Shown here one piece after another: positions 1 through 64,000 of a stretch of DNA of 64,000 nt. The stretch comes from Streptomyces rapamycinicus NRRL 5491 (lineage in GTDB: Bacteria; Actinomycetota; Actinomycetes; Streptomycetales; Streptomycetaceae): NCBI RefSeq assembly GCF_024298965.1, contig NZ_CP085193.1, positions 10,664,001 through 10,728,000 of the forward strand. The letters are read 5' to 3'. Position numbers and translations under genes: made by a program. Below the pieces are notes generated by a model, which did not search any database, was not told where the DNA came from, and worked only from the letters and a program-made list of their open reading frames with translations. Every line of letters begins with the position of its first letter. The first letter of the stretch is position 1.

Positions 1-435
<435 letters not shown>

Positions 436-537
436 AGGTGCTCGCGTCCACTGTGTTGGTTCTGAAGCAACGAACCGTCCGACCCCCATACTTCTATGTT
501 TTTGGGTGTGGGTGGGTCCGGTGGTGTGTTTCATAGT

Positions 538-656
538 GTTTCGGTGGTCATTGCGTTAGGGAAACGCCCGGTTACATTCCGAACCCGGAAGCTAAGCCTT
601 TCAGCGCCGATGGTACTGCAGGGGGGACCCTGTGGGAGAGTAGGACGCCGCCGAAC
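538..656 (+). rRNA. 5S ribosomal RNA
   Basis: About 119 nt starting GTTTCGGTGGTCATTGCG and ending in CGCCGCCGAACAAT, the typical Streptomyces 5S, with the conserved CCGAACCCGGAAGCTAAGCC loop-B/C segment in the middle. It lies about 100 nt after the 23S end, as in standard 16S-23S-5S operons. No tRNA is visible in the spacer. Ends are accurate to within one or two bases. Confidence 0.96.
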
Positions 657-664
657 AATTCTTC

Positions 665-706
665 AAAAGACCTCGATGGGAAAATCATTCCCCTCGGGGT
701 CTTTTT
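665..706 (+). terminator. rRNA operon terminator
   Basis: Inverted repeat AAAGACC...GGTCTTTTTT just after 5S with a following T tract: a classical Rho-independent terminator, unusual in this GC-rich genome but common behind rRNA operons. Confidence 0.85.
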
Positions 707-803
707 TATGCCCATGTCCACTACGCCCCGGTGCGGGGCCTGTGCGGGCCTACCGGTAGAGTCATGGAGCATCATCGGCCTGTTTCTCACGGGAGGCTCC
801 CGG

Positions 804-1412
804 GTGGAGGTACAGGAGACACGCGTCCAGACGGACCGTGTGCTCACCATCCCGAACATCCTCAGCGCGGCGCGCCTCGTTGGCGTGCCGCTTTTCCTGT
901 GGCTGATCCTCCGGCCCGAGTTCGGCGGGCCCAACAGCGACGGCTGGGCGCTGCTGGTACTGGCACTGAGTGGTATCAGCGACTATCTCGACGGGAAGCT
1001 GGCCCGCCGCTGGAACCAGATCAGCAGCCTCGGCCGGCTTCTCGACCCGGCGGCCGACCGTCTCTACATACTGTCGACTCTTGTCGGCCTCACCTGGCGC
1101 GAGATCCTGCCCCTCTGGCTCACCGCGGCCCTTCTCGCGCGAGAGCTGGTCCTGCTGGTGATGGTGGGCATCCTCCGACGCCATGGCTATCCGCCGCCCC
1201 AGGTGAACTTCCTCGGCAAGGCGGCCACCTTCAACCTGATGTATGCCTTCCCGTTGCTCCTTCTGAGTGAGGGAAGTGGCTGGCTTCACACGACCGCCGC
1301 TATTTTCGGATGGGCGTTCGCCGGATGGGGTACAACACTCTATTGGTGGGCAGGAGTCCTCTACGTGGTTCAGGTCCGCCGACTCGTCAGGGTGGACACC
1401 GCGGCCGACTGA
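804..1412 (+). CDS. CDP-alcohol phosphatidyltransferase family membrane protein
   Basis: A 202-aa integral membrane enzyme that transfers a phosphatidyl group from CDP-diacylglycerol to an alcohol, in the phospholipid synthesis family of PgsA/PssA. The family signature D-x2-DG-x2-AR-x8-G-x3-D-x3-D is intact: SDYLDGKLARRW, then LGRLLDPAADR. About five or six hydrophobic segments follow. I chose the GTG at 804 because GGGAGG sits 7 nt upstream and the family N-terminus (LTIPNILS) begins soon after; an in-frame ATG at 708 falls in the terminator tail. The acceptor alcohol cannot be told from sequence. It lies 5' of the guanylyltransferase gene, as in related streptomycetes. Confidence 0.9.
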   Translation: MEVQETRVQTDRVLTIPNILSAARLVGVPLFLWLILRPEFGGPNSDGWALLVLALSGISDYLDGKLARRWNQISSLGRLLDPAADRLYILSTLVGLTWREILPLWLTAALLARELVLLVMVGILRRHGYPPPQVNFLGKAATFNLMYAFPLLLLSEGSGWLHTTAAIFGWAFAGWGTTLYWWAGVLYVVQVRRLVRVDTAAD

Positions 1413-1526
1413 GCTCGCCGTAGCGGCGTCCATAGAGGCCGGGGCCCGTAGCGACTTCAGGTGTAAGGGCCATCGGGCGTGCGCGGTCGGCATGACCGTC
1501 GTCTCTTCAAGGAGGACGCTTCCGAT

Positions 1527-4022
1527 ATGAAGGCCGTCGTGATGGCAGGGGGCGAGGGGACTCGTCTGCGCCCGATGACCTCGACCATGCCCAAACCGCT
1601 GCTGCCCGTGGCCAACCGGCCGATCATGGAACATGTGCTGCGGCTGCTCAAGCGGCATGGTCTCAGCGAGACCGTGGTGACAGTCCAGTTCCTCGCCTCC
1701 CTCGTCAAGAACTACTTCGGTGACGGCGAGGAGCTCGACATGGAGCTCACGTACGCGAATGAGGAGAAGCCACTCGGCACCGCCGGAAGTGTCAAGAACG
1801 CGGAGGAAGCACTCAAGGACGACACCTTCCTTGTGATCTCGGGCGATGCCCTGACGGATTTCGACCTCACGGATCTGATCAATTTCCATAAGGAAAAGGG
1901 CGCCCTTGTCACCGTCTGCTTGACCCGCGTTCCCAATCCGCTCGAGTTCGGTATCACCATCGTCGACGAGGGCGGAAAGGTCGAGCGCTTCCTGGAGAAG
2001 CCCACCTGGGGTCAGGTCTTCTCGGATACCGTCAACACCGGCATCTATGTCATGGAGCCGGAGGTCTTCGACTACGTCGATCCCGATGTCCCGGTCGACT
2101 GGTCCGGAGACGTCTTCCCCCAGCTGATGAAGGAAGGCAAGCCCATCTTCGGCTATATCGCCGAGGGCTACTGGGAGGACGTCGGCACCCATGAGAGCTA
2201 TGTGAAGGCCCAGGCGGACGTTCTCGAGGGCAAGGTCGATGTCGAGCTCGACGGATTCGAGATCTCGCCCGGTGTATGGGTCGCCGAAGGGGCGGATGTG
2301 CATCCGGAGGCCGTGCTCCGCGGGCCGCTCTACATTGGCGACTACGCCAAGGTGGAGGCCGGTGCCGAGATCCGTGAGCACACCGTCGTCGGCTCAAATG
2401 TCGTGGTGAAGAGCGGCGCCTTCCTCCACAAGGCGGTGGTGCACGACAACGTGTACGTCGGCCAGCAGAGCAATCTGCGCGGCTGTGTCATCGGCAAGAA
2501 CACCGACATCATGCGCGCCGCCCGGATCGAGGACGGGGCCGTCATCGGCGATGAGTGCCTGATCGGCGAGGAATCGATCGTCCAGGGCAATGTCCGGGTC
2601 TATCCGTTCAAGACAATCGAGGCGGGCGCGTTCGTCAATACCTCGGTGATCTGGGAGTCCCGGGGGCAGGCCCATCTGTTCGGCGCCCGTGGCGTCTCCG
2701 GCATCCTCAATGTGGAGATCACTCCGGAGCTCGCGGTGCGGCTCGCCGGGGCGTACGCCACGACGCTCAAGAAGGGCTCCACGGTCACCACGGCGCGTGA
2801 CCACTCCAGGGGCGCGCGGGCGCTCAAGCGGGCGATGATCTCCGCCCTGCAGACCAGCGCCATCGACGTACGGGATCTGGAGAACGTGCCGCTGCCGGTG
2901 GCCCGGCAGCAGACCGCGCGCGGCAGCGCCGGCGGCTTCATGATCCGGACCTCGCCCGGGGTGCCCGACTCGGTCGACATCATGTTCTTCGACGAGCGGG
3001 GCGCCGATCTGTCCGCGGGCGGTCAGCGGAAGCTGGACCGGGTGTACGCCCGCCAGGAGTACCGCAGGGCGTTCCCGGGCGAGATCGGTGACCTCAGCTT
3101 CCCGTCGAGCGTCTTCGACTCGTACACGGGCTCGCTGCTGCGGGCCGTGGACATCAGCGGCATCGCCGAGTCCGGCCTGAAGGTCGTCGTGGACGCTGCC
3201 AACGGCAGCGCCGGGCTGGTGCTGCCCAGCCTGCTGGGCCGACTCGGGGTGGACGCGCTGACCATCAACCCTGGCCTGGACGAATCGCGTCCGACGGAGA
3301 CCGCCGACGCCCGCCGGTCGGGGCTGGCCCGGCTCGGCGAGATCGTCGCCTCGGCGCGTGCCGCGTTCGGAGTGCGGTTCGACCCGGTCGGTGAGCGGTT
3401 CTCGCTCGTCGACGAGCGCGGCCGGATCGTGGAGGACGACCGGGCGCTGCTGGTGATGCTGGATCTGGTGGCCGCGGAGCGGCGGAGCGGGCGGGTGGCG
3501 CTTCCGGTGACCACGACCCGTATCGCCGAGCAGGTGGCGGCGTACCACGGCACACAGGTGGAGTGGACGACCACCGCGGCGGACGATCTGACCCGGGTCG
3601 CCCGGTCGGAGTCCACCATCTTCGGAGGCGATGGGCGCGGCGGGTTCATCATCCCCGAGTTCAGCAGCGTCTTCGACGGTACGGCGGCCTTCGTCCGGCT
3701 GATCGGGCTGGTGGCGCGCACTCAGCTGACACTGAGTCAGATCGATGCGCGGATTCCGCGGGCGCACGTCCAACGGCGCGATCTGGCCACCCCCTGGGCG
3801 GTCAAGGGCCTGGTCATGCGGCATGTGGTGGAGGCCGCGGGCGACCGTTCCGTGGACACCACCGACGGGGTGCGGGTCGTGGAGACCGACGGACGGTGGG
3901 TCATGGTGCTGCCCGACCCGGCCGAGGCGGTCACCCATCTGTGGGCGGAGGGCCCGGACGACGCGTCCGCGCAGGCCCTGCTGGACGAGTGGTCGAGCGT
4001 CGTGGACAGCGCGGGGCGCTGA
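1527..4022 (+). CDS. Mannose-1-phosphate guanylyltransferase with C-terminal phosphomannomutase-like domain
   Basis: An 831-aa protein. Residues 1 to about 235 are a nucleotidyltransferase with the signature GGEGTRLRP...MPKP, which makes GDP-mannose (or another NDP-sugar) from sugar-1-phosphate. About 250-370 is a left-handed beta-helix of hexapeptide repeats. About 380-831 is an alpha-D-phosphohexomutase-like region. That mutase domain looks degenerate: the phosphoserine loop TASHNP is replaced by RTSPGVP, and the metal loop DGDxDR reads DPVGER. I infer that only the transferase half is catalytic. AAGGAGG at 1509-1515 fixes the ATG start. GDP-mannose feeds glycolipid and protein mannosylation in actinobacteria. 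Confidence 0.9.
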
Positions 4023-4138
4023 TCGCGGGGCCGCGGTAGCACGTCCAAGCGCGTGGGACCGCCGTCCCGAGGTCCCGGATCCGGCACGCCGGAGGGGCCA
4101 TTCGGTGGCGGCGGCCCCCACGTGCGACGATGTGCGGC

Positions 4139-5065
4139 ATGTCGCAGCAGCCCCCCGTTCGGAGCACAGCATCGCCGCGCCCGCGCCCGCGCATCGACGC
4201 GTCCATGTCGCTGCTGACCAATGTGATGGACCACAGCCTTGACGACGGCTACGCGGAGGCCGCCGCGCGGCGCGGGGAGACCGGTCGCTCGGGCCTGCCG
4301 CGCACCGTGCGGGCCAAATTGGGGCTGGCCTTCGGCCTCGTCCTGGTCGCGGTCGTCATCACCATCGGGGCCGCCGAGGCGCGGATATCGGCGCCGACGC
4401 TGGCCAAGGAGCGGGGAGAGCTGATCGACCGGATCGAGACGGGGAACTCGAACGCGGACAAGCTCGCCCGGAACGTGGACAAGCTCCGGGGCGAGGTCGG
4501 GGAGAAGCAGCGGCAGGCACTGGAGAAGGACGGCGGGGCCAAGGCCGATCTGGTGGCGCTGCTCTCGGGGGCCAACGAGGTGACGGGCCCGGGGGTGAAG
4601 CTGGTGGTCGACGACGCCAAGGACGCGGCGAGCAGCGGCGGGGGACCACGGGAGAGCGCCGACTTCTCCGACACCGGCCGGGTGCGCGACCACGACATGC
4701 AGCGTGTCGTCAACGGCCTGTGGGAGTCGGGCGCGGAGGCCGTCTCGATCAACGGGCAGCGGCTGACGGCGCTCTCGGCGATCAGGGCCGCGGGAGACGC
4801 CATACTGGTCGACAACAAGCCGCTGGCGCCGCCGTATACGGTACTCGCGGTGGGGGACGGGCAGCGGCTGAGCACCGCTTTCCAGAACAGTGCGGACGGA
4901 CAGTACCTGCATGTGCTGCAGCAGAACTATGACATCCGTACGAGCATTTCCGCCCAGGACTCGCTCCGGCTTCCGGCCGCGCCGAGCCTGATCGTACGCA
5001 CCGCGGAACCGATAGCCGGTGGCTCCGGCAAGGGTGACGCCGACACAGGGAAGGGCACATCGTGA
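4139..5065 (+). CDS. DUF881 family membrane protein (first copy)
   Basis: A membrane-anchored protein of about 308 aa: a basic N-terminus, one transmembrane helix (LGLAFGLVLVAVVITIGAA), a coiled-coil stretch (about residues 95-145) and a C-terminal DUF881 extracytoplasmic domain. The family is common in Gram-positives next to division genes, and its molecular function is not established. It overlaps the next gene by GTGA, so the two are probably translationally coupled. Two ATGs (4130 and 4139) are possible starts; neither has a strong ribosome-binding site, and I prefer MSQQPP. Confidence 0.85.
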   Translation: MSQQPPVRSTASPRPRPRIDASMSLLTNVMDHSLDDGYAEAAARRGETGRSGLPRTVRAKLGLAFGLVLVAVVITIGAAEARISAPTLAKERGELIDRIETGNSNADKLARNVDKLRGEVGEKQRQALEKDGGAKADLVALLSGANEVTGPGVKLVVDDAKDAASSGGGPRESADFSDTGRVRDHDMQRVVNGLWESGAEAVSINGQRLTALSAIRAAGDAILVDNKPLAPPYTVLAVGDGQRLSTAFQNSADGQYLHVLQQNYDIRTSISAQDSLRLPAAPSLIVRTAEPIAGGSGKGDADTGKGTS

Positions 5066-5394
5066 TCGCCGTATTGGGGCTCATCGTGGGAGTCGTGGTG
5101 GGGCTTGTGGTCCGACCCGTGGTGCCGACGGTGGTCGAGCCCTATCTGCCGATCGCCGTCGTGGCGGCACTCGACGCGGTCTTCGGGGGCTTCCGGGCGA
5201 TGCTGGACGGGATCTTCGACGACAAGGTCTTCGTCGTATCGTTCCTGTCCAATGTGGTGGTGGCCGCACTGATCGTCTTCCTCGGTGACAAGCTGGGCGT
5301 CGGTGCCCAGCTGTCGACGGGAGTCGTCGTCGTGCTCGGTATCCGGATCTTCTCCAACGCGGCCGCGATCCGCCGCCATGTGTTCCGGGCGTGA
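5062..5394 (+). CDS. sbp: Small basic protein (Sbp, DUF1290)
   Basis: A 110-aa membrane protein with three hydrophobic segments separated by short loops, including the conserved block LDAVFGGFRAMLDG. It matches the small-basic-protein family, always found between two DUF881 genes in actinobacteria; its exact role is unknown. The GTG start overlaps the upstream TGA (GTGA) and its own stop overlaps the next gene's GTG, so the three form a tight operon. Confidence 0.88.
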   Translation: MIAVLGLIVGVVVGLVVRPVVPTVVEPYLPIAVVAALDAVFGGFRAMLDGIFDDKVFVVSFLSNVVVAALIVFLGDKLGVGAQLSTGVVVVLGIRIFSNAAAIRRHVFRA

Positions 5395-6842
5395 GGCCGA
5401 TGACGACCGACGACACCCCGGAGAAGCCCGAGAGCACACAATCGGCCGAAAACCGACGGCAGGCCGACACTCCGCGACAGCCGGCCGAAACGCCAGGCCA
5501 GTCCGCCGACACGCCGCGACAGGAGCCGGCCGGCACGCCGCACCAGTCGGCCGACGCGCCGCCTCCGGCCGAGAGGGACGCGAAGGCCGGGCAGCCGCCG
5601 AAGGCCGAGCAGTCGCCGGAAGCCGGACCAGCGGCGAAGGCCGAAACGCCCGAGAAGGCCACTGAGCCGCCCCGGCGGTCGCCCGAGCCGCCCCGGCGGC
5701 CGGAGACGCCCGAGCGGCCCGCGCGCCCCGGGGAGCCTCGCGAGCGGGCCGAGCCGAGGCTGGCCGAGCCGAAGCGGGCCGAGCCCGAGCGGCCGTCGGC
5801 GGCCGGGCCGCCGCGCCCGGGCACTCCGCCGCCCGCCCGGAAGCCCGGGCGCCGTGACGCGCCGGCGGGGCGGCCGGGCAGGCCCGCCGGGCCCCCGCCG
5901 GGCGGCTTCAAGGACCTCGCGCTGAGGACGCCCCTGCCCAAGGCCGTGCTGCCCGAGGCCCTGCCGCCGCAGGCTCAGAGCCGGCCCGTCACGGCGGACA
6001 CGCCCGGGGCGCGTGCCGAGGGCCCCAGGCCCGCCGACGGGTCCCGGAGCGGCCCCGGAGAGCCTGTGGCCCCCGCCCCCGGCCCCGGGGGCTCCGGCGG
6101 CAAGCGGAGGCCGGAGGACGCCCTGACCGGCCGCCAGCGGCTGGTGAAGGGCGTATGGCCGCCGCGCCTCACCCGCGCCCAGCTGATCGTCGCCCTGCTG
6201 CTCTTCGGCCTCGGCCTGGGGCTCGCCATCCAGGTGCGCTCGACCAACGAGAGCAGCGTGCTGCGCGGCGCCCGGCAGGAGGACCTGGTCCGGATCCTCG
6301 ACGAGCTGGACTCCCGCACCCAGCGGCTCCAGGACGAGAAGCGCCGCCTCGAGAATCAGCGCACCGAGCTGGAGAACAGCTCGGACCAGGCCGAGGAGGC
6401 CCGGAAGCAGACGCTCCAGAAGGAGCAGCAGCTGGGCGTGCTCGCGGGTACGGTGGCAGCACAGGGTCCTGGTATCACGATCACCATCGACGACTCCCGG
6501 GGCTCCGTGGAGTCGGACATGCTGCTCGACACGGTCCAGGAGCTGCGCGCGGCGGGCGCCGAGGCGATCCAGATCGACAAGGTGCGCGTGGTCGCCGGCA
6601 CCTACTTCTCGGACAGCGGTGGCGCGATCCGGATCGATGGACGGAAAGTGACGCGACCGTATGTTGTGAAGGTGATCGGCAAGCCGGAGGATCTGGAGCC
6701 GGCCCTGAACATCCCGGGCGGGGTGGTGCAGAGCCTGGAGAAGGAGCAGGCCACAGTGTCCGTGCAGCGGGAGAAGAAGATCGTTGTGGATGCCTTGCGA
6801 TCGGCGAAGCGGCCTGACTACGCTCGGTCGTCATCACGGTGA
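5391..6842 (+). CDS. DUF881 family membrane protein (second copy) with long proline-rich N-terminus
   Basis: A 483-aa protein. Residues 1 to about 250 are low complexity, rich in Pro, Ala, Glu and Arg and probably disordered and cytoplasmic. A single transmembrane helix follows (LIVALLLFGLGLGLAIQV), then a coiled coil (LDSRTQRLQDEKRRLENQ) and a DUF881 domain. The start is either the GTG at 5391, which overlaps the sbp stop, or the ATG at 5400. The topology mirrors the first DUF881 gene apart from the extended cytosolic tail, which may be a docking region for cytosolic partners (inference). Confidence 0.85.
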   Translation: MRPMTTDDTPEKPESTQSAENRRQADTPRQPAETPGQSADTPRQEPAGTPHQSADAPPPAERDAKAGQPPKAEQSPEAGPAAKAETPEKATEPPRRSPEPPRRPETPERPARPGEPRERAEPRLAEPKRAEPERPSAAGPPRPGTPPPARKPGRRDAPAGRPGRPAGPPPGGFKDLALRTPLPKAVLPEALPPQAQSRPVTADTPGARAEGPRPADGSRSGPGEPVAPAPGPGGSGGKRRPEDALTGRQRLVKGVWPPRLTRAQLIVALLLFGLGLGLAIQVRSTNESSVLRGARQEDLVRILDELDSRTQRLQDEKRRLENQRTELENSSDQAEEARKQTLQKEQQLGVLAGTVAAQGPGITITIDDSRGSVESDMLLDTVQELRAAGAEAIQIDKVRVVAGTYFSDSGGAIRIDGRKVTRPYVVKVIGKPEDLEPALNIPGGVVQSLEKEQATVSVQREKKIVVDALRSAKRPDYARSSSR

Positions 6843-7032
6843 GGCGGTTCGAAATGAGGGTCTCTCGGGGAGACCATGTGGACGCGGGGGGTCAACGCAC
6901 CAGAAGATCCGCGCGTGATGGAAACTGTCTGGTGGTCACGGACGTTGTGAGGATGTCCGGACCGTCTGGTGTGTGCATCGAGGGTTTGTCCTGCCCCACG
7001 GGCGGGTCTGTTTCAGTCAAGGGGAATCGCCC

Positions 7033-7800
7033 GTGAAGTTGTTCGGGAAGTTGTTCGGTAAGAGTGCCCGCCAGGATGGCGGCAGCAGCACCGCCCGCCA
7101 CCGCGCCTCGCGTGCCGCGGAGGAGAGCGGAGGGGGGACCGAGGAGCGCCCGCTCTTCCGTGACCAGGTCGGCGGGCAGGGCGCGTCTGTTGACCCCTCC
7201 GCGGCCGGGCCCATAGGTTTCGAGGACCCATCGGCCTCTCGGAGTGGTGGAGGGTTCGGCTTGCCGGTCTGTCAGCGGTGTGGCCACCGGAACGCGGAGG
7301 CCAGCCGGTTCTGCTCCAATTGCGGCGCCCCGCTGCGGGGCGGCGCGCCCTCCGAGCGTGCCTCGGAGACCACCTCCACCATTTCGATCTCGGGTCTCGA
7401 GGCGTACGACTCCGAGGTGACCGGGCAGACGCCGCTGCCGTCGCTCAGCCCGGAGGCCCAGGCCGCCGTCGAGGCGCTGCCCCTGGGGTCGGCGCTGCTG
7501 GTGGTCCGCCGCGGGCCGAATTCCGGCAGCCGCTTCCTGCTGGACAGTGATGTCACCACGGCGGGCCGTCACCCGCAGAGCGACATCTTCCTGGACGATG
7601 TGACGGTCTCCCGCCGCCATGTGGAGTTCCGACGCGGCCAGGACGGCAGCTTCACCGTCTCGGACGTCGGCAGCCTCAACGGGACGTATGTCAACCGGGA
7701 GCAGATCGACGCGCCGGTGGTCCTGGCCAGTGGGGACGAGGTGCAGATCGGTAAGTACCGGCTGGTCTTCTACCCGAGCCAGCGGGGCGTCGGCATCTGA
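7033..7800 (+). CDS. garA: FHA-domain protein with zinc ribbon, GarA/OdhI-like
   Basis: A 255-aa phosphothreonine-binding regulator. Order: basic N-terminus, a zinc-ribbon-like CQRCGHRNAEASRFCSNCG (residues about 82-100), an ETTSTISI motif resembling the kinase-phosphorylated ETT site of GarA, and a C-terminal FHA domain with GRHPQSDIFL, VSRRHVEF and LNGTYVN. In mycobacteria and corynebacteria this family switches 2-oxoglutarate/glutamate metabolism under Ser/Thr kinase control; the same role here is inference. AAGGGGA before the GTG at 7033 supports the start. The following ftsR, DUF151 and merR genes are the usual actinobacterial neighbours. Confidence 0.88.
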   Translation: MKLFGKLFGKSARQDGGSSTARHRASRAAEESGGGTEERPLFRDQVGGQGASVDPSAAGPIGFEDPSASRSGGGFGLPVCQRCGHRNAEASRFCSNCGAPLRGGAPSERASETTSTISISGLEAYDSEVTGQTPLPSLSPEAQAAVEALPLGSALLVVRRGPNSGSRFLLDSDVTTAGRHPQSDIFLDDVTVSRRHVEFRRGQDGSFTVSDVGSLNGTYVNREQIDAPVVLASGDEVQIGKYRLVFYPSQRGVGI

Positions 7801-7817
7801 CCCGTCAGGGGAGGTCC

Positions 7818-8573
7818 ATGCTTCAGACACCGTCGGGCGGTGCCGATACCGGCACCGCCCCCACGGGCGGCCGGTCGATGAGCATCGGCACCGTGCTGAA
7901 TCTGTTGCGGGACGAGTTCCCCGAGGTCACCATCTCCAAGATCCGTTTCTTGGAGTCGGAGGGGCTGGTGGAGCCGCGGCGGACGCCGTCCGGCTACCGC
8001 AAATTCAGCCAGCAGGATGTGGAACGGCTCGGCCATATCCTCCGGATGCAGCGTGACCACTACCTGCCGCTCAAGGTCATCCGGGAGCATCTGGACGCCC
8101 TGGAGCGGGGCGAACCCTTGCAGCTTCCTGCCGTTCCGCAGGGAGCGCAGCAGCCCGGGCCGCTCGACGGCGGCCCCGGCACGGTCTCGGACGGCCCCAC
8201 GGCCGCCCGGGTCGGCCGTGCCGAGCTGCTGGCAACGGCCGAGGTCAGCGAGGCGGAGCTGGCCGAATGGGAGTCGTACGGGCTGCTCGCGCCGACCGCG
8301 GACGGCGGCGGGTACGACATCGAGGCGGTGACCGTCGCCCGGCTCATCGCCGAACTCGGTCGTTTCGGCCTGGAACCACGTCATCTGCGAATCATGAAAG
8401 CCTCCGCCGAGCGCGAGGCCGGAATGGTCGAGCAGGTGGTCGCCCCGCTGCGGTTGCATAGAAATCCGCAGACCAGAGCGCATGCGGAGGCCAGTGTGCG
8501 GGAGCTCGCCACGCTCTCCGTACGGCTGCACGCGGCCCTGGTGCGGTCGGCTCTGAGGGTCCACGGGCAGTGA
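7818..8573 (+). CDS. ftsR: MerR-family regulator, FtsR-like
   Basis: A 251-aa MerR-type DNA-binding protein. The winged-helix part (residues about 21-85) contains ISKIRFLESEGLVEPRRTPSG YRKFS-type family residues, followed by an effector/dimerisation region with a second HTH-like helix (SEAELAEWESYGLLAP). Its place between the GarA-like gene and the DUF151 nuclease matches FtsR, which activates ftsZ in corynebacteria; in this strain that role is inferred from synteny. GGGGAGG at 7808-7814 sets the ATG start, 17 nt after the garA stop, so the two are probably one transcript. Confidence 0.85.
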   Translation: MLQTPSGGADTGTAPTGGRSMSIGTVLNLLRDEFPEVTISKIRFLESEGLVEPRRTPSGYRKFSQQDVERLGHILRMQRDHYLPLKVIREHLDALERGEPLQLPAVPQGAQQPGPLDGGPGTVSDGPTAARVGRAELLATAEVSEAELAEWESYGLLAPTADGGGYDIEAVTVARLIAELGRFGLEPRHLRIMKASAEREAGMVEQVVAPLRLHRNPQTRAHAEASVRELATLSVRLHAALVRSALRVHGQ

Positions 8574-8625
8574 CCGGCCGGGCCCCGACTATCCAAACCG
8601 GCCGGGCACGTCCTAGGGTTGCTGT

Positions 8626-9099
8626 GTGAACGAGCTCGACGTCGTGGGTGTCCGGGTGGAAATGCCCTCCAACCAACCGATCGTGCTCCTGCGTGAAGTG
8701 GGAGGCGACCGCTACCTCCCCATCTGGATCGGACCAGGTGAGGCGACCGCGATCGCCTTCGCTCAGCAGGGCATGGCTCCGGCGCGCCCGCTGACCCATG
8801 ATCTTTTCAAGGACGTACTCGAAGCGGTCGGCCAGCAGCTCACGGAGGTCCGGATCACGGATCTGCGCGAGGGGGTCTTCTACGCGGAGCTGGTCTTCGC
8901 CAGCGGTGTGGAGGTCAGCGCCCGGCCGTCCGACGCCATAGCGCTCGCGCTGCGCACCGGAACGCCGATCTACGGCAGCGACGGCGTGCTGGACGACGCC
9001 GGTATCGCGATCCCGGACGAGCAGGAGGACGAGGTGGAGAAGTTCCGCGAGTTCCTCGACCAGATCTCGCCCGAGGACTTCGGAACCAGCAGCCAGTGA
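8626..9099 (+). CDS. Bifunctional nuclease family protein (DUF151)
   Basis: A 157-aa protein of the DUF151 'bifunctional nuclease' fold, with the conserved LPIWIGPGEA, RPLTHDL and RPSDAIALALR blocks and an acidic C-terminal tail. Some plant homologues have DNase/RNase activity; bacterial function is unsettled. There is no Shine-Dalgarno. A TAGGGT -10-like hexamer lies 12 nt before the GTG, so the mRNA may be leaderless (inference). Confidence 0.88.
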   Translation: MNELDVVGVRVEMPSNQPIVLLREVGGDRYLPIWIGPGEATAIAFAQQGMAPARPLTHDLFKDVLEAVGQQLTEVRITDLREGVFYAELVFASGVEVSARPSDAIALALRTGTPIYGSDGVLDDAGIAIPDEQEDEVEKFREFLDQISPEDFGTSSQ

Positions 9100-9266
9100 A
9101 CCGTATGCCGGTCCTCGCCCGCGCATTCGAGTAGCCTTTCCCGGACGAGGGGCACGGGAAACCACCCTTAGGGTGATTATCACTCGGCGTGCCGAGTGTG
9201 GCGATCGTTGACGCACCCCGGGTGACTGCCTACCTTCAAGATGGCAGGTCGAGGACGGAGGTCGGC

Positions 9267-9893
9267 GTGAGAAGCACCGGCGACGGCACGGCGGCCGGAG
9301 GTCCGTATGCGCTCCAGGGGGGCGCGTCGGCCGATCCGGCATTGAAGGCTCGGGTCGCGGCACAGGCCGCACCGCCGCGCGAGCCCGCCGCGGGGGGGAC
9401 GGAGCGGATCGGATACCGCGGGCCCACCGCGTGTGCGGCCGCGGGCATCACCTACCGGCAGCTGGACTACTGGGCCCGCACCGGGCTGGTGGAGCCGAGC
9501 GTCCGGCCGGCCTACGGCTCGGGCAGTCAGCGGCTCTACAGCTTCCGGGACGTGGTCGTCCTCAAGATCGTGAAGCGGCTGCTGGATACCGGTGTGTCGC
9601 TCCAGAACATCCGGGCGGCGGTGGTGCACCTCCGTGCCCGGGAGCTCGACGACCTGGCCCAGATGACGCTCATGAGCGACGGCGCGACCGTCTACGAGTG
9701 CACCTCGCCCGATGAGGTCGTGGACCTCCTCCAGGGCGGCCAGGGCGTCTTCGGGATCGCCGTGGGCGTCGTCTGGCGGGATGTGGAGAGCGCGCTGTCC
9801 CAGCTGCACGGCGAGCGGGTGGACACCGGCGAGACGCTGGTCCGGCACAACCCGGCCGACGAGCTCGCGGCGCGCCGCAACCGGGCGGGTTAG
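9267..9893 (+). CDS. MerR-family transcriptional regulator
   Basis: A 208-aa regulator with an N-terminal low-complexity leader of about 50 residues, a MerR winged helix (YRGPTACAAAGITYRQLDYW, then LVEPSVRPAYGSGSQRLYSF) and a C-terminal region of about 90 residues that is conserved in actinobacteria but has no obvious metal-binding Cys. The GTG at 9267 is preceded by GGACGGAGG. It closes the FHA-FtsR-DUF151-MerR block. Ligand and targets are unknown. Confidence 0.85.
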   Translation: MRSTGDGTAAGGPYALQGGASADPALKARVAAQAAPPREPAAGGTERIGYRGPTACAAAGITYRQLDYWARTGLVEPSVRPAYGSGSQRLYSFRDVVVLKIVKRLLDTGVSLQNIRAAVVHLRARELDDLAQMTLMSDGATVYECTSPDEVVDLLQGGQGVFGIAVGVVWRDVESALSQLHGERVDTGETLVRHNPADELAARRNRAG

Positions 9894-10018
9894 CGCCGGC
9901 CCTTCCGCTGGGCGCCCGGGTGATGAACCGAGTGGCGCCCCGGGCCCGCCTCCGGCCGTTGTGCCGCCCCATTGTCAGTGGTGTGCGGCTGTCAGTGGTG
10001 TGCGGCAGCATCGGAGGT

Positions 10019-11566
10019 GTGAGGGGTGCGCCGACGATTCTCCATCTGGACATGGACGCCTTCTACGCCTCGGCGGAGCAGGCGGCCAAGCCCAGCCTGC
10101 GCGGGAAGCCGGTGATCGTAGGGGGCCTGGGGCCGCGTGGCGTGGTGGCCACGGCCTCCTACGAGGCCCGGGTGTTCGGCGTGCACTCCGCCATGGCGAT
10201 GGCCCAGGCCCGCCGCCTGTGTCCGAACGCGGCGTTCCTCATCCCCCGGTTCGCCCTCTACCGCAAGGTGAGCGACGCCGTCATGACCCTGCTGCACACG
10301 CTGTCGCCCCTGGTGGAGCCGCTGAGCCTGGACGAGGCGTTCGTCGATCTGGAGGCGGGCGGCACCGAGCCCACCGTCGAGGCGGCGCGCGCCGTGGCGG
10401 AGCGGCTGCGAGCCGACATCAAGGCGGCCACCGGGCTGACCGGATCGGTGGGGCTCGCCGGATCCAAGATGCTCGCCAAGATCGGTTCGGAGCAGGCCAA
10501 GCCGGATGGTCTGGTGGTCATCGAGCCCGGGACGGAGCGCGATCTGCTCGGCCCGATGTCGGTGCGGACGCTCCCGGGCGTCGGCCCCGCCACGGCGGAG
10601 ACGTTGCGCCGGGCCGGGATCCACACCGTGGCCGAGACGCGGGAGGCGGGCGAGGCGGAGCTGGTGCGGCTGCTGGGCCGGGCCCATGGCGCGTCGCTGT
10701 TCCTGATGGCCGAGGGCCGGGACGAGCGGCCCGTCGTCGCCGAGCGGGACGCCAAGTCCATTTCGGTCGAGGACACCTTCGACGTCGACCTCACCGACCG
10801 CACCCGGGTGCAGCTGGAGATCGCGCGGCTCGCCGACCGCTGTGTGCGGCGGCTGCGCGAGGCGGGCCGCTCGGGGCGGACGGTCGTGATCAAGGTGCGG
10901 CGGTACGACTTCTCCACGCTCACCCGTTCGGAGACCCTGCGCGGGCCGACCGACGACCCGGCAGTGGTGCGGGAGGCCGCGGCGCGCCTGATCGACGGGG
11001 TGGACACCACGGCGGGTGTGCGGCTGCTGGGGGTCGGCGTCAGCGGTCTGGCGGACTACACGCAGGAGGATCTCTTCGCCCAGGCCGCCCAGGCCGCCCA
11101 GGCCGCCCAGGCCGCTCAGGCCGCACAAGCGGCTCAGGCCGCTCAGACCGCTCAGGCCGCTCACGAGGCCGTGGGGGACGCCGGGCGCCCGCCGGGGCCC
11201 GAGAGACCGGTGTCCGTGGGAGAGGTCGTGGGAGAGGCCTCTGAGGACGCTGAGAAGCCGCGGCGCTGGCTCCCGGGCTCCGATGTACGGCACGCCGAGT
11301 ACGGGGCGGGCTGGGTGCAGGGGAGCGGGGTGGGCCGGGTGACCGTGCGCTTCGAGGAGCCTTGGTCGCCACCCGGTCGAGTACGGACGTTCCCCGTCGG
11401 CGATCCGGCGCTGCAGCCTGCCGACCCGCTGCCGCTGCTGCGCCCGGACGCGGACGCGGATGAGGATCCGGAAGAGGCCGAGGGCCGGGACGGGCGGGCC
11501 CCAGCGCCTGGTGGCGGGGCCGAGCCCGGCCCGGGCCCGGGTCAGCCCGTGACGTCCAGGCCGTAG
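10019..11566 (+). CDS. dinB: DNA polymerase IV (Y-family)
   Basis: A translesion polymerase. The catalytic motifs are LHLDMDAFYAS near the N-terminus and PLSLDEAFVDL (acidic pair), followed by the HhH thumb region (GVGPATAETLRRAGI), little-finger domain and an unusual C-terminal extension. The extension holds an Ala-Gln repeat (11078-11166) and a further domain (ARRWLPGSDVRHAEYGAGWV-type, about 70 aa). The start is uncertain: the GTG at 10019 fits the family N-terminus but has GGAGG only one base upstream, and an in-frame ATG at 9920 would add 33 residues. The 3' end overlaps the convergent PRC-barrel gene by 25 nt. Confidence 0.92.
   Translation: MRGAPTILHLDMDAFYASAEQAAKPSLRGKPVIVGGLGPRGVVATASYEARVFGVHSAMAMAQARRLCPNAAFLIPRFALYRKVSDAVMTLLHTLSPLVEPLSLDEAFVDLEAGGTEPTVEAARAVAERLRADIKAATGLTGSVGLAGSKMLAKIGSEQAKPDGLVVIEPGTERDLLGPMSVRTLPGVGPATAETLRRAGIHTVAETREAGEAELVRLLGRAHGASLFLMAEGRDERPVVAERDAKSISVEDTFDVDLTDRTRVQLEIARLADRCVRRLREAGRSGRTVVIKVRRYDFSTLTRSETLRGPTDDPAVVREAAARLIDGVDTTAGVRLLGVGVSGLADYTQEDLFAQAAQAAQAAQAAQAAQAAQAAQTAQAAHEAVGDAGRPPGPERPVSVGEVVGEASEDAEKPRRWLPGSDVRHAEYGAGWVQGSGVGRVTVRFEEPWSPPGRVRTFPVGDPALQPADPLPLLRPDADADEDPEEAEGRDGRAPAPGGGAEPGPGPGQPVTSRP
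11078..11166 (+). repeat. In-frame 9-bp tandem repeat in dinB (Ala-Gln-Ala units)
   Basis: About nine or ten copies of a 9-bp unit (GCCCAGGCC and variants) encode Ala-Gln-Ala tripeptides between the little-finger domain and the C-terminal extension. The unit keeps frame when copy number changes, so length variation between strains is likely. It is not a CRISPR, as there are no spacers. Confidence 0.85.
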
Positions 11567-11859
11567 TGGTGGTAGAGCTGAAGCTCCTGCTCGGGGGAGA
11601 GGTGGCGGCCCACCCCGAAGTCCGGGGCGTCCTTGATCAGGGACCGGTCGTACGGCACCCGCAGGGTGTCGCCGACGACCTCGCTCGGTTCGAGCGGCAC
11701 GAAGACGTCCCGGCTGAACAGCCCGGTGCGTACCGCCGCCCATTCGGGCTCGCCGGTCGCGTCGTCGAGATAGACCTCGTCCACGGTGCCGATCTTGGCG
11801 CCCTCGCGGTCGAATGCCTTGCGGCCGATCAGGGTCCGCGGGTCGATATCGGTCTGCAC
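11542..11859 (-). CDS. PRC-barrel domain protein
   Basis: A 105-aa protein. Residues about 5-75 form a PRC-barrel-like beta barrel (LIGRKAFDREGAKIGTVDEV, then WAAVRTGLF, VPLEPSEVVGDTLRVPYD). The family occurs in RNA-processing factor RimM and in photosynthetic reaction centre H; stand-alone actinobacterial forms are of unknown function and often stress-linked. The GTG start at 11859 has GGGAGAG just upstream; the longer in-frame ATG at 11910 lacks such a signal. It is convergent with dinB and divergent from the glycine riboswitch transcript. Confidence 0.85.
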   Translation of the reverse strand: MQTDIDPRTLIGRKAFDREGAKIGTVDEVYLDDATGEPEWAAVRTGLFSRDVFVPLEPSEVVGDTLRVPYDRSLIKDAPDFGVGRHLSPEQELQLYHHYGLDVTG

Positions 11860-12004
11860 GCTCTCTCCCACAGGTGGCAAACAGATGACAAGCAAGTGGC
11901 AAGTGCCCATTGCTACCTACAAAAAGCCACATCGCCGCACTCGGCCACTCGAACGCCCGCGACCGTCCCCCGCGGCAGAACCGCTGGTACGCTGACTGTG
12001 GCTG

Positions 12005-12235
12005 CAGACCCCGTGCGGGAGAGTCCTCCGCCGACGCTGTCGGAGGCGCCGAAGGAGCAAACCCTCCCCGGAATCTCTCAGGCACACGTACCGTGCGGGT
12101 GAGGTCACTCTGGAAAGCAGGGTGGGCCACGGGCGAGCACAGCTCCGGAACCCCTCCTCACCGACGGTGAAAACCGGTCAGGCGGTATGCGGGCCGGTGA
12201 AGCTCTCAGGTTGAGATGACAGAGGGGGAGGCCGT
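12005..12235 (+). promoter_or_regulatory. Tandem glycine riboswitch upstream of gcvP
   Basis: Two consecutive glycine aptamers. The first (about 12012-12100) shows CGGGAGAGTCCTCC, then GCCGAAGGAGCAA and GGAATCTCTCAGGCACA, the family consensus. The second (about 12105-12232) shows CTCTGGAAAGCAGGGTGGG, GGTGAAAACCGGTCAGG and AAGCTCTCAGGTTGAGATGACAGAGGGG. This two-aptamer layout is the classical glycine sensor that turns on glycine-cleavage genes when glycine is abundant. The gcvP start codon follows about 60 nt later behind AGGAGG. Confidence 0.93.
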
Positions 12236-12294
12236 CCGGGCACCCGAGCCGCGGTGCCCCTCGTAGGTCGTCACAGACCAGGAGGCCCCCGCAG

Positions 12295-15210
<2,916 letters not shown>

Positions 15211-15237
15211 GGGGTCTGACCCCTGCGATGCGTCAGT

Positions 15238-15271
15238 GGGGCCGGTTCGGCGAACGCGCCGGGCCGGCCCC
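15238..15271 (+). terminator. Hairpin after gcvP
   Basis: GGGGCCGG...CCGGCCCC stem about 27 nt downstream of the gcvP stop, without a T tract, as is usual for Streptomyces terminators. It lies between gcvP and the convergent DUF5999 gene. Confidence 0.6.
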
Positions 15272-15300
15272 TGATATGTACGTGCCGTCGACGGCGGAGG

Positions 15301-15507
15301 TCAGGCCGCGGTGACGACGTGCTCGGAACCCAGCGGTCGGCATGGTGCGATCACGCGCCCGTCCGGCAGCAGCTCACCGGTGTCCTCGAAGAGCAGGACG
15401 CCGTTGCACAGCAGGCTCCATCCCTGCTCCGGGTGGTGCGCCACGAGATGGGCGGCCTCCCGGTCGGCTGAGTCGGCTGACGGGCAGGGTGGTTGATGCT
15501 GGCACAT
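15301..15507 (-). CDS. DUF5999 family small protein
   Basis: A 68-aa protein beginning MCQHQPPCPSADSADREAAH, with conserved Cys residues (CQHQPPC, LLCNG, PCRP) and GVLLFEDTGELLPDG. It matches the small Streptomyces family DUF5999; the Cys pattern suggests metal or thiol chemistry, but no function is known. A longer reading frame reaches 15669, but the CQHQPPC start is the family N-terminus. Confidence 0.8.
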   Translation of the reverse strand: MCQHQPPCPSADSADREAAHLVAHHPEQGWSLLCNGVLLFEDTGELLPDGRVIAPCRPLGSEHVVTAA

Positions 15508-15714
15508 GACAGGGTTCTTTCGCTGCGGAGTGGTGAAGGTCCTGCGGCTCGCTGCGGCGTTCATGGCCGCCCCCCGTAATTGAGTCGGTCGATTGCTCCA
15601 GTGTTGCCCTACGGCCTGGAATCCGCAGGGATTTCGCGGTACCGGTCTCGCTAGATAATGACGCATCACCCGTCCGGAGGGTTCATCGCGGCCGGACTGT
15701 TACGAGGATGCTGC

Positions 15715-15750
15715 GGAGCGCCCCGTGACCCGACGGTCACGGGGCGCTCC
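15715..15750 (-). terminator. Strong hairpin between two minus-strand genes
   Basis: A perfect 16-bp inverted repeat (GGAGCGCCCCGTGACC and its complement) around a 4-nt CGAC loop. It sits 20 nt after the stop of the upstream minus-strand gene (15771-16358) and before the DUF5999 promoter region, so it should end that transcript. Confidence 0.8.
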
Positions 15751-15770
15751 CGTCCTGACGAAGGCCCAGG

Positions 15771-16358
15771 TCAGGCGGGTGAGCCAAGCAAGGGTGCCCG
15801 AGTCAGCCGGTGAGTGAGGACGGACAGCAGATCGGTTGCGCGGTGCGCCCGGTGCGCCGCGATACCGGGCGGGGCCGGGGCGAGCGGCACCAGCAGGTCC
15901 CCGGCGCCGAGGCCGCCTTCGGCGCCGTCCGCGGTCAGGTCGCCGTGCAGCCAGAGCGTGACCATGTAGAGCTCGGGGATGGACAGCAGCCGCGGCTGGT
16001 ACGCCGAGGGCAGCGACTCGGCTTCGCTCAGGGCGAGTTCGGCCGAGCTGACGTAGGGGCCCTCGGAGAAGTGCGAGAAGGCCCAGCCGTCGGCGGTGAG
16101 CATCGCCTCGGCGGCGGCCACCGTACGGTCGCCGTCGCGGAGCAGGAATCGCCAGCCGGTGAGCCGGGTGCGCGGCGGGCCGCCGGGGGCGGTGATGTCG
16201 TCCAGGACATGGACGGGGAGCGGGAGTTCGGGTTCGAAGGGGCCGGTGAGCGTGGAGAGCACGGGGGTGCGGGCCTCGCGGACGGCGGTGGGGGAATCAA
16301 GGGCCGTGAGGACGCTGCGCAGGGCGGGCGCGGGGGCCTGGGGCACATGCAGCGGCAT
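15771..16358 (-). CDS. Conserved hypothetical protein
   Basis: A 195-aa acidic protein with no motif I recognise. Visible features: N-terminal HVPQAPAPALRSVLTALDSP, a central LTGWRFLLRDGDRTVAAAEAM and a C-terminal helix ending LTRAPLLGSPA. It has no signal peptide and no transmembrane segment. Codon usage (high GC3) and a following terminator support it as real. The predicted fold looks mixed alpha/beta. No function can be assigned. Confidence 0.7.
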   Translation of the reverse strand: MPLHVPQAPAPALRSVLTALDSPTAVREARTPVLSTLTGPFEPELPLPVHVLDDITAPGGPPRTRLTGWRFLLRDGDRTVAAAEAMLTADGWAFSHFSEGPYVSSAELALSEAESLPSAYQPRLLSIPELYMVTLWLHGDLTADGAEGGLGAGDLLVPLAPAPPGIAAHRAHRATDLLSVLTHRLTRAPLLGSPA

Positions 16359-16805
16359 GGTGGGTCGCCTCTCGCTTTGAAGACACGGTGAAGCGATAGC
16401 GGGCCGGGTTTGGGCGGCGCTGTCGGTGGAACACGGGTCAGAGGGGAGCCGGAACAGACCGTTCGGGCGTTATCTCTCTGCCTCGTTAGCCGAGTTTATA
16501 CGACAAGTGTTCCCGTTGTGTTTCGTCTAGCCGCTGCCGATATCGCCGACAAGAGGATATCCAGACCCCGGGAAGGCGGGGATTTTCCCCGATTCAGTGC
16601 CAGATGAACGGATATGACCTGGCATTTTGAGCCCGGCGCGGTAGGCTGGAACTCGCTGGTCCATTTCCCCAGCGCAATGCGCAGTTCCACAGAGCCTACC
16701 GGCTGGGTGGGGATCGCGGGGCGTTATCGATCACATTGGTGGGCATCATCGAGCGTGGTGTGCACACGCCCGGCGCCGATGATCCACTCGAGGAGGGACG
16801 CTTCG
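16359..16805. other. Intergenic region between divergent genes
   Basis: About 450 nt separates the minus-strand hypothetical gene from the GCS2-type ligase. It is more AT-rich than its flanks, as expected for a pair of divergent promoters. GAGGAGGG at 16790-16797 is the ligase ribosome-binding site. I see no RNA gene or convincing repeat here. Confidence 0.5.
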
Positions 16806-18308
16806 ATGGGGGAGAAGCTCATAGCCGGTGAGTTCGACCCGTCCGGCCGGCGACGGCAGCGCGTCCGGTTGCGGCAGTGCCTCGACGGGCTGGGCCGGCT
16901 CCTGGCCGACAAGCGATTCGACCGCCCGAAGAATCTGATGGGGCTGGAGATCGAGCTGAATCTCGCCGGGGCCGACGGGCTGCCGAGGATGATGAACGCG
17001 GAGGTTCTGGAGCGCATCGGGAGTCATGATTTCCAGACGGAACTCGGGCAGTGCAATCTTGAAGTAAACATCGTGCCCCACCGTTTGCACGGACGCGTTC
17101 TCGATCAGCTCTCCGAAGAGCTCCGAACCGGTTTGTCATATGCCGACCGCAAGGCGAGGGAAGTGTCTTCCGAGATCGTGATGATCGGAATTCTGCCAAC
17201 CCTCGCCGCGGACGATCTGGGATCCACGAACCTCTCCTATGACGACCGTTACAAACTGCTCAATGAGCAGATGCTGGCCGCCCGCGGTGAGGATTTCCTC
17301 ATCGACATCGAGGGCCGGGAGCGATTCACCTACGCCAGCTCCTCCATCGCCCCCGAGGCGGCCTGCACCTCCGTCCAGCTCCATCTCCAGGTCACCCCGG
17401 GCCGCTTCGCGGACGCGTGGAACGCGGCGCAGGCGGCGGCCGCCGTGCAGATCGCGGTGGGCGCCAACTCCCCCTTCGTCTTCGGCCACGAGGCGTGGCG
17501 CGAATCCCGGCCCCCGCTGTTCCTCCAGGCCACCGATGTGCGCCCGCCGGAGATCGCCGCCCAGGGGGCGCGCCCGCGCACCTGGTTCGGCGAGCGCTGG
17601 ATCGACTCCGCGTACGAGCTGTTCGAGGAGAACCTGCGCTACTTCCCGCCGCTGCTCTCCACCGGCGAGGACGAGGACCCGCTGCGGGCGCTGGACGAGG
17701 GCGGGGTGCCCGAGCTCCAGGAACTGGCGCTGCACAACGGCACGATCTACCGCTGGAACCGGCCCGTCTACGACGTCGTGGACGGGGTGCCGCATCTGCG
17801 CGTGGAGAACCGCGTGCTCCCGGCCGGGCCCACCGTCACCGATGTCATCGCCAACGCCGCCTTCTACTACGGGCTGGTCAGGGCGCTCGCCGAGGAGTCC
17901 CGCCCGGTGTGGACCCGGCTGCCGTTCGCGGCCGCCGCGGCCAACTTCGAGGCCGCCTGCCGGCATGGCATCGACGCGGTCCTGCAGTGGCCCAAATCCG
18001 GCCGTTCGGCGTCCCTGACCCGCACCTCCGCCGTACGGCTGGTCCGCGAGGAGCTGCTGCCGCTCGCCGCGTCCGGCCTCGACTCCTGGGGCGTGGAGCC
18101 CGCCGACCGCGACCGCTACCTCGGCGTGATCGAGGAGCGCTGCAAGCTGGGGGTCAACGGCGCGTCCTGGCAGGCGGCCACCTACCACCGGGCGCTGGGC
18201 GGCGGACTGGACCGGGACGCCGCCCTCGCGGCCATGACCCGCCGCTACTGTGCCCTGATGCGGACCGACGCACCGGTGCACACCTGGCCCACCGATCTCT
18301 CCGGGTGA
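16806..18308 (+). CDS. Glutamate-cysteine ligase family protein (GCS2-type)
   Basis: A 500-aa ATP-grasp-like carboxylate-amine ligase family member. Seen: LMGLEIELNL (the metal and glutamate-binding Glu pair of GCS2 enzymes) near residue 40, FQTELGQCNLEVNI, and RTWFGERWID followed by LRVENRVLPAGPT. In actinobacteria most such proteins are annotated as glutamate-cysteine ligases, but many streptomycetes rely on mycothiol; the real substrate could be a different amine. Strong ribosome-binding site GAGGAGGG. Its product does not connect clearly to its neighbours. Confidence 0.8.
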   Translation: MGEKLIAGEFDPSGRRRQRVRLRQCLDGLGRLLADKRFDRPKNLMGLEIELNLAGADGLPRMMNAEVLERIGSHDFQTELGQCNLEVNIVPHRLHGRVLDQLSEELRTGLSYADRKAREVSSEIVMIGILPTLAADDLGSTNLSYDDRYKLLNEQMLAARGEDFLIDIEGRERFTYASSSIAPEAACTSVQLHLQVTPGRFADAWNAAQAAAAVQIAVGANSPFVFGHEAWRESRPPLFLQATDVRPPEIAAQGARPRTWFGERWIDSAYELFEENLRYFPPLLSTGEDEDPLRALDEGGVPELQELALHNGTIYRWNRPVYDVVDGVPHLRVENRVLPAGPTVTDVIANAAFYYGLVRALAEESRPVWTRLPFAAAAANFEAACRHGIDAVLQWPKSGRSASLTRTSAVRLVREELLPLAASGLDSWGVEPADRDRYLGVIEERCKLGVNGASWQAATYHRALGGGLDRDAALAAMTRRYCALMRTDAPVHTWPTDLSG

Positions 18309-18383
18309 CGCCCCCACCGTGGACCATGACCCCGTATTGTCCGGTGAACGGGGCGGGTGCACGGATGAGGCGGAGAGACGGAA

Positions 18384-19196
18384 GTGGGGACAGGAGTGCG
18401 GTCACAGGCGCGGGGCGCGGAGTTGCCCGTGGTCGAGGACGGGCTCTCGCGGCGGACGCTGCGCAATGAGACGCTGCTCGTGCTGGCGCTGTCCCTCGGC
18501 GCGAGCGGGCTGTCCGCGCTGATCAGCTTTATCGGCTCGGTGACCAAACCGGGCGGGCTGAAGGACCAGGCGGCCAATCTCAACTCCTCCGCGGCGCCGG
18601 GGCGGCCCTGGCTGGATCTCGCCTGGCAGCTGTTCGGCATCACCACCGCGCTGGTGCCGGTCGCGCTCGTGGCCCATCTGCTGCTGCGCGAGGGCGCCGG
18701 CCTGCGGGTGATCGGCTTTGACCGCGACCGGCCCCGGTTCGACCTGGCGTGGGGCGCCGCGATCGCGGCCGCGATCGGCGGCACCGGGCTGCTGCTGTAC
18801 CTCGGGGCGCGGGCCGCCGGGGGCAACCTCACGGTGGTGCCCGAGTCGCTGCCCGACGTCTGGTGGAAGATCCCCGTACTGATCGCCTCCGCCGTGCAGA
18901 ACGCGGTGCTGGAGGAGGTGGTCGTGGTCGGCTATCTGCTGCGCAGGCTCGGGCAGTTGGGCTGGACCCCGATGGCCGCCCTGCTGGCCGGCTCGGTGCT
19001 GCGCGGCTCGTACCACCTCTACCAGGGGATCGGCGGCTTCTTCGGCAACATGGCGATGGGCGTGGTCTTCGTACTGCTCTACCGCCGCTGGGGGCGGGTG
19101 GGGCCGCTGGTCGCCGCCCATGCGCTGATCGACATCGTGGCCTTCGTCGGATACGCCGTGCTGGCGGGCCGGGTGGACTGGCTGCCCACGGCCTGA
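18384..19196 (+). CDS. CPBP family intramembrane glutamic protease
   Basis: A 270-aa membrane protein with about seven or eight hydrophobic segments. The CPBP/Abi signatures are visible: LEEVVVVGYLLRRL (Glu-Glu motif; the usual EExxxR has Val at the Arg position, with Arg two residues later), VLRGSYHLYQG and HALIDIV. CAAX-protease-like proteins of this family cleave membrane substrates or serve as bacteriocin immunity. Starts at the GTG at 18384 behind GGAGA. Substrate unknown. Confidence 0.85.
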   Translation: MGTGVRSQARGAELPVVEDGLSRRTLRNETLLVLALSLGASGLSALISFIGSVTKPGGLKDQAANLNSSAAPGRPWLDLAWQLFGITTALVPVALVAHLLLREGAGLRVIGFDRDRPRFDLAWGAAIAAAIGGTGLLLYLGARAAGGNLTVVPESLPDVWWKIPVLIASAVQNAVLEEVVVVGYLLRRLGQLGWTPMAALLAGSVLRGSYHLYQGIGGFFGNMAMGVVFVLLYRRWGRVGPLVAAHALIDIVAFVGYAVLAGRVDWLPTA

Positions 19197-19224
19197 CCCG
19201 CCGTCCGGCGCCCTGTGACGGACC

Positions 19225-20049
19225 TCAGGTCAGCAGCTCGCCGTCGATGACGGTGACGGCGCCGCCCGTCAGCAGCGTACGGTCGCCGCGCAGCGCGGTG
19301 CGGACCAGGCCGGTGCGCGCGGACGCCTGGAGCCCGGTCAGCTCGTCGCGGCCGAACCGGGCCGACCAGTAGGGCGCGAGCGCGGTGTGCGCGCTGCCGG
19401 TGACCGGGTCCTCGTCGATGCCGACGCCCGGGGCGAACATCCGCGAGACGAAGTCGTACCCGCGCCCGGGGTCCTCGGCGGCCGCCGTCACGATGATGCC
19501 CCGGTGGCTGATCCGCCTGAGCGCGGCCAGGTCGGGGGCCAGGGCGCGCACGGTCTTCTCGTCGGCCACCTCGATCAGGAGGTCGTCGATGAACGGGCCG
19601 GCGTGATGGGCGGCCACGATCTGGGCGCCGAGCGCCGCGCCGACCTCGGCGGTCTTCTCGGGCACCGGCAGCTCGGTGAGTGAGGCCGTGGGGAAGTCCA
19701 GTGTGATCGAGCCGCCGTCGTCGGCCGTCGCCGACAGCACCCCGCTGAGGGTGGCGAAGCGGACCGTGCCGGTCGCGGCCCCCGTGGCCCTCAGGACATG
19801 GGTGGTGGCGAGCGTGGCATGGCCGCACATGGGCGCCTCGGTGACCGGGGTGAACCAGCGCAGCGCCCAGTCGGCCTCCGCGGCCCGGGGGAGGGGGTGG
19901 GCGAAGGCGGTCTCGGCGAGGTTGACCTCGGCGGCGACCTGCTGGAGCCAGTGGTCGTCCGGGAAGGCGTCGGTGTCGAGGAGGACGACCCCGGCCGGGT
20001 TGCCGGCGAAGGGGCGGTCGGTGAACGCGTCGACGATTCGTATCCGCAT
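19225..20049 (-). CDS. PhzF family isomerase/epimerase
   Basis: A 274-aa diaminopimelate-epimerase-fold protein. It has IRIVDAFTDRPFAGNPAGVV at the N-terminus, the catalytic-region Glu (NLAETAFAHP), MCGHATLA, and a C-terminal GIDEDPVTGSAHTALAPYW, all PhzF hallmarks. The family includes the phenazine isomerase, but most members have unknown substrates and no phenazine genes lie nearby. The start at 20049 (MRIRIVDAF) agrees with the family; a longer frame reaches 20091. Confidence 0.85.
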   Translation of the reverse strand: MRIRIVDAFTDRPFAGNPAGVVLLDTDAFPDDHWLQQVAAEVNLAETAFAHPLPRAAEADWALRWFTPVTEAPMCGHATLATTHVLRATGAATGTVRFATLSGVLSATADDGGSITLDFPTASLTELPVPEKTAEVGAALGAQIVAAHHAGPFIDDLLIEVADEKTVRALAPDLAALRRISHRGIIVTAAAEDPGRGYDFVSRMFAPGVGIDEDPVTGSAHTALAPYWSARFGRDELTGLQASARTGLVRTALRGDRTLLTGGAVTVIDGELLT

Positions 20050-20223
20050 GAGCCGACCGTAGGCGGCGGGCGGCGGGTGAGCCATGGCCAATCACTCGGA
20101 TGTGGCTCCTTCTTGGGGCGGAGAGGGCCGCTATCGAGGGAGCCGCTGCGCGGAAATCGGCTCTCAGGGTGTCCGGGGGGGCTCGGCGTGGCGAGAGAAG
20201 TGGGGTTGGCATCCGATCGGTTC

Positions 20224-20233
20224 CGATATATCG
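20224..20233. promoter_or_regulatory. Probable PadR autoregulatory operator
   Basis: Palindrome CGATATATCG, with a related CGATAG-like half site 40 nt downstream, sits 43 nt upstream of the padR start in the divergent phzF-padR spacer. PadR-family repressors bind ATAT-rich dyads in their own promoters. Assignment is by location and symmetry only. Confidence 0.5.
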
Positions 20234-20275
20234 TTGAAGTGTCGTGATGGATCGACGATAGAAAGGAGCGTCACG

Positions 20276-20947
20276 ATGCGTTCTCAAGGACATGGACACG
20301 GACGTGAGCACCGCGGACCCGGCCACCGTGGCTGGGGTGAAGGTGAGGGGCGTGAGGGACGGCGCGCGGCGTTCGGTCCGTTCGGCCCCGGTTTCGATGG
20401 TCCGCCCTTCGGCGGCCCCCCGTTCGGCGGCCGTGGCCGCGGCGGACCGGGTGGCCGGGGGATGCGCGGTCGGGCGCGGCGCGGCGATGTGCGCGCCTCG
20501 ATCCTGGCCCTGCTCAAGGACCGTCCGATGCACGGCTACGAGATGATCCAGGAGATCACCGAGCGCAGCGGGGGAGCCTGGCGGCCCAGCCCCGGCTCGG
20601 TGTACCCCACCCTTCAGCTGCTCGAGGACGAGGGGCTGATCGGCAGCGAGAGCGAGGGCGGCAAGAAGCTGTTCGCGCTCACCGACGCCGGCCGCGCCGA
20701 GGCCGAGGCGGTGCCCGCCGCCCCGTGGGAGGAGGCCGGACGCGGTATCGACTGGGAGGCCATGCAGGAGGTCCGCCAGGCGGGCTTCGGGCTGATGGAG
20801 GCGTTCGCCCAGGTCTGGCGGACCGGCAGCGCGGAGCAGCGGCAGAAGGCCGTCTCCGTCATCAATGAGTCGCGCAAGCGGCTGTATCTCATCCTCGCCG
20901 AACAGGAGGAGGCGAACGGCGGCGCCGAGCGCGGCGGCGAGAGCTGA
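20276..20947 (+). CDS. PadR family transcriptional regulator
   Basis: A 223-aa regulator. Residues 1 to about 65 are an unusual Gly/His/Arg-rich leader (GHGHGREHRGPGHRGWG, then GPPFGGPPFGGRGRGGPGG) that could be disordered or metal-binding. The PadR winged helix follows (ILALLKDRPMHGYEMIQEI, SPGSVYPTLQLLEDEGLI) with a C-terminal dimerisation helix. GAAAGGAG precedes the ATG. Regulation is probably autogenous through the CGATATATCG site. Confidence 0.87.
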   Translation: MRSQGHGHGREHRGPGHRGWGEGEGREGRRAAFGPFGPGFDGPPFGGPPFGGRGRGGPGGRGMRGRARRGDVRASILALLKDRPMHGYEMIQEITERSGGAWRPSPGSVYPTLQLLEDEGLIGSESEGGKKLFALTDAGRAEAEAVPAAPWEEAGRGIDWEAMQEVRQAGFGLMEAFAQVWRTGSAEQRQKAVSVINESRKRLYLILAEQEEANGGAERGGES

Positions 20948-21010
20948 GCCCCGTCGGACGGGGGCGCGGCCGCACGGGGGCGGCGGAGCGGGACGGGGAT
21001 GTCGGGGAGT

Positions 21011-21439
21011 TCAGACCACCAGCGCGTTCAGCTTGCGCAGCGATTCATTGAGCGCTGTGGACGCCGAGTCCTTCAGCTTCCCGGCCATCAAGGAGACCGC
21101 CGCCCCCGTGAACTCCCCGTCGACGCGCACCGTCGTGGCATCGCCGTCCGGTGCCAGCGAGTACCGCATGGCGAGGTTCACGCCCATCGGGCCCTTGCCC
21201 CGGGTGGTCAGCAGCCGGTTCGGTTCGCATTCCTCGACGGTCCAGGTCACCTCGGCCGGAAAACCCATCAGCTTCATGTTCTCCAGATAGGTGGCCCCCA
21301 CCTCCAACGTGGCCGGGCCGCCCTGCGGGAAGCTGGTGTGGGTGGCGTTCCAGTCGCCGTACGTGGAGAAGTCCGTCAGCCGGGCCCAGACCTTCTCGGC
21401 CGGTGCCTCGATATGTGTCTGCGCGCTGACCTCGGCCAT
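21011..21439 (-). CDS. SRPBCC/polyketide-cyclase-like protein
   Basis: A 142-aa START/SRPBCC-fold protein: AEVSAQTHIEAPAEKVWARL at the N-terminus (helix-grip start), a central GFPAEVTWTVEECEPNRLL, and a long C-terminal helix (ALNESLRKLNALVV). The fold binds hydrophobic ligands. It is not near the polyketide cluster and is probably a general lipid-binding or stress protein. Start at ATG 21439, AAGGGA upstream. Confidence 0.8.
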   Translation of the reverse strand: MAEVSAQTHIEAPAEKVWARLTDFSTYGDWNATHTSFPQGGPATLEVGATYLENMKLMGFPAEVTWTVEECEPNRLLTTRGKGPMGVNLAMRYSLAPDGDATTVRVDGEFTGAAVSLMAGKLKDSASTALNESLRKLNALVV

Positions 21440-21678
21440 GGGGGAGTCCCTTCGGCGCGTTGCTGCGGGGTGGTGGTGTGCGACGGTGCCGGGCAACGTA
21501 GCCCCGGGCCGCGGAACATTCAATACTGACGGGTCATCAGATCCGGTCCATCAGGGTCGCTCCCCGCCCCTCTCCTCCCCGAGGAGGAGAACCGGTCATC
21601 CACGCACAACCACGGTGGGATGCGCACATGCTTCCCGGCGAGGATGCTCCGGCCTGAAGGGACTGATGGGGTGAGAGT

Positions 21679-22187
21679 GTGCGAAGTCCTACCCTTTCCG
21701 CCGGCCCGGACGACACCGGATGCGAGGACCGGGTGAGCGACGTGGTGGCCACCGTGATCGCGGGGCCCGCCGGCGCGCCGTACGCGACGGTGACGCGCAG
21801 ATCGACACCGCCCATCTGCTGCACGGCCTCCTGGAGTCCGACCCGGACGTACGGGACGCGTTTCCCGGTGGCTCGCCCCAGGTGATCCGGCTGCTGGGGT
21901 ATCTGGTGCAGCGCGCCATCGGCTACGGGCTCCGGTGGAGCGGCGGCGTCGAGGACTCGGGGGCGGCGCCGTCGGCGGGGAGCGGGGTGGCCGGATGGTC
22001 GCCTGCCGCGGTGGCCGCCCTCGACGCGGCGGTCCGCCGCGCCGCTTCCCGTGGCGCGACCCGCGCCGACGGTCTCGACCTGCTCGCCGCGTTCGTCCGT
22101 GACCGGGAGTGTCGTGCCATGGAGGTGCTGCGGCGCGCGGGTGTCGCCGTGGCGCCACTGGTCACCGCGTTGGAGGGGGAAGTCTGA
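21679..22187 (+). pseudogene. Clp N-terminal-domain protein, apparent -1 frameshift
   Basis: Two overlapping frames together read as a Clp-N (ClpA/ClpC repeat) protein. The first, from a GTG at 21679, gives VSDVVATVIAG. The second, from about 21765, gives ARRRAVRDGDAQIDTAHLLH and continues to the stop at 22187 with the second repeat. The break is in a GGGG run near 21760, where one lost G would explain it. A short-repeat sequencing error or a true frameshift are equally possible. If intact, it would be a substrate-adaptor-like protein without an AAA domain. Confidence 0.6.
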
Positions 22188-22236
22188 CAGTAGTCATAGG
22201 GGTGACGGTGCTGACGCGAGCTGACATGATGGCCCG

Positions 22237-23226
22237 GTGCGCGTATCCGGAGATCACTCACAGCAAAGGAAGGCCGGCCTGGGGCTCGCCCTGCTGTCGG
22301 CGTTCACGTTCGGCGGATCGGGTGTCGCCGCCAAACCGCTGATCGAGGCGGGGGTCGCGCCGCTCGAGGTCACCTGGCTGCGGGTGACGGGCGCGGCCCT
22401 GGTCCTGCTGCCCCTTGCCTGGCGCCATCGTGGGCTGCTGACCCGCCGCCCCGGACTGCTGGTGGGCTTCGGTCTGCTGGCCGTCGCGGGGGTGCAGGCG
22501 TGTTATTTCGCGGCGCTCTCCCGGATCCCCGTCGGCGTGGCGCTGCTCATCGAGTACTTCGCGCCCGCGCTGGTGCTGGGGTGGGTGCGGTTCGTCCAGC
22601 GCCGGCCGGTGAGCCGGGCCGCGGCGGTCGGGGTCGTGCTGGCGGTCGGCGGCCTCACCTGTGTGGTGGAGGCCTGGTCCGGGCTGAGTTTCAACCCCAT
22701 CGGAGTGCTGCTCGCCTTCGGCGCGGCGTTCTGTCAGGTGGGCTATTTCGTCCTCTCCGACCACGGCGGCGACGGCCAGGACCCGGCGGATCCGTTCGGT
22801 GTCATCGCCTACGGACTGCTGATCGGGGCCGTGGCGCTGACCGTGGTCGGCCGCCCCTGGGGCATGGACTGGACCGTTCTCGCCGGGCGCGCCGATCTGG
22901 CGGGCGCCCGTGTCCCCGCGTCGGTACTGCTCGCCTGGATCGTGCTGGTGGCGACGGTGCTGGCGTATCTCACCGGGGTGGTGTCGGTGCGCCGGCTCTC
23001 GCCGCAGGTAGCCGGGGTGGTCGCCTGTCTGGAGGCGGTCATCGCGACCGTTCTGGCATGGGTGCTGCTGGCTGAGCACCTGGGCCTCGCGCAGGTCATC
23101 GGCGGTGCGGTGGTGCTGACCGGCGCTCTGATCGCCCAGACCTCCACCCCGAAGGCCGCCGCGGCCGAGCCGGTGGCGGCCTCGGCGCCGGTGGAGGGGG
23201 AGCGGGAGTTCACGGCGGGCGGATGA
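22237..23226 (+). CDS. EamA/DMT family transporter
   Basis: A 329-aa membrane protein with ten hydrophobic segments in two EamA repeats (GLALLSAFTFGGSGVAAKPL and VGVVLAVGGLTCVVEAW regions; the second ends VIGGAVVLTGALIAQT). Drug/metabolite transporters of this kind export amino acids or metabolites; the substrate is unknown. The short hydrophilic Ala/Glu-rich tail is unremarkable. Start GTG 22237. Confidence 0.88.
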   Translation: MRVSGDHSQQRKAGLGLALLSAFTFGGSGVAAKPLIEAGVAPLEVTWLRVTGAALVLLPLAWRHRGLLTRRPGLLVGFGLLAVAGVQACYFAALSRIPVGVALLIEYFAPALVLGWVRFVQRRPVSRAAAVGVVLAVGGLTCVVEAWSGLSFNPIGVLLAFGAAFCQVGYFVLSDHGGDGQDPADPFGVIAYGLLIGAVALTVVGRPWGMDWTVLAGRADLAGARVPASVLLAWIVLVATVLAYLTGVVSVRRLSPQVAGVVACLEAVIATVLAWVLLAEHLGLAQVIGGAVVLTGALIAQTSTPKAAAAEPVAASAPVEGEREFTAGG

Positions 23227-23267
23227 CCGGCCCCGCCGCCCCACGGCGGGGCGGCGGGGCGGCCCGG

Positions 23268-23969
23268 TCAGAGCCGGGTGAGGTAGCCGGGTACCGGCGT
23301 GTCGGGGGCGAGGTCGTCGGCGGGGACCGGCGCGCCGTAGCTGTGGGCCACCGGCACCACGCCGCTCCAGTGGGGGAGTTCCAGATCCTCGTCGTCATCG
23401 CTGGGCCCGCCGGTGCGGACCTTCGCGGAGACCGCTTCGAGGTCCAGGCGGAGCACGGCGGTGGCGGCCAGTTCCTTGGCGTTGGCGGGCCGGGAGTCGG
23501 CGGCCCGGCCCGGCACCACATGGTCCACCAGGGCGTCCAGGGCAGCGGTGCGCTCGGCCGGATCGGTCACCGGGCGGGCGGTGCCGTGCACCACCACCGA
23601 GCGGTAGTTGATGGAGTGGTGGAACGCCGAGCGGGCCAGGACCAGCCCGTCGACATGGGTCACGGTGAGACACACCGGCAGCCCCGGCTCCTCGGCGCCC
23701 GGCGCGCCCGCCATGCGCAGTGGCCGCGCCCCCGTCGAGCCATGGACGTACAGACGCTCGCCGACCCGGGCGTAGAGGGTCGGCAGGACGACGGGGGCGC
23801 CCTCGCGTATGAAGCCCAGATGGCAGACGTAGCCCTCGTCGAGGATCGCGTGCACCACCTCCCGGTCGTACGAGGCGCGCTCGCGGGCGCGGGTGGGCAC
23901 GGTGCGGTCGGTCGGCGGGTAGGCGTTGTCGGGCGCGTTGGTCGCGGCGGTGGCGTCCGGGGCGGGCAT
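23268..23969 (-). CDS. FMN-binding split-barrel (pyridoxamine 5'-phosphate oxidase-like) protein
   Basis: A 233-aa flavin-binding split-barrel protein: VVHAILDEGYVCHLGFIREG, then PTLYARVGERLYVHGSTGARPL and YRSVVVHGTARPVTD. Related proteins bind FMN or F420 and are often annotated as pyridoxamine 5'-phosphate oxidases without proof. It is divergent from a MocR-type regulator with a perfect palindrome between them, so it is likely that regulator's target. Confidence 0.82.
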   Translation of the reverse strand: MPAPDATAATNAPDNAYPPTDRTVPTRARERASYDREVVHAILDEGYVCHLGFIREGAPVVLPTLYARVGERLYVHGSTGARPLRMAGAPGAEEPGLPVCLTVTHVDGLVLARSAFHHSINYRSVVVHGTARPVTDPAERTAALDALVDHVVPGRAADSRPANAKELAATAVLRLDLEAVSAKVRTGGPSDDDEDLELPHWSGVVPVAHSYGAPVPADDLAPDTPVPGYLTRL

Positions 23970-23981
23970 TTGCGTCCTCCA

Positions 23982-23995
23982 TTGCACTAGTGCAA
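23982..23995. promoter_or_regulatory. Palindromic operator between FMN-binding gene and MocR regulator
   Basis: A perfect 14-bp palindrome TTGCACTAGTGCAA. It lies 12 nt upstream of one gene's start and 10 nt upstream of the other's, so it must overlap both promoters. GntR/MocR-type regulators bind such dyads; assignment to the adjacent regulator is by position. Confidence 0.7.
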
Positions 23996-24005
23996 AATAG
24001 CGTTT

Positions 24006-25334
24006 GTGCTAGGAGAATATCCGATCGGAGGTCGCCGCGCAGCCGAGATCGCGGCCAGTGTGGAGCGCGCGGTCGGCGCCGGTGAGCTGCCGCCGGGCCA
24101 ACTGCTGCCTCCCCTAAGGGAGTTGGCCGAGCGGTTGGGCGTGAATCCCAATACGGTCGCGGCCGCCTATCGCGTGCTGCGCGAACGGGGCGTGATCGAG
24201 ACGGCCGGGCGCCGGGGCAGCCGGGTGCGCTCCCGGCCGTCCAGCACGCCCCGCGAGTGGATCGGCGTCGACGCCGCCGGCGCCCGCGACCTGTCGAGCG
24301 GCAACCCCGACCCCGCGCTGCTGCCCCCGCTCGGCGCGCCGCTCACGGCGGCCGCGGCGCGCGCGGCGGAGCGCCCCACGCTGTACGGCGCGCCGGACGT
24401 CGTCCCCGAGGTGGCCGAGCTCGCCCGGGCCGCCCTCGACGCGGACGGGGTGCCGCCCGGGCCGGTCGCCGTCACCTCCGGCTCGCTCGACGCGATCGAG
24501 CGGGTGCTGGCCGCGCATCTGCGACCCGGTGACGCGGTGGCGGTCGAGGACCCCGGCTGGGGCAGTCTGCTGGACCTGATCCCGGCGCTCGGACTGCGCG
24601 CCGCCCCGGTCGGGGTCGACGACGAAGGACCGCTGCCCGAGCGGGTGGAGCACGCGCTGGCCCAGGGCGCGCGGGCGCTGGTGGTCACCGACCGGGCGCA
24701 GAACCCGACGGGCGCGGCGGTGAGCGCGACACGCGCATATGAGCTGCGGGGCGTGCTCGCCGCCCACCCCGATGTGCTGCTGATCGAGGACGACCACGGG
24801 CACGGCATCGTGGACACCCCCCTGCGCCCCCTGGCCGGGGGCACCGACCACTGGGTGCTGGTCCGCTCCACCGCCAAGGCGTACGGCCCCGATCTGCGGC
24901 TCGCCGTGCTCACCGGCGACGTCGTCACCCTGGACCGGGTGCGCGGCCGCCAGCGGCTGGGGCCCGGCTGGGTCAGTCATCTGCTGCAGGACGCGGTCGC
25001 CTGGCTGTGGCGGACGGGCGCGGTCGACCCGGCGGCGGTGGCGGCGTCGTACGACACGCGGCGCGCGGCGCTGGTGCGGGCGCTGCGCGAGCGGGGGATC
25101 GCCGCGCACGGGCGCGGCGGGATGAACGTGTGGGTGCCGGTCCCGGACGAGACCGGCGCGGTCGCCCGGCTGCTGGCCGCGGGCTGGGCCGTCGCCCCCG
25201 GGGCGCGCTTCCGTGTGGCCTCGCCACCGGGGGTGCGGCTGACCGTCTCGCCGCTGGCCGCCGACGAGATCGGCACGGTCGCCGACGCGGTGGCCGCGGT
25301 GGCGGGGGCGACCGTGCCGGGACGGCTGGGTTAG
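24006..25334 (+). CDS. MocR-type GntR regulator (winged helix plus aminotransferase domain)
   Basis: A 442-aa fusion: residues 1 to about 80 are a GntR winged helix (LPPLRELAERLGVNPNTVAAAYRVL), and about 100-442 are a fold-type I aminotransferase-like effector domain with the PLP-lysine context VRSTAKAYGPDLRL. MocR regulators sense pyridoxal phosphate or amino-compound aldimines and often control vitamin B6 or amine genes. The GTG start is only 10 nt from the operator, so the transcript may be nearly leaderless. It is divergent from the FMN-binding gene. Confidence 0.88.
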   Translation: MLGEYPIGGRRAAEIAASVERAVGAGELPPGQLLPPLRELAERLGVNPNTVAAAYRVLRERGVIETAGRRGSRVRSRPSSTPREWIGVDAAGARDLSSGNPDPALLPPLGAPLTAAAARAAERPTLYGAPDVVPEVAELARAALDADGVPPGPVAVTSGSLDAIERVLAAHLRPGDAVAVEDPGWGSLLDLIPALGLRAAPVGVDDEGPLPERVEHALAQGARALVVTDRAQNPTGAAVSATRAYELRGVLAAHPDVLLIEDDHGHGIVDTPLRPLAGGTDHWVLVRSTAKAYGPDLRLAVLTGDVVTLDRVRGRQRLGPGWVSHLLQDAVAWLWRTGAVDPAAVAASYDTRRAALVRALRERGIAAHGRGGMNVWVPVPDETGAVARLLAAGWAVAPGARFRVASPPGVRLTVSPLAADEIGTVADAVAAVAGATVPGRLG

Positions 25335-26395
25335 GGGGCTTCTGATGGATCTCCGCGGCGTCGCGGCGTTCGTCCATCAGAAGCCCCCTGGGAGCCTGTG
25401 CGATGGACCCGTACGGTTCGGCTACGTCCACCGGACGGGGTCCGGGAAGCGTCGGAGCGCCGCTGGGTCAGGGCCGCGCCGATGAGGACGATCACGGCGC
25501 CCACCGGCGTGTTCCAGGTGAGGTGCTCCCCGAGGATCGCCACGCCCGCGGTGGTGGCGATCACCGGGACGAAGTACGTGACCATCATCGCCGTCGTCGG
25601 GCCGACCTCGTCGACGAGCCCGTACTGGACCAGGAACGCCACTCCGGTGCCCAGCGCGCCCAGGGCGACCACGGAGAGCAGGGGCAGGATCGGGAAGGAG
25701 GTGGGTGTCGTCGCGAACACCGGTGCCACGAGGGCGAGTTGCACCGTGCCGAGCAGCAGCTGCCCGCCGGACATCGACAGATGGGAGTGGCCAGTGTCGC
25801 TCAGCGTGCGCCGGACGTACTGCCAGCCGACCGCGTAGCTGGCCGAGGCGATCAGCGCCAGCGCCGTGCCCAGCGGGTCCTGGCCGGAGAAGCCCTGCCA
25901 GGCGCCCAGCACGATCAACACGCCGATGAAGCCGAGCCCGAGACCCGCGACACGCTGACGGGTCGGCCGGTCGTCGGAGACCACGACCACCGCGAGCAGC
26001 ATCCCCCACAGCGGCGAGGCGGCGTTGCAGATCCCGGCCAGGGTGGAGGGGATGGTCAGCTCGGCGTAGGCGAACAGCGAGAACGGCAGTGCGTTCAGGA
26101 AGAACGCGGCCACCGCCAGATGGCCCCAGACCCGCGCCCCGCGCGGCAGCCGCTCCCGCTTCACCACCAGCGTCACCAGCAGCACGGCGGTGCCGAACAG
26201 CATTCGCCCGAGCGTGACGTACAAGGGGGCGAACGCCTCATTGCCCACCTTGATGAAGAGAAAGCTGAAACCCCAGACCAGGGAGAGCGCGCCGAAGCGG
26301 ACGCGCCAGTCGAGGAGCGGTCGGCGGACGGGTTCGGAGGAGGGCTCCGCGGTGGTGGCGGCGGCAGGGGGCGCCGAGGCGGCGGCTGAGGTCAT
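25331..26395 (-). CDS. EamA/DMT family transporter
   Basis: A 354-aa membrane protein with ten hydrophobic segments in two EamA halves (GALSLVWGFSFLFIKVGNEA; AGVAILGEHLTWNTPVGAVI). The last 40 or so residues (after GAALTQRRS) are Arg/Gly/Ser-rich, continue through the terminator hairpin and look like a recent C-terminal extension: the normal family end is near TQRR. Substrate unknown. It is divergent from the LysR gene, 73 nt apart, which may regulate it. Confidence 0.88.
   Translation of the reverse strand: MTSAAASAPPAAATTAEPSSEPVRRPLLDWRVRFGALSLVWGFSFLFIKVGNEAFAPLYVTLGRMLFGTAVLLVTLVVKRERLPRGARVWGHLAVAAFFLNALPFSLFAYAELTIPSTLAGICNAASPLWGMLLAVVVVSDDRPTRQRVAGLGLGFIGVLIVLGAWQGFSGQDPLGTALALIASASYAVGWQYVRRTLSDTGHSHLSMSGGQLLLGTVQLALVAPVFATTPTSFPILPLLSVVALGALGTGVAFLVQYGLVDEVGPTTAMMVTYFVPVIATTAGVAILGEHLTWNTPVGAVIVLIGAALTQRRSDASRTPSGGRSRTVRVHRTGSQGASDGRTPRRRGDPSEAP
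25333..25389. terminator. Bidirectional terminator between convergent genes
   Basis: A 17-bp perfect stem (AGGGGGCTTCTGATGGA and its complement) with a 23-nt loop separates the convergent MocR and EamA genes. Unusually, the minus-strand EamA frame reads through the whole hairpin and stops at 25331. Confidence 0.85.
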
Positions 26396-26468
26396 GCCTT
26401 TACGATGTGGGTTGCAACCTCTTAGGACAAGCGAGAATTAGTTCGCGGTATCGCGTAGTATTCCTTAC

Positions 26469-27374
26469 ATGAACCTGGATCGCCTCCGCACGCTGTACGC
26501 CGTGGCCCGCCACGGATCCGTGAGCGGGGCGGCCGAGGGGCTGCATGTCACCACCTCCGCCGTCTCGCAGCAACTCGCCAAGCTGGAGCGGGAGACCGGT
26601 CAGCAATTGCTCGCCAAGAACGGGCGCGGGATCCGGCTCACCGACGCCGGTCGGCTGCTCTCCGACCACGCGGCGCGCATCCTCTCCCAGGTGGAGCTGG
26701 CCCAGGCGGATCTGGAGGCGCAGCGCGGCCACGCCGTCGGCGAGCTGCTGCTGGGCGCGTTCCCGACCGCCGTCCGCGGTCTCTTCCCGGACGCGCTGAG
26801 CCGGCTGCGCGGCGAACATCCGCAGCTGAACGTGCGGCTGCAGGAGATGGAGCCCGATGAGTCGGTGCCCTCGGTGGTGCGCGGCGACATCGATCTGGCC
26901 GTGGTCCTGGACTGGTACAACAAGCCGCTGCCGATGCCCGGCGGGCTGGTGAAGGCCGCCCTGCTGGACGATCCGGTGGATGTCGCGATGCCCGCCGACC
27001 ATCCCCTCGCCGGCCGCCGCGCGGTCGAGCCGGAGGACTTCGTGGACGACGAGTGGATCTCCTGGCCCAAGGGCGGGTTCTGCTACGACTGGCTGATGGT
27101 GACCCTGCGCGGCAAGGGCATCGAGCCGAGGATCCGGCACACCGCGCATGAGCACCACACCCAGCTCTCGCTGATCGCCGCCGGACTGGGCATCGCCGTG
27201 GTGCCCCGGCTGGGCCGCGGCCCGGTGCCCGAGGCGGTGCGGATGGTGCCCGTCAGCCAGCCCACGATGCGGCGGCACATCTACGCGATCTGGCGCGCCG
27301 ACGCCGATCGCAGGCCGTCGATCCGGGCGGCGGTCGAGGTGCTGCGGTCGGTCGGCGAGAAGATCGTCGACTGA
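26469..27374 (+). CDS. LysR family transcriptional regulator
   Basis: A 301-aa LysR regulator: an N-terminal HTH (MNLDRLRTLYAVARHGSVSG, LHVTTSAVSQQLAKLERETG) and a periplasmic-binding-protein-like effector domain. The ligand cannot be predicted. It is divergent from the EamA gene, which suggests it controls export of its own inducer. Confidence 0.9.
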   Translation: MNLDRLRTLYAVARHGSVSGAAEGLHVTTSAVSQQLAKLERETGQQLLAKNGRGIRLTDAGRLLSDHAARILSQVELAQADLEAQRGHAVGELLLGAFPTAVRGLFPDALSRLRGEHPQLNVRLQEMEPDESVPSVVRGDIDLAVVLDWYNKPLPMPGGLVKAALLDDPVDVAMPADHPLAGRRAVEPEDFVDDEWISWPKGGFCYDWLMVTLRGKGIEPRIRHTAHEHHTQLSLIAAGLGIAVVPRLGRGPVPEAVRMVPVSQPTMRRHIYAIWRADADRRPSIRAAVEVLRSVGEKIVD

Positions 27375-27394
27375 CCGTCCCTCGACCAGGACTC

Positions 27395-27862
27395 TCAGCC
27401 CTGCGGCATCTTCCGGAAGTCCCAGGAGCGGATCGCCTCGGGGGCCAGGCGCAGCCAGGCGTGGCGCCCGTCGTGCGGCATGGCGTCCAGGCCGAAGTAC
27501 TTCGCCGCGAACATCCGCTCCGGCGTGTCGAGTTCGGGGTACGACACGCCGGTGCGCGGCTCCTCACCGACGGGGACCGCCTCGCCGGAGAGCTCCACCC
27601 CGCGCAGTTCGCCGTAGTCGTGCCCGTCGTCGACCACCGCCGCGATCCGCGGATCGCGGCGCAGCTCGGCCCAGCGGCGGCTGCGGGTCAGGGAGTACAG
27701 CCACAGGACGGTGCCGTCCCAGCAGAACCACAGCGGGCTGATGTGCGGCCGCCCGTCCGCGGACACGGTCGCCACCCGGCAGGTGCGCTGTTCGGCGAGG
27801 AAGGCGTCCAGCTCGTCCTGGCTCATCATGATGCGGCGTCCCCGCCGCTGGGTGACGGTCAT
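27395..27862 (-). CDS. FMN-binding split-barrel (pyridoxamine oxidase-like) protein
   Basis: A 155-aa protein of the pyridoxamine 5'-phosphate oxidase-like/F420-binding class: LAEQRTCRVATVSADGRPHI SPLWF-type N-terminus, WLYSLTRSRRWAELRRDPRI, GVELSGEAVPV. GGGAGGT before the ATG at 27862 supports the start. It is likely a flavin- or deazaflavin-dependent reductase. It is convergent with the LysR gene and divergent from the isochorismatase-like gene. Confidence 0.85.
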   Translation of the reverse strand: MTVTQRRGRRIMMSQDELDAFLAEQRTCRVATVSADGRPHISPLWFCWDGTVLWLYSLTRSRRWAELRRDPRIAAVVDDGHDYGELRGVELSGEAVPVGEEPRTGVSYPELDTPERMFAAKYFGLDAMPHDGRHAWLRLAPEAIRSWDFRKMPQG

Positions 27863-27918
27863 CCGACCTGTACCTCCCGGTAACCCGTTGTGCGGCACAG
27901 GATGATGGCTCTTCCTTG

Positions 27919-28674
27919 ATGACGCAAGGGGCGCTACTCTCCCGCGCCGTGACCCCGAGCCCCCACGAAGACGCCGTGACCCCGCGCGAAGACGCCACGC
28001 CCTCGCGCGAAGACGCCGCGCGCCCGCGCCCCCGCGAAGACCTCGTGGAACTGCTCCGACCGGAGGGCTGCGCCCTGCTCACCGTCGAATGCCAGCGCGG
28101 TGTGGTGGGGCCGGACAGCGCGCTGCCCGAACTGGCCGCCGTGGCCCAGGAGTCCGGTGCACTCGGGCGTGTCGCCCAGTTGGTGGCGGCCGCCCACGAC
28201 ACGGGCGTCCAGGTGCTGCACGCGGTGGCCGAGCGGCGCGCCGACGGACGCGGCGCGAGCCGTAACGCGCCGCTGTTCCGGGCCGTCGAACGGCTGCCGG
28301 TCCGGCAGCTCACCGGAAGCGCGGCGGTGGAGATCGCCGAACCGGTTCCGGTGGCGGCCGAGGACCTGGTCGTACGGCGGCTGCACGGTCTCTCGCCGAT
28401 CGCCGGGACCGAGGTGGACGCGCTGCTGCGCAATCTGGGCCGCCGCACTCTGGTCATCACCGGCGTGTCGGCCAATGTGGCGATCCCGGCCGCCGTCTTC
28501 GACGCCGTCAACCTCGGCTACGCGGCCGTGGTGCCCGAGGACGCGATCGCCGGGGTGCCCGCCTCGTACACCCCGGCGATGGTCCGTCACACCCTCGCCC
28601 TCGTGGCCGCCGTCACCACGGCCGACGAGGTGGCCGCCTGCTGGCGGCGGACGGCCGTCACGCCATCCAGATAG
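27919..28674 (+). CDS. Isochorismatase-like hydrolase, probably inactive
   Basis: A cysteine-hydrolase-fold protein of about 251 aa. The fold is clear (GCALLTVECQRGVVG, VVRRLHGLSPIAGTEVDALL, TLVITGVSANVAIPAAVFDA), but the catalytic triad of the family appears lost: the Asp of DMQ is Glu (VECQ), and the nucleophilic Cys of GxxTNxCV aligns with Ala (GVSANVAI). An N-terminal repeat of REDA-type units (27960-28045) adds about 30 residues; a start at GTG 27949 is also possible. It overlaps the convergent Rieske gene by 17 nt. Confidence 0.8.
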   Translation: MTQGALLSRAVTPSPHEDAVTPREDATPSREDAARPRPREDLVELLRPEGCALLTVECQRGVVGPDSALPELAAVAQESGALGRVAQLVAAAHDTGVQVLHAVAERRADGRGASRNAPLFRAVERLPVRQLTGSAAVEIAEPVPVAAEDLVVRRLHGLSPIAGTEVDALLRNLGRRTLVITGVSANVAIPAAVFDAVNLGYAAVVPEDAIAGVPASYTPAMVRHTLALVAAVTTADEVAACWRRTAVTPSR

Positions 28675-29164
28675 AATTTCCCTGCACCTTGATCTGCGCG
28701 CCCGGCAGCGGCTTCTGCGCCGGGCCGCCCTTCACGCTGCCGTCGGTAATGTCGAACTTGCTCTGGTGGCAGGGGCAGTTGATGGTGCCGCCGCTCACGT
28801 CGCCGACCGAGCAGCCCTGGTGCGTACAGATCGACGAGAACGCCTTGAAATCACCCGTCTTGGGCTGGGTCACCACGACCTTGTGGTCCTTGAAGACCAT
28901 GCCGCCGCCCTCGGGGATCTGGGAGGTCTTGGCGAGTTCCATGCCGTCCCCGCCGCCCGACTGGCCGGCCTCCGCGCTCTGCGACGCGCCCTGCGACGGC
29001 TGCGAGCCCCCGGCGTCCTGGGCGCTGTCCGCGCTGCCACCGCCCGAACCGCCGTCGTCGTCCTTGCCGCATGCGGCGAGCGTGGCGGCCAGCCCGGCCG
29101 CTCCGGCCGCGGTGACGACGACACGGCGGGTGGTGCCCTGCCCGGGGATTGCCGACTGCGTCAT
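28658..29164 (-). CDS. Rieske [2Fe-2S] lipoprotein, Tat-exported
   Basis: A 168-aa protein. Tat-type signal (TRRVVVTAAG) followed by a lipobox LAAC, then a Ser/Gly-rich linker, then a Rieske domain with ICTHQGCSV and NCPCHQSKF, the two Cys-His ligand pairs of a [2Fe-2S] cluster. It is thus an extracytoplasmic, lipid-anchored electron carrier of the stand-alone Streptomyces kind; its redox partner is not known. Confidence 0.9.
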   Translation of the reverse strand: MTQSAIPGQGTTRRVVVTAAGAAGLAATLAACGKDDDGGSGGGSADSAQDAGGSQPSQGASQSAEAGQSGGGDGMELAKTSQIPEGGGMVFKDHKVVVTQPKTGDFKAFSSICTHQGCSVGDVSGGTINCPCHQSKFDITDGSVKGGPAQKPLPGAQIKVQGNSIWMA

Positions 29165-29309
29165 GGTGGTGCCTCCTGCTCGGGGGACGTTTCACCGTTC
29201 CATACGGACCGCGGGGCCGCCGCGTTCAGCCGTACCCGGGCATCCCTCGCGCCCCGGGCCGGAAAATCGCTTTGCCGACCGCCCGGCCGTGCCATGAGAA
29301 TGCCGGTCC

Positions 29310-30929
29310 ATGGGACATCTGGAGGCCGCGCACCTCGCCTACTTCCTGCCCGACGGCCGGCTGCTGCTCGGCGATGTGTCGTTCCGCGTCGCCGAGGGGA
29401 CGGTGGCCGCCCTCGTCGGGCCCAATGGCGCGGGCAAGACCACACTGCTGCGGCTGGTCTCCGGCGAGGTGGAGCCGCACGGCGGCACGGTCACGGTCAG
29501 CGGCTCCCTGGGGGTGATGCCGCAGTTCATCGGCTCGGTGCGCGATGAGCGGACGGTGCGCGACCTGCTGGTGTCGGTGGCCCAGCCCCGGATCCGCGAG
29601 GCCGCCCGCGCGGTGGACGAGGCCGAGCTGGCGATCATGGAGCGGGACGACGAGGCCGCCCAGCTGGCCTACGCACAGAGCCTGAGCGACTGGGCCGAGG
29701 CGCGCGGCTACGAGGCCGAGACGGTGTGGGACATGTGCACCACCGCGGCGCTGGGAGTGCCGTACGAACGGGCCCAGTGGCGCGAGGTGCGCACGCTCAG
29801 CGGCGGCGAGCAGAAGCGGCTGGTGCTGGAGGCGCTGCTGCGCGGGCCCGACGACGTGCTGCTGCTGGACGAGCCGGACAACTACCTGGACGTGCCGGGC
29901 AAGCAGTGGCTCGAGGAGCGGCTGCGCGAGACCCGTAAGACCGTGCTCTTCATCAGCCACGACCGGGAGCTGCTGGCCCGCGCGGCCGCCCGGATCGTCA
30001 GCGTCGAGCCGAGCCCGGCGGGCAGCGACGTGTGGGTGCACGGCGGCGGCTTCGCCACCTACCACGAGGCCCGCGAGGAGCGGTTCGAGCGCTTCGAGGA
30101 GCTCCGGCGGCGCTGGGACGAGAAGCACGCCCAGCTCAAACGGCTGGTGCTGGACATGCAGCGGTACGCGGCCCGCAGCGACGAGATGGCCTCCCGCTAT
30201 CAGGCCGCCAAGACCCGGCTGCGGAAGTTCGAGGAGGCCGGGCCGCCACCGGAGCCGCCGCGCAAACAGGACATCACCATGCGGCTCGCGGGCGGACGCA
30301 CCGGGGTGCGGGCGCTGACCTGCCGGGCACTGGAGCTCGAGGGGCTGATGCGCCCCTTCGACCTGGAGGTCTTCTACGGCGAACGGGTGGCCGTACTGGG
30401 CTCCAACGGCTCGGGCAAGTCCCACTTCCTGCGGCTCCTGGCGGGCCAGGACGTCGCCCACCGGGGGGAGTGGAAACTGGGCGCGCGGGTCGTGCCCGGC
30501 CACTTCGCCCAGACCCACGCCCATCCGGAGCTCTTCGGGCGCACGCTGGTCGACATCCTGTGGACCGAACACGCCCGGGACCGGGGACGCGCGATGAGCG
30601 CGCTGCGCCGCTATGAGCTCGACCGCCAGGGCGACCAGAACTTCGACCGGCTCTCGGGCGGTCAGCAGGCCCGGTTCCAGATCCTGCTGCTCGAACTGGC
30701 CGGGACGACGGCGCTGCTGCTGGACGAGCCCACGGACAACCTGGACCTGGAGTCGGCCGAGGCGCTCCAGGAAGGACTCGGAGCCTACGAGGGCACGGTG
30801 CTCGCGGTCACCCACGACCGCTGGTTCGCGCGGTCCTTCGACCGCTTCCTGGTCTTCGGATCGGACGGCGTCGTCCGCGAGACGGCGGAGCCGGTCTGGG
30901 ACGAGCGCCGCGTCGACCGGGTCCGCTGA
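29310..30929 (+). CDS. ABC-F family ATPase (energy-dependent translational factor/antibiotic-resistance type)
   Basis: A 539-aa soluble protein with two ABC cassettes and no membrane domain: Walker A GPNGAGKTT and GSNGSGKSH, signature LSGGEQKR and LSGGQQAR, Walker B LLLDEPDN and LLLDEPTD, with a charged inter-cassette linker (RRRWDEKHAQLKRL). ABC-F proteins act on ribosomes and some confer antibiotic protection. It lies 3.7 kb from the polyketide cluster, so a self-resistance role is possible but unsupported. Confidence 0.9.
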   Translation: MGHLEAAHLAYFLPDGRLLLGDVSFRVAEGTVAALVGPNGAGKTTLLRLVSGEVEPHGGTVTVSGSLGVMPQFIGSVRDERTVRDLLVSVAQPRIREAARAVDEAELAIMERDDEAAQLAYAQSLSDWAEARGYEAETVWDMCTTAALGVPYERAQWREVRTLSGGEQKRLVLEALLRGPDDVLLLDEPDNYLDVPGKQWLEERLRETRKTVLFISHDRELLARAAARIVSVEPSPAGSDVWVHGGGFATYHEAREERFERFEELRRRWDEKHAQLKRLVLDMQRYAARSDEMASRYQAAKTRLRKFEEAGPPPEPPRKQDITMRLAGGRTGVRALTCRALELEGLMRPFDLEVFYGERVAVLGSNGSGKSHFLRLLAGQDVAHRGEWKLGARVVPGHFAQTHAHPELFGRTLVDILWTEHARDRGRAMSALRRYELDRQGDQNFDRLSGGQQARFQILLLELAGTTALLLDEPTDNLDLESAEALQEGLGAYEGTVLAVTHDRWFARSFDRFLVFGSDGVVRETAEPVWDERRVDRVR

Positions 30930-30946
30930 GCGCTTCGCCGGGAGGA

Positions 30947-32137
30947 TCAGCGGTGGGGGCCGTTGACCGGCACCATCTTCTTCAGCTGCTCCACCGGGTG
31001 GAGCGGGGGCGAGCGCTGGATGACCACCATGGCGGCGTCATCGCCCAGCCGCCCGCCGACATGGGCCAGCAGATCGCGGCGGATGTGGTGCAGCAGCCCT
31101 TCGGGACCGCAGCCGCACCACTGCGCGACCCGCTGGGCCAGCGGATAGAAGGACCCGTCGGGGGCGCGGGCCTCGACCGCCCCGTCCGTGTAGAGCAGCA
31201 GCGTGTCGCCGTCATCGAAGGGCATGGTCTCGGGCGTGCCGGGGTCGCCCGAGCTCCTGGGGAGTTCGCACATGCCCAGCGGCGGGCCGGGATTGGCCGG
31301 GTGCAGCGTGGTCACATGGCCACCGTCCCGCAGCAGCAGGGGCGGCGGATGCCCGCAGTTGGCCGTCGTCACGGCGCCCTCGTCCGGGATGTCCACCAGC
31401 AGGGCGGTGATGAAGTGCTCGCGCAGTTCGTCGTCCGCCTCCGGCCGCGGCTGCTCGGCTCCGGCGTGCTCGGCACCGCCGTACTCGGCATTCGCGGTGG
31501 CGATGTGCTCGGCCAGGTGCCGGCAGACGCTGCGTTCCAGGACATCGGTGAACTCCAGCAGGCCGGGGGTCAGGTGGGCGGCTTCCCGGAAGGCGCCCAT
31601 CAGCACCGACGCGTCGCTGATGGAGGTCAGCCCCTTGCCCCGGACATCCCCGATGATCAGCCGGGTGCACTCCTCCACCCGGGTCGCGGCGTACAGGTCC
31701 CCGCCGATCTGCGCCTCGTCCTCGGCCGCCATGTACAGGGAGGCGACTCGCAGCGGGCCCAGCCGGTGCGGCAGCGGCCGGAGGACGACCCGCTGCGTGG
31801 CCTCGGACACCGACCGCACCCGGGCCAGCTCACGGTGGCGCCGCCGCTGCTCCCGGGCGTAGGCCGCGATGAGCAGCGAGAGCACGGCGAGGGCCGCGAG
31901 CTGCACCTGGTGGTTGACGTCGAAGCCGCCGCGCAGCGCCGCGATGAGTATCTGGGCGGCCACCGCCAGGGCGCCGATCAGCCCGGTGGTCCGGGGACCG
32001 GCGAACGACGGGGTGATGGCCGGGGCGACCACCAGCAGGGGGCCGAGGTGGACATGGGACGGGGCCATCAGATCCACCACGGTGATCAGGACGATCAACC
32101 CGACCGGGAGCGCCACCAAGGCGTGCCAGGTTGCCAT
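30947..32137 (-). CDS. Membrane-bound PP2C/SpoIIE-type serine phosphatase
   Basis: A 396-aa protein: four N-terminal transmembrane segments (residues about 5-105), a short coiled linker, then a SpoIIE-type PP2C phosphatase with metal ligands in IGGDLYAATR, IIGDVRGKG, LYTDGAVEAR and GDDAAMVVI. Such phosphatases dephosphorylate anti-sigma antagonists. An insertion of about 30 residues (AEYGGAEHAGAEQPRPEADD) sits in the middle. It is convergent with the ABC-F gene and 62 nt from the SARP stop. Confidence 0.88.
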   Translation of the reverse strand: MATWHALVALPVGLIVLITVVDLMAPSHVHLGPLLVVAPAITPSFAGPRTTGLIGALAVAAQILIAALRGGFDVNHQVQLAALAVLSLLIAAYAREQRRRHRELARVRSVSEATQRVVLRPLPHRLGPLRVASLYMAAEDEAQIGGDLYAATRVEECTRLIIGDVRGKGLTSISDASVLMGAFREAAHLTPGLLEFTDVLERSVCRHLAEHIATANAEYGGAEHAGAEQPRPEADDELREHFITALLVDIPDEGAVTTANCGHPPPLLLRDGGHVTTLHPANPGPPLGMCELPRSSGDPGTPETMPFDDGDTLLLYTDGAVEARAPDGSFYPLAQRVAQWCGCGPEGLLHHIRRDLLAHVGGRLGDDAAMVVIQRSPPLHPVEQLKKMVPVNGPHR

Positions 32138-32199
32138 GGCCTCATCAGGTCCGTCAGCCGTCGGCGAACTCCCACGTCTTCCACTGTGCACCCTCCCGG

Positions 32200-34152
32200 C
32201 TACAGAGGCTCCCTCCCCACCGGGCCCCACGCCCCCTGCCGGCCGGCCCGGACCCGGCCGATCGCCGCCGGAAGCACCGGGACGGCGGCTTCCTGGTCCT
32301 CCAGGCGCCGCAGCTCCTGGGCCGCCGCGTGTTCGATCTCCGACGCCTCCGCTTCCGCCCGCTCCCGGGCGTAGGCGGAGACCAGGCCGGGCAGCCAGAA
32401 CCGGGGCTCGGCGCCGGGGACGCCCGTGTGGACGACCTTCAGCAGCCGGGAGTCCGCCAGCCGCTCCAGCGCTTCCGCCACGTCGGGCACGGCGAGGCTC
32501 GGCAGCTCGGTCCCCGGGGGCGCGGACAGCCCCCGGACCCCGGACAGCCCGAGCATGCGGAACAGCCGGCGATCGTCCTCGGCCAGGCGGTGGTAGGCCG
32601 GGGCGAAGCAGGAACGCACGCTCAGCGGGCCATGGGTGAGTTCGTCCAGTGGCCTGGACCGGTGCGTCAGCCGGTGGGCGAGGTCCCCGAAACTCCAATG
32701 GGGCCGGGCCGCGAGCCTGGCCGCGGCGATGCGCAGGGCGAGCGGCAGACAGCCGCACAGCCGGGCCACCTCGCGCGCCGCCGCGAGGTCCCGGTCCACC
32801 TTCGCGGTGCCCACGACCCGCCGGAAGAGCATCAGGGCCTGGTGCAGGCTCATGTCGTCGTGCTCGACCCGGGAGGTGAGGGGGAGGCTGGTGAGCCGCG
32901 CCCGGCTGGTGATGATGACCGCGCTCTCCACGTTGCCCGGCAGCAGATGCCGGACCTGCGCCTCGTCGGCCGCGTCGTCGAGCACCGTGAGGACGCGCCG
33001 GCCACGGAGGCTGTCACGGAAGCAGGCGGCCTGGGCCCCGATCCCCTCGGGCAGCGCCGACATCGGGTGGTCCAGCGCGAGAAGCATCTGGGCGAGCGCC
33101 GCCGCGGGGTCGGTGGGGTGCCCGGTGCTGCCCCCGAGGTCGACGTAGAGCTGGCCGTCCGGGAACCAGGGGCGCAGCCGGTGCGCCAGATGGACGGCGG
33201 TCGCCGTCTTCCCCGATCCGCCCTGGCCGGTGATGGCGGTGACGGCCGTGGCGGTGCGGTCGCTCGCCGTCAGGGCGGGCGCCAGCACGTCCGTGGTCTC
33301 ACAGGGTACGAAGTCTGCTGTGTCGCCGGGGAGTTGGGAGGGCGCACGGCGGTCGGCCAGCGCCGCGAACGGCGGCCACACGGCGGTCGATCCGTGGTGC
33401 TTCGGCTGCGGTGACAGCAGCGCCCGGTACAGGCGCTGCACATCGGGGGTCGGCTCGGTGCCGAGCTCCTCGGCGAGCTTGGCCCGCAGATCGGCGTAGA
33501 CGGCGAGGGCCTCGGCCGGACGGCCCGACTGGTGCAGGGCCGACATCAGATGGCGGTACAGGGTCTCGCGCAGCGGATACCGCTCGATGAGCGGCTTGAG
33601 CCTGCTCACCACCTGGGCGTGGGCGCCCATGGCCAGCATCACATCGGTCTGCTCCTCCAGGGCGACCAGCCGCAGTTCGGCCAGCCGGTCGGCCTCCGCC
33701 GCGACGCAGTCGCCCGCGTCGGCGTCGCTGAACGCGTCCCCTTCCCAGAGGGACAGCGCGCGTTCGAGCCTGACCGCCGCCCCGTCGAGATAGCCCTTGT
33801 CCCGTTCCCGCATGGCGGCGGCGAGCAGCTTCTCGAACTGCTCGGAGTCGACTTCGGCGGGCACCAGCCGATATCCACCCGGCTGGGTCGATATCACGGA
33901 CGTAACGGTGTCCGGTCCGGCCAGGGACCGGAAAAGCGACCTGAGCCGGGACACCCTGACATGCACCGCGTTGAGCCGTTTGGTCGGAGGTGGATCCGGC
34001 GTTGTCGCCTCGACAATGTGATCGGTCGACACCGATTGTCCAGCATGAGCTAAGAGTTCGGCCAAGAACGCCCTGTCTCGCCTCCCGACCAGGGTTATCG
34101 GCGGGCCTTCCCCGTCGGAGACTCGCAAGGATCCCAGAACGTAGAACTTCAC
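32200..34152 (-). CDS. SARP-family regulator with NB-ARC ATPase domain (AfsR-like), TTA-containing
   Basis: A 650-aa pathway-type activator divergent from the type I PKS. Residues 1-95 are an OmpR-type winged helix (MKFYVLGSLRVSDG), about 100-245 a bacterial transcriptional activation domain, about 285-560 an NB-ARC-like ATPase with Walker A GQGGSGKTA and VLTVLDDAAD; there is no TPR tail. A single TTA codon (Leu34, at 34051-34053) makes translation depend on the bldA tRNA. The GTG start is by homology; ATG 34188 is an alternative. Upstream lie 13-bp tandem repeats. Confidence 0.87.
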   Translation of the reverse strand: MKFYVLGSLRVSDGEGPPITLVGRRDRAFLAELLAHAGQSVSTDHIVEATTPDPPPTKRLNAVHVRVSRLRSLFRSLAGPDTVTSVISTQPGGYRLVPAEVDSEQFEKLLAAAMRERDKGYLDGAAVRLERALSLWEGDAFSDADAGDCVAAEADRLAELRLVALEEQTDVMLAMGAHAQVVSRLKPLIERYPLRETLYRHLMSALHQSGRPAEALAVYADLRAKLAEELGTEPTPDVQRLYRALLSPQPKHHGSTAVWPPFAALADRRAPSQLPGDTADFVPCETTDVLAPALTASDRTATAVTAITGQGGSGKTATAVHLAHRLRPWFPDGQLYVDLGGSTGHPTDPAAALAQMLLALDHPMSALPEGIGAQAACFRDSLRGRRVLTVLDDAADEAQVRHLLPGNVESAVIITSRARLTSLPLTSRVEHDDMSLHQALMLFRRVVGTAKVDRDLAAAREVARLCGCLPLALRIAAARLAARPHWSFGDLAHRLTHRSRPLDELTHGPLSVRSCFAPAYHRLAEDDRRLFRMLGLSGVRGLSAPPGTELPSLAVPDVAEALERLADSRLLKVVHTGVPGAEPRFWLPGLVSAYARERAEAEASEIEHAAAQELRRLEDQEAAVPVLPAAIGRVRAGRQGAWGPVGREPL

Positions 34153-34666
34153 GGCGCGATCGTTGCACGGCACTCGCCCGAAAACCATCCTTGCTGATGG
34201 GGGAGTTGATCGGGAACTTGCTCGGAAGTCGACCTGGGAAGTCGACCTGGGAAGTCGACGGGGGGGGGAAGTCGGCCGGGGAAATGGTCCGCACCCCCGC
34301 GCGCGGTGATACCGGGCGCGCGCGGCGATTGACGCTACGTCACGCCCAATTGCGCAGCAAGCCCCATGGACACTACCGGTCACGTTGATCGCCGCGCTCG
34401 TGATCCCCGCACCGCCGGTGCTAATTTCGGCCGTATGACATCCGCGACTCCGGAGGAACACGTGCCCGCGGGGCAAGGGGCGATCTCCGGGTAAAGCCAA
34501 CCGGCCTGTTCACTCTTGTCGCCGTTCGCGGTTCGGTGTTCGCCGGTCGTCGGCGCTGCTGCAATTCCCATGGCCGCACGCCGTTGTCTCCCAGGGTTCC
34601 CGGAAGCGGAGAGCGCGGGCTCATATCGCGAGGAACCGTCTTGCTGTCTTCTTTCGGAGTGCTACT
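34153..34666. other. Divergent promoter region between SARP and PKS genes
   Basis: About 510 nt of non-coding DNA, holding the 13-bp tandem repeats (34224-34279) close to the SARP side. The PKS ribosome-binding site (CGGAG) lies near 34650. Both genes are expected to be driven from here. No ORF with normal codon use is present. Confidence 0.6.
34224..34279. repeat. 13-bp tandem repeats (GGAAGTCGACCTG), candidate regulator-binding iterons
   Basis: Head-to-tail copies GGAAGTCGACCTG at 34224-34236 and 34237-34249, a shorter copy GGAAGTCGACG at 34250-34260, and a diverged fourth (GGAAGTCGGCCGG) at 34267. They are 36 nt or more upstream of the SARP start. SARP proteins usually bind direct repeats, though typically heptamers at 11-bp spacing, so this 13-bp period is unusual. 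Confidence 0.7.
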
Positions 34667-37600
34667 GTGAGCCGTTCTGGAATGACCCCGGACGAACTGC
34701 GGGAACGTCTGGCTCCGCTGCCGCGGCACGAGCGGCTGGAGATTCTCCTGGGGCTCGTCTGCGGCAAGGTCGCCGAACAACGGGAAACCGGCGACGCGCG
34801 GTCCATCGACTCCCACACTCCCTTCCGCGCGCTCGGGCTCGTCCGTGACAAGGCGGCGGCTCTGCTGCGGAGTCTCACCGCGGCCACCGGTGTTCCGCTC
34901 TCCTCCGTCGCCGTCTTCGACCACCCCGACCCCGCCGCGCTCGCCGCTCATCTGCTCACCCGGCTCACCGGCCCGGAAGAGGAACTGGCGGAAGGGGACA
35001 GGGCGGAAGAGGGCAGGGCGGAAGAGGAGAGGACGCAGCGCCGGCCGGTGGCGCGCGGCCATACCGGCGGCCGGGCCGAAGACCCCATCGCCATCGTGGG
35101 AATGGCCTGCCGCTTCCCCGCCGGGATCAACTCCCCCGAAGAGCTGTGGGAGTTCCTGGAGCAGGGCGGCGACGCCGTCACCGGCTTCCCGGTGGACCGG
35201 GAATGGGACGTGGCGGGCATCTATCACCCCGACCCGGAGCACATGGGCACCTCCTACACCCGTTCCGGAGCCTTCATCGGCGATGTCGCCGACTTCGACG
35301 CGGACTTCTTCGGCATTTCACCCCGCGAGGCCGTGGCGATGGACCCACAGCAGCGGCTGCTGCTGGAAGTGGCCTGGGAAGCGGTCGAGCGGACCGGAAT
35401 AGCGCCGCACACCCTGCGCGGCAGTTCCACCGGGGTCTTCATCGGCACCAATGAGCAGGATTATCTGTCGCGCTTCTTCCAGCCCCCCGAGGAGAGCGAG
35501 GGATTCCTCATCTCCGGCAACGCGGCGAGCGTCCTGTCCGGCCGCGTCTCCTATGTGCTGGGCCTCCAGGGCCCGTCGGTGAGCGTGGACACCGCGTGCT
35601 CCTCCTCCCTCGTGGCCCTGCACCAGGCGTGCCGGTCGCTGCGCGACGGGGAGTGCGACCTGGCGCTCGGCGGGGGAGTGGCGCTGATGTCCTCACCCGG
35701 CGCCTTCATCGACTTCGCCCGCAAACGGGTGCACGCCGCCGACGGCAGGTGCAAGGCGTACGCGGACACCGCCGACGGCACCGGCTGGGGCGAGGGAGCG
35801 GGGGTCCTCGTACTGGAGCGGCTGGCCGACGCCCGCCGCGCCGGTCACCGTGTCCTCGCCCTGATCCGCGGCACCGCGGTGAACCAGGACGGCGCCTCCA
35901 ACGGGCTCTCCGCGCCCAACGGTCCCTCCCAGGAACGGGTCATCCGGCAGGCGCTCGCCGACGGCGGGCTGGAGCCGGGCCAGGTGGACGCGGTCGACGG
36001 CCACGGCACCGGCACACCCCTCGGCGACACCATCGAGGCACAGGCGCTGCTGGCCACCTACGGCCGGGGCCGGGACGGGGACCGGCCGCTGTGGCTGGGG
36101 TCGATCAAGTCCAACATCGGGCACACCCAGGCGGCCTCGGGCGTCGCCGGCCTCATCAAGATGGTCAAGGCCATGGAGCACCGGTGGCTGCCGAAGACCC
36201 TGCACGTCGACATCCCCTCCCGGCGGGTGCCGTGGGACTCGGGCGCGGTGCGGGTACTGGACAGCGGCCGCGCCTGGCCCGAAGGCGAGGAGCCGATGCG
36301 GGCCGGCGTGTCGTCCTTCGGCGTCTCCGGGACCAACGCCCACCTCGTCGTCGAGCAGCCACCCGCGGTGACCGCCACGCGGCCCACCACCGACCCCGCG
36401 TCCGCCACCGCCGTGCCATGGGTGCTGTCCGCCCGGACCGCCGACGCCCTGCGGGAACAGGCCGGGCGGCTGCGGACCACGGTGGCGCGGAACCCCGCGG
36501 CCTCCGTCACCGACATCGGAGCGGCCCTGGCCACCACCCGCTCGCCCTTCACCCACCGGGCGGTGCTGGTCGGATCGGACCGGGAGACCTTTGAGGATCT
36601 CCTCGCCGCCGTCGAGCGTGGCGAATCCGCCGAGAACGCGGTGACCGGCGCCGCCCGCCCCGGCCTCGGCCGCCCGGTGTTCGTCTTCCCCGGACAGGGC
36701 GCCCAGTGGCCCGGGATGGGCGCCGACCTCCTCGACTGGTCGCCCGCCTTCGCCCGCGCCCTCCGTGCGGTCGACGCCGCCTTCGCACCCCTGGTGACCT
36801 GGTCGGTGGAGGACATCCTGCGGCAGCGCCCCGGCGCGCCGTCGCTGGACGAGCCCGAAGTGCTCCAGCCGGTGTCGTTCGCGGTGTCGGTGGCCCTGGC
36901 CGAGCTGTGGCGGGCCCACGGTGTGGAACCGGCCGCCGTCGTAGGCCACTCCCAGGGCGAGGTGGCCGCCGCGGTGGTCGCCGGAGCCCTCGGCCTGGAG
37001 GACGCCGCCCTGATCATGGTCGTCCGCACCCGGGCCCTGATGCGGCTGCTCGGCAACGGAGCCATGGCGGCGGTGGACCTGCCCCTGGACGAGGTGGAGC
37101 GCCGGCTCGGCGGCTACGACGGCGAGATCTCGCTCGCGGCCGTCAACGGCCCCACCCAGATCACCGTCTCCGGCGCCCCCGAGGCCGTCGATGCCCTGCT
37201 GGCGGAGGTGCGCGCGGAAGGCGTCCGGGTGCGCAAGATCCGCGGCGCCGCCGCCGCGGGCCACTCCGCGCAGGTCGAGGCGTTGCGCGAGGAACTGGTC
37301 TCGGGACTGGCCGCCGTGACGCCGCGTTCGACGCATATCCCGTTCTACTCCTCGGTGACCGGGGAGCCGGTGGACACCGCGCGGCTGGACGCCGGGTACT
37401 GGTACGACAACGCCCGCCGGACCGTGCGCTTCGACCTGGCCGTACGGGCCGCGATGGCCGAGGGGCACACGGCGTTCCTGGAGGCCGGTCCGCATCCGCT
37501 CCTCACCGCGGCCGTCCAGGACCTGGCGTTCGACGCCCGGGTCGCGGCGGTGGCCGCCGGCTCGCTGCGCCGGAACGAGGACGGCCCCATGTGCTTCCGG

Positions 37601-40600
37601 CGCGCCGCCGCCGAGTTCTACGCGGCCGGGGTCGACGTCGACTGGACCACGGCCTTCCCCGACCCGCCCCGCACCCGCGTGGACCTGCCCACCTACCCCT
37701 TCCAGCGGCGGCGCTTCTGGCTCAAGGCCGCGGCCGCCGGCCCGGCACCGGCGGCAGGCCCGCCGTCCGCCGCCGCGGACCCGGCACGGGATTCCTTCTG
37801 GCGCGCCGTCGAGGACGAGGACCTCACAGCGCTCACCGGTGTCCTCGGCATGGCCGGCGACGGCCGGGCCGTCGCCCTCGCGGACGCCCTCCCGGCCATG
37901 GCCACCTGGCACCGGCGCCACCGTACCGACGACTGGCGCTACCGGATCGCCTGGGAACCCCTCGGGCCGGCGCGCCCGGACCCCGCGGGGGACCGCGGCC
38001 CCTGGCTCGTGGCCGTACCGGCGGAATACGCCGAACACGCCGTCACCCGGGCCGTGGTGGACGCGGTGCGCGGGCGCACCGAGACGGTGCTGACCCTGAC
38101 GGTCGAGGCCAAGGACGACCGGGCGTCCCTCGCGGACCGGATCCATGACCTCCTTCCCGGCCAGCCGCTCTCCGGCGTGGTGTCCCTCCTCGCGCTGGAC
38201 GACGACACGCCGTCCGAGGCCGCCCCCGGCGTACCGGCGGGCACCGCGCACACCGCCGCGCTGACGCAGGCGCTCGGGGACGCGGGGACGGACGTGCCCC
38301 TGTGGCTGATCACGCGGGGCGCCGTCGCCACCGGCGACGGCGATCCGGTGACCCACCCCGTCCAGGCGCAGACCTGGGCCCTGGGCCGGGTGCTCGCCCT
38401 GGAGCACCCCGACCGGTGGGGCGGTGTGATCGACCTGCCCGCCGAGCCGGGCCCGGCCGCGGTGCGCACCCTCACCGCCCTGCTCGCCGGTGGCGACGAC
38501 GATCAGCTCGCCGTCCGGGACGCCGGTGTGTTCACCCGCCGCCTGACCCGCGCGGCGGACGCCGCGCCGGGCACCGCCGGATGGCGCCCGGACCCCGACG
38601 GCACGGTCCTCGTCACCGGTGGCACCGGTGCGCTGGCCGGTCATGTCGCCACCTGGCTGGCAGACCAGGGCGCCGGACACCTGATGCTCGCCAGCCGGCG
38701 CGGCCCCGAGGCCCCGGGCGTGGCGGAACGCGTGGCCGAGCTCAGGGCCCTCGGCGCCGAGGTCACCGTGGTCGCCTGCGACATGCGCGACCGGGAGGCG
38801 GTACGCGACCTGCTCGCCGCCGTCCCCGGGCGCCACCCGCTCACCGCCGTCGTGCACTGCGCGGGGATCGGCCGCCTTCAGGCCCTGGCCGACACCACCC
38901 CACAGGACTTCTCCGACGTCTTCGCCGCGAAGGCCGAGGGCGCGCGCCATCTGCACGAACTCACCGAGGAGATGGGCATCCGCCTGGACGCCTTCATCCT
39001 CTTCTCGGCCGTCTCCGCGGTGTGGGGCGTCGGCCGCCAGGGCCACTACGGAGCGGCCAACGCCTATCTGCTCGCGCTCGCGGAGCACCGCCGGAGCCGG
39101 GGCCTCGCCGCCACCGCGCTCGCCTGGACCGGCTGGACCGGGGGCGGTATGGCCGTGGAGGACGCCTCGCAGGAGACCCTGCGGCGGCACGGCCTGCCCG
39201 ACGGCGCCTTCGACCGCCTCGGCATGACCAAGGAGGAGGCCGCCGCCGAGACCGGAGAGCTCTGGGGGCTGCGCGGCATCGACCCGCGGACCCAGCTGGA
39301 GGTCCTGCGCACGGCTCTGGACCGCGGCGACGCGGTCACCATGGTGGCCGACGTGGACTGGGAGCGGTTCACCACCGGATACGCGTCCGCGCGCCGCCGG
39401 CCGCTGCTGGCCGGGATCCCGGAGGCGCTGGCGCTGATGGAGCGCCTCGACGGACCGGGCACCGAGCCGACCGGCGAGGGCGACGGCTCCGGCGCGCCGC
39501 AGACGCCCGAGGACTGGCAGCGCGGCCTGGCCTCCGTCACCCCGGAGGAGCAGCGGGCCCGGGTCCTGGAGCTGGTCCGCGACCGGCTCGCCGAGGTCCT
39601 TGGACACGGCTCGCCCGAGGACGTCGACCCCGACCGCCCGTTCCTCGAGATGGGCCTCGACTCCGTCTCGGCGGTCCAGCTGCGCAACCGCCTCGGCACC
39701 GCGGTGGGTCTGCGGCTGCCCGCGACCATCGCCTTCAACCACCCGACCCCGCGCGAACTCGCCGGATACGTATGGTCCAACGTGGCGCCGCCCGCCGCCG
39801 GGGCCGACGGCGCCGCGACGGAGGGCACCCCCGCCGAAGCCCCGGCCGCCGCCCCCACCACGGCGTCCGACGACACCCTGGTCCAGCTCTACAACTACGC
39901 CTGCGCCCACGGCCACGTGGACGAGGCGGTGAAGATGCTGTACGTCGCGGGACAGCTGCGCCCCGCCTACTCCGCCCCGGACGAGCCGGCCTCCCGCCCC
40001 GTACCGGTGCGTCTGGCGGAGGGCCCGGACCGGCCCTCGCTCATCTGCCTCACCCCCTACGTGGCGCCCGCGGGCGCCCACCAGTACGCGCGCTTCGCCG
40101 CGCCCTTCCGGGGCGTCCGGGATCTGTGGGCGCTCTCCCACCCCGGTTTCGCCAAGGGCGAGCAGCTCCCCGCCGACCTCGACACGCTCTTCGCCACCCA
40201 GGCGCGGACGGTGCTCGACACCGCGGGGGACACGCCGTTCGTGCTGCTCGGCTACTCCTCCGGTGGCTGGGTCGCCCACGGCACCGCGGCCCGGCTCGAG
40301 GAACTCGGCCGCCCGCCCGCCGCGGTGGTGATGCTGGACAGCTTCAGCCTGCGCCACCGCGAGGACAACCGGGTCTTCTCCACGATGATGAACCAGCACC
40401 ACGAGCGGGAGGGAGACCTGGAGGTCCCGCCCGAGGAGCTCACGGCCATGGGCCGCTACCTGCCGATGTTCCACCAGTGGAGCGACATCCCCGCCCTCTC
40501 CGTGCCCACCCTGCTGGTACGGGCCGAGGAGCAGGCCGTGCTCAACCCCGAGACCGGGGCCGTCACACCGCCGCCGGAGCACGTGGACATCACGGTTCCG

Positions 40601-40696
40601 ACCCCCGGCAACCACTACTCGATGATGCAGGAACACGCCCCGCGCACCGCCGAGGCCGTCCGGACGTGGCTGGCGGACACCTTCGCCGCCCGATGA
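34667..40696 (+). CDS. Type I polyketide synthase, single module: pseudoACP-KS-AT-KR-ACP-TE
   Basis: A 2009-aa enzyme. Residues about 47-95 are ACP-like but with the phosphopantetheine Ser replaced (LGLVRDKAA instead of GLDSVSA). KS about 135-555: DTACSSS, DGHGTGT, NIGHTQ all present. AT about 660-980: GHSQG and an AAGH substrate motif. No dehydratase; a KR at about 1300-1500 has NADPH motif TGGTGALAG and Tyr (QGHYGAANA), but the usual catalytic Ser reads Ala (LFSAVSAVWG). ACP at about 1625-1700 (MGLDSVSA) is intact. TE at the end has GYSSGG, LDSF and PGNHYS. The GTG start has CGGAG upstream. Predicted: one ethylmalonate-derived extension and TE release. Confidence 0.93.
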   Translation: MSRSGMTPDELRERLAPLPRHERLEILLGLVCGKVAEQRETGDARSIDSHTPFRALGLVRDKAAALLRSLTAATGVPLSSVAVFDHPDPAALAAHLLTRLTGPEEELAEGDRAEEGRAEEERTQRRPVARGHTGGRAEDPIAIVGMACRFPAGINSPEELWEFLEQGGDAVTGFPVDREWDVAGIYHPDPEHMGTSYTRSGAFIGDVADFDADFFGISPREAVAMDPQQRLLLEVAWEAVERTGIAPHTLRGSSTGVFIGTNEQDYLSRFFQPPEESEGFLISGNAASVLSGRVSYVLGLQGPSVSVDTACSSSLVALHQACRSLRDGECDLALGGGVALMSSPGAFIDFARKRVHAADGRCKAYADTADGTGWGEGAGVLVLERLADARRAGHRVLALIRGTAVNQDGASNGLSAPNGPSQERVIRQALADGGLEPGQVDAVDGHGTGTPLGDTIEAQALLATYGRGRDGDRPLWLGSIKSNIGHTQAASGVAGLIKMVKAMEHRWLPKTLHVDIPSRRVPWDSGAVRVLDSGRAWPEGEEPMRAGVSSFGVSGTNAHLVVEQPPAVTATRPTTDPASATAVPWVLSARTADALREQAGRLRTTVARNPAASVTDIGAALATTRSPFTHRAVLVGSDRETFEDLLAAVERGESAENAVTGAARPGLGRPVFVFPGQGAQWPGMGADLLDWSPAFARALRAVDAAFAPLVTWSVEDILRQRPGAPSLDEPEVLQPVSFAVSVALAELWRAHGVEPAAVVGHSQGEVAAAVVAGALGLEDAALIMVVRTRALMRLLGNGAMAAVDLPLDEVERRLGGYDGEISLAAVNGPTQITVSGAPEAVDALLAEVRAEGVRVRKIRGAAAAGHSAQVEALREELVSGLAAVTPRSTHIPFYSSVTGEPVDTARLDAGYWYDNARRTVRFDLAVRAAMAEGHTAFLEAGPHPLLTAAVQDLAFDARVAAVAAGSLRRNEDGPMCFRRAAAEFYAAGVDVDWTTAFPDPPRTRVDLPTYPFQRRRFWLKAAAAGPAPAAGPPSAAADPARDSFWRAVEDEDLTALTGVLGMAGDGRAVALADALPAMATWHRRHRTDDWRYRIAWEPLGPARPDPAGDRGPWLVAVPAEYAEHAVTRAVVDAVRGRTETVLTLTVEAKDDRASLADRIHDLLPGQPLSGVVSLLALDDDTPSEAAPGVPAGTAHTAALTQALGDAGTDVPLWLITRGAVATGDGDPVTHPVQAQTWALGRVLALEHPDRWGGVIDLPAEPGPAAVRTLTALLAGGDDDQLAVRDAGVFTRRLTRAADAAPGTAGWRPDPDGTVLVTGGTGALAGHVATWLADQGAGHLMLASRRGPEAPGVAERVAELRALGAEVTVVACDMRDREAVRDLLAAVPGRHPLTAVVHCAGIGRLQALADTTPQDFSDVFAAKAEGARHLHELTEEMGIRLDAFILFSAVSAVWGVGRQGHYGAANAYLLALAEHRRSRGLAATALAWTGWTGGGMAVEDASQETLRRHGLPDGAFDRLGMTKEEAAAETGELWGLRGIDPRTQLEVLRTALDRGDAVTMVADVDWERFTTGYASARRRPLLAGIPEALALMERLDGPGTEPTGEGDGSGAPQTPEDWQRGLASVTPEEQRARVLELVRDRLAEVLGHGSPEDVDPDRPFLEMGLDSVSAVQLRNRLGTAVGLRLPATIAFNHPTPRELAGYVWSNVAPPAAGADGAATEGTPAEAPAAAPTTASDDTLVQLYNYACAHGHVDEAVKMLYVAGQLRPAYSAPDEPASRPVPVRLAEGPDRPSLICLTPYVAPAGAHQYARFAAPFRGVRDLWALSHPGFAKGEQLPADLDTLFATQARTVLDTAGDTPFVLLGYSSGGWVAHGTAARLEELGRPPAAVVMLDSFSLRHREDNRVFSTMMNQHHEREGDLEVPPEELTAMGRYLPMFHQWSDIPALSVPTLLVRAEEQAVLNPETGAVTPPPEHVDITVPTPGNHYSMMQEHAPRTAEAVRTWLADTFAAR

Positions 40697-40812
40697 GCCC
40701 GCACGGGCCCGCGCTCTGTTTCCCGCGCCCCGTTTCCCGCGGTCCGCGCCCTGTCGTCCGCGGCACCTGAACACCGCACCTGAACGCAGCATGTGAATGA
40801 GGAGCCTCTTTC

Positions 40813-42060
40813 ATGGTCAAATCCCTCTACGAGCTCGGTGAACTGCCCCCGCTGGGCGAGGTCCCCCAGCAGATGTACGCCTCCCTCATCCGGCAGGATC
40901 GCTTCGGGGAGCCGGTCAAGGCGTTCCGTACCGAGGTGGTCGACGTCCCGGCCGTGGGGCCCGGCCAGGTGCTGGTCTATGTGATGGCCGCGGGCATCAA
41001 CTACAACAACGTCTGGGCCGCCAGCGGCCAGCCCGTCGACGTCATCGCCGCACGGCAGAAGTTCGGTCTCCCCGAGGACTTCCACATCGGCGGTTCGGAG
41101 GGCTCGGGGGTGGTGTGGGCGGTCGGTCCCGGTGTCCGCCACGTCCGGCCCGGAGACCAGGTGGTCCTCTCCGGAGGGCAGTGGGACGAGACGGCCGAGG
41201 ACATCCGCCTCAGCGGCGAGCCCCCGTTCTCCAGCTCCGCCCTGGCCTGGGGGTATGAGACCAACTACGGCTCCTTCGCCCAGTTCTGCCTGGTCAACGA
41301 GGTCCAGTGCCACCCCAAGCCGGAGAACCTCTCCTGGGAGGCGGCGGCCTGCTTCATGCTCTCGGCGCCCACCGCCTACCGCCAGCTCTTCGGCTGGGCG
41401 GGCAATACGGTGCGCCCCGGCGACCCGGTGCTCATCTGGGGCGGCGCGGGCGGCCTCGGCTCCAGCGCCATCCAGCTGACCCGGATGGTCGGCGGCATCC
41501 CCATCGCCGTGGTGTCCGACGACCGGCGTGCCGAGTTCTGCCTCGAACTCGGCGCCCGGGGCGTCATCAACCGCAATGACTTCGACCACTGGGGCCGGCT
41601 CCCGGACGCGGACGACGAGGAGGGCATGGCCCGCTTCCTGCGCGGCGCGCGGGCCTTCGGCAAGAAGATCTGGGAGATCCTCGGCGAGCGCGCCGCACCG
41701 AGGATCGTCTTCGAGCACAGCGGCCAGGCGACCCTGCCCACCTCCGTCTATCTGTGCGCCACCGGCGGCATGGTGGTGATCTGCGGCGGCACCTCCGGCT
41801 ACAACGGCGACATCGACCTGCGCCACCTCTGGATGCGGTCCAAGCGGCTCCAGGGCTCCCACGGCGCCAACACCCGGGAGTTCCGCGAGGTGACCAAGCT
41901 GGTGAGCGAGGGCGTCCTCGACCCGTGTCTCACCCGCTGCGACGACTTCGAGGGAGTCGGCCGGCTGCACCAGCTGATGCACGACAACACCCACCCGGGC
42001 GGCAACATGTCCGTCCTCGTCAACGCCCCCGAGCGCGGCATGAACACCCTGCCTGCCTGA
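40813..42060 (+). CDS. ccr: Crotonyl-CoA carboxylase/reductase
   Basis: A 415-aa MDR-superfamily enzyme that reductively carboxylates crotonyl-CoA (or a longer 2-enoyl-CoA) to ethylmalonyl-CoA (or alkylmalonyl-CoA). Seen: MAAGINYNNVWAASGQPVDV, GSEGSGVVWAVG, WGYETNYGSFAQF and the NADPH-binding GGAGGLGSSAIQL. These are CCR hallmarks. It directly follows the PKS, and the AT motif fits its product. Ribosome-binding site GAGGAG precedes the ATG at 40813. It is slightly shorter than the usual 445 aa. Confidence 0.93.
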   Translation: MVKSLYELGELPPLGEVPQQMYASLIRQDRFGEPVKAFRTEVVDVPAVGPGQVLVYVMAAGINYNNVWAASGQPVDVIAARQKFGLPEDFHIGGSEGSGVVWAVGPGVRHVRPGDQVVLSGGQWDETAEDIRLSGEPPFSSSALAWGYETNYGSFAQFCLVNEVQCHPKPENLSWEAAACFMLSAPTAYRQLFGWAGNTVRPGDPVLIWGGAGGLGSSAIQLTRMVGGIPIAVVSDDRRAEFCLELGARGVINRNDFDHWGRLPDADDEEGMARFLRGARAFGKKIWEILGERAAPRIVFEHSGQATLPTSVYLCATGGMVVICGGTSGYNGDIDLRHLWMRSKRLQGSHGANTREFREVTKLVSEGVLDPCLTRCDDFEGVGRLHQLMHDNTHPGGNMSVLVNAPERGMNTLPA

Positions 42061-42090
42061 TCGGGCCACCCATACGCCCAGGAGAAGACC

Positions 42091-43275
42091 GTGCACCAAC
42101 CCCCTCATGCCGCCGAGCGGCCGGTACCGGAGCCGGGGGCGGCACCCGCCCCCCGCACCGTCCATCCGCTCGAGATGGCGAACGGCACCAGACTGTGGCT
42201 CGTCACCGGATACGCGCCGGTGCGCCAGGCGCTGTCGGACCCCCGGTTCGCCAAGGACTCCTGGCAGATCATGCGGATCCTGCGGGAGCGCCGGATCCAG
42301 GCCCATCAGGAGATCTTCAGCCAGGCCCTCAGCCACCACATGCTCAACACCGATCCGCCCGAGCACCACCGGCTGCGGCACATGGTGAACAAGGGCTTCA
42401 CCCAGCGCCGGGTGCAGCGGCTGCGGCCCCGTATCGAGCAGATCACCGATCAACTGCTGGACGCCGTCCAGGGGCAGGACTCGGCCGACCTCATCGACGC
42501 CCTGGCCTTCCCGCTGCCCATCACCGTGATGTGCGAACTGCTCGGCGTGCCGGAGGAGGACCGGCGCACCTTCAGATCCTGGACCAACGCCTTCGTGCTG
42601 GCGGTCGAGCCCGAGGTCTTCAGGGACGCGAGCGTCTCCATGGACGCGTACATCCGTGAGCTGGTGGCCGCCAAACGCGCGGCGCCCGGGGACGACATGA
42701 TCTCCGCCCTCGCCACCGAGGACAGCGAGTCGGCCCTGGACGACGAGGAAATCGCGGCCATGGCCGTGCTGTTGCTCGCGGCCGGTCACGAGACCACCGT
42801 GAACCTCATCGGCAACGGCGCACTGGCCCTGGTGACCCACCCCGACCAGTTCGCCGCCCTGCGCGCCGACCGCTCCCTGCTGCCCGGGGCCATCGAGGAG
42901 TTCCTGCGCTATGAGAGCCCGGTCAACCAGGCGACCATGCGCTTCACCAAGGAACCGGTCGAGATCGGCGGCGTGCTCATCCCCAAGGACGAGTTCGTGA
43001 TGGTGAACGTCGACTCCGCCAACCACGACCCCGAGCGGTTCCCCCAGCCCGGCCGGCTGGATCTGAAGCGGGAGGCCCGGGGCCATGTCTCCTTCGGGCA
43101 CGGCATCCACTTCTGCCTCGGCGCGCCACTGGCCCGGCTGGAGGCCGAAGTCGTCTTCACCAAGCTGCTGGACCGCTTCGAGACGATCGAACTCGCAACT
43201 CCGGTGGCCCAGCTGGAATGGCGCAGCAGCACTCTGATGCGCGGGCTGGAAAGCCTGCCGCTACGCATGGCATAA
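42091..43275 (+). CDS. Cytochrome P450
   Basis: A 394-aa soluble bacterial P450: I-helix AAGHETTVN, ExxR in LRYESPVNQATMRF region (EFLRY), and heme ligand FGHGIHFCLGAPLAR. The start is a GTG 30 nt after the CCR stop, so the two are co-transcribed. It probably oxidises the polyketide (hydroxylation, epoxidation or chain desaturation); it needs a ferredoxin that is not encoded in the window. Confidence 0.92.
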   Translation: MHQPPHAAERPVPEPGAAPAPRTVHPLEMANGTRLWLVTGYAPVRQALSDPRFAKDSWQIMRILRERRIQAHQEIFSQALSHHMLNTDPPEHHRLRHMVNKGFTQRRVQRLRPRIEQITDQLLDAVQGQDSADLIDALAFPLPITVMCELLGVPEEDRRTFRSWTNAFVLAVEPEVFRDASVSMDAYIRELVAAKRAAPGDDMISALATEDSESALDDEEIAAMAVLLLAAGHETTVNLIGNGALALVTHPDQFAALRADRSLLPGAIEEFLRYESPVNQATMRFTKEPVEIGGVLIPKDEFVMVNVDSANHDPERFPQPGRLDLKREARGHVSFGHGIHFCLGAPLARLEAEVVFTKLLDRFETIELATPVAQLEWRSSTLMRGLESLPLRMA

Positions 43276-43416
43276 GCCGGAACATGGACAACTCACCGCT
43301 ATCGGCGGGGCGTTGTTGGCAGCTTGTGTCCGCAACTCTTGAATCCCTTGTTCGGCCGAACGTAATGTCCTGGAGCGTCGGCCCCAACAAATGCGAAGAA
43401 GGCAGAGGAAGAGCAT

Positions 43417-43668
43417 ATGAGCGCACTTGTGCAGGAGCGCCGCGATGACATCAAGGAAATCGTCTGCGACATCCTTGAAATCGATCCGGAGGAATTGACG
43501 GACAGCAGCCTTCTGAAGGAGGACCACGACGCCGACTCCCTGCGGGCCATCGAGATCCTGGCCGCCCTGGAGAAGACGTTCGAAATCTCCATCGACCAGG
43601 CGGAGATGTCGCGCATGGTGAATCTCGACGGGATTTATGCGGTGGTCGCCGAGGCGAGCGGCAAGTAA
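43417..43668 (+). CDS. Acyl carrier protein (ACP1)
   Basis: An 83-aa discrete carrier protein with phosphopantetheine site DADSLRAIEILA at residue about 41 and the usual helix II/III pattern. A GAGGAAGAG Shine-Dalgarno precedes the ATG. It starts the type II block, just before the first ketosynthase. Sequence type (VQERRDDIKEIVCDILEID) resembles ACPs of highly reducing type II PKS. Confidence 0.92.
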   Translation: MSALVQERRDDIKEIVCDILEIDPEELTDSSLLKEDHDADSLRAIEILAALEKTFEISIDQAEMSRMVNLDGIYAVVAEASGK

Positions 43669-43718
43669 GCGGAACGGACTTCGATCGGCCGGCCGGGAGT
43701 TGAGGAGAGAGCGGGAAC

Positions 43719-44963
43719 ATGCGGAGCGAGGCCCCTCACCGAGTCGTCGTCACCGGTATGGGAGCGATATCCAGTATCGGCATCGGAACGGCTGACTTTC
43801 TCACCGGACTGCGCTCCGGACGCAGCGCGGTGCGGCCCATCTCGGCGTTCGACACCGAGGGATTCGCCCACGCCATGGGGTGCGAGGTGACGGGCTTCGC
43901 CCCCGAGGACCACATCCGCAACGTCCCCCTGCACACGCTGGGCCGGGCGGGCCAGTTCTCGGTGTCGGCCGCCCGGATGGCCGTCGAGGACGCCGGGCTG
44001 GACGAGGCGGATCTGCGGGCCCGCCGGGGCCTGACCGCGATCGGCACCACCGACGGCGAGGCCCGGGACATGGACCGGCTGGTCGAGACCGAGGTGTCGA
44101 AGGGGCCCGAGGCGATGGACCCGGTGGTGGCCGAGCGGGTCACCGCGGGCCGGCTGTCGTCGGCGGTCGCGCGCGAGCTGGGCCTGCGCTCGGTGGAGGC
44201 GGTCACCCTGCCCACCGCCTGCGCCGCCGGGAACTACGCCATCGGCTACGGGTACGACGCCATCAGCTCCGGGGACGTGGACTACGCGCTGTGCGGCGGC
44301 GCCGACGCGCTCTGCCGCAAGACGTTCACCGGCTTCTACCGGATCGGCACCATCGCGCCCGAGAAGTGCCGGCCCTTCGACAAGGACCGCCAGGGAATAC
44401 TCACCGGCGAGGGCGCAGGCGTTCTGGTCCTGGAGAATCTGGAGTCCGCCCGGGCGCGGGGCGCGCGCATCCACGCCGAAGTGCTCGGGTTCGCCTTGAA
44501 CTGCGATGCGCACCATCCGGTCGCACCCGATGAGGACAGCGTGGCCGACTGTATGCGGCTCGCGCTGGAGAATGCCGGAGTGGGGCCCGGAGATGTCGAT
44601 TTCATCTCCGCCCACGGCACCGGGACCCGGGCCAACGACGTGACCGAGGCCGCCGCAGTGCGCCGGGTGTTCGGGGCGGACACGGCCCCGCGCACGACTT
44701 CCATGAAATCGATGCTCGGTCACAGCATGGGAGCCGCCAGCGCGCTGGCCTCGATCGGCTGTGTGCTCGCCATCGTCGAAGGGTTCATCCCGCCCACGAT
44801 CAACCATGTCGAGACCGACCCCGAATGCGGCCTCGACTGCGTGCCCAATGAGGCCGTCGCCGCCAAACCGAGAGTCGTGCAGAACAACGGCCTCGCCTTC
44901 GGAGGAAACAACGCTGTGCTGATCTTGGGCAAATACGAGGAGGAACAGACGTGGCACGGGTGA
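43719..44963 (+). CDS. Ketosynthase, FabF-type, active (KS1)
   Basis: A 414-aa condensing enzyme with complete catalytic set: LPTACAAGNYAIG (nucleophile Cys), SAHGTGTRAND and MLGHSMGAAS (His residues). Likely the chain-extending ketosynthase of the discrete polyene-type system. Follows ACP1 by 50 nt. Its partner is probably one of the KS-like proteins encoded below. Confidence 0.92.
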   Translation: MRSEAPHRVVVTGMGAISSIGIGTADFLTGLRSGRSAVRPISAFDTEGFAHAMGCEVTGFAPEDHIRNVPLHTLGRAGQFSVSAARMAVEDAGLDEADLRARRGLTAIGTTDGEARDMDRLVETEVSKGPEAMDPVVAERVTAGRLSSAVARELGLRSVEAVTLPTACAAGNYAIGYGYDAISSGDVDYALCGGADALCRKTFTGFYRIGTIAPEKCRPFDKDRQGILTGEGAGVLVLENLESARARGARIHAEVLGFALNCDAHHPVAPDEDSVADCMRLALENAGVGPGDVDFISAHGTGTRANDVTEAAAVRRVFGADTAPRTTSMKSMLGHSMGAASALASIGCVLAIVEGFIPPTINHVETDPECGLDCVPNEAVAAKPRVVQNNGLAFGGNNAVLILGKYEEEQTWHG

Positions 44964-44985
44964 ACGACCGCACGCGACGGTCCCG

Positions 44986-46137
44986 ATGAGCTGGGCGATA
45001 ACCGGCACCGGTGCGGTGGCCAGCATCGGGAGGGACGCCGACGAGGTCTTCGGCGCCCTCTGCGCGGGGCGCAGCGGACGAGCCCCGCTGCGCGGCTTCG
45101 ACAGCCGCGCCTACCGGGCCGCACACGCCTACGAGATCGACGACCGCCCCGCCGACGGCACCGATGTGCCGTCCCGCGCGACCGCCTGGCTGTTGCGGGC
45201 GGTGGCCGAGGCACTGCGCGACGCCGGTCTTGGCGAGGATCTCTCCTCCACCCCGGTGATCGTCGGCACCGGACTGCGGGAGCTGCGGTCCGTCGAGCTC
45301 AAGTGGTGCGAGGACGCCGACTTCGACCTCGGCGGACTCCACTTCGGGACCGCCCTGCGCGAGCGCTTCGGGGCCACCTGGACCTACACCATCTCCAACG
45401 CGTGTTCGGCGTCCCTGCACGCCCTGGCCATGGGGAGCGACCTGCTCACCGCGGGCACCGCCGAGGCGGTGGTGGTGGCCGGTGTGGACACCATCACGGC
45501 GAGCATGTTCGGGCTGCTGGACCGGGTGCAGCTGGACCCCCCGGACCGGGTGCGGCCCTTCGATCAGAACCGCCGGGGCACCCTCATGGGCGACGGCGCC
45601 GCGGCCGTGGTGCTCACGCGGGAGGACCACCCCGCGGCCCGCCTGGCCAGGGGCCGGCTCCGGGCCGCGAGCATGAACTGCGACGCCTCCCACCCGACCG
45701 CACCCGACCCGGCCGGTATCGCCCAGGCCATTCGCCTGGCGCATGAGCAGGCCGGTATCAAGGCCGACGACGTCGACCTGATCCTGCTGCACGGCACCGG
45801 AACCGCCCTCAACGACGAGGCGGAGGCGACGGCCCTGTGCGACGTCTTCGGCAGCGGGATCGGCCGGCCGCTGATGACGGCGGTGAAGTCCATGACCGGG
45901 CACACCTCGGGCGGATCGGGACTGCTCGGCCTGATCGTCGCCGCCCGAGCGCTGGCCGCGGGCCGGGTCCCGCCGACCATCGCCCTGGACACCCCGGCCG
46001 GGGTCGCCGGGCGGTTCCGCTTCGCGACCGGGCCCACCCCGCCGGAGGAGGCGGAGCGGCTGCGGATCGCGCAGGTCGACGCGTTCGGCTTCGGCGGGGT
46101 CAACGCGGTCGCCATCGTGGAAGGAGTGGCCGCGTGA
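44986..46137 (+). CDS. Ketosynthase, active-site complete (KS2)
   Basis: A 383-aa KS with SNACSASLHALAMG (Cys), LLHGTGTALND and MTGHTSGGSG, so also catalytically complete. It is clearly diverged from KS1 (shorter N-terminus). In aryl-polyene clusters, a second KS handles the first condensation; by analogy KS2 might start chain building (inference). Its stop overlaps the KS3 GTG by GTGA. Confidence 0.9.
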   Translation: MSWAITGTGAVASIGRDADEVFGALCAGRSGRAPLRGFDSRAYRAAHAYEIDDRPADGTDVPSRATAWLLRAVAEALRDAGLGEDLSSTPVIVGTGLRELRSVELKWCEDADFDLGGLHFGTALRERFGATWTYTISNACSASLHALAMGSDLLTAGTAEAVVVAGVDTITASMFGLLDRVQLDPPDRVRPFDQNRRGTLMGDGAAAVVLTREDHPAARLARGRLRAASMNCDASHPTAPDPAGIAQAIRLAHEQAGIKADDVDLILLHGTGTALNDEAEATALCDVFGSGIGRPLMTAVKSMTGHTSGGSGLLGLIVAARALAAGRVPPTIALDTPAGVAGRFRFATGPTPPEEAERLRIAQVDAFGFGGVNAVAIVEGVAA

Positions 46138-47156
46138 CATCCGCATCTGACGCCGTCGTGACCGCGCCTGACGCTGTTGTGATCGCATCTGACGCCGTCG
46201 TGACCGGCGTCGGCCTGGCGCTGCCGGGCGCCCGCCACGCCGCCGACCTGCTGCGCACCACCCGGGGGCCCGCCGAACCGGTGGACCCCGGCACCCTGAT
46301 CGGCCGCCGGGGCCTGCGCTACAAGGACCGGGCCACCCAGCTCGCCCTGTGCGCCGCACAGGACGTCCTGCGCTCAGCCGGGCTGCTGCCGGCCGACGGC
46401 GAGGGCCGACTGACCGTTCCCGGGGACTCGGTCGGCGTCGCCGTCAGCTCCAACCTCGGCAACCTGGACACCGTCTGCGAGGTGGCCTCGGCCATCGCGG
46501 TGGAGACGACCTCACGCATCAGCCCCATGGCGCTGCCCAACGCATCGAGCAATGTGATCGCCTCCTCGGTGGCGATGCAGCACGGGCTGCGCGGCCCCAA
46601 CCTGATGTTCTGCAACGGTCCGACCTCCGGGCTCGACGCGGTGTACTGGGCCGCGGCCCTGGTCGCCGCCGGCCGGTGCGACCGGATGGTCGTCATCGGC
46701 GTGGAGACCGTCAACCCCGTGGTGGAAGGGCTGCTCGGCGAGCCGGCGGAGCGACTGCTGGACGGCGCCGTCGCCCTGGTCGTCGAGAGCGGTCCGGCGG
46801 CCCGCGCCCGCGGCGCGCGTCCGATGGCTGCCCTGGGGCCGTACACCCGGCAGGGAAGTGTCCGGGCCGTGGTCGAGCGGGTGCTCCCCGAGGGAGACCC
46901 CGCCCCCGGTATCTGGTTCACCTCCCAGGAGAAGCCCCCGGCCCTCGGCTCGCCAGGCTTCCCCGACGCGCCACGCCATGACCCGGCCGGAGTGTTCGGA
47001 CGGGCCGACGGCGCCCTGGGCGTGCTCCAGTGTGCCGCCGCCGTCGGCCGGTTCGGCACCCACCCCACCGGAACGGCGCTGATCACCACGGGCGACGACA
47101 CCGATGACGCGGTCGCGGGCCTGCTGCTGCGCCCCGCCCGGGAGGAGCGCCCGTGA
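46134..47156 (+). CDS. Ketosynthase-like protein without active Cys, chain-length-factor type (KS3)
   Basis: A 340-aa KS-fold protein. At the place of the nucleophile it reads FCNGPTSGLDAV, so the Cys of TACASG aligns with Pro; the HGTGT loop is absent. It therefore resembles a KS-beta/chain-length factor. The N-terminus carries three tandem 21-bp copies, each holding an in-frame GTG (46158, 46179 and 46200), and the fold itself begins at about VVTGVGLALPG. The annotated start is GTG 46134. Probably a partner for KS1 or KS2. Confidence 0.82.
   Translation: MTSASDAVVTAPDAVVIASDAVVTGVGLALPGARHAADLLRTTRGPAEPVDPGTLIGRRGLRYKDRATQLALCAAQDVLRSAGLLPADGEGRLTVPGDSVGVAVSSNLGNLDTVCEVASAIAVETTSRISPMALPNASSNVIASSVAMQHGLRGPNLMFCNGPTSGLDAVYWAAALVAAGRCDRMVVIGVETVNPVVEGLLGEPAERLLDGAVALVVESGPAARARGARPMAALGPYTRQGSVRAVVERVLPEGDPAPGIWFTSQEKPPALGSPGFPDAPRHDPAGVFGRADGALGVLQCAAAVGRFGTHPTGTALITTGDDTDDAVAGLLLRPAREERP
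46143..46205 (+). repeat. Three 21-bp tandem repeats at the start of KS3
   Basis: Copies at 46143-46163, 46164-46184 and 46185-46205. The first and third are identical; the middle differs at five positions. Each encodes seven residues (A-S/P-D-A-V-V-T/I) and each contains an in-frame GTG, so the expansion multiplies potential start codons. Confidence 0.85.
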
Positions 47157-48040
47157 GCGTGGACCCCGGCCGGTACGCCACCCCGGTACGCCGGTCCGGT
47201 GGCGACGCGGAGCAGCAGCCGGTGATCGTGCGGTGCGCCCGGCGGGCACTGGCCCCCGACCCGCTGCCGCTGCGGGTGCTGCTGCTGCACGGGCTGTGCA
47301 GCAACGCCGGTGTCTGGGACCCCTTCCTGCCGCTGGCAGACCCGCGGTGCGAGCTGTGGACCGCCGACCTGCCGTGGCGGGGCACCGGGGTGCACGGCTG
47401 GACCGGACTCCCCGTCGAGACCTGGGCCGATCAGGCGGTGGCCGCCGTACCGGGCGGGCCCGACGTCGTCATCGCGCACTCCTTCGGCACCAGCGCCGCG
47501 CTGACCTGGCTGGACCGGTGGAGCACCGGCGGCGCGGACACCCGGGGGCCGAGCGCCGTGGTGCTCGTCTCCCCGCTGTACCGGGCCACGGCCGAGGAGT
47601 TCGACTGGAACTCGCTCGCCTACTACGTCAACAACTTCGACCGGATCCTCATCGAGGGCATGCATATGGGGCCCAGCAGGCGTCTCCCCGAGGAGCGCCG
47701 GCACACCATCGCCATGAAGATCCGCGATCTGGTCAGCCCCTACGGGTGGTTCCAGTTCTTCGGCACGTATCTGCGGATGCCGCAGATGCGCACCGAACGG
47801 ATGACGATGCCGTTCCTCCTCGTCAGCGGCGGCGAGGACATGGTGGCCGCCCCCTCCGACGCGGAAGGGCTCGCCAAGTCGCTTCCCGACGCGTCCGTGC
47901 ACGTCCTGCCGTGCCACGGACACTTCCCGATGGTCACGGCGGCCGAAGAGTTCGCGGACCTCACCAACACGTTCCTGCGGACCCGGCTGCCGGGTCCGCC
48001 GTCAGGATCCCCTCACCTCACCATGGAGCACAACCGATGA
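47153..48040 (+). CDS. Alpha/beta hydrolase
   Basis: A 295-aa alpha/beta-hydrolase: oxyanion-region LLLHGLCSN, nucleophile elbow IAHSFGTSAA, acid region SGGEDMVAAP, and catalytic His CHGHFPM. GTG start overlaps the KS3 stop (GTGA), and its stop overlaps the next gene (ATGA). Likely cleaves an acyl ester or thioester (editing or release), or acts in tailoring. Confidence 0.87.
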   Translation: MSVDPGRYATPVRRSGGDAEQQPVIVRCARRALAPDPLPLRVLLLHGLCSNAGVWDPFLPLADPRCELWTADLPWRGTGVHGWTGLPVETWADQAVAAVPGGPDVVIAHSFGTSAALTWLDRWSTGGADTRGPSAVVLVSPLYRATAEEFDWNSLAYYVNNFDRILIEGMHMGPSRRLPEERRHTIAMKIRDLVSPYGWFQFFGTYLRMPQMRTERMTMPFLLVSGGEDMVAAPSDAEGLAKSLPDASVHVLPCHGHFPMVTAAEEFADLTNTFLRTRLPGPPSGSPHLTMEHNR

Positions 48041-49047
48041 CCACCGACACCGAGCCCGTGCTGGAACCGCTGCTCGGCAAGAGCACGCAGGTGGCCCTGC
48101 GGCCCCGGTACGAAGGCTCGAACATCTGCACCTGGATCGGGTTCAAGCACGTCAACTACCTGATCGAGGAAGCCGTTCTCGAGCACTTCCGCAGCGCGGG
48201 GATGCCCGCCCGGGCCCTGTTCGAGGACTACGGCCTGGGTCTGGACCTCGTCGGCCTGGACACCCGCATCCTGCACGCCCTGCACATGGACGACCTCGTG
48301 GATACCCGGGTCGAACCGGCGACCAAGGACACCGACGACGTCCTGCGCTTCCGGGCCACCCTGACCCTGGAGCGGGGCGGGCAGCGGCTCAAGGCGGCCA
48401 CCTCCAAGGTCGCGGTCTCCCTGCGGCGCGGCGACTTCCTGCCCCCCGAGGGGGAGCCGCCGGCCGAACTGGCCCGGTTCGTGGTGTCCAGGCTGGGCAC
48501 CGGGCAGGCGCAGTCACCCCCCGCCGCCGTGCCCGCCGACGACCGCGCGCTCTCCCTCGGCCGGGGCACGACCGGCGACGACCCGGTGCTGGACCAGCTG
48601 ACCTCCGGGGAGAACGCCTTCGGCTGGAAGTGGCGCATCCCGTACCCGTACTGCCACTTCAGCGAGCGCATCCAGATGTCCGGCTACCTGCGCCAGATGG
48701 AGGAGGTGGTCGACCTCTTCCTGGCCGACCGGGGCATCTCCATCAAGCAGCTGCTCGTGGACCGCAAGTGGATACCCGTCGTCCCGCACTCCTCCGTCCA
48801 CGTCCTCGACGAGGCGCTGATGGAGGAGGACCTCTACACCGTCTACACGGTCGAGGACGTGTTCAAGGGCTTCACCTACACCTCCCGCATGGACTGCTAC
48901 GTGGTGCGTGAGGGCCGGCTCGTGCGGACCGCCACCGGCACCATCACCCACGGCTACGCGGAGATCGAGAGCCGCCACGACTGGTCCCTGGTCACCTTCG
49001 ACGACCGCGTCCTGCGCGCCCTCGGCGGCGAACCGGCCACCGGCTGA
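48037..49047 (+). CDS. Double-hotdog acyl-thioester-active protein
   Basis: A 336-aa protein with two hotdog folds. The first (about 20-135) contains GFKHVNYLIEEAVLEHFRSA; the second (about 190-330) contains HFSERIQMSGYLRQMEEVVDL and FKGFTYTSRMDCYVV. 4HBT-type thioesterase and dehydratase families share this arrangement. I infer thioesterase or dehydratase activity on carrier-bound intermediates; which one cannot be decided. Overlaps its upstream neighbour by ATGA. Confidence 0.72.
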   Translation: MTTDTEPVLEPLLGKSTQVALRPRYEGSNICTWIGFKHVNYLIEEAVLEHFRSAGMPARALFEDYGLGLDLVGLDTRILHALHMDDLVDTRVEPATKDTDDVLRFRATLTLERGGQRLKAATSKVAVSLRRGDFLPPEGEPPAELARFVVSRLGTGQAQSPPAAVPADDRALSLGRGTTGDDPVLDQLTSGENAFGWKWRIPYPYCHFSERIQMSGYLRQMEEVVDLFLADRGISIKQLLVDRKWIPVVPHSSVHVLDEALMEEDLYTVYTVEDVFKGFTYTSRMDCYVVREGRLVRTATGTITHGYAEIESRHDWSLVTFDDRVLRALGGEPATG

Positions 49048-49110
49048 CGGCCGGGGCACGGACGGACGCTGACGGACCGGACGCCGACGGACCCGGAGAC
49101 ATCTGAAGCC

Positions 49111-49437
49111 ATGAACGAGTACCTGCTGATCGAAAGCGGCGGCCCGCCGGCCGGCCCGGGCAGTCACCGGTTCGCCGGCGACGCCGCCCAACTGGTGCGG
49201 CAGGGCGAGGACGTCGTGCTGCTCCTGGTCGAGAACGGCGTGGCCGGGGCGGTGCGGGGAGCCATGCCCGAACTCGACGCCCTGCTGGGAAGCGGCGGCG
49301 AGCTGTGGGTGGACGCGTTCTCCCTGCGCCAGCGGGCCGTTGACGCCGAGGATCTGGTGCCCGGCGCCCGGCTGGTGGAGATGCGGGACGTGGCGCGCAA
49401 GCTGCTGAGCCCCACGGTGCGAATGGTGTGGCACTGA
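49111..49437 (+). CDS. DsrE-like protein 1 (no Cys)
   Basis: A 108-aa DsrE/DsrF-fold protein: EYLLIESGG, then QGEDVVLLLVENGV, and LWVDAFSLRQRAV. In sulfur-relay complexes (TusBCD, DsrEFH) three such subunits assemble, and only one carries the reactive Cys. This copy contains no Cys at all, so it resembles a structural subunit. It is followed immediately by two more DsrE-like genes. The ATG lies 63 nt after the hotdog gene. Confidence 0.82.
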   Translation: MNEYLLIESGGPPAGPGSHRFAGDAAQLVRQGEDVVLLLVENGVAGAVRGAMPELDALLGSGGELWVDAFSLRQRAVDAEDLVPGARLVEMRDVARKLLSPTVRMVWH

Positions 49438-49438
49438 C

Positions 49439-49846
49439 ATGGTCTTCGCCGTCCGGCACACCGATGTGATGCTGAAACTGCTGGGCACGCCCCACCAGTC
49501 CGACCTGGTGACCAGCGCGCTCCGGCTGGCGCAGGCCCTGCTGGACGAGGGCGCCGCCGTACAGGTCTGGGCCTGCGGCGACGCCACCGCGCTCACCTGC
49601 GCCGCCTTCGGCGACAGCAAACCCGTCAACGTCGCCGAGCGCACGGTGGACCACCCCTCCACCGGCACGGTGATACGGGAACTGCTCACCGCCTACCCCG
49701 ACCGCCTGGACTGGTACGTCTGCCGCTTCTGCTGTGCGGAGCGTGGCAGGTCCGAGCAGATCTCCGAGGTGGTCAAGCGCCCGCCGAGCCAGTTCTGGCA
49801 GCACGTACGGGCCACCGACAAGGTCGTGGCGATGGGGGTCTGCTGA
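49439..49846 (+). CDS. DsrE-like protein 2 (cysteine-rich, candidate catalytic subunit)
   Basis: A 135-aa DsrE-fold protein with six Cys: VWACGDATALTCAAF, WYVCRFCCAERG, and a C-terminal MGVC. In TusD/DsrE families a conserved Cys carries persulfide; here the CRFCC motif and C-terminal Cys are candidates. Start lies 1 nt after the stop of the first. It is the middle gene of three. By analogy with TusBCD it would be the sulfur-handling subunit (inference). Confidence 0.82.
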   Translation: MVFAVRHTDVMLKLLGTPHQSDLVTSALRLAQALLDEGAAVQVWACGDATALTCAAFGDSKPVNVAERTVDHPSTGTVIRELLTAYPDRLDWYVCRFCCAERGRSEQISEVVKRPPSQFWQHVRATDKVVAMGVC

Positions 49847-49849
49847 ACC

Positions 49850-50245
49850 GTGGCCACGAACGACAACACCCTGCTGATCATCGAGCGCGCCCATCGGGGC
49901 GCGGTCGAGACCCAGTTCGCCGACACCCTGTTCTTCGTCCGTGAGCTGCACCGGCAGAGCGGCGGCCTCCATGTGGTGCTGCGCGGGCTCGCCGCCTCGT
50001 ACGCGGTGGACACCACGTACGAGGCGGCCCTGCGCATCGCCGGGCGGACGCTCGACACGCTCCCCGACCCGCGCCGGCTGCTCCGGCAACTCCTCGAAGA
50101 CGGCGCCACCGTGTTCGTGGAGGAGGCCGATCTGTCCGCGCTGGGCGCCCGCGCGCGGGAGCGGTTGCTCCCCGGAGTGCGCCTCGTGGCCGGGGCCGAG
50201 CTGGTGAGCCGCTGGTCCGACTACGAACGGGTGTGGTTCTTCTGA
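49850..50245 (+). CDS. DsrE-like protein 3 (no Cys)
   Basis: A 131-aa protein with DsrE-type pattern (NTLLIIERAHRGAVETQFAD; LHRQSGGLHVVLRGLAA; GATVFVEEADLSALG), no Cys. GTG start 3 nt after the second's stop. Together with the previous two genes it forms a DsrEFH/TusBCD-like trio embedded in a polyketide cluster; its partner in the pathway is unknown. Confidence 0.75.
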   Translation: MATNDNTLLIIERAHRGAVETQFADTLFFVRELHRQSGGLHVVLRGLAASYAVDTTYEAALRIAGRTLDTLPDPRRLLRQLLEDGATVFVEEADLSALGARARERLLPGVRLVAGAELVSRWSDYERVWFF

Positions 50246-50303
50246 CCTCCGCCCGCTCCCACCCCCATCCGCCCCCGCCCGCGCCCGAAGGAAACAACCG
50301 TCC

Positions 50304-51434
50304 ATGGTCTCCACCGACACGGCCGGCAGCCCGGTCATCTCCGCCTGGTCCGCGATCTCCCCGCTCGGGCTGGACAGCGCCGAGTTCTCCCGGGGGCTGG
50401 GCTCCGGCCGAAGGGCCGCGGTCCGGCTGGACCGCGAGGAGTGGCAGGTGCCGTATCAGGAGGCGTGCCTGGTCCCCGGCTTCGACATCCGGGGGCTGCT
50501 GGGCCGCAAGGGCACCCGCTCGATGGACCGGATCACCGGCCTGGCCGTGGTCGCCCTTGGCCGGCTGCTCGCCACCGGCGACGACGCCGGGCGGCTGCCG
50601 GGGATCGACGAGGGCACCGGCCTGGTGCTGGGCACCAGCACCGGAAGCGCCCAGAGCATGATGAACTTCACCCGGGACTCCCTGGTGGGGAGCCGCCCCT
50701 ATCTGGTCGACCCGGCGCGCTTCCCCAACACCGTGATGAACTGCGCCGCCGGGCAGTCGGCCATCTGGCACCGCCTCAAGGGCCCCAACACCACGATCGC
50801 CGGGGGCAGGGCCACCGGACTGCTGGCGCTGCGGTACGCGCTGCGGCTGCACCGGGCGGGCCGTGCGCGGACCCTGTTGTGCGGCGCGGTCGAGGAGTTC
50901 TCCACCGCCCGCGCCTGGCTCGCCTGGCACGCCCGGGGAGTCACCGGCGACGCCGGGCGGCATGACGCCGTCCTCGGCGAGGGCGCCGCGGTGTGGCTGC
51001 TCGAGGATGCCGAGGACGCCCGGGCCCACGGCCGGCGCGGTATCGCGGAGGTCATGGGGCTGGAGTTCGGCTTCGCCGAGGACCACTCGGCGATCCGGCC
51101 GGTGCTGGCGAACTGTCTGCGCCGGCTGCTGGACCGGTCGGGCCTCGCCGCGGACGGCATCGACGCCCTCGCCGACACCCAGTTGGCCGGGCCGGACGGC
51201 GACGCGGAGCGCGCCGCCGTCGCCGAGGTGCTCGGCACCCGCCTTCCGCCCCGGGTGGCCTGCGCCGATTCCATCGGCGACACGTTCGCGGCCTCCGCCG
51301 CCTTCCAGATCGCCGCGGTGCTCGCCCGCGCCGGATCCGGGGAGGCCGACGCCGGGGCCCGGACCGTCCTGATCACTTCCGCCGAGGCGAACGGGATGGT
51401 CGGAGCCGCCCTGCTGAGGCTCGCAGGTTCATGA
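50304..51434 (+). CDS. Ketosynthase-like protein without active Cys (KS4)
   Basis: A 376-aa KS-fold protein. The nucleophile site reads IAGGRATGLLAL, so the Cys aligns with Arg; the HGTGT and GHS motifs are also absent (ADTQLAGPDGD, DSIGDTFAAS). The N-terminal part (AISPLGLDSAEFSRGL) and MNCAAGQSAIWHR are clear KS features. It is most likely a chain-length factor or scaffolding partner. It is preceded by GAAGGAA. The other Cys-less KS (KS3) lies 3 kb upstream. Confidence 0.82.
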   Translation: MVSTDTAGSPVISAWSAISPLGLDSAEFSRGLGSGRRAAVRLDREEWQVPYQEACLVPGFDIRGLLGRKGTRSMDRITGLAVVALGRLLATGDDAGRLPGIDEGTGLVLGTSTGSAQSMMNFTRDSLVGSRPYLVDPARFPNTVMNCAAGQSAIWHRLKGPNTTIAGGRATGLLALRYALRLHRAGRARTLLCGAVEEFSTARAWLAWHARGVTGDAGRHDAVLGEGAAVWLLEDAEDARAHGRRGIAEVMGLEFGFAEDHSAIRPVLANCLRRLLDRSGLAADGIDALADTQLAGPDGDAERAAVAEVLGTRLPPRVACADSIGDTFAASAAFQIAAVLARAGSGEADAGARTVLITSAEANGMVGAALLRLAGS

Positions 51435-51450
51435 CCCCGTGCGCCATGTC

Positions 51451-51510
51451 CGATGGCGAACCGCACTCGATGGCGAACCGCAACTCGACGCGAACCTCAA
51501 CCGATGGAGA
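51451..51510 (+). repeat. Short imperfect tandem repeat upstream of ACP2
   Basis: CGATGGCGAACCGCACT (51451-51467), CGATGGCGAACCGCAACT (51468-51485) and weaker copies follow, filling the 87-nt gap between KS4 and ACP2. Origin by slippage is likely; no regulatory role is evident. It contains in-frame ATGs that could extend ACP2 upstream, but the canonical start is 51522. Confidence 0.6.
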
Positions 51511-51521
51511 GGCGAGGCACG

Positions 51522-51785
51522 ATGCCCGACACTCAACCGACCCCCCTCGACCTGGAAGACCTGCGGCGCACCATCGCCGAGGTGTTCTGCGTGGACCCGG
51601 GCGAGGTGACCGACGAAACCCGCTTCGTGGAGGATCTGGGCGGCGATTCGCTGCTGGCGCTCGAGGTGATCGTCGCCCTGGAGAAGAAGTACACCGTGCG
51701 GTTCGCGGAGTCGGATGTGCGCGCGCTGACCACGCTGCCACGGACCTACGACGTGCTCGCGGACAAGCTCGGAGCCCACGGATGA
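51522..51785 (+). CDS. Acyl carrier protein (ACP2)
   Basis: An 87-aa carrier protein with phosphopantetheine site LGGDSLLALEVI and a typical acidic helix I. GGAGAGG lies before the ATG at 51522; upstream in-frame ATGs sit in repeats and are not preferred. Overlaps DH1 by ATGA. Second carrier of the type II set; its specific role (chain vs starter) is unknown. Confidence 0.9.
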   Translation: MPDTQPTPLDLEDLRRTIAEVFCVDPGEVTDETRFVEDLGGDSLLALEVIVALEKKYTVRFAESDVRALTTLPRTYDVLADKLGAHG

Positions 51786-52168
51786 GCCCGGTGTGCACTC
51801 CGGTTGCGGGCCGGATCGAGTACGGCACGGCCCCGGACGGGACCACACGCGTATCGATGACCGTCGGGCCCGAGGAGCCGGTGTTCCCCGGCCACTACCC
51901 CGGGTTCCCGATCTTCCCCGGCGTCTGCGTCATCGAGTTCCTGCACCGCGGAGCGCTGGCCACCGCCCCCGGACCGGACCGCGCCTGGGCCCTGTCCGGC
52001 ATCGAGAGCGCGCGGTTCATGAACCCCGTCCTCCCCGGCGACACGCTCACCGCCGATCTGACCTGGCGCCGCGACGACGCGGGCGGGCGCTGCTCCGCCT
52101 CGGTCACCGGCCCGCGCGGCACCATCGCCCGGATCGCCCTCCGCTTCGAGGCCGAGGGGGCGCGGTGA
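51782..52168 (+). CDS. FabZ-like 3-hydroxyacyl-ACP dehydratase (DH1)
   Basis: A 128-aa hotdog dehydratase: VFPGHYPGFPIFPGVCVIEFL contains the catalytic His (GHYP) and the conserved Glu (IEF) of FabA/FabZ. ATGA-coupled to ACP2 and GTGA-coupled to DH2. Paired dehydratases of this kind in polyene systems act as a heterodimer to install trans double bonds. Confidence 0.88.
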   Translation: MSPVCTPVAGRIEYGTAPDGTTRVSMTVGPEEPVFPGHYPGFPIFPGVCVIEFLHRGALATAPGPDRAWALSGIESARFMNPVLPGDTLTADLTWRRDDAGGRCSASVTGPRGTIARIALRFEAEGAR

Positions 52169-52674
52169 GCGAGACGTCCGCCGGTGCCGCCGAACTCAAG
52201 CGACGGCTTCCGCACCGACACCCGATGCTGCTGCTCGACCGGGTCGTCCAGGTGGAGCCCGGCGCGCGGCTCACCGCCCGGAAGGCCGTCACCTGCAACG
52301 AGCCCTGGTACGAGCGCCTCGCCGACGACGCCGCCGAACGGGACCACGACTACCCGGCGGTGCTGCTCGTCGAGTCCTGCTGCCAGGCCGCGGGCCTGCT
52401 CGCCACCTGGGACGCCCCGGTGCCCGACGCGCGGGGCGGTCGCGTGATGCTGTTCGGCGGCATCTCGGGTGTCCGGTTCACCGGGCGGGTGCGCCCGGGC
52501 GATGTGGTGGAACACCAGGTGCGGCTGACCCGGAGCTTCGCGGACACCGTGATCTTCGAGGGGCGGAGCACGGTCGGGGACGAGACCGTCATGGAGATCG
52601 AACAGCTGGTCATCGCGTTCCGGCCGGGATCCGGGCTGGCCACGGCCACCCCGGCCACGGCGGACCGGGCTTGA
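52165..52674 (+). CDS. FabZ-like dehydratase (DH2), divergent active site
   Basis: A 169-aa hotdog protein: LPHRHPMLLLDRVVQVEPG at the N-terminus and DHDYPAVLLVESCCQAAGLL where FabZ has GHFPxxPxMPGVLxxE. The loop is about five residues shorter, and the His may be at DHDY, but the alignment is uncertain. Probably the second member of a DH1/DH2 pair with reduced or altered activity, as in other polyene systems. Confidence 0.83.
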   Translation: MSETSAGAAELKRRLPHRHPMLLLDRVVQVEPGARLTARKAVTCNEPWYERLADDAAERDHDYPAVLLVESCCQAAGLLATWDAPVPDARGGRVMLFGGISGVRFTGRVRPGDVVEHQVRLTRSFADTVIFEGRSTVGDETVMEIEQLVIAFRPGSGLATATPATADRA

Positions 52675-52689
52675 GGGGAGACGGACGAC

Positions 52690-53433
52690 ATGACCGGCAC
52701 CGACAACCGGGTGGCCGTGGTCACCGGTGGTACGCGTGGCATCGGACGGGCCACGGTGCTGCGCCTGGCGCGCGAGGGGTACGACGTGGCGTTCTGCCAC
52801 GCCTCACCCGATCCGGAGCCCGGCGCACTGCTGGCGAAGGAGGTCGAGGCGCTGGACCGGCGGGCGATGGCCCTGCGGACCGATGTCTCGGACGCGGAGG
52901 AGGTGCGCCGGTTCATGGTCGCCGTCCAGGAGGAGTTCGGCCCCGTCGACGTCACGGTCACCTCCGCGGGCATCGTCCGCGACAATCCGCTGCTCCTCAT
53001 GAAGGACGAGGAGTGGCACCAGGTCCTGGACACCAACCTCGACGGCACCTACCACGTGTGCCGTGCGGCCGTCTTCGAGATGATGAAGCGCCGGCGGGGC
53101 TGCATCGTGAACATCTCCTCGGTCGCCGGAGTCCACGGACACCCCACCCAGACCAACTACTCGGCCTCCAAGGCCGGGATCATCGGGTTCACCAAGGCGC
53201 TGGCCAAGGAGGTCGGCAGGTACGGCATCCGCGCCAACGTGGTGGCACCCGGATTCATCGAGACCGACATGACCGCCGCGCTGGCCGACAGCGCCCGCGC
53301 GGACGCCGCGAAGAAGATCCCGCTGCAGCGCTTCGGACGCCCCGAAGAGGTCGCGGACATGGTCGCGTACCTGGCCTCGGCCGAGTACGTGACCGGAAGC
53401 GTGCTGCAGATCGACGGCGGCATCGTCATCTGA
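52690..53433 (+). CDS. 3-oxoacyl-ACP reductase (FabG-type)
   Basis: A 247-aa classical SDR: NADPH motif TGGTRGIGRAT, NNAG-equivalent TSAGIVRD, catalytic NISSVAGVHG (Ser) and YSASKAGIIG (Tyr-Lys), and C-terminal GSVLQIDGG. It reduces the beta-keto group in the discrete polyene-forming cycle. It is 15 nt after DH2. No enoyl reductase is found nearby, which fits production of conjugated double bonds. Confidence 0.93.
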   Translation: MTGTDNRVAVVTGGTRGIGRATVLRLAREGYDVAFCHASPDPEPGALLAKEVEALDRRAMALRTDVSDAEEVRRFMVAVQEEFGPVDVTVTSAGIVRDNPLLLMKDEEWHQVLDTNLDGTYHVCRAAVFEMMKRRRGCIVNISSVAGVHGHPTQTNYSASKAGIIGFTKALAKEVGRYGIRANVVAPGFIETDMTAALADSARADAAKKIPLQRFGRPEEVADMVAYLASAEYVTGSVLQIDGGIVI

Positions 53434-53446
53434 GGAAAGGCCGGCC

Positions 53447-54178
53447 ATGCCCCGGAGGGACCGTACGCCCCGCTTCTACTTCTCCCTGCGCAGCCCGTAC
53501 TCCTGGCTCGCCTACCGCCAACTGCGCGACGAACACCCGGAGGTGGCCGACGCCATCACCTGGCGGCCCTTCTGGGAGCCGGACGCCCGCAGCCTGCTGA
53601 TGCTGGAAAAGGCGGGCGGCGGCTTCCCGTACGTCGGCATGTCCCGCGCCAAGCACCTCTACATCCTCCAGGACGTGCGCCGGCTGTGCTCCGAGCGCGG
53701 GCTCGAGCCCGCGTGGCCGGTCGACCGGGACCCGGTGTGGGAGGTCCCGCATCTGGCCCATCTCGCCGCGGTGGACGAGGGGAAGGGCCCGGAGTTCATC
53801 GAACGCGTCTACCGGGCCCGCTGGGAGGAGGGCAGGGACATCTGCGCACCCGCCACCATCGCGGAGGTGGCCGCCGAACTGGGGCTGCCCGAGGACCGCC
53901 TGGCCGGTGCCGCGGACGACGACGAACTGCGGGTACGCGGGGTCGAGGCGCTGTCGCGGGTCGACGCGGACGGCGTGTTCGGCGTGCCGTTCTTCATCCA
54001 TGGCTTCCACAAGTTCTGGGGTGTGGACCGGCTCGCCCCGTTCATCGCGTCGGTGACGGGCGCCGCGCCGGGGCGGCCGGTCACCGAACCGCCCGACGCC
54101 GGGCCGTCGGACACCGCACCGCCCGCCGCGGCGCCGGGCCGGGGCGGAGACCAGGGGCACGCGGGCGGCTGCGGCTGA
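53447..54178 (+). CDS. HCCA-isomerase/kappa-GST-like (DsbA-fold) protein with Cys tail
   Basis: A 243-aa protein of the 2-hydroxychromene-2-carboxylate isomerase family: RFYFSLRSPYSWLAYRQL near the N-terminus (active Ser position), WRPFWEPDARSLL, and ADGVFGVPFFIHG. The family does thiol-dependent cis/trans isomerisation, so E/Z change of a polyene is a reasonable role. After residue about 205 it has a Pro/Gly-rich tail ending GGCG, with a lone Cys, which is not typical of the family. Confidence 0.82.
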   Translation: MPRRDRTPRFYFSLRSPYSWLAYRQLRDEHPEVADAITWRPFWEPDARSLLMLEKAGGGFPYVGMSRAKHLYILQDVRRLCSERGLEPAWPVDRDPVWEVPHLAHLAAVDEGKGPEFIERVYRARWEEGRDICAPATIAEVAAELGLPEDRLAGAADDDELRVRGVEALSRVDADGVFGVPFFIHGFHKFWGVDRLAPFIASVTGAAPGRPVTEPPDAGPSDTAPPAAAPGRGGDQGHAGGCG

Positions 54179-54209
54179 CCGCGACCCGACGATCGGCGAA
54201 GAGGAACCG

Positions 54210-55775
54210 ATGAAGGAACAGAACCTTGGCTCGGCGGCGGCGGTCCACTACTGGGCCCGAACCACCGGGGACACCACCGCCATCGTGTACGAGTCCACCC
54301 GGATCAGCTACGGGACGCTGTCCGCCCGGGTGCGCTCGCTGGCGGCGGCCCTGTCCGACGGCGGGGTGCGCACCGGCGACCGGATCGCCTTCCTGGGGCG
54401 CAACGGCCCGGCGCTGCTGGCGGCGGCGCTGGCCGCGGCCCACCTCGGAGCGGTCTTCGTACCGCTCAACGTCCGGCTGGCCGGAAGCGAGGTGGCCCAC
54501 CTCCTCGGCGACTGCCGCCCCCACACCCTCATCGCCGAGGACGCCGGCCGGCCCCTGGTCGACGGCATCGCGGACACCGTGCCCGTCCAGCGGTTCCTGC
54601 TCGCCGACGGCGGCCCCGCCGCTTCCGGGACGCACCCTCGTTGGAAACCACTGCCGATGCCGGAGCCTACGGAAACGGCGGACGCCGCGCCGCCGGTCGC
54701 GGTCCGGCCCACCGACCCCGCGGTCATCATGTACACCTCGGGCACCACAGGGCGGCCCAAGGGGGCGGTGCTCACCCACGGCAATCTGTGGTGGAACCAC
54801 CTCAACACCGCCGCCGTGATCCGCACCCGGCTGGGCGACCCCACCCTGGTGCTCGCGCCCATGTTCCACATCGCCGGGCTCAGCGGCTTCACCCTGGGCT
54901 CCCTCATGCAGGGCGGGACCCTGGTGATCCGGCGCTCCTTCTCTCCCGAGCAGTGCCTGGAGGACCTGGTCGAGCACCGGGTGGCCAATCTCATCGCGGT
55001 GCCGACGATGTTCGCGGCCATCGCCGCGACGGCCGGTTTCCCGCGCGCCGACCTCTCCGCGCTGCGCGCCGCGATCGTCGGCGGGGCCCCGGTGCCGCCC
55101 ACCCTGGTCCGCGACTACCTCGCCCACGGCATCCCCCTGCACCAGGCATGGGGGATGACCGAGACCGCGCCACTGGCCAGCCATCTGCCGACCGAACTGG
55201 TGGCCGCCCACCCCGACGCGGCCGGATTCCCGCTGCCCCACACCGAGATACGGCTGGTCGATCCGGCCACCGGCGGTGTGGTCACCGAGCCGGAGGCGGC
55301 CGCGGAGATCTGCGTCCGGGGGCCCAATGTCTTCGCGGGCTACTGGAACAACCCGGAGGCGACCGGGCGGGTGCTGGACGACGCCGGATGGTTCCGGTCC
55401 GGGGACATCGGCCGCGTCGACAAGAACGGTCTGCTGTTCATCGTGGACCGGCTCAAGGACGTCATCATCAGCGGCGGGGAGAACATCTACCCCGCCGAAC
55501 TGGAACGGCATCTGGCCGAGTACCCCGGCGTGCGCGAGGTGGCCGTGGTCGGGGTGGAGCATCCGCGGTGGGGCGAGAGCCCGGTGGCGGTGCTGTGCCA
55601 GGACGGGGACGGCCGGGCCACCCTGGAGGAGATCCGGGCGTTCATCGGGCAACGGCTGGCCCGGTACAAGCTCCCCACGGCCGTTCACCATGTCGACGCA
55701 CTGCCCCGGAATGGCAGCGGAAAGGTGGACAAAGCCGCCTTGCGCAGCCAGGTGCCCGGCGGACAGCGGCCATGA
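54210..55775 (+). CDS. AMP-dependent acyl-CoA/acyl-ACP synthetase
   Basis: A 521-aa ANL-superfamily ligase: MYTSGTTGRPKGAV (A3), core QAWGMTETA (A5), WFRSGDIGRVD and catalytic Lys near NGSGKVDKAAL (A10). It activates a carboxylic acid with ATP; the acid could be a starter for the type II set or the finished polyene. AGAGGAA precedes the ATG. It is the last structural gene of the cluster strand. Confidence 0.92.
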   Translation: MKEQNLGSAAAVHYWARTTGDTTAIVYESTRISYGTLSARVRSLAAALSDGGVRTGDRIAFLGRNGPALLAAALAAAHLGAVFVPLNVRLAGSEVAHLLGDCRPHTLIAEDAGRPLVDGIADTVPVQRFLLADGGPAASGTHPRWKPLPMPEPTETADAAPPVAVRPTDPAVIMYTSGTTGRPKGAVLTHGNLWWNHLNTAAVIRTRLGDPTLVLAPMFHIAGLSGFTLGSLMQGGTLVIRRSFSPEQCLEDLVEHRVANLIAVPTMFAAIAATAGFPRADLSALRAAIVGGAPVPPTLVRDYLAHGIPLHQAWGMTETAPLASHLPTELVAAHPDAAGFPLPHTEIRLVDPATGGVVTEPEAAAEICVRGPNVFAGYWNNPEATGRVLDDAGWFRSGDIGRVDKNGLLFIVDRLKDVIISGGENIYPAELERHLAEYPGVREVAVVGVEHPRWGESPVAVLCQDGDGRATLEEIRAFIGQRLARYKLPTAVHHVDALPRNGSGKVDKAALRSQVPGGQRP

Positions 55776-55930
55776 CACCCCCCTGAAGTGCCGCCGGAAC
55801 CCCACCGTGCCCGAACACGCGTAAAACGCCCCCGGCCACGAACGTGAATCGGCCCGTGTGGCGTGCATGTAAGCAAAGTGAAAGCGCGTGAAAAGTACCG
55901 AGACGTAGACTCCTCGGCACGTGCCCGGAG

Positions 55931-56713
55931 TTGCCTGAGTCCGGGTGTAAGAAGTGTTGGCACGGGGGTTCCACATTGATAAGAAATACGGGCGGAGTTC
56001 CGCTCTTGGCGGACACGGTGACGACCGATCCGCTGGAAACGGGGACGCGGCGGGCCGCCGCGATCCAGCGGCTGGACGCCGAACTTCTGGTGGCAGCCGC
56101 CATGGCCTTGGCCGACCAGGCCACAAGTAGTGTGAACGTCACGATTCCCAGCGATCGACGAGGTTTGTCGGAATTCGGCCCGGCACTCCATGTCATGGCG
56201 AGGACGGTGCGCCCGGACGTCGAATTCCGGGTTCTCTTCCCCTCTCGCGCTTTTGACGTCGAGATCCTGCACCGGCTGACCACGGAGCGGGAGAACGTCG
56301 CTGTCCGAATTGCCGAGAGTCCACTGCAGGGTGTGGCGATGGCCGACTACAGCGGCGCGTTGCTGTGGTCGCCGATCGCCCTCAAGGACGGAAGTGTGGC
56401 GCTTTTCGACAAATCCGCGGAGATCGGTGCACTGGGATCTCTCTTCCTCGGTGCGTGGGGAAGCGCGATACCGCTCGCCGAATTCCTGAAGCGGCGGGAG
56501 CTGGTCCGGCACGAGGACCAGCGGCAGGTGCTGGGGCATCTGCGGGACGGGCACACGGACCGGGTGGCGGCGCAGAAGATGGGCATCTCCTACCGCACCT
56601 ATCGGCGCCGGGTCGCGGAGATCCTGGAGGGGCTGGGCGCGGAGTCCCGCTTCCAGGCCGGGGTACGGGCCAGTGAGCTCGGGCTGCTGTCGCCCCTGGA
56701 GGACGCCCAGTGA
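55931..56713 (+). CDS. HTH (LuxR-C-like) transcriptional regulator
   Basis: A regulator of about 260 aa with a short Cys-rich leader and C-terminal helix-turn-helix (VLGHLRDGHTDRVAAQKMGI, then SYRTYRRRVAEIL). The rest is an uncharacterised N-terminal sensing domain. The start is uncertain: TTG 55931, TTG 55976 or GTGs near 56020. It overlaps the next regulator (GTGA), so the two are co-translated. It follows the ligase after 155 nt and likely controls the cluster. Confidence 0.78.
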   Translation: MPESGCKKCWHGGSTLIRNTGGVPLLADTVTTDPLETGTRRAAAIQRLDAELLVAAAMALADQATSSVNVTIPSDRRGLSEFGPALHVMARTVRPDVEFRVLFPSRAFDVEILHRLTTERENVAVRIAESPLQGVAMADYSGALLWSPIALKDGSVALFDKSAEIGALGSLFLGAWGSAIPLAEFLKRRELVRHEDQRQVLGHLRDGHTDRVAAQKMGISYRTYRRRVAEILEGLGAESRFQAGVRASELGLLSPLEDAQ

Positions 56714-57420
56714 CGGCTCTTCCTCTTCCCGCGGCCCCGATTCCCATCGGCGCTCCACTGCGGCCGCCCGCCTCACCGCTGAGCCGGGGCCCCGGTCCGG
56801 CCGAGGACGCCCGGGCGATCGTGCGCGAGGCCGGACAGCATGTGTCCATCATCCTCGCGTTGCCCCAAGGGACGCAGCGCGAGGTGCTGCGGTCGCTCCT
56901 CCCGGGGCTCCTGGCCCAGGCGAAACCGGATGTCCGGGTGCGGATCCTGTGCACTCGCCACACCTATGACCGGCGTCTGCTGCACACCATCGGCGGCGAC
57001 GGCGGGCCGGAGGTGAGACTGGCCCGTCTCGATCCGATCGAGGCGGTCATGGCGGACGGCCGTACGGCCCTGGCCAATCTGCGGGCGGAAACCGGCTCGC
57101 AGATCTTCACCACCCAGGAGGTGCTGCCCGTCCAGGCGTTGCACACGCTGTTCAACTCCATCTGGAAGAAGTCGGCCCCGCTCTCGGCGCGGCCCGACTT
57201 CAGCGACCGCCGCCGCACCCGGCTGGTCGCCGAGATCCTCGGGATGCTGCGCGTCGGAGCCACCGACGAGGTCGCCGCCCGGGCGCTGTCCATCTCCGTG
57301 CGGACCTACCGCAGACATGTCGCGGACATCATGGAACGGCTCGACGCGCGGTCGCGCTTCGAGGCCGGGCTGCTCGCCGCCGAGTTGGACATGCTTCCGC
57401 CTCCGGTGGAGAGACACTGA
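56710..57420 (+). CDS. HTH (LuxR-C-like) transcriptional regulator
   Basis: A 236-aa paralogue of the preceding gene: N-terminal domain plus HTH (LGMLRVGATDEVAARALSI, then SVRTYRRHVADIM). The residues RTYRRxVAxI are shared by the two, implying duplication. Cluster-linked LuxR-like activators are common in Streptomyces. Ends just before a strong hairpin. Confidence 0.82.
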   Translation: MTALPLPAAPIPIGAPLRPPASPLSRGPGPAEDARAIVREAGQHVSIILALPQGTQREVLRSLLPGLLAQAKPDVRVRILCTRHTYDRRLLHTIGGDGGPEVRLARLDPIEAVMADGRTALANLRAETGSQIFTTQEVLPVQALHTLFNSIWKKSAPLSARPDFSDRRRTRLVAEILGMLRVGATDEVAARALSISVRTYRRHVADIMERLDARSRFEAGLLAAELDMLPPPVERH

Positions 57421-57426
57421 CGGACC

Positions 57427-57455
57427 GCACCCGGCCGGTGCCACCGGCCGGGTGC
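57427..57455. terminator. Hairpin terminator between convergent genes
   Basis: GCACCCGGCCGG and its complement with a 5-nt loop: a 12-bp stem 6 nt after the regulator stop and before the end of the convergent gene at 57512. Probably ends the cluster transcript on both strands. Confidence 0.75.
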
Positions 57456-57511
57456 GCCGCGGCGGCCTCGGGCGTTCGTCCACGTACGGCTCCTCGGGGC
57501 GGCGGTGCGGC

Positions 57512-58183
57512 TCAGCGACGACCGAGGAGGAGACCGGGCGGACAATCGCCCCGGTCCAGCTCCACCGTCGTGGTGACCCGGGTGACGCCCGGCTTCCGGG
57601 GAACCGAACCGAACCCGAAGCGCACAGCGGGCTCGACGGGCGCCATCACCCCGAGATCCTCGCCCTCGAAGACCGCCGACACCGCGTCGACCGGCCGCAG
57701 ATCCCGCGCGCCGTACCACTCCCGGCGACCGGCACCCGCGCCGCCTCGGGTCCGCACACCGGGCAGCAGCAGACGGGCGGGGACGTCCGTCAGCGCGCTC
57801 CACGCCGGGCGCCGGGCGAGCGCGCCGGGCACGGCCCGCAGCAGAAGCCCCAGCGGCCCGCGGCGGGCCACGGTGAAGCGCAGGTCCAGTGCCCCGGCCG
57901 TGATGGTCCAGGTGTCCGCCTCGACACTTACCCGGACCGGCACGGCGCGCACCGCGTCGAAGGCGTAGGTGCGGGCGATGAAGTCCGCCGTCTCCGGCGT
58001 GGGAGCCAGCAGCAGCCGTTCACCGTTCACCCGGTCGAGCATCACATCGCTGAACGGCCCGAACGGCGACCGCTCCCAGTGGCCCAGCACGATGCGCGTC
58101 CCGGAGGACGTGCCCATGCCCGCGATCCACCCGTCGAAGCGCAGCCGTACGGGGCGGGTGGCCCTGCCGCGCCGCCGGCTCAT
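57512..58183 (-). CDS. Hypothetical protein
   Basis: A 223-aa protein without a motif I recognise. Visible: RPVRLRFDGWIAGMGTSSGT, IVLGHWERSPFGPFSDVML, ARTYAFDAVRAVPVRV, a basic middle and a C-terminal GDCPPGLLLGRR. High GC3 coding bias supports the frame; start is ATG 58183, upstream of a longer frame. No transmembrane segment. It may be part of the cluster border or unrelated. Confidence 0.72.
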   Translation of the reverse strand: MSRRRGRATRPVRLRFDGWIAGMGTSSGTRIVLGHWERSPFGPFSDVMLDRVNGERLLLAPTPETADFIARTYAFDAVRAVPVRVSVEADTWTITAGALDLRFTVARRGPLGLLLRAVPGALARRPAWSALTDVPARLLLPGVRTRGGAGAGRREWYGARDLRPVDAVSAVFEGEDLGVMAPVEPAVRFGFGSVPRKPGVTRVTTTVELDRGDCPPGLLLGRR

Positions 58184-58509
58184 CGTCTCGCTCCCGCTCC
58201 CTGTGCCACCACGGACGGCGGGTCCCCGCCCGTCGCCCGCGGAAACGGGCCGTGCCGCCCCGACGGCGCTCCGTCCACCGGGCGTGTCGTGACGCCGGTA
58301 CGGGGCGCGCAGAGACGATGGGCGTTCCCCGGGCAGCCACGCGCCCGTGACCGTCCGCCCGCTGCCCGGTTTCGTTCTCCCGCACCCGGGCATCCCTACC
58401 GGCGGTGTGTCCGCTCGTGGACCGTTCGGCCTGCCCGTAATGTCCACTTGGTCTCGGTCTGGACAGTGCGACGGGAGTGATCGAATGGCCATCGGGAACG
58501 GTGATCCCC
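58184..58509. other. Intergenic region between divergent genes
   Basis: About 325 nt between the minus-strand hypothetical gene and the broken HAD gene. No additional ORF with supportive codon bias, no RNA and no strong repeat. Probably two divergent promoters. Confidence 0.5.
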
Positions 58510-59177
58510 ATGGCCGCTGACGGCCGTCCGGGCGTCCTCGTCTTCGACGTCAACGAGACACTCACCGACATGACCCCGCTCGCCGCGCGCCTGGCGGACA
58601 TCGGTCTGCCCGGCCAACTGCTGCCGGTGTGGTTCGCCGGTGTCCTGCGCGACGGCATCGCGCTGTCCCTCGCGGGTGGCCGGGCGACGTTCGCCGAGGT
58701 CGCCGGGGACGTCCTGCGCACACTTCTGGCCCGGCACGGGCCCGGAGGAGCGGACCCGGCGGTGGCCGTGGACCACGTGCTCACCGGCCTGCCGGAGCTG
58801 CCCGTCCACCCGGATGTCCCCGAGGGCGTACGGGCGCTGCGCGCGGCCGGACACCGCCTGGTCACCCTGACGAACGGCTCGGCGGACACCACGCGCGCGG
58901 TGCTGGACCGGGCCGGGTGCGCGGTGCCGGTGGCCAGTGGAAGCCCGCTCCCGCCGCGTACGCCCACGCGCTGCGTGCGGTGGACGTGCCGGCCGGCGCG
59001 GCGACGATGGTGGCGGTGCACCCGTGGGACATCGACGGCGCCGCCCGGGCCGGTCTCTCCACCGTCTGGTTGCGGCGCACGCCGGTTCCCTACCCGTCGG
59101 CGGCGCGGCCCGCCGACCGGCAGGCGACCGGGGTCGCGGATCTGGCCCGGCGCCTGGGAACCGCCCTGCCCGGCTGA
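58510..59177 (+). pseudogene. HAD-type 2-haloacid dehalogenase, frameshifted
   Basis: The N-terminal part (VLVFDVNETLTDMTPL, nucleophile Asp; LVTLTNGSADTTRAVL) and the C-terminal part (QWKPAPAAYAHALRAVDV, VAVHPWDIDGAARAGL) of a type II haloacid dehalogenase lie in different frames. Between RAGCAVPVAS and QWKPAP about eight or nine residues that family members normally have are missing, with a frame change near 58940. The simplest explanation is a deletion of about 25 nt; a sequencing error alone would not remove residues. Confidence 0.72.
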
Positions 59178-59180
59178 CCC

Positions 59181-59200
59181 GCGCGAAGTGGACTTCGCGC
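59181..59200. terminator. Hairpin between convergent HAD and AraC genes
   Basis: Perfect GCGCGAAG-TGGA-CTTCGCGC stem-loop immediately after the HAD end and 12 nt before the AraC stop. Confidence 0.7.
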
Positions 59201-59211
59201 ATCACGGGGTG

Positions 59212-60225
59212 TCAGGTGGGAAGTCCTCCAGGCGGGGCATCCCGGCTCGCGCCGGGCGGCTGGCCGGTGACGCGCTTGAAGGCGCGGCTGAAGGCGGCCT
59301 GCGAAGCGTAGCCGAGGCGTTGCGCCACTGCCTGGATCGGCAACGTGTCCTGGGCCAGCCACTGGCCGGCGAGGAGCATCCGCAGTTCGGTGGCGTAGCG
59401 GAGGGGTGACATGCCGATCGTGGTCTGAAAGCGCTGCGCGAATACGGAGCGGGAGATATTGCACTCCGCTGCCAGCTCCGCCACGGTCCACTGGTGGCCC
59501 GGCCGCCGGTGCAGGGCCAGGATGGCGCGGGCCAGCCGGGGGTCGCGCAACGCCGCCACGAGGCCGGAGGTGTTGTCGCAGCCGCATTCGACCCAGCCGC
59601 GCACGAGCATTGCTGCCGCCACTTCTGCCAGACGGGCGAGAATTCCGGTGAAGCCCACGCGTGCGGCGCAGACTTCATTCTTCATTGACGTGAGAATGGG
59701 CAGGAGCCCGGGGTAACGCTTTCCCGTGGCATCGACCAGAATGACGTCGGGCATGAGCTGGCTGAGTCCCTGCATTCCGCCGAGGTCGAGTTCCATGGAG
59801 CCGTTGAAGAAGATGGCGCTGGGTGTGGGGTCGGCGCTCGGGCAGGCATCGACGTCGCAAACCGTGTCGCTGAGGGGGACGGCGTCGAAGCTGTCTATGC
59901 CCCGGGCCGGCAGGTCCGGATTGGAGAGCAGCTGATGCGGCCCGCCGTGGGGCATGAATACGGCGTTACCGGCGGAGAGCTTGTGCAGGGTGCCGTCCTC
60001 GGTACGCAAAAAGCCGGAGCCCACTGCGAGAAAGTGGAAATAGGAACGTCCAGGCTTGGCGTCGAAACTGAGGTTGAATCGTGGCCCGACATGGATGCGA
60101 CGGTACCGGACGCCATTCAGTCGCATATTGGTCAGCAGTTCGCTGAGGAGGTCTGAAGACAGGGTGAGAGGCCCTGAGGCCGTTCTGTCAGGAGTCTCGG
60201 TCAAATATTGCGGACGTGCTGTCAT
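59212..60225 (-). CDS. AraC family transcriptional regulator (cupin N-terminal type)
   Basis: A 337-aa regulator: cupin-type N-terminal domain (SYFHFLAVGSGFLRTEDG, NAVFMPHGGPHQL) and two C-terminal HTH motifs (WTVAELAAECNISRSVFAQRF; TLPIQAVAQRLGYASQAAFS). It is divergent from an MFS transporter, 67 nt apart, and likely controls it. A GTG at 60246 in the same frame is less likely than the ATG at 60225. Base composition is lower in GC than in the cluster, as for the MFS gene. Confidence 0.88.
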   Translation of the reverse strand: MTARPQYLTETPDRTASGPLTLSSDLLSELLTNMRLNGVRYRRIHVGPRFNLSFDAKPGRSYFHFLAVGSGFLRTEDGTLHKLSAGNAVFMPHGGPHQLLSNPDLPARGIDSFDAVPLSDTVCDVDACPSADPTPSAIFFNGSMELDLGGMQGLSQLMPDVILVDATGKRYPGLLPILTSMKNEVCAARVGFTGILARLAEVAAAMLVRGWVECGCDNTSGLVAALRDPRLARAILALHRRPGHQWTVAELAAECNISRSVFAQRFQTTIGMSPLRYATELRMLLAGQWLAQDTLPIQAVAQRLGYASQAAFSRAFKRVTGQPPGASRDAPPGGLPT

Positions 60226-60292
60226 AGATGATCCTGAAGTTCGCACTTACTCTTGACTTGACTCTTTCACGCGCCTCAGGGGAAGTAAACAG

Positions 60293-61531
60293 TTGAGCAG
60301 TGATATATGCGGCACCCGGTCCGATGTCGGCTTGAGCGACGCGGCCGACGTGAAACCGCTACCGCCCGAACCGGCCGCATCTTCTTGGGCAGCGGTCTTC
60401 TCGCTGGCGCTGGGCGTTTTCGGATTGCTGACGGCAGAGTATCTACCGACCAGTTTGCTGACTCCCATGGCCGCCGATCTGGGGGTGTCGGAAGCCCTGG
60501 CGGGGCAGGCGGTGACTGTCACGGCGGTGGCCGCGATGCTTTCCGGGCTGCTGACGGCAAGCCTGACCCGGAAGGTCGATCGGCGAATTGTGTTGCTCGG
60601 CTTCACCGTATTGATGATCGTGTCCAATCTGCTGGTAGCCGTAGCCTCCAGCCTTGCCGTGCTTTTGGTCATGCGGATATTGCTCGGAATCGCGCTGGGC
60701 GGCTTCTGGAGCTTGGCGGCCGCAGTGGCGATGCGCCTCGTGCCCTCGACTCTGGTTCCACGTGCCGTATCGATCATTTTCAGCGGCATCGCGGTGGCCA
60801 CCATTGTGGCGGTGCCACTTGGCAGCTACCTCGGCGAGTGGTCCGGCTGGCGCAGCGCCTTCCTGGCGGCCGCCGCGCTCGGCGTGGTGACGCTGGTCTT
60901 CCAGTCGCTCGCACTGCCCCGGATGGCGCCCCGCGTCACCGCACGGCTGGCCACGCTGTGGACCGTGCTGCGGCGCCCGGGCTTCGCGTTGGGCATCGTG
61001 GGCATGGTGCTGGTCCACATCGGGCACTACGCACTGTTCACCTATATCCGGCCCGCTCTGGAAAACCTGGCGAAAGCCGACGTCGATGAACTGGCGCTGC
61101 TGTTGTTCGTCTTCGGCGTGGCGAACTTCGTCGGCACACTGGTGGCCGGGTGGCTTCTGGGACACAGCCTGCGCCTGACATTGGCGCTGATGCCGGCGCT
61201 GATGGGCGTCGCGGCACTGAGCCTGGCACTACTTCCCGTCGGCCGGGCCGGGTACGTGATTTTGGTGGTCCTGTGGGGCTTGGCCTTTGGCGGCGTGTCG
61301 GTGGCATGGTCGAACTGGGCGACTCGCATGGTGCCCGACCAAGCGGAAAGCGCGGGCGGTCTCGTGGTGGTGGGCGTGCAGTCCGCCATCGCCGGCGGGG
61401 CCGCCGCGGGCGGGGTGATGTTCGGTATTGGTGGCGTCGTCACCGTGTTCACCATCTCCAGCGCCGTGTTGCTCGCCTCCGCGCTGTTGATCGCGCTGCG
61501 GGTCAAGGCGCCTGACACCGCGCGCATTTGA
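60293..61531 (+). CDS. MFS transporter (DHA1-type drug/nucleoside exporter)
   Basis: A 412-aa integral membrane protein with 12 hydrophobic helices, including GVFGLLTAEYLPTSLLTPMA and the loop LTRKVDRRIVLLGFTV typical of DHA1. It starts at a TTG at 60293 behind a near-perfect AGGGGAAG at 60278-60285. Its GC content and codon usage are lower than elsewhere, indicating recent acquisition with its AraC partner. It may export the cluster's product or an unrelated toxin. Confidence 0.87.
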   Translation: MSSDICGTRSDVGLSDAADVKPLPPEPAASSWAAVFSLALGVFGLLTAEYLPTSLLTPMAADLGVSEALAGQAVTVTAVAAMLSGLLTASLTRKVDRRIVLLGFTVLMIVSNLLVAVASSLAVLLVMRILLGIALGGFWSLAAAVAMRLVPSTLVPRAVSIIFSGIAVATIVAVPLGSYLGEWSGWRSAFLAAAALGVVTLVFQSLALPRMAPRVTARLATLWTVLRRPGFALGIVGMVLVHIGHYALFTYIRPALENLAKADVDELALLLFVFGVANFVGTLVAGWLLGHSLRLTLALMPALMGVAALSLALLPVGRAGYVILVVLWGLAFGGVSVAWSNWATRMVPDQAESAGGLVVVGVQSAIAGGAAAGGVMFGIGGVVTVFTISSAVLLASALLIALRVKAPDTARI

Positions 61532-61740
61532 TTGATGCGTGGACCGGGTCGATCTGACCGCCTCAGGCGCCTGGTGAGGCGCACGGTCGTGGGCCCAGGT
61601 ACGCGCTTGAACCAGCGCAGACTGTTCCGATAGCCGGGGGCCCGGGCCGACCGTGGGATAGGGGCCACCGTGGCGTGAAGACCCCTCCCGAACACCTGTC
61701 CCCGGCCCCGGACCCCGCCTCGATGCCCGCACACGCTCGG

Positions 61741-63222
61741 CTACGGCATTCCGCGGCAGGCCGCATCGCCGGTCAGCTCCGCTGCCGGATTGCCGCGCCA
61801 CTGGGCGTGTGCCGGTACGTGTTCGCCCTTCATGAGGAAGGAGTCGGCGTCGACGCGGGCGTGGTCGTCGATGACGACGCCGTAGTGCACGAAGGCGCTG
61901 GTGCCGATCGTGCAGCCGTTGCCGATGGTGATGCGATCGGATTTGAAGACGCCCTCCTCGAGGGAGTGTGCCTGCAAGACGCTGCCGGCGTTGAGGGCGC
62001 AGCCGTCGCCGACCTGGGTGAGGGTCCGTTCCAGGATCCGGCAGCCGTCGTCGAAGACCCGGTGTCCCATGCGGACGCCGAGCAGCCGCCAGATGGCGGG
62101 TTTGAAGGGGGTGCCGTTGAAGACGGCGAGGTAGAGGATGGACGGTACCTTCCAGGCCGGCTCGTAGATGGAGCAGAGCCGCGGCCGCAGGGTACGGAAG
62201 CCCAGCACGGCCCGTTCGGCCAGGACGAAGAAGCCGACCGTGAAGGCGAGTTCGAGGAGGGCGGTGCCGGCCGTCTCCAGCCAGTACAGCCCGCCGTCGC
62301 CGGTCAGGGGGAACATCGCGATCAGGAGGAGGCCGTAGACGTACAGGCAGGGCACGGTCAGGAACAGGGCCATGGTCACGGCGTTGTGGTGGTTCTTGGC
62401 CGCGAGGCGGCGCCGGAGTCCGGATCCGGTGGTGAGGTGGTCGAAGCGGTGGTCGCGTTCGACCGACCGTGGGATCTCGATGGGGGGTGAGCCGAGCAGT
62501 CCGGTGTTCTCCCTGACCGGACCGCTGACGGGAATCATGACCTTGGTGGCCAGCAGGAAGTTGTCGCCGGTCCTGCCGCCGGCCGGGTAGACGATGTGGT
62601 TGCCCAGGTAGTTGTGGCTTCCGATGGCGGCCGGCGCGGTGCGGAACGAGGTGCTGGAGTACTCCGCGTTCGCCATGGACAGTCCGTCGGAGACCATGGT
62701 CCCGGTGCCGACGCGGCTGAGGGTGGGCACCTCCTGTCCGAGCATCGTGCCGAAGTTGGATCCGGTCTGATCGATCGGCGCCAGACGGTATCCGAGGGCC
62801 TTCAGGTAGTGCACGATCGCCGAGCTGTCGCCGAACAGGGCGATGGTGAAGCGGGTGCTGGTCAGGCGGGCGACGGCGCGCTGGAGTGTGAACCGCACTC
62901 CGTGCAGCGGATACACGGCGTTCGGCCTGAGGGGACGGGACAGCACTCGCGACAGGGCCGGTACGAGGATCGCCCCCCGGAGGGCGAGGCCGAACACCGT
63001 GGCCGCCGCGATCTCCAGGCCGTCGGCGTAGTACGTCCAACTGCCGGGGCCGCCTGCTCCGGTGACGGTGTGGACCAGCGCGGGCCGGGACTCCAGCAGC
63101 GCGGCGACGGCCACCTCGGCCACTCCCGCGGTGGCTGTCAGCGCCAGCAGCACGACGAGGGCGTAACACGCTCGCCTCAGGCGGCCGCAGCGGGTCGGCG
63201 GAACGGCGAGGTACTCACACCC
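61741..63222 (-). pseudogene. Pls/PosA-type NRPS C-terminal fragment, 5'-truncated
   Basis: About 494 codons (no clear start) encoding four hydrophobic helices alternating with two soluble hexapeptide-repeat domains (TIALFGDSSAIVHYLKAL; VGDGCALNAGSVLQAHSLEE), matching the last third of polylysine-synthetase-like proteins. The adenylation and carrier domains and the first tandem domain are missing. The open frame continues past the first GTG (63153) to about 63222 (EYLAVPPTRCGRLRRACYAL), then ends where a plus-strand peptidase begins, so this looks like a gene remnant at a rearrangement joint. Confidence 0.6.
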
Positions 63223-63227
63223 TGCCG

Positions 63228-64000
63228 GTGCGGGCCGACCTGGTGCGAATTCCGACCGTGAACCCGAAGTTCGAACAGGACGAGGGCCTCAACCGCGAGG
63301 ACGAATGCCGGCAGCTCGTCGGCAGCCTGCTGGCCGACGCCAACATGGCCGTCGCCACCGCGGATGCCTTCCCCAATCGGCCCAATGTCGTCGGACGGCT
63401 GGACGGCGAGGACGGGAACAGCCTGGCGATCAATGGGCACATCGACGTTGTCCCGAGCGGCGACGTCGATGCCCGGACCACCGGGCCGTTCGAGGCAGCG
63501 GTACGCGACGGACGCATCTACGGCCGCGGCAGCTACGACATGAAGGGAGGGCTCGGCGCGGCCATCGGCGCGGTCCGCGCACTGGCCGCCTGCGGCATCG
63601 AACTCGCCGGCCGCCTGGAAATCCACAGTGTCGTCGACGAGGAAGCCGGCGGATTCGGCACTCGTGCACTGCTCGACGGCGCGCCCCGGACGTCCGCGGT
63701 CATCGTGGCCGAACCGACGCAGACTGACGTGATGGTCTGCCAGCCCGGCCCGGAGTGGGTACGGGTCACGCTGCGCGGACTCAGCGCGCACGCCGGATGG
63801 CGCTACAACGACATCTACCCGCGGCCCCATGACCGGGCCCGCACCCGGCCCGGCGTGAACGCCGCCGAACTCGCCACTCGCTTCATCGACGCGGTCGCCC
63901 ACCTGGAACGGTCCTGGGGGCAGCGCAAGTTCCATCCCCTGCTCCCGCCGGGCATCACCACGATCAGCCCCAGCGTGGTACACGCCGGGGTCGGCATGGG
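63228..64000 (+). CDS. M20 family metallopeptidase (ArgE/DapE-like), partial
   Basis: A peptidase of the M20 family running off the window: LVRIPTVNP, INGHIDVVP (metal His-x-Asp), GRGSYDMKGGLGAAIGA (bridging Asp), DEEAGGFGTRALL (catalytic Glu pair), VTLRGLSAHAG. Homologues use two Zn2+ to hydrolyse amides such as N-acyl amino acids or succinyl-diaminopimelate. Only about four residues (VRAD) precede the usual N-terminal block, so the 5' end appears truncated; GTG 63228 is the first start I could support. No ribosome-binding site is seen. Confidence 0.75.
   Translation, partial: MRADLVRIPTVNPKFEQDEGLNREDECRQLVGSLLADANMAVATADAFPNRPNVVGRLDGEDGNSLAINGHIDVVPSGDVDARTTGPFEAAVRDGRIYGRGSYDMKGGLGAAIGAVRALAACGIELAGRLEIHSVVDEEAGGFGTRALLDGAPRTSAVIVAEPTQTDVMVCQPGPEWVRVTLRGLSAHAGWRYNDIYPRPHDRARTRPGVNAAELATRFIDAVAHLERSWGQRKFHPLLPPGITTISPSVVHAGVGM

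What the first reader, a model, noticed from the sequence alone, without database searches (positions are those of the whole stretch)
34667..55775. Hybrid cluster: one-module type I PKS plus a complete discrete, highly reducing type II PKS
The plus strand carries a single-module PKS with TE, CCR and P450, followed by an ACP/KS/KS/CLF-like/hydrolase/hotdog/DsrE x3/KS-like/ACP/DH/DH/KR/isomerase/ligase set. Two ACPs, two DHs, a KR, KSs, a KS-like factor and a ligase without an enoyl reductase mirror aryl-polyene and ishigamide-type polyene machinery (established families). Coupling it to a one-module ethylmalonate PKS would yield a conjugated polyene ending in an ethyl-branched, TE-released unit (inference). 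I do not recognise a known compound from this gene set.
Basis: partly seen in the sequence, partly recalled or inferred. Interest (0 to 1): 0.85.

Follow-up and report, generated by a model that had tools for sequence, protein, structure and literature searches.

The report
Hybrid type II/type I polyketide cluster
A Streptomyces gene cluster appears to join two kinds of polyketide factory, a set of loose enzymes of the kind that builds benzene-tipped unsaturated chains and a single giant enzyme module that probably adds one branched unit and releases the product, which would be a new combination of known machinery.

Summary
(1) The discrete set is best read as a cinnamoyl-type (benzene-forming) highly reducing type II PKS, not a linear aryl-polyene or ishigamide system: two KS/CLF pairs, two DHs, KR, no ER, a DsbA-fold isomerase, paired LuxR genes, and matching gene order. 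(2) 'Ethyl' is doubtful: the CCR is nearest to AntE and filipin-like CCRs, with Gly at a pocket-widening position, and the AT and TE resemble terminal modules of filipin-like clusters, so a longer alkylmalonyl unit is more likely. (3) The single type I module is a domain mosaic relative to two modules of Saccharopolyspora elongata, with an N-terminal ACP-like domain lacking its serine. (4) Coupling is supported, not proved: CCR-PKS-P450 lies beside the cassette in 5 of 67 relatives (all close Streptomyces), and S. elongata holds both halves plus NRPS genes, perhaps as one cluster. (5) A DsrE/TusBCD-like trio with three invariant cysteines marks a subset (17 of 47 KS1-bearing Streptomyces genomes) and is unexplained. 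Coronafacic acid is a precedent for a type II-like set feeding a type I PKS. Product unknown. New variant of a known kind.

The parts
32200..34500 (-). BTAD-type (SARP-like) regulator with NB-ARC match
   Evidence: Pfam BTAD 9e-40; 93% identical and upstream of the PKS in S. iranensis and S. endocoffeicus
34667..40696 (+). Type I PKS: ACP-like N-terminus without Ser, KS-AT-KR-ACP-TE
   Evidence: Pfam/NCBIfam; mosaic relative to S. elongata modules A and B; AT motif AAGH
34667..35011 (+). Pseudo-ACP: PP-binding match, usual GxDSL serine absent (GLVRDKA)
   Evidence: Pfam PP-binding 4e-5; serine also absent in S. iranensis and S. endocoffeicus, S. antioxidans P0027 and S. elongata PKS-A
40813..42060 (+). 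Enoyl-CoA carboxylase/reductase (CCR), AntE-like, Gly351
   Evidence: TIGR01751 575 bits; AntE 4y0k 661 bits; Gly at the AntE V350 position
42091..43275 (+). Cytochrome P450
   Evidence: Pfam p450 6e-34; 60% to the P450 after the S. elongata PKSs
43417..43668 (+). ACP1
   Evidence: Pfam PP-binding 8e-11; Ser in 46 of 46 aligned
43719..44963 (+). KS1, inferred partner of KSL
   Evidence: 6kxd_A ketosynthase 546 bits; Cys in 47 of 47 aligned
44986..46137 (+). KS2, inferred partner of CLF
   Evidence: KS domains; Cys in 48 of 48 aligned
46134..47156 (+). CLF, no catalytic Cys
   Evidence: Pfam ketoacyl-synt 4e-15; not Cys in 48 of 49 aligned, one unreadable
47153..48040 (+). alpha/beta hydrolase, possible release or editing
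   Evidence: Pfam Abhydrolase_6 1e-18; in 36 of 67 loci
48037..49047 (+). Double hotdog with FatA/acyl-ACP-thioesterase-like fold
   Evidence: 4HBT_2 6e-6; model pLDDT 81, best PDB matches FatA-type thioesterases, with large rmsd
49111..49437 (+). D1, DsrH/TusB-like
   Evidence: weak DsrE 0.006 and TusB 0.08 matches; in 66 of 67 D2-found loci
49439..49846 (+). D2, DsrE/TusD-like; Cys46, Cys95, Cys98 invariant
   Evidence: 68 of 68 aligned; model matches YchN/DsrE/TusBCD
49850..50245 (+). D3, third trio member, no DsrE match by sequence
   Evidence: follows D1-D2 in 66 of 66 complete trios
50304..51434 (+). KSL, inferred CLF of KS1, no catalytic Cys
   Evidence: 6kxd_B 243 bits; Arg in 55 and Thr in 1 of 56 at the Cys position
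51453..51785 (+). ACP2
   Evidence: Pfam PP-binding 4e-12; Ser in 43 of 43 aligned
51782..52168 (+). Dehydratase A (FabZ-like)
   Evidence: Pfam FabA 1.5e-7
52165..52674 (+). Dehydratase B (FabZ-like)
   Evidence: Pfam FabA 8e-19
52690..53433 (+). Ketoreductase (FabG-like)
   Evidence: TIGR01830 299.2 bits, cut-off 297.75
53447..54178 (+). DsbA-fold protein, inferred cis-trans isomerase
   Evidence: Pfam DSBA 5e-16; PDB possible 2-hydroxychromene-2-carboxylate isomerase 9e-11
54210..55775 (+). Acyl-CoA ligase, seen above 50% identity only in genomes with the close CCR
   Evidence: AMP-binding 3e-91; above 50% in 5 of 67 loci
55931..57420 (+). Two adjacent LuxR-like genes
   Evidence: weak GerE/HTH matches; related genes in about half of the 67 loci

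Best explanation
A hybrid biosynthetic cluster. A cinnamoyl-type highly reducing type II PKS (KS1-KSL, KS2-CLF, KR, two DHs, ACPs) builds an unsaturated chain. The DsbA-fold isomerase sets a cis bond, which in this family leads to 6-pi ring closure and a benzene ring. The chain is freed by the FatA-like hotdog or the hydrolase and re-activated by the ligase, or passed straight from ACP, onto the KS of a single type I module. That module adds one 2-alkylmalonyl unit made by the AntE/filipin-like CCR (medium chain more likely than ethyl), its KR reduces the beta-keto group, and its TE releases an aryl-polyenyl 3-hydroxy-2-alkyl acid or lactone, tailored by the P450. Shown: gene content, catalytic motifs, conserved order, relatives. 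Inferred: pairing, ring formation, chain transfer, extender size, product.
For: Cassette order: of 67 loci found with D2, 55 hold at least 8 of 15 genes and 50 of these are strictly collinear; the order agrees with the gene letters and names given for gla and epc in PMC9381841 and PMC9321520. In 295 Streptomyces genomes, 46 of the 47 with a KS1-type KS also have the isomerase. KS1/KSL match the two chains of one solved KS complex. CCR-PKS-P450 beside the cassette in 5 of 67 loci (L011-L015). All 5 ligase-bearing loci lie in genomes holding the close CCR (75-99%; broken into pieces in L013's genome), while the 3 cassette genomes without ligase that I tested have best CCRs of 41-42%. S. elongata holds cassette + ligase on one contig and CCR-PKS-PKS-P450 on another, with an exact 127-bp end overlap. 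CCR Gly351 and AntE/filipin-like kinship, AT and TE kinship. FatA-like HOT model.
Against: Adjacency to the type I genes is seen only in one group of close species, so it could be chance neighbourhood. In S. elongata NRPS genes stand between the halves, and the 127-bp overlap is a repeat that also occurs inside the second contig. No transfer element between type II ACPs and the type I KS was identified; the pseudo-ACP cannot carry a chain, and it scores slightly better against the working ACP of S. elongata PKS-B (39%) than against PKS-A's own pseudo-ACP (37%). AntE-clade CCRs occur in 27 of 295 Streptomyces genomes, the window's own included. On extender size: a solved octenoyl-CoA enzyme (4a0s) is the lowest of the ten CCR matches (235 bits), a crotonyl-CoA enzyme (4gi2) scores 407, and 9kva, which has the same Gly, is named putative crotonyl-CoA reductase (504 bits). 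The six filipin-like CCRs have Tyr, not Gly, and their P450s are only 35-40% identical to the window's.
Confidence: 0.6

Rival explanations
1. Two separate pathways side by side: a free cinnamoyl-type acid from the type II set, and an unrelated small alkyl-branched product from the type I module, which primes itself from an acyl-CoA.
For: The cassette is without the type I set in 62 of 67 loci as far as the DNA held shows; the HOT model is FatA-like, suiting release of free acids; relatives are reported to give free acids (PMC9381841 and PMC10054270, passages).
Against: The ligase-bearing cassette and the CCR-PKS-P450 set co-occur in two genera in different gene orders; the ligase is above 55% identity in only 1 of 295 Streptomyces genomes, the window's own.
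Confidence: 0.2
2. One reading: a linear conjugated polyene (ishigamide/aryl-polyene type) ending in an ethyl-branched unit.
For: No ER; KS1/KSL nearest, among solved structures, to the 6kxd KS complex (recalled as Iga11-Iga12); a CCR is present; some CCR results fit a crotonyl enzyme (4gi2, 9kva).
Against: DsbA-fold isomerase and cinnamoyl gene order (PMC6510318 passages); CCR Gly351 and AntE/filipin-like kinship.
Confidence: 0.08
3. The type II product is the source of the extender, not the starter: HOT frees the aryl-enoic acid, the ligase makes the enoyl-CoA, the CCR turns it into an aryl-alkyl-malonyl-CoA, and the AT loads it.
For: Ligase and this CCR co-occur in 5 of 5 ligase-bearing genomes; Gly351 matches AntE V350G, reported to supply longer and bulkier units (PMC6117356 passages, PMC6164871 section 7); AT motif AAGH.
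Against: It leaves the starter of the type I KS unexplained; filipin's CCR is described as a putative 2-octenoyl-CoA enzyme (PMC4527110 passages); in S. elongata the cassette stands beside NRPS genes, which suggests an acyl-starter role.
Confidence: 0.12

Closest known systems
Cinnamoyl-type highly reducing type II PKSs (gla globisporamic acid, ysf youssoufene, kcn kitacinnamycin, epc epoxinnamide, sky skyllamycin, mbg o-dialkylbenzene)
   Same: KS/CLF pairs, KR, DHs, ACP, isomerase, no ER; for gla also two adjacent LuxR genes and gene order (passages of PMC9381841, PMC9321520, PMC6510318, PMC13311259)
   Different: Here with a one-module type I PKS, CCR, P450 and a dedicated ligase; the relatives read about end in free acids or NRPS peptides. 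No direct sequence comparison with them was possible
Ishigamide (iga) polyene type II PKS
   Same: KS1 and KSL are nearest, among solved structures, to the two chains of 6kxd (identity as Iga11-Iga12 recalled)
   Different: iga lacks the isomerase according to PMC6510318; linear polyene amide
Coronafacic acid cluster (cfa1-5 type II-like set plus type I PKS)
   Same: A type II-like set hands its product to a downstream type I PKS (PMC10698177, sections 4 and 9); a CCR in it is recalled. This is a precedent for the relay
   Different: Single C2 elongation and a five-membered ring; AmcF/G/E models score far below cut-off here; no KR/DH-driven polyene cycle
Filipin last extension step (pteA5/B/C/D; fil)
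   Same: CCR 73-76%, terminal AT 56-57% (five of six loci printed) and TE 51-53% identical to filipin-like loci L099-L104; PKS(TE)-CCR-P450-P450 order (PMC4527110 passages). That those loci make filipin was not tested
   Different: Filipin is a multi-modular macrolide; here one module; CCR residue 351 Gly, not Tyr
Saccharopolyspora elongata NRPS-PKS genes (uncharacterised)
   Same: Same cassette with ligase (69%), CCR 75%, PKS-A with a serine-less N-terminal ACP, P450 60%
   Different: NRPS genes and two type I modules; the window has one mosaic module and no NRPS in the 64 kb
DsrEFH / TusBCD sulfur relay
   Same: DsrE fold of the D2 model; three adjacent small genes
   Different: Sits in a PKS operon; very distant in sequence; substrate unknown

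Membership tests
Cinnamoyl-type highly reducing type II PKS | Two or three KS/CLF pairs, CLFs lacking Cys | tested here: met
   KS1/KS2 Cys 47 of 47 and 48 of 48; CLF not Cys in 48 of 49 (one unreadable), KSL not Cys in 56 of 56; pairing itself inferred
Cinnamoyl-type highly reducing type II PKS | Dedicated cis-trans isomerase | tested here: met
   DSBA 5e-16, isomerase PDB match; present in 46 of 47 KS1-bearing genomes of 295; not compared directly with YsfG or Sky27
Cinnamoyl-type highly reducing type II PKS | KR and DHs, no ER | tested here: met
Cinnamoyl-type highly reducing type II PKS | Gene order and adjacent LuxR pair as in gla | tested here: met
   order agrees with the letters in PMC9381841, 50 of 55 D2-found loci collinear; LuxR pair at 55931-57420
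Cinnamoyl-type highly reducing type II PKS | Product has a benzene ring made by 6-pi closure | not testable with these tools
   no metabolite data
Ishigamide-type linear polyene PKS | No isomerase | tested here: not met
   isomerase present (PMC6510318 passages)
Gram-negative aryl polyene cluster | 4-hydroxybenzoate-type starter genes and outer-membrane export genes (recalled) | tested here: not met
   none among the genes scanned in the cluster
Crotonyl-CoA CCR (ethylmalonyl) | Phe at the pocket position, as in 3hzz, 4gi2 and the three other CCRs compared | tested here: not met
   Gly351; but 9kva, named putative crotonyl-CoA reductase, also has Gly
Long-chain alkylmalonyl CCR (AntE, PteB) | Clade membership and activity on longer enoyl-CoA | tested here: inconclusive
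   apart from primary-type CCRs (100/100), AntE best match; AntE and PteB were not in the tree; 4a0s (octenoyl) scores lowest; activity not testable
Cispentacin/coronafacic acid type II PKS | AmcF/AmcG/AmcE NCBIfam models above cut-off | tested here: not met
   186/325, 38/80 and 61/140 bits

The most novel reading that the evidence does not exclude
The type II aryl-polyenoyl product is made into the extender unit: the FatA-like hotdog frees it, the ligase makes its CoA ester, the wide-pocket CCR (Gly351) carboxylates it, and the single type I module installs it as a branch, giving a two-armed polyketide. I recall no precedent for a discrete type II PKS making a malonyl-type extender for a type I PKS; I did not search for one specifically.
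Probability: 0.12. Interest if true: 0.82.

Novelty: new variant of a known kind. Interest (0 to 1): 0.6.

Why it matters
If the two halves act in one pathway, a discrete polyene-forming type II PKS hands its chain to a modular type I PKS inside one compact cluster. Coronafacic acid shows that such a relay can exist for a one-step type II-like set; here it would serve an iterative, aryl-forming one, and S. elongata suggests that NRPS genes can also stand between. The pseudo-ACP, the domain mosaic and the ligase are concrete parts to test for the hand-over. Separately, a DsrE-like trio with three invariant cysteines marks a subset of these cassettes and is not mentioned in the cinnamoyl passages that I read; it is a testable candidate for part of the isomerisation, ring-closing or aromatising chemistry.

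Tried and rejected
Coronafacic-acid/cispentacin-like cluster: rejected as membership, NCBIfam scores far below cut-off. Pks13-like loading of the N-terminal ACP: rejected, the serine is absent in all five sequences seen. dN/dS of the pseudo-ACP (0.50 against S. iranensis, 0.13 against S. endocoffeicus) is too coarse to prove a function. The region search for the pseudo-ACP (249 proteins, best 120 listed) shows only two close matches (S. iranensis, S. antioxidans); the other listed ones, at 33-52%, are type I PKSs, and I saw no S. elongata entry among them. My first thought that the DsrE trio is a near-universal cassette part was wrong: the 67 loci were found with D2, so they hold it by construction; an unbiased count gives D2 in 17 of the 47 KS1-bearing genomes of 295. 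Paper searches listed no cinnamoyl type II plus type I hybrid and no DsrE protein in polyketide biosynthesis; they cover the open PubMed Central library only. antiSMASH and MIBiG were not available.
Full report
What is there. The window lies at 10.66-10.73 Mb of a single 12.47-Mb contig. The type I PKS has an ACP-like N-terminus (Pfam PP-binding 4e-5), then KS-AT-KR-ACP-TE. The phosphopantetheine serine is absent in this N-terminal domain and in those of S. iranensis and S. endocoffeicus, S. antioxidans and the first PKS of S. elongata. I call it a pseudo-ACP. It cannot carry a chain; a docking role is inference.

The discrete set is of the cinnamoyl type. A scan of the genome collection with D2 gave 67 loci. 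They hold D2 by construction, so counts within them say nothing about cassettes without the trio. 55 of the 67 hold at least 8 of 15 cassette genes; 50 of these are strictly collinear on one strand, and 39 hold 14 or more. The 5 exceptions are L038, L063 and L068 (ACP1 moved to the end) and L058 and L062 (rearranged). Of 44 loci of at least 16.8 kb, 37 hold all 11 genes that I called core. The order agrees with the gene letters and names given for gla (PMC9381841) and epc (PMC9321520), seen as passages; those passages give no sequences, so the match is by order and annotation. PMC6510318 (passages) states that the isomerase is in the skyllamycin and WS9326 clusters but not seen in the other type II PKSs compared, ishigamide among them. 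In 295 Streptomyces genomes 47 have a KS1-type KS (E up to 1e-180), 58 an isomerase (E up to 1e-40) and 46 of the 47 have both. KS1 and KSL match the two chains of 6kxd (546 and 243 bits; that this is Iga11-Iga12 is recalled), so I infer that KSL is the CLF of KS1 and the protein at 46134 that of KS2. Catalytic Cys is kept in 47 of 47 KS1 and 48 of 48 KS2 sequences; it is not Cys in 56 of 56 KSL and 48 of 49 CLF sequences, one being unreadable (window included). Ring closure is taken from the literature on relatives, not shown here.

Two unassigned parts. Among the 67 loci the trio D1-D2-D3 is complete in 66, in that order in all 66, and followed closely by KSL in 56. D2 keeps Cys46, Cys95 and Cys98 in 68 of 68 sequences. 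Its model (pLDDT 90) matches YchN, DsrEFH and TusBCD. In the 295 genomes D2 (E up to 1e-25) is in 17, and all 17 also have KS1 and the isomerase. So the trio goes with these cassettes but marks only a subset, 17 of 47. In a second setting (L026, L029-L035, L037, L046, L051) the trio sits beside a P450 without the rest of the cassette in the stretch held. The double hotdog HOT has a model (pLDDT 81) closest to FatA-type acyl-ACP thioesterases, which suits release of a free acid; rmsd values are large, so the fold, not the activity, is supported.

Coupling of the halves. The type I set lies directly beside the cassette in 5 of 67 loci (L011-L015), with CCR and P450 at 93-99%; all five are Streptomyces close to the window's host by identity. 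In L013 several genes are broken into pieces. Loci whose contigs end early could not show it. The ligase is above 50% identity in 5 of 67 loci: L011, L013, L014, L015 and L055, S. elongata; L012's contig ends before it. All five of those genomes hold the close CCR (75-99%), while three cassette genomes without the ligase (the only three tested) have best CCRs of 41-42%. Among 295 Streptomyces genomes the ligase is above 55% only in the window's own, and an AntE-clade CCR (59% or more) is in 27, own included, so the CCR alone is not rare. In S. elongata the cassette and ligase are followed by NRPS-type genes to a contig end that shares an exact 127-bp overlap with the start of a contig carrying NRPS genes, a thioesterase, CCR (75%), two PKSs and a P450 (60%). 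The 127-bp sequence also occurs elsewhere inside that second contig, so the join is probable, not proved.

The type I module. Against the two S. elongata modules, the window's KS (68 vs 64%), KR (71 vs 39%) and ACP (57 vs 51%) are nearer module A, and the AT (57 vs 45%) and TE (53%; A has none) nearer module B. The KS and ACP differences are small; the KR, AT and TE ones carry the mosaic reading. The pseudo-ACP is about equally far from A's pseudo-ACP (37%) and B's ACP (39%). Module B's KR lacks the catalytic Tyr in the alignment, while the window's KR keeps its motif residues.

The extender unit. The CCR's best solved relative is AntE (661 bits), then 9kva (504, named putative crotonyl-CoA reductase), 4gi2 (407, a crotonyl-CoA enzyme), further crotonyl-CoA reductases at 243-260, and 4a0s, an octenoyl-CoA enzyme, last at 235. 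It has Gly351 at AntE Val350. PMC6117356 (passages) and PMC6164871 (section 7) say that AntE V350G supplies longer and bulkier alkylmalonyl-CoAs; AntE itself already accepts a broad range. S. elongata and 9kva also have Gly; the three best CCRs of cassette-only genomes have Phe. Of the 26 other Streptomyces genomes with AntE-clade CCRs I took the six nearest (73-76%). [quoted passage not shown] They have Tyr at position 351, and their P450s are 35-40% identical to the window's. Their terminal ATs carry GAGHSAQVE (six of six; window AAGHSAQVE; module A FTAH); AT identity is 56-57% in the five printed and TE identity 51-53% in six. In a tree of 16 CCRs the window groups with its three close kin (99/100) in a set apart from the primary-type CCRs (100/100); the order inside that set is unresolved and two long branches are flagged. 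A longer branch is therefore more likely than ethyl, but this is inference with results on both sides.

Verdict. A new variant of a known kind: a cinnamoyl-type highly reducing type II PKS with a one-module type I PKS. Coronafacic acid (PMC10698177, sections 4 and 9 read) is a precedent for a type II-like set feeding a type I PKS. No paper on the present combination appeared in the listings. For the kcn in vitro, ysf and mbg papers I saw only citations or secondary mention.

Noticed in passing
G000:C1:7343900-7359000 (L097 3915-18981): A second cassette in the same genome, mostly 46-73% identical, with D1-D3, a third KS/CLF pair, a further reductase-like gene and a transacylase-like gene.
   Followed up: partly
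G000:C1:6614571-6623903: A third KS1-type KS (69%) and isomerase (57%) about 9 kb apart, with no D2 match in the genome near it: probably a third, trio-less cassette.
   Followed up: no
window 49111-50245: DsrE/TusBCD-like trio of unknown role; in 17 of 295 Streptomyces genomes, all 17 with KS1 and isomerase, but missing from 30 of the 47 KS1-bearing ones.
   Followed up: partly
L032 7106-13810 and L026, L029-L031, L033-L035, L037, L046, L051: Trio (with KSL in most) in another setting beside a P450; in L032 also a glycosyltransferase and an FAD amine-oxidase-like enzyme.
   Followed up: partly
L089 13051-16093 (S. elongata): O-methyltransferase, 3-hydroxyacyl-CoA dehydrogenase and acyl-CoA dehydrogenase after the PKSs, as in methoxymalonyl-ACP gene sets (recalled); may feed PKS-A, whose AT motif is FTAH.
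   Followed up: partly
L094 2376-7480 (S. elongata): Adenylation domain with luciferase-like monooxygenase and methyltransferase parts, followed by a carrier-reductase protein, right after the ligase.
   Followed up: no
L105 (S. iranensis contig 45): Another CCR (64%, Cys at position 351) beside type I PKS genes, a different cluster.
   Followed up: no
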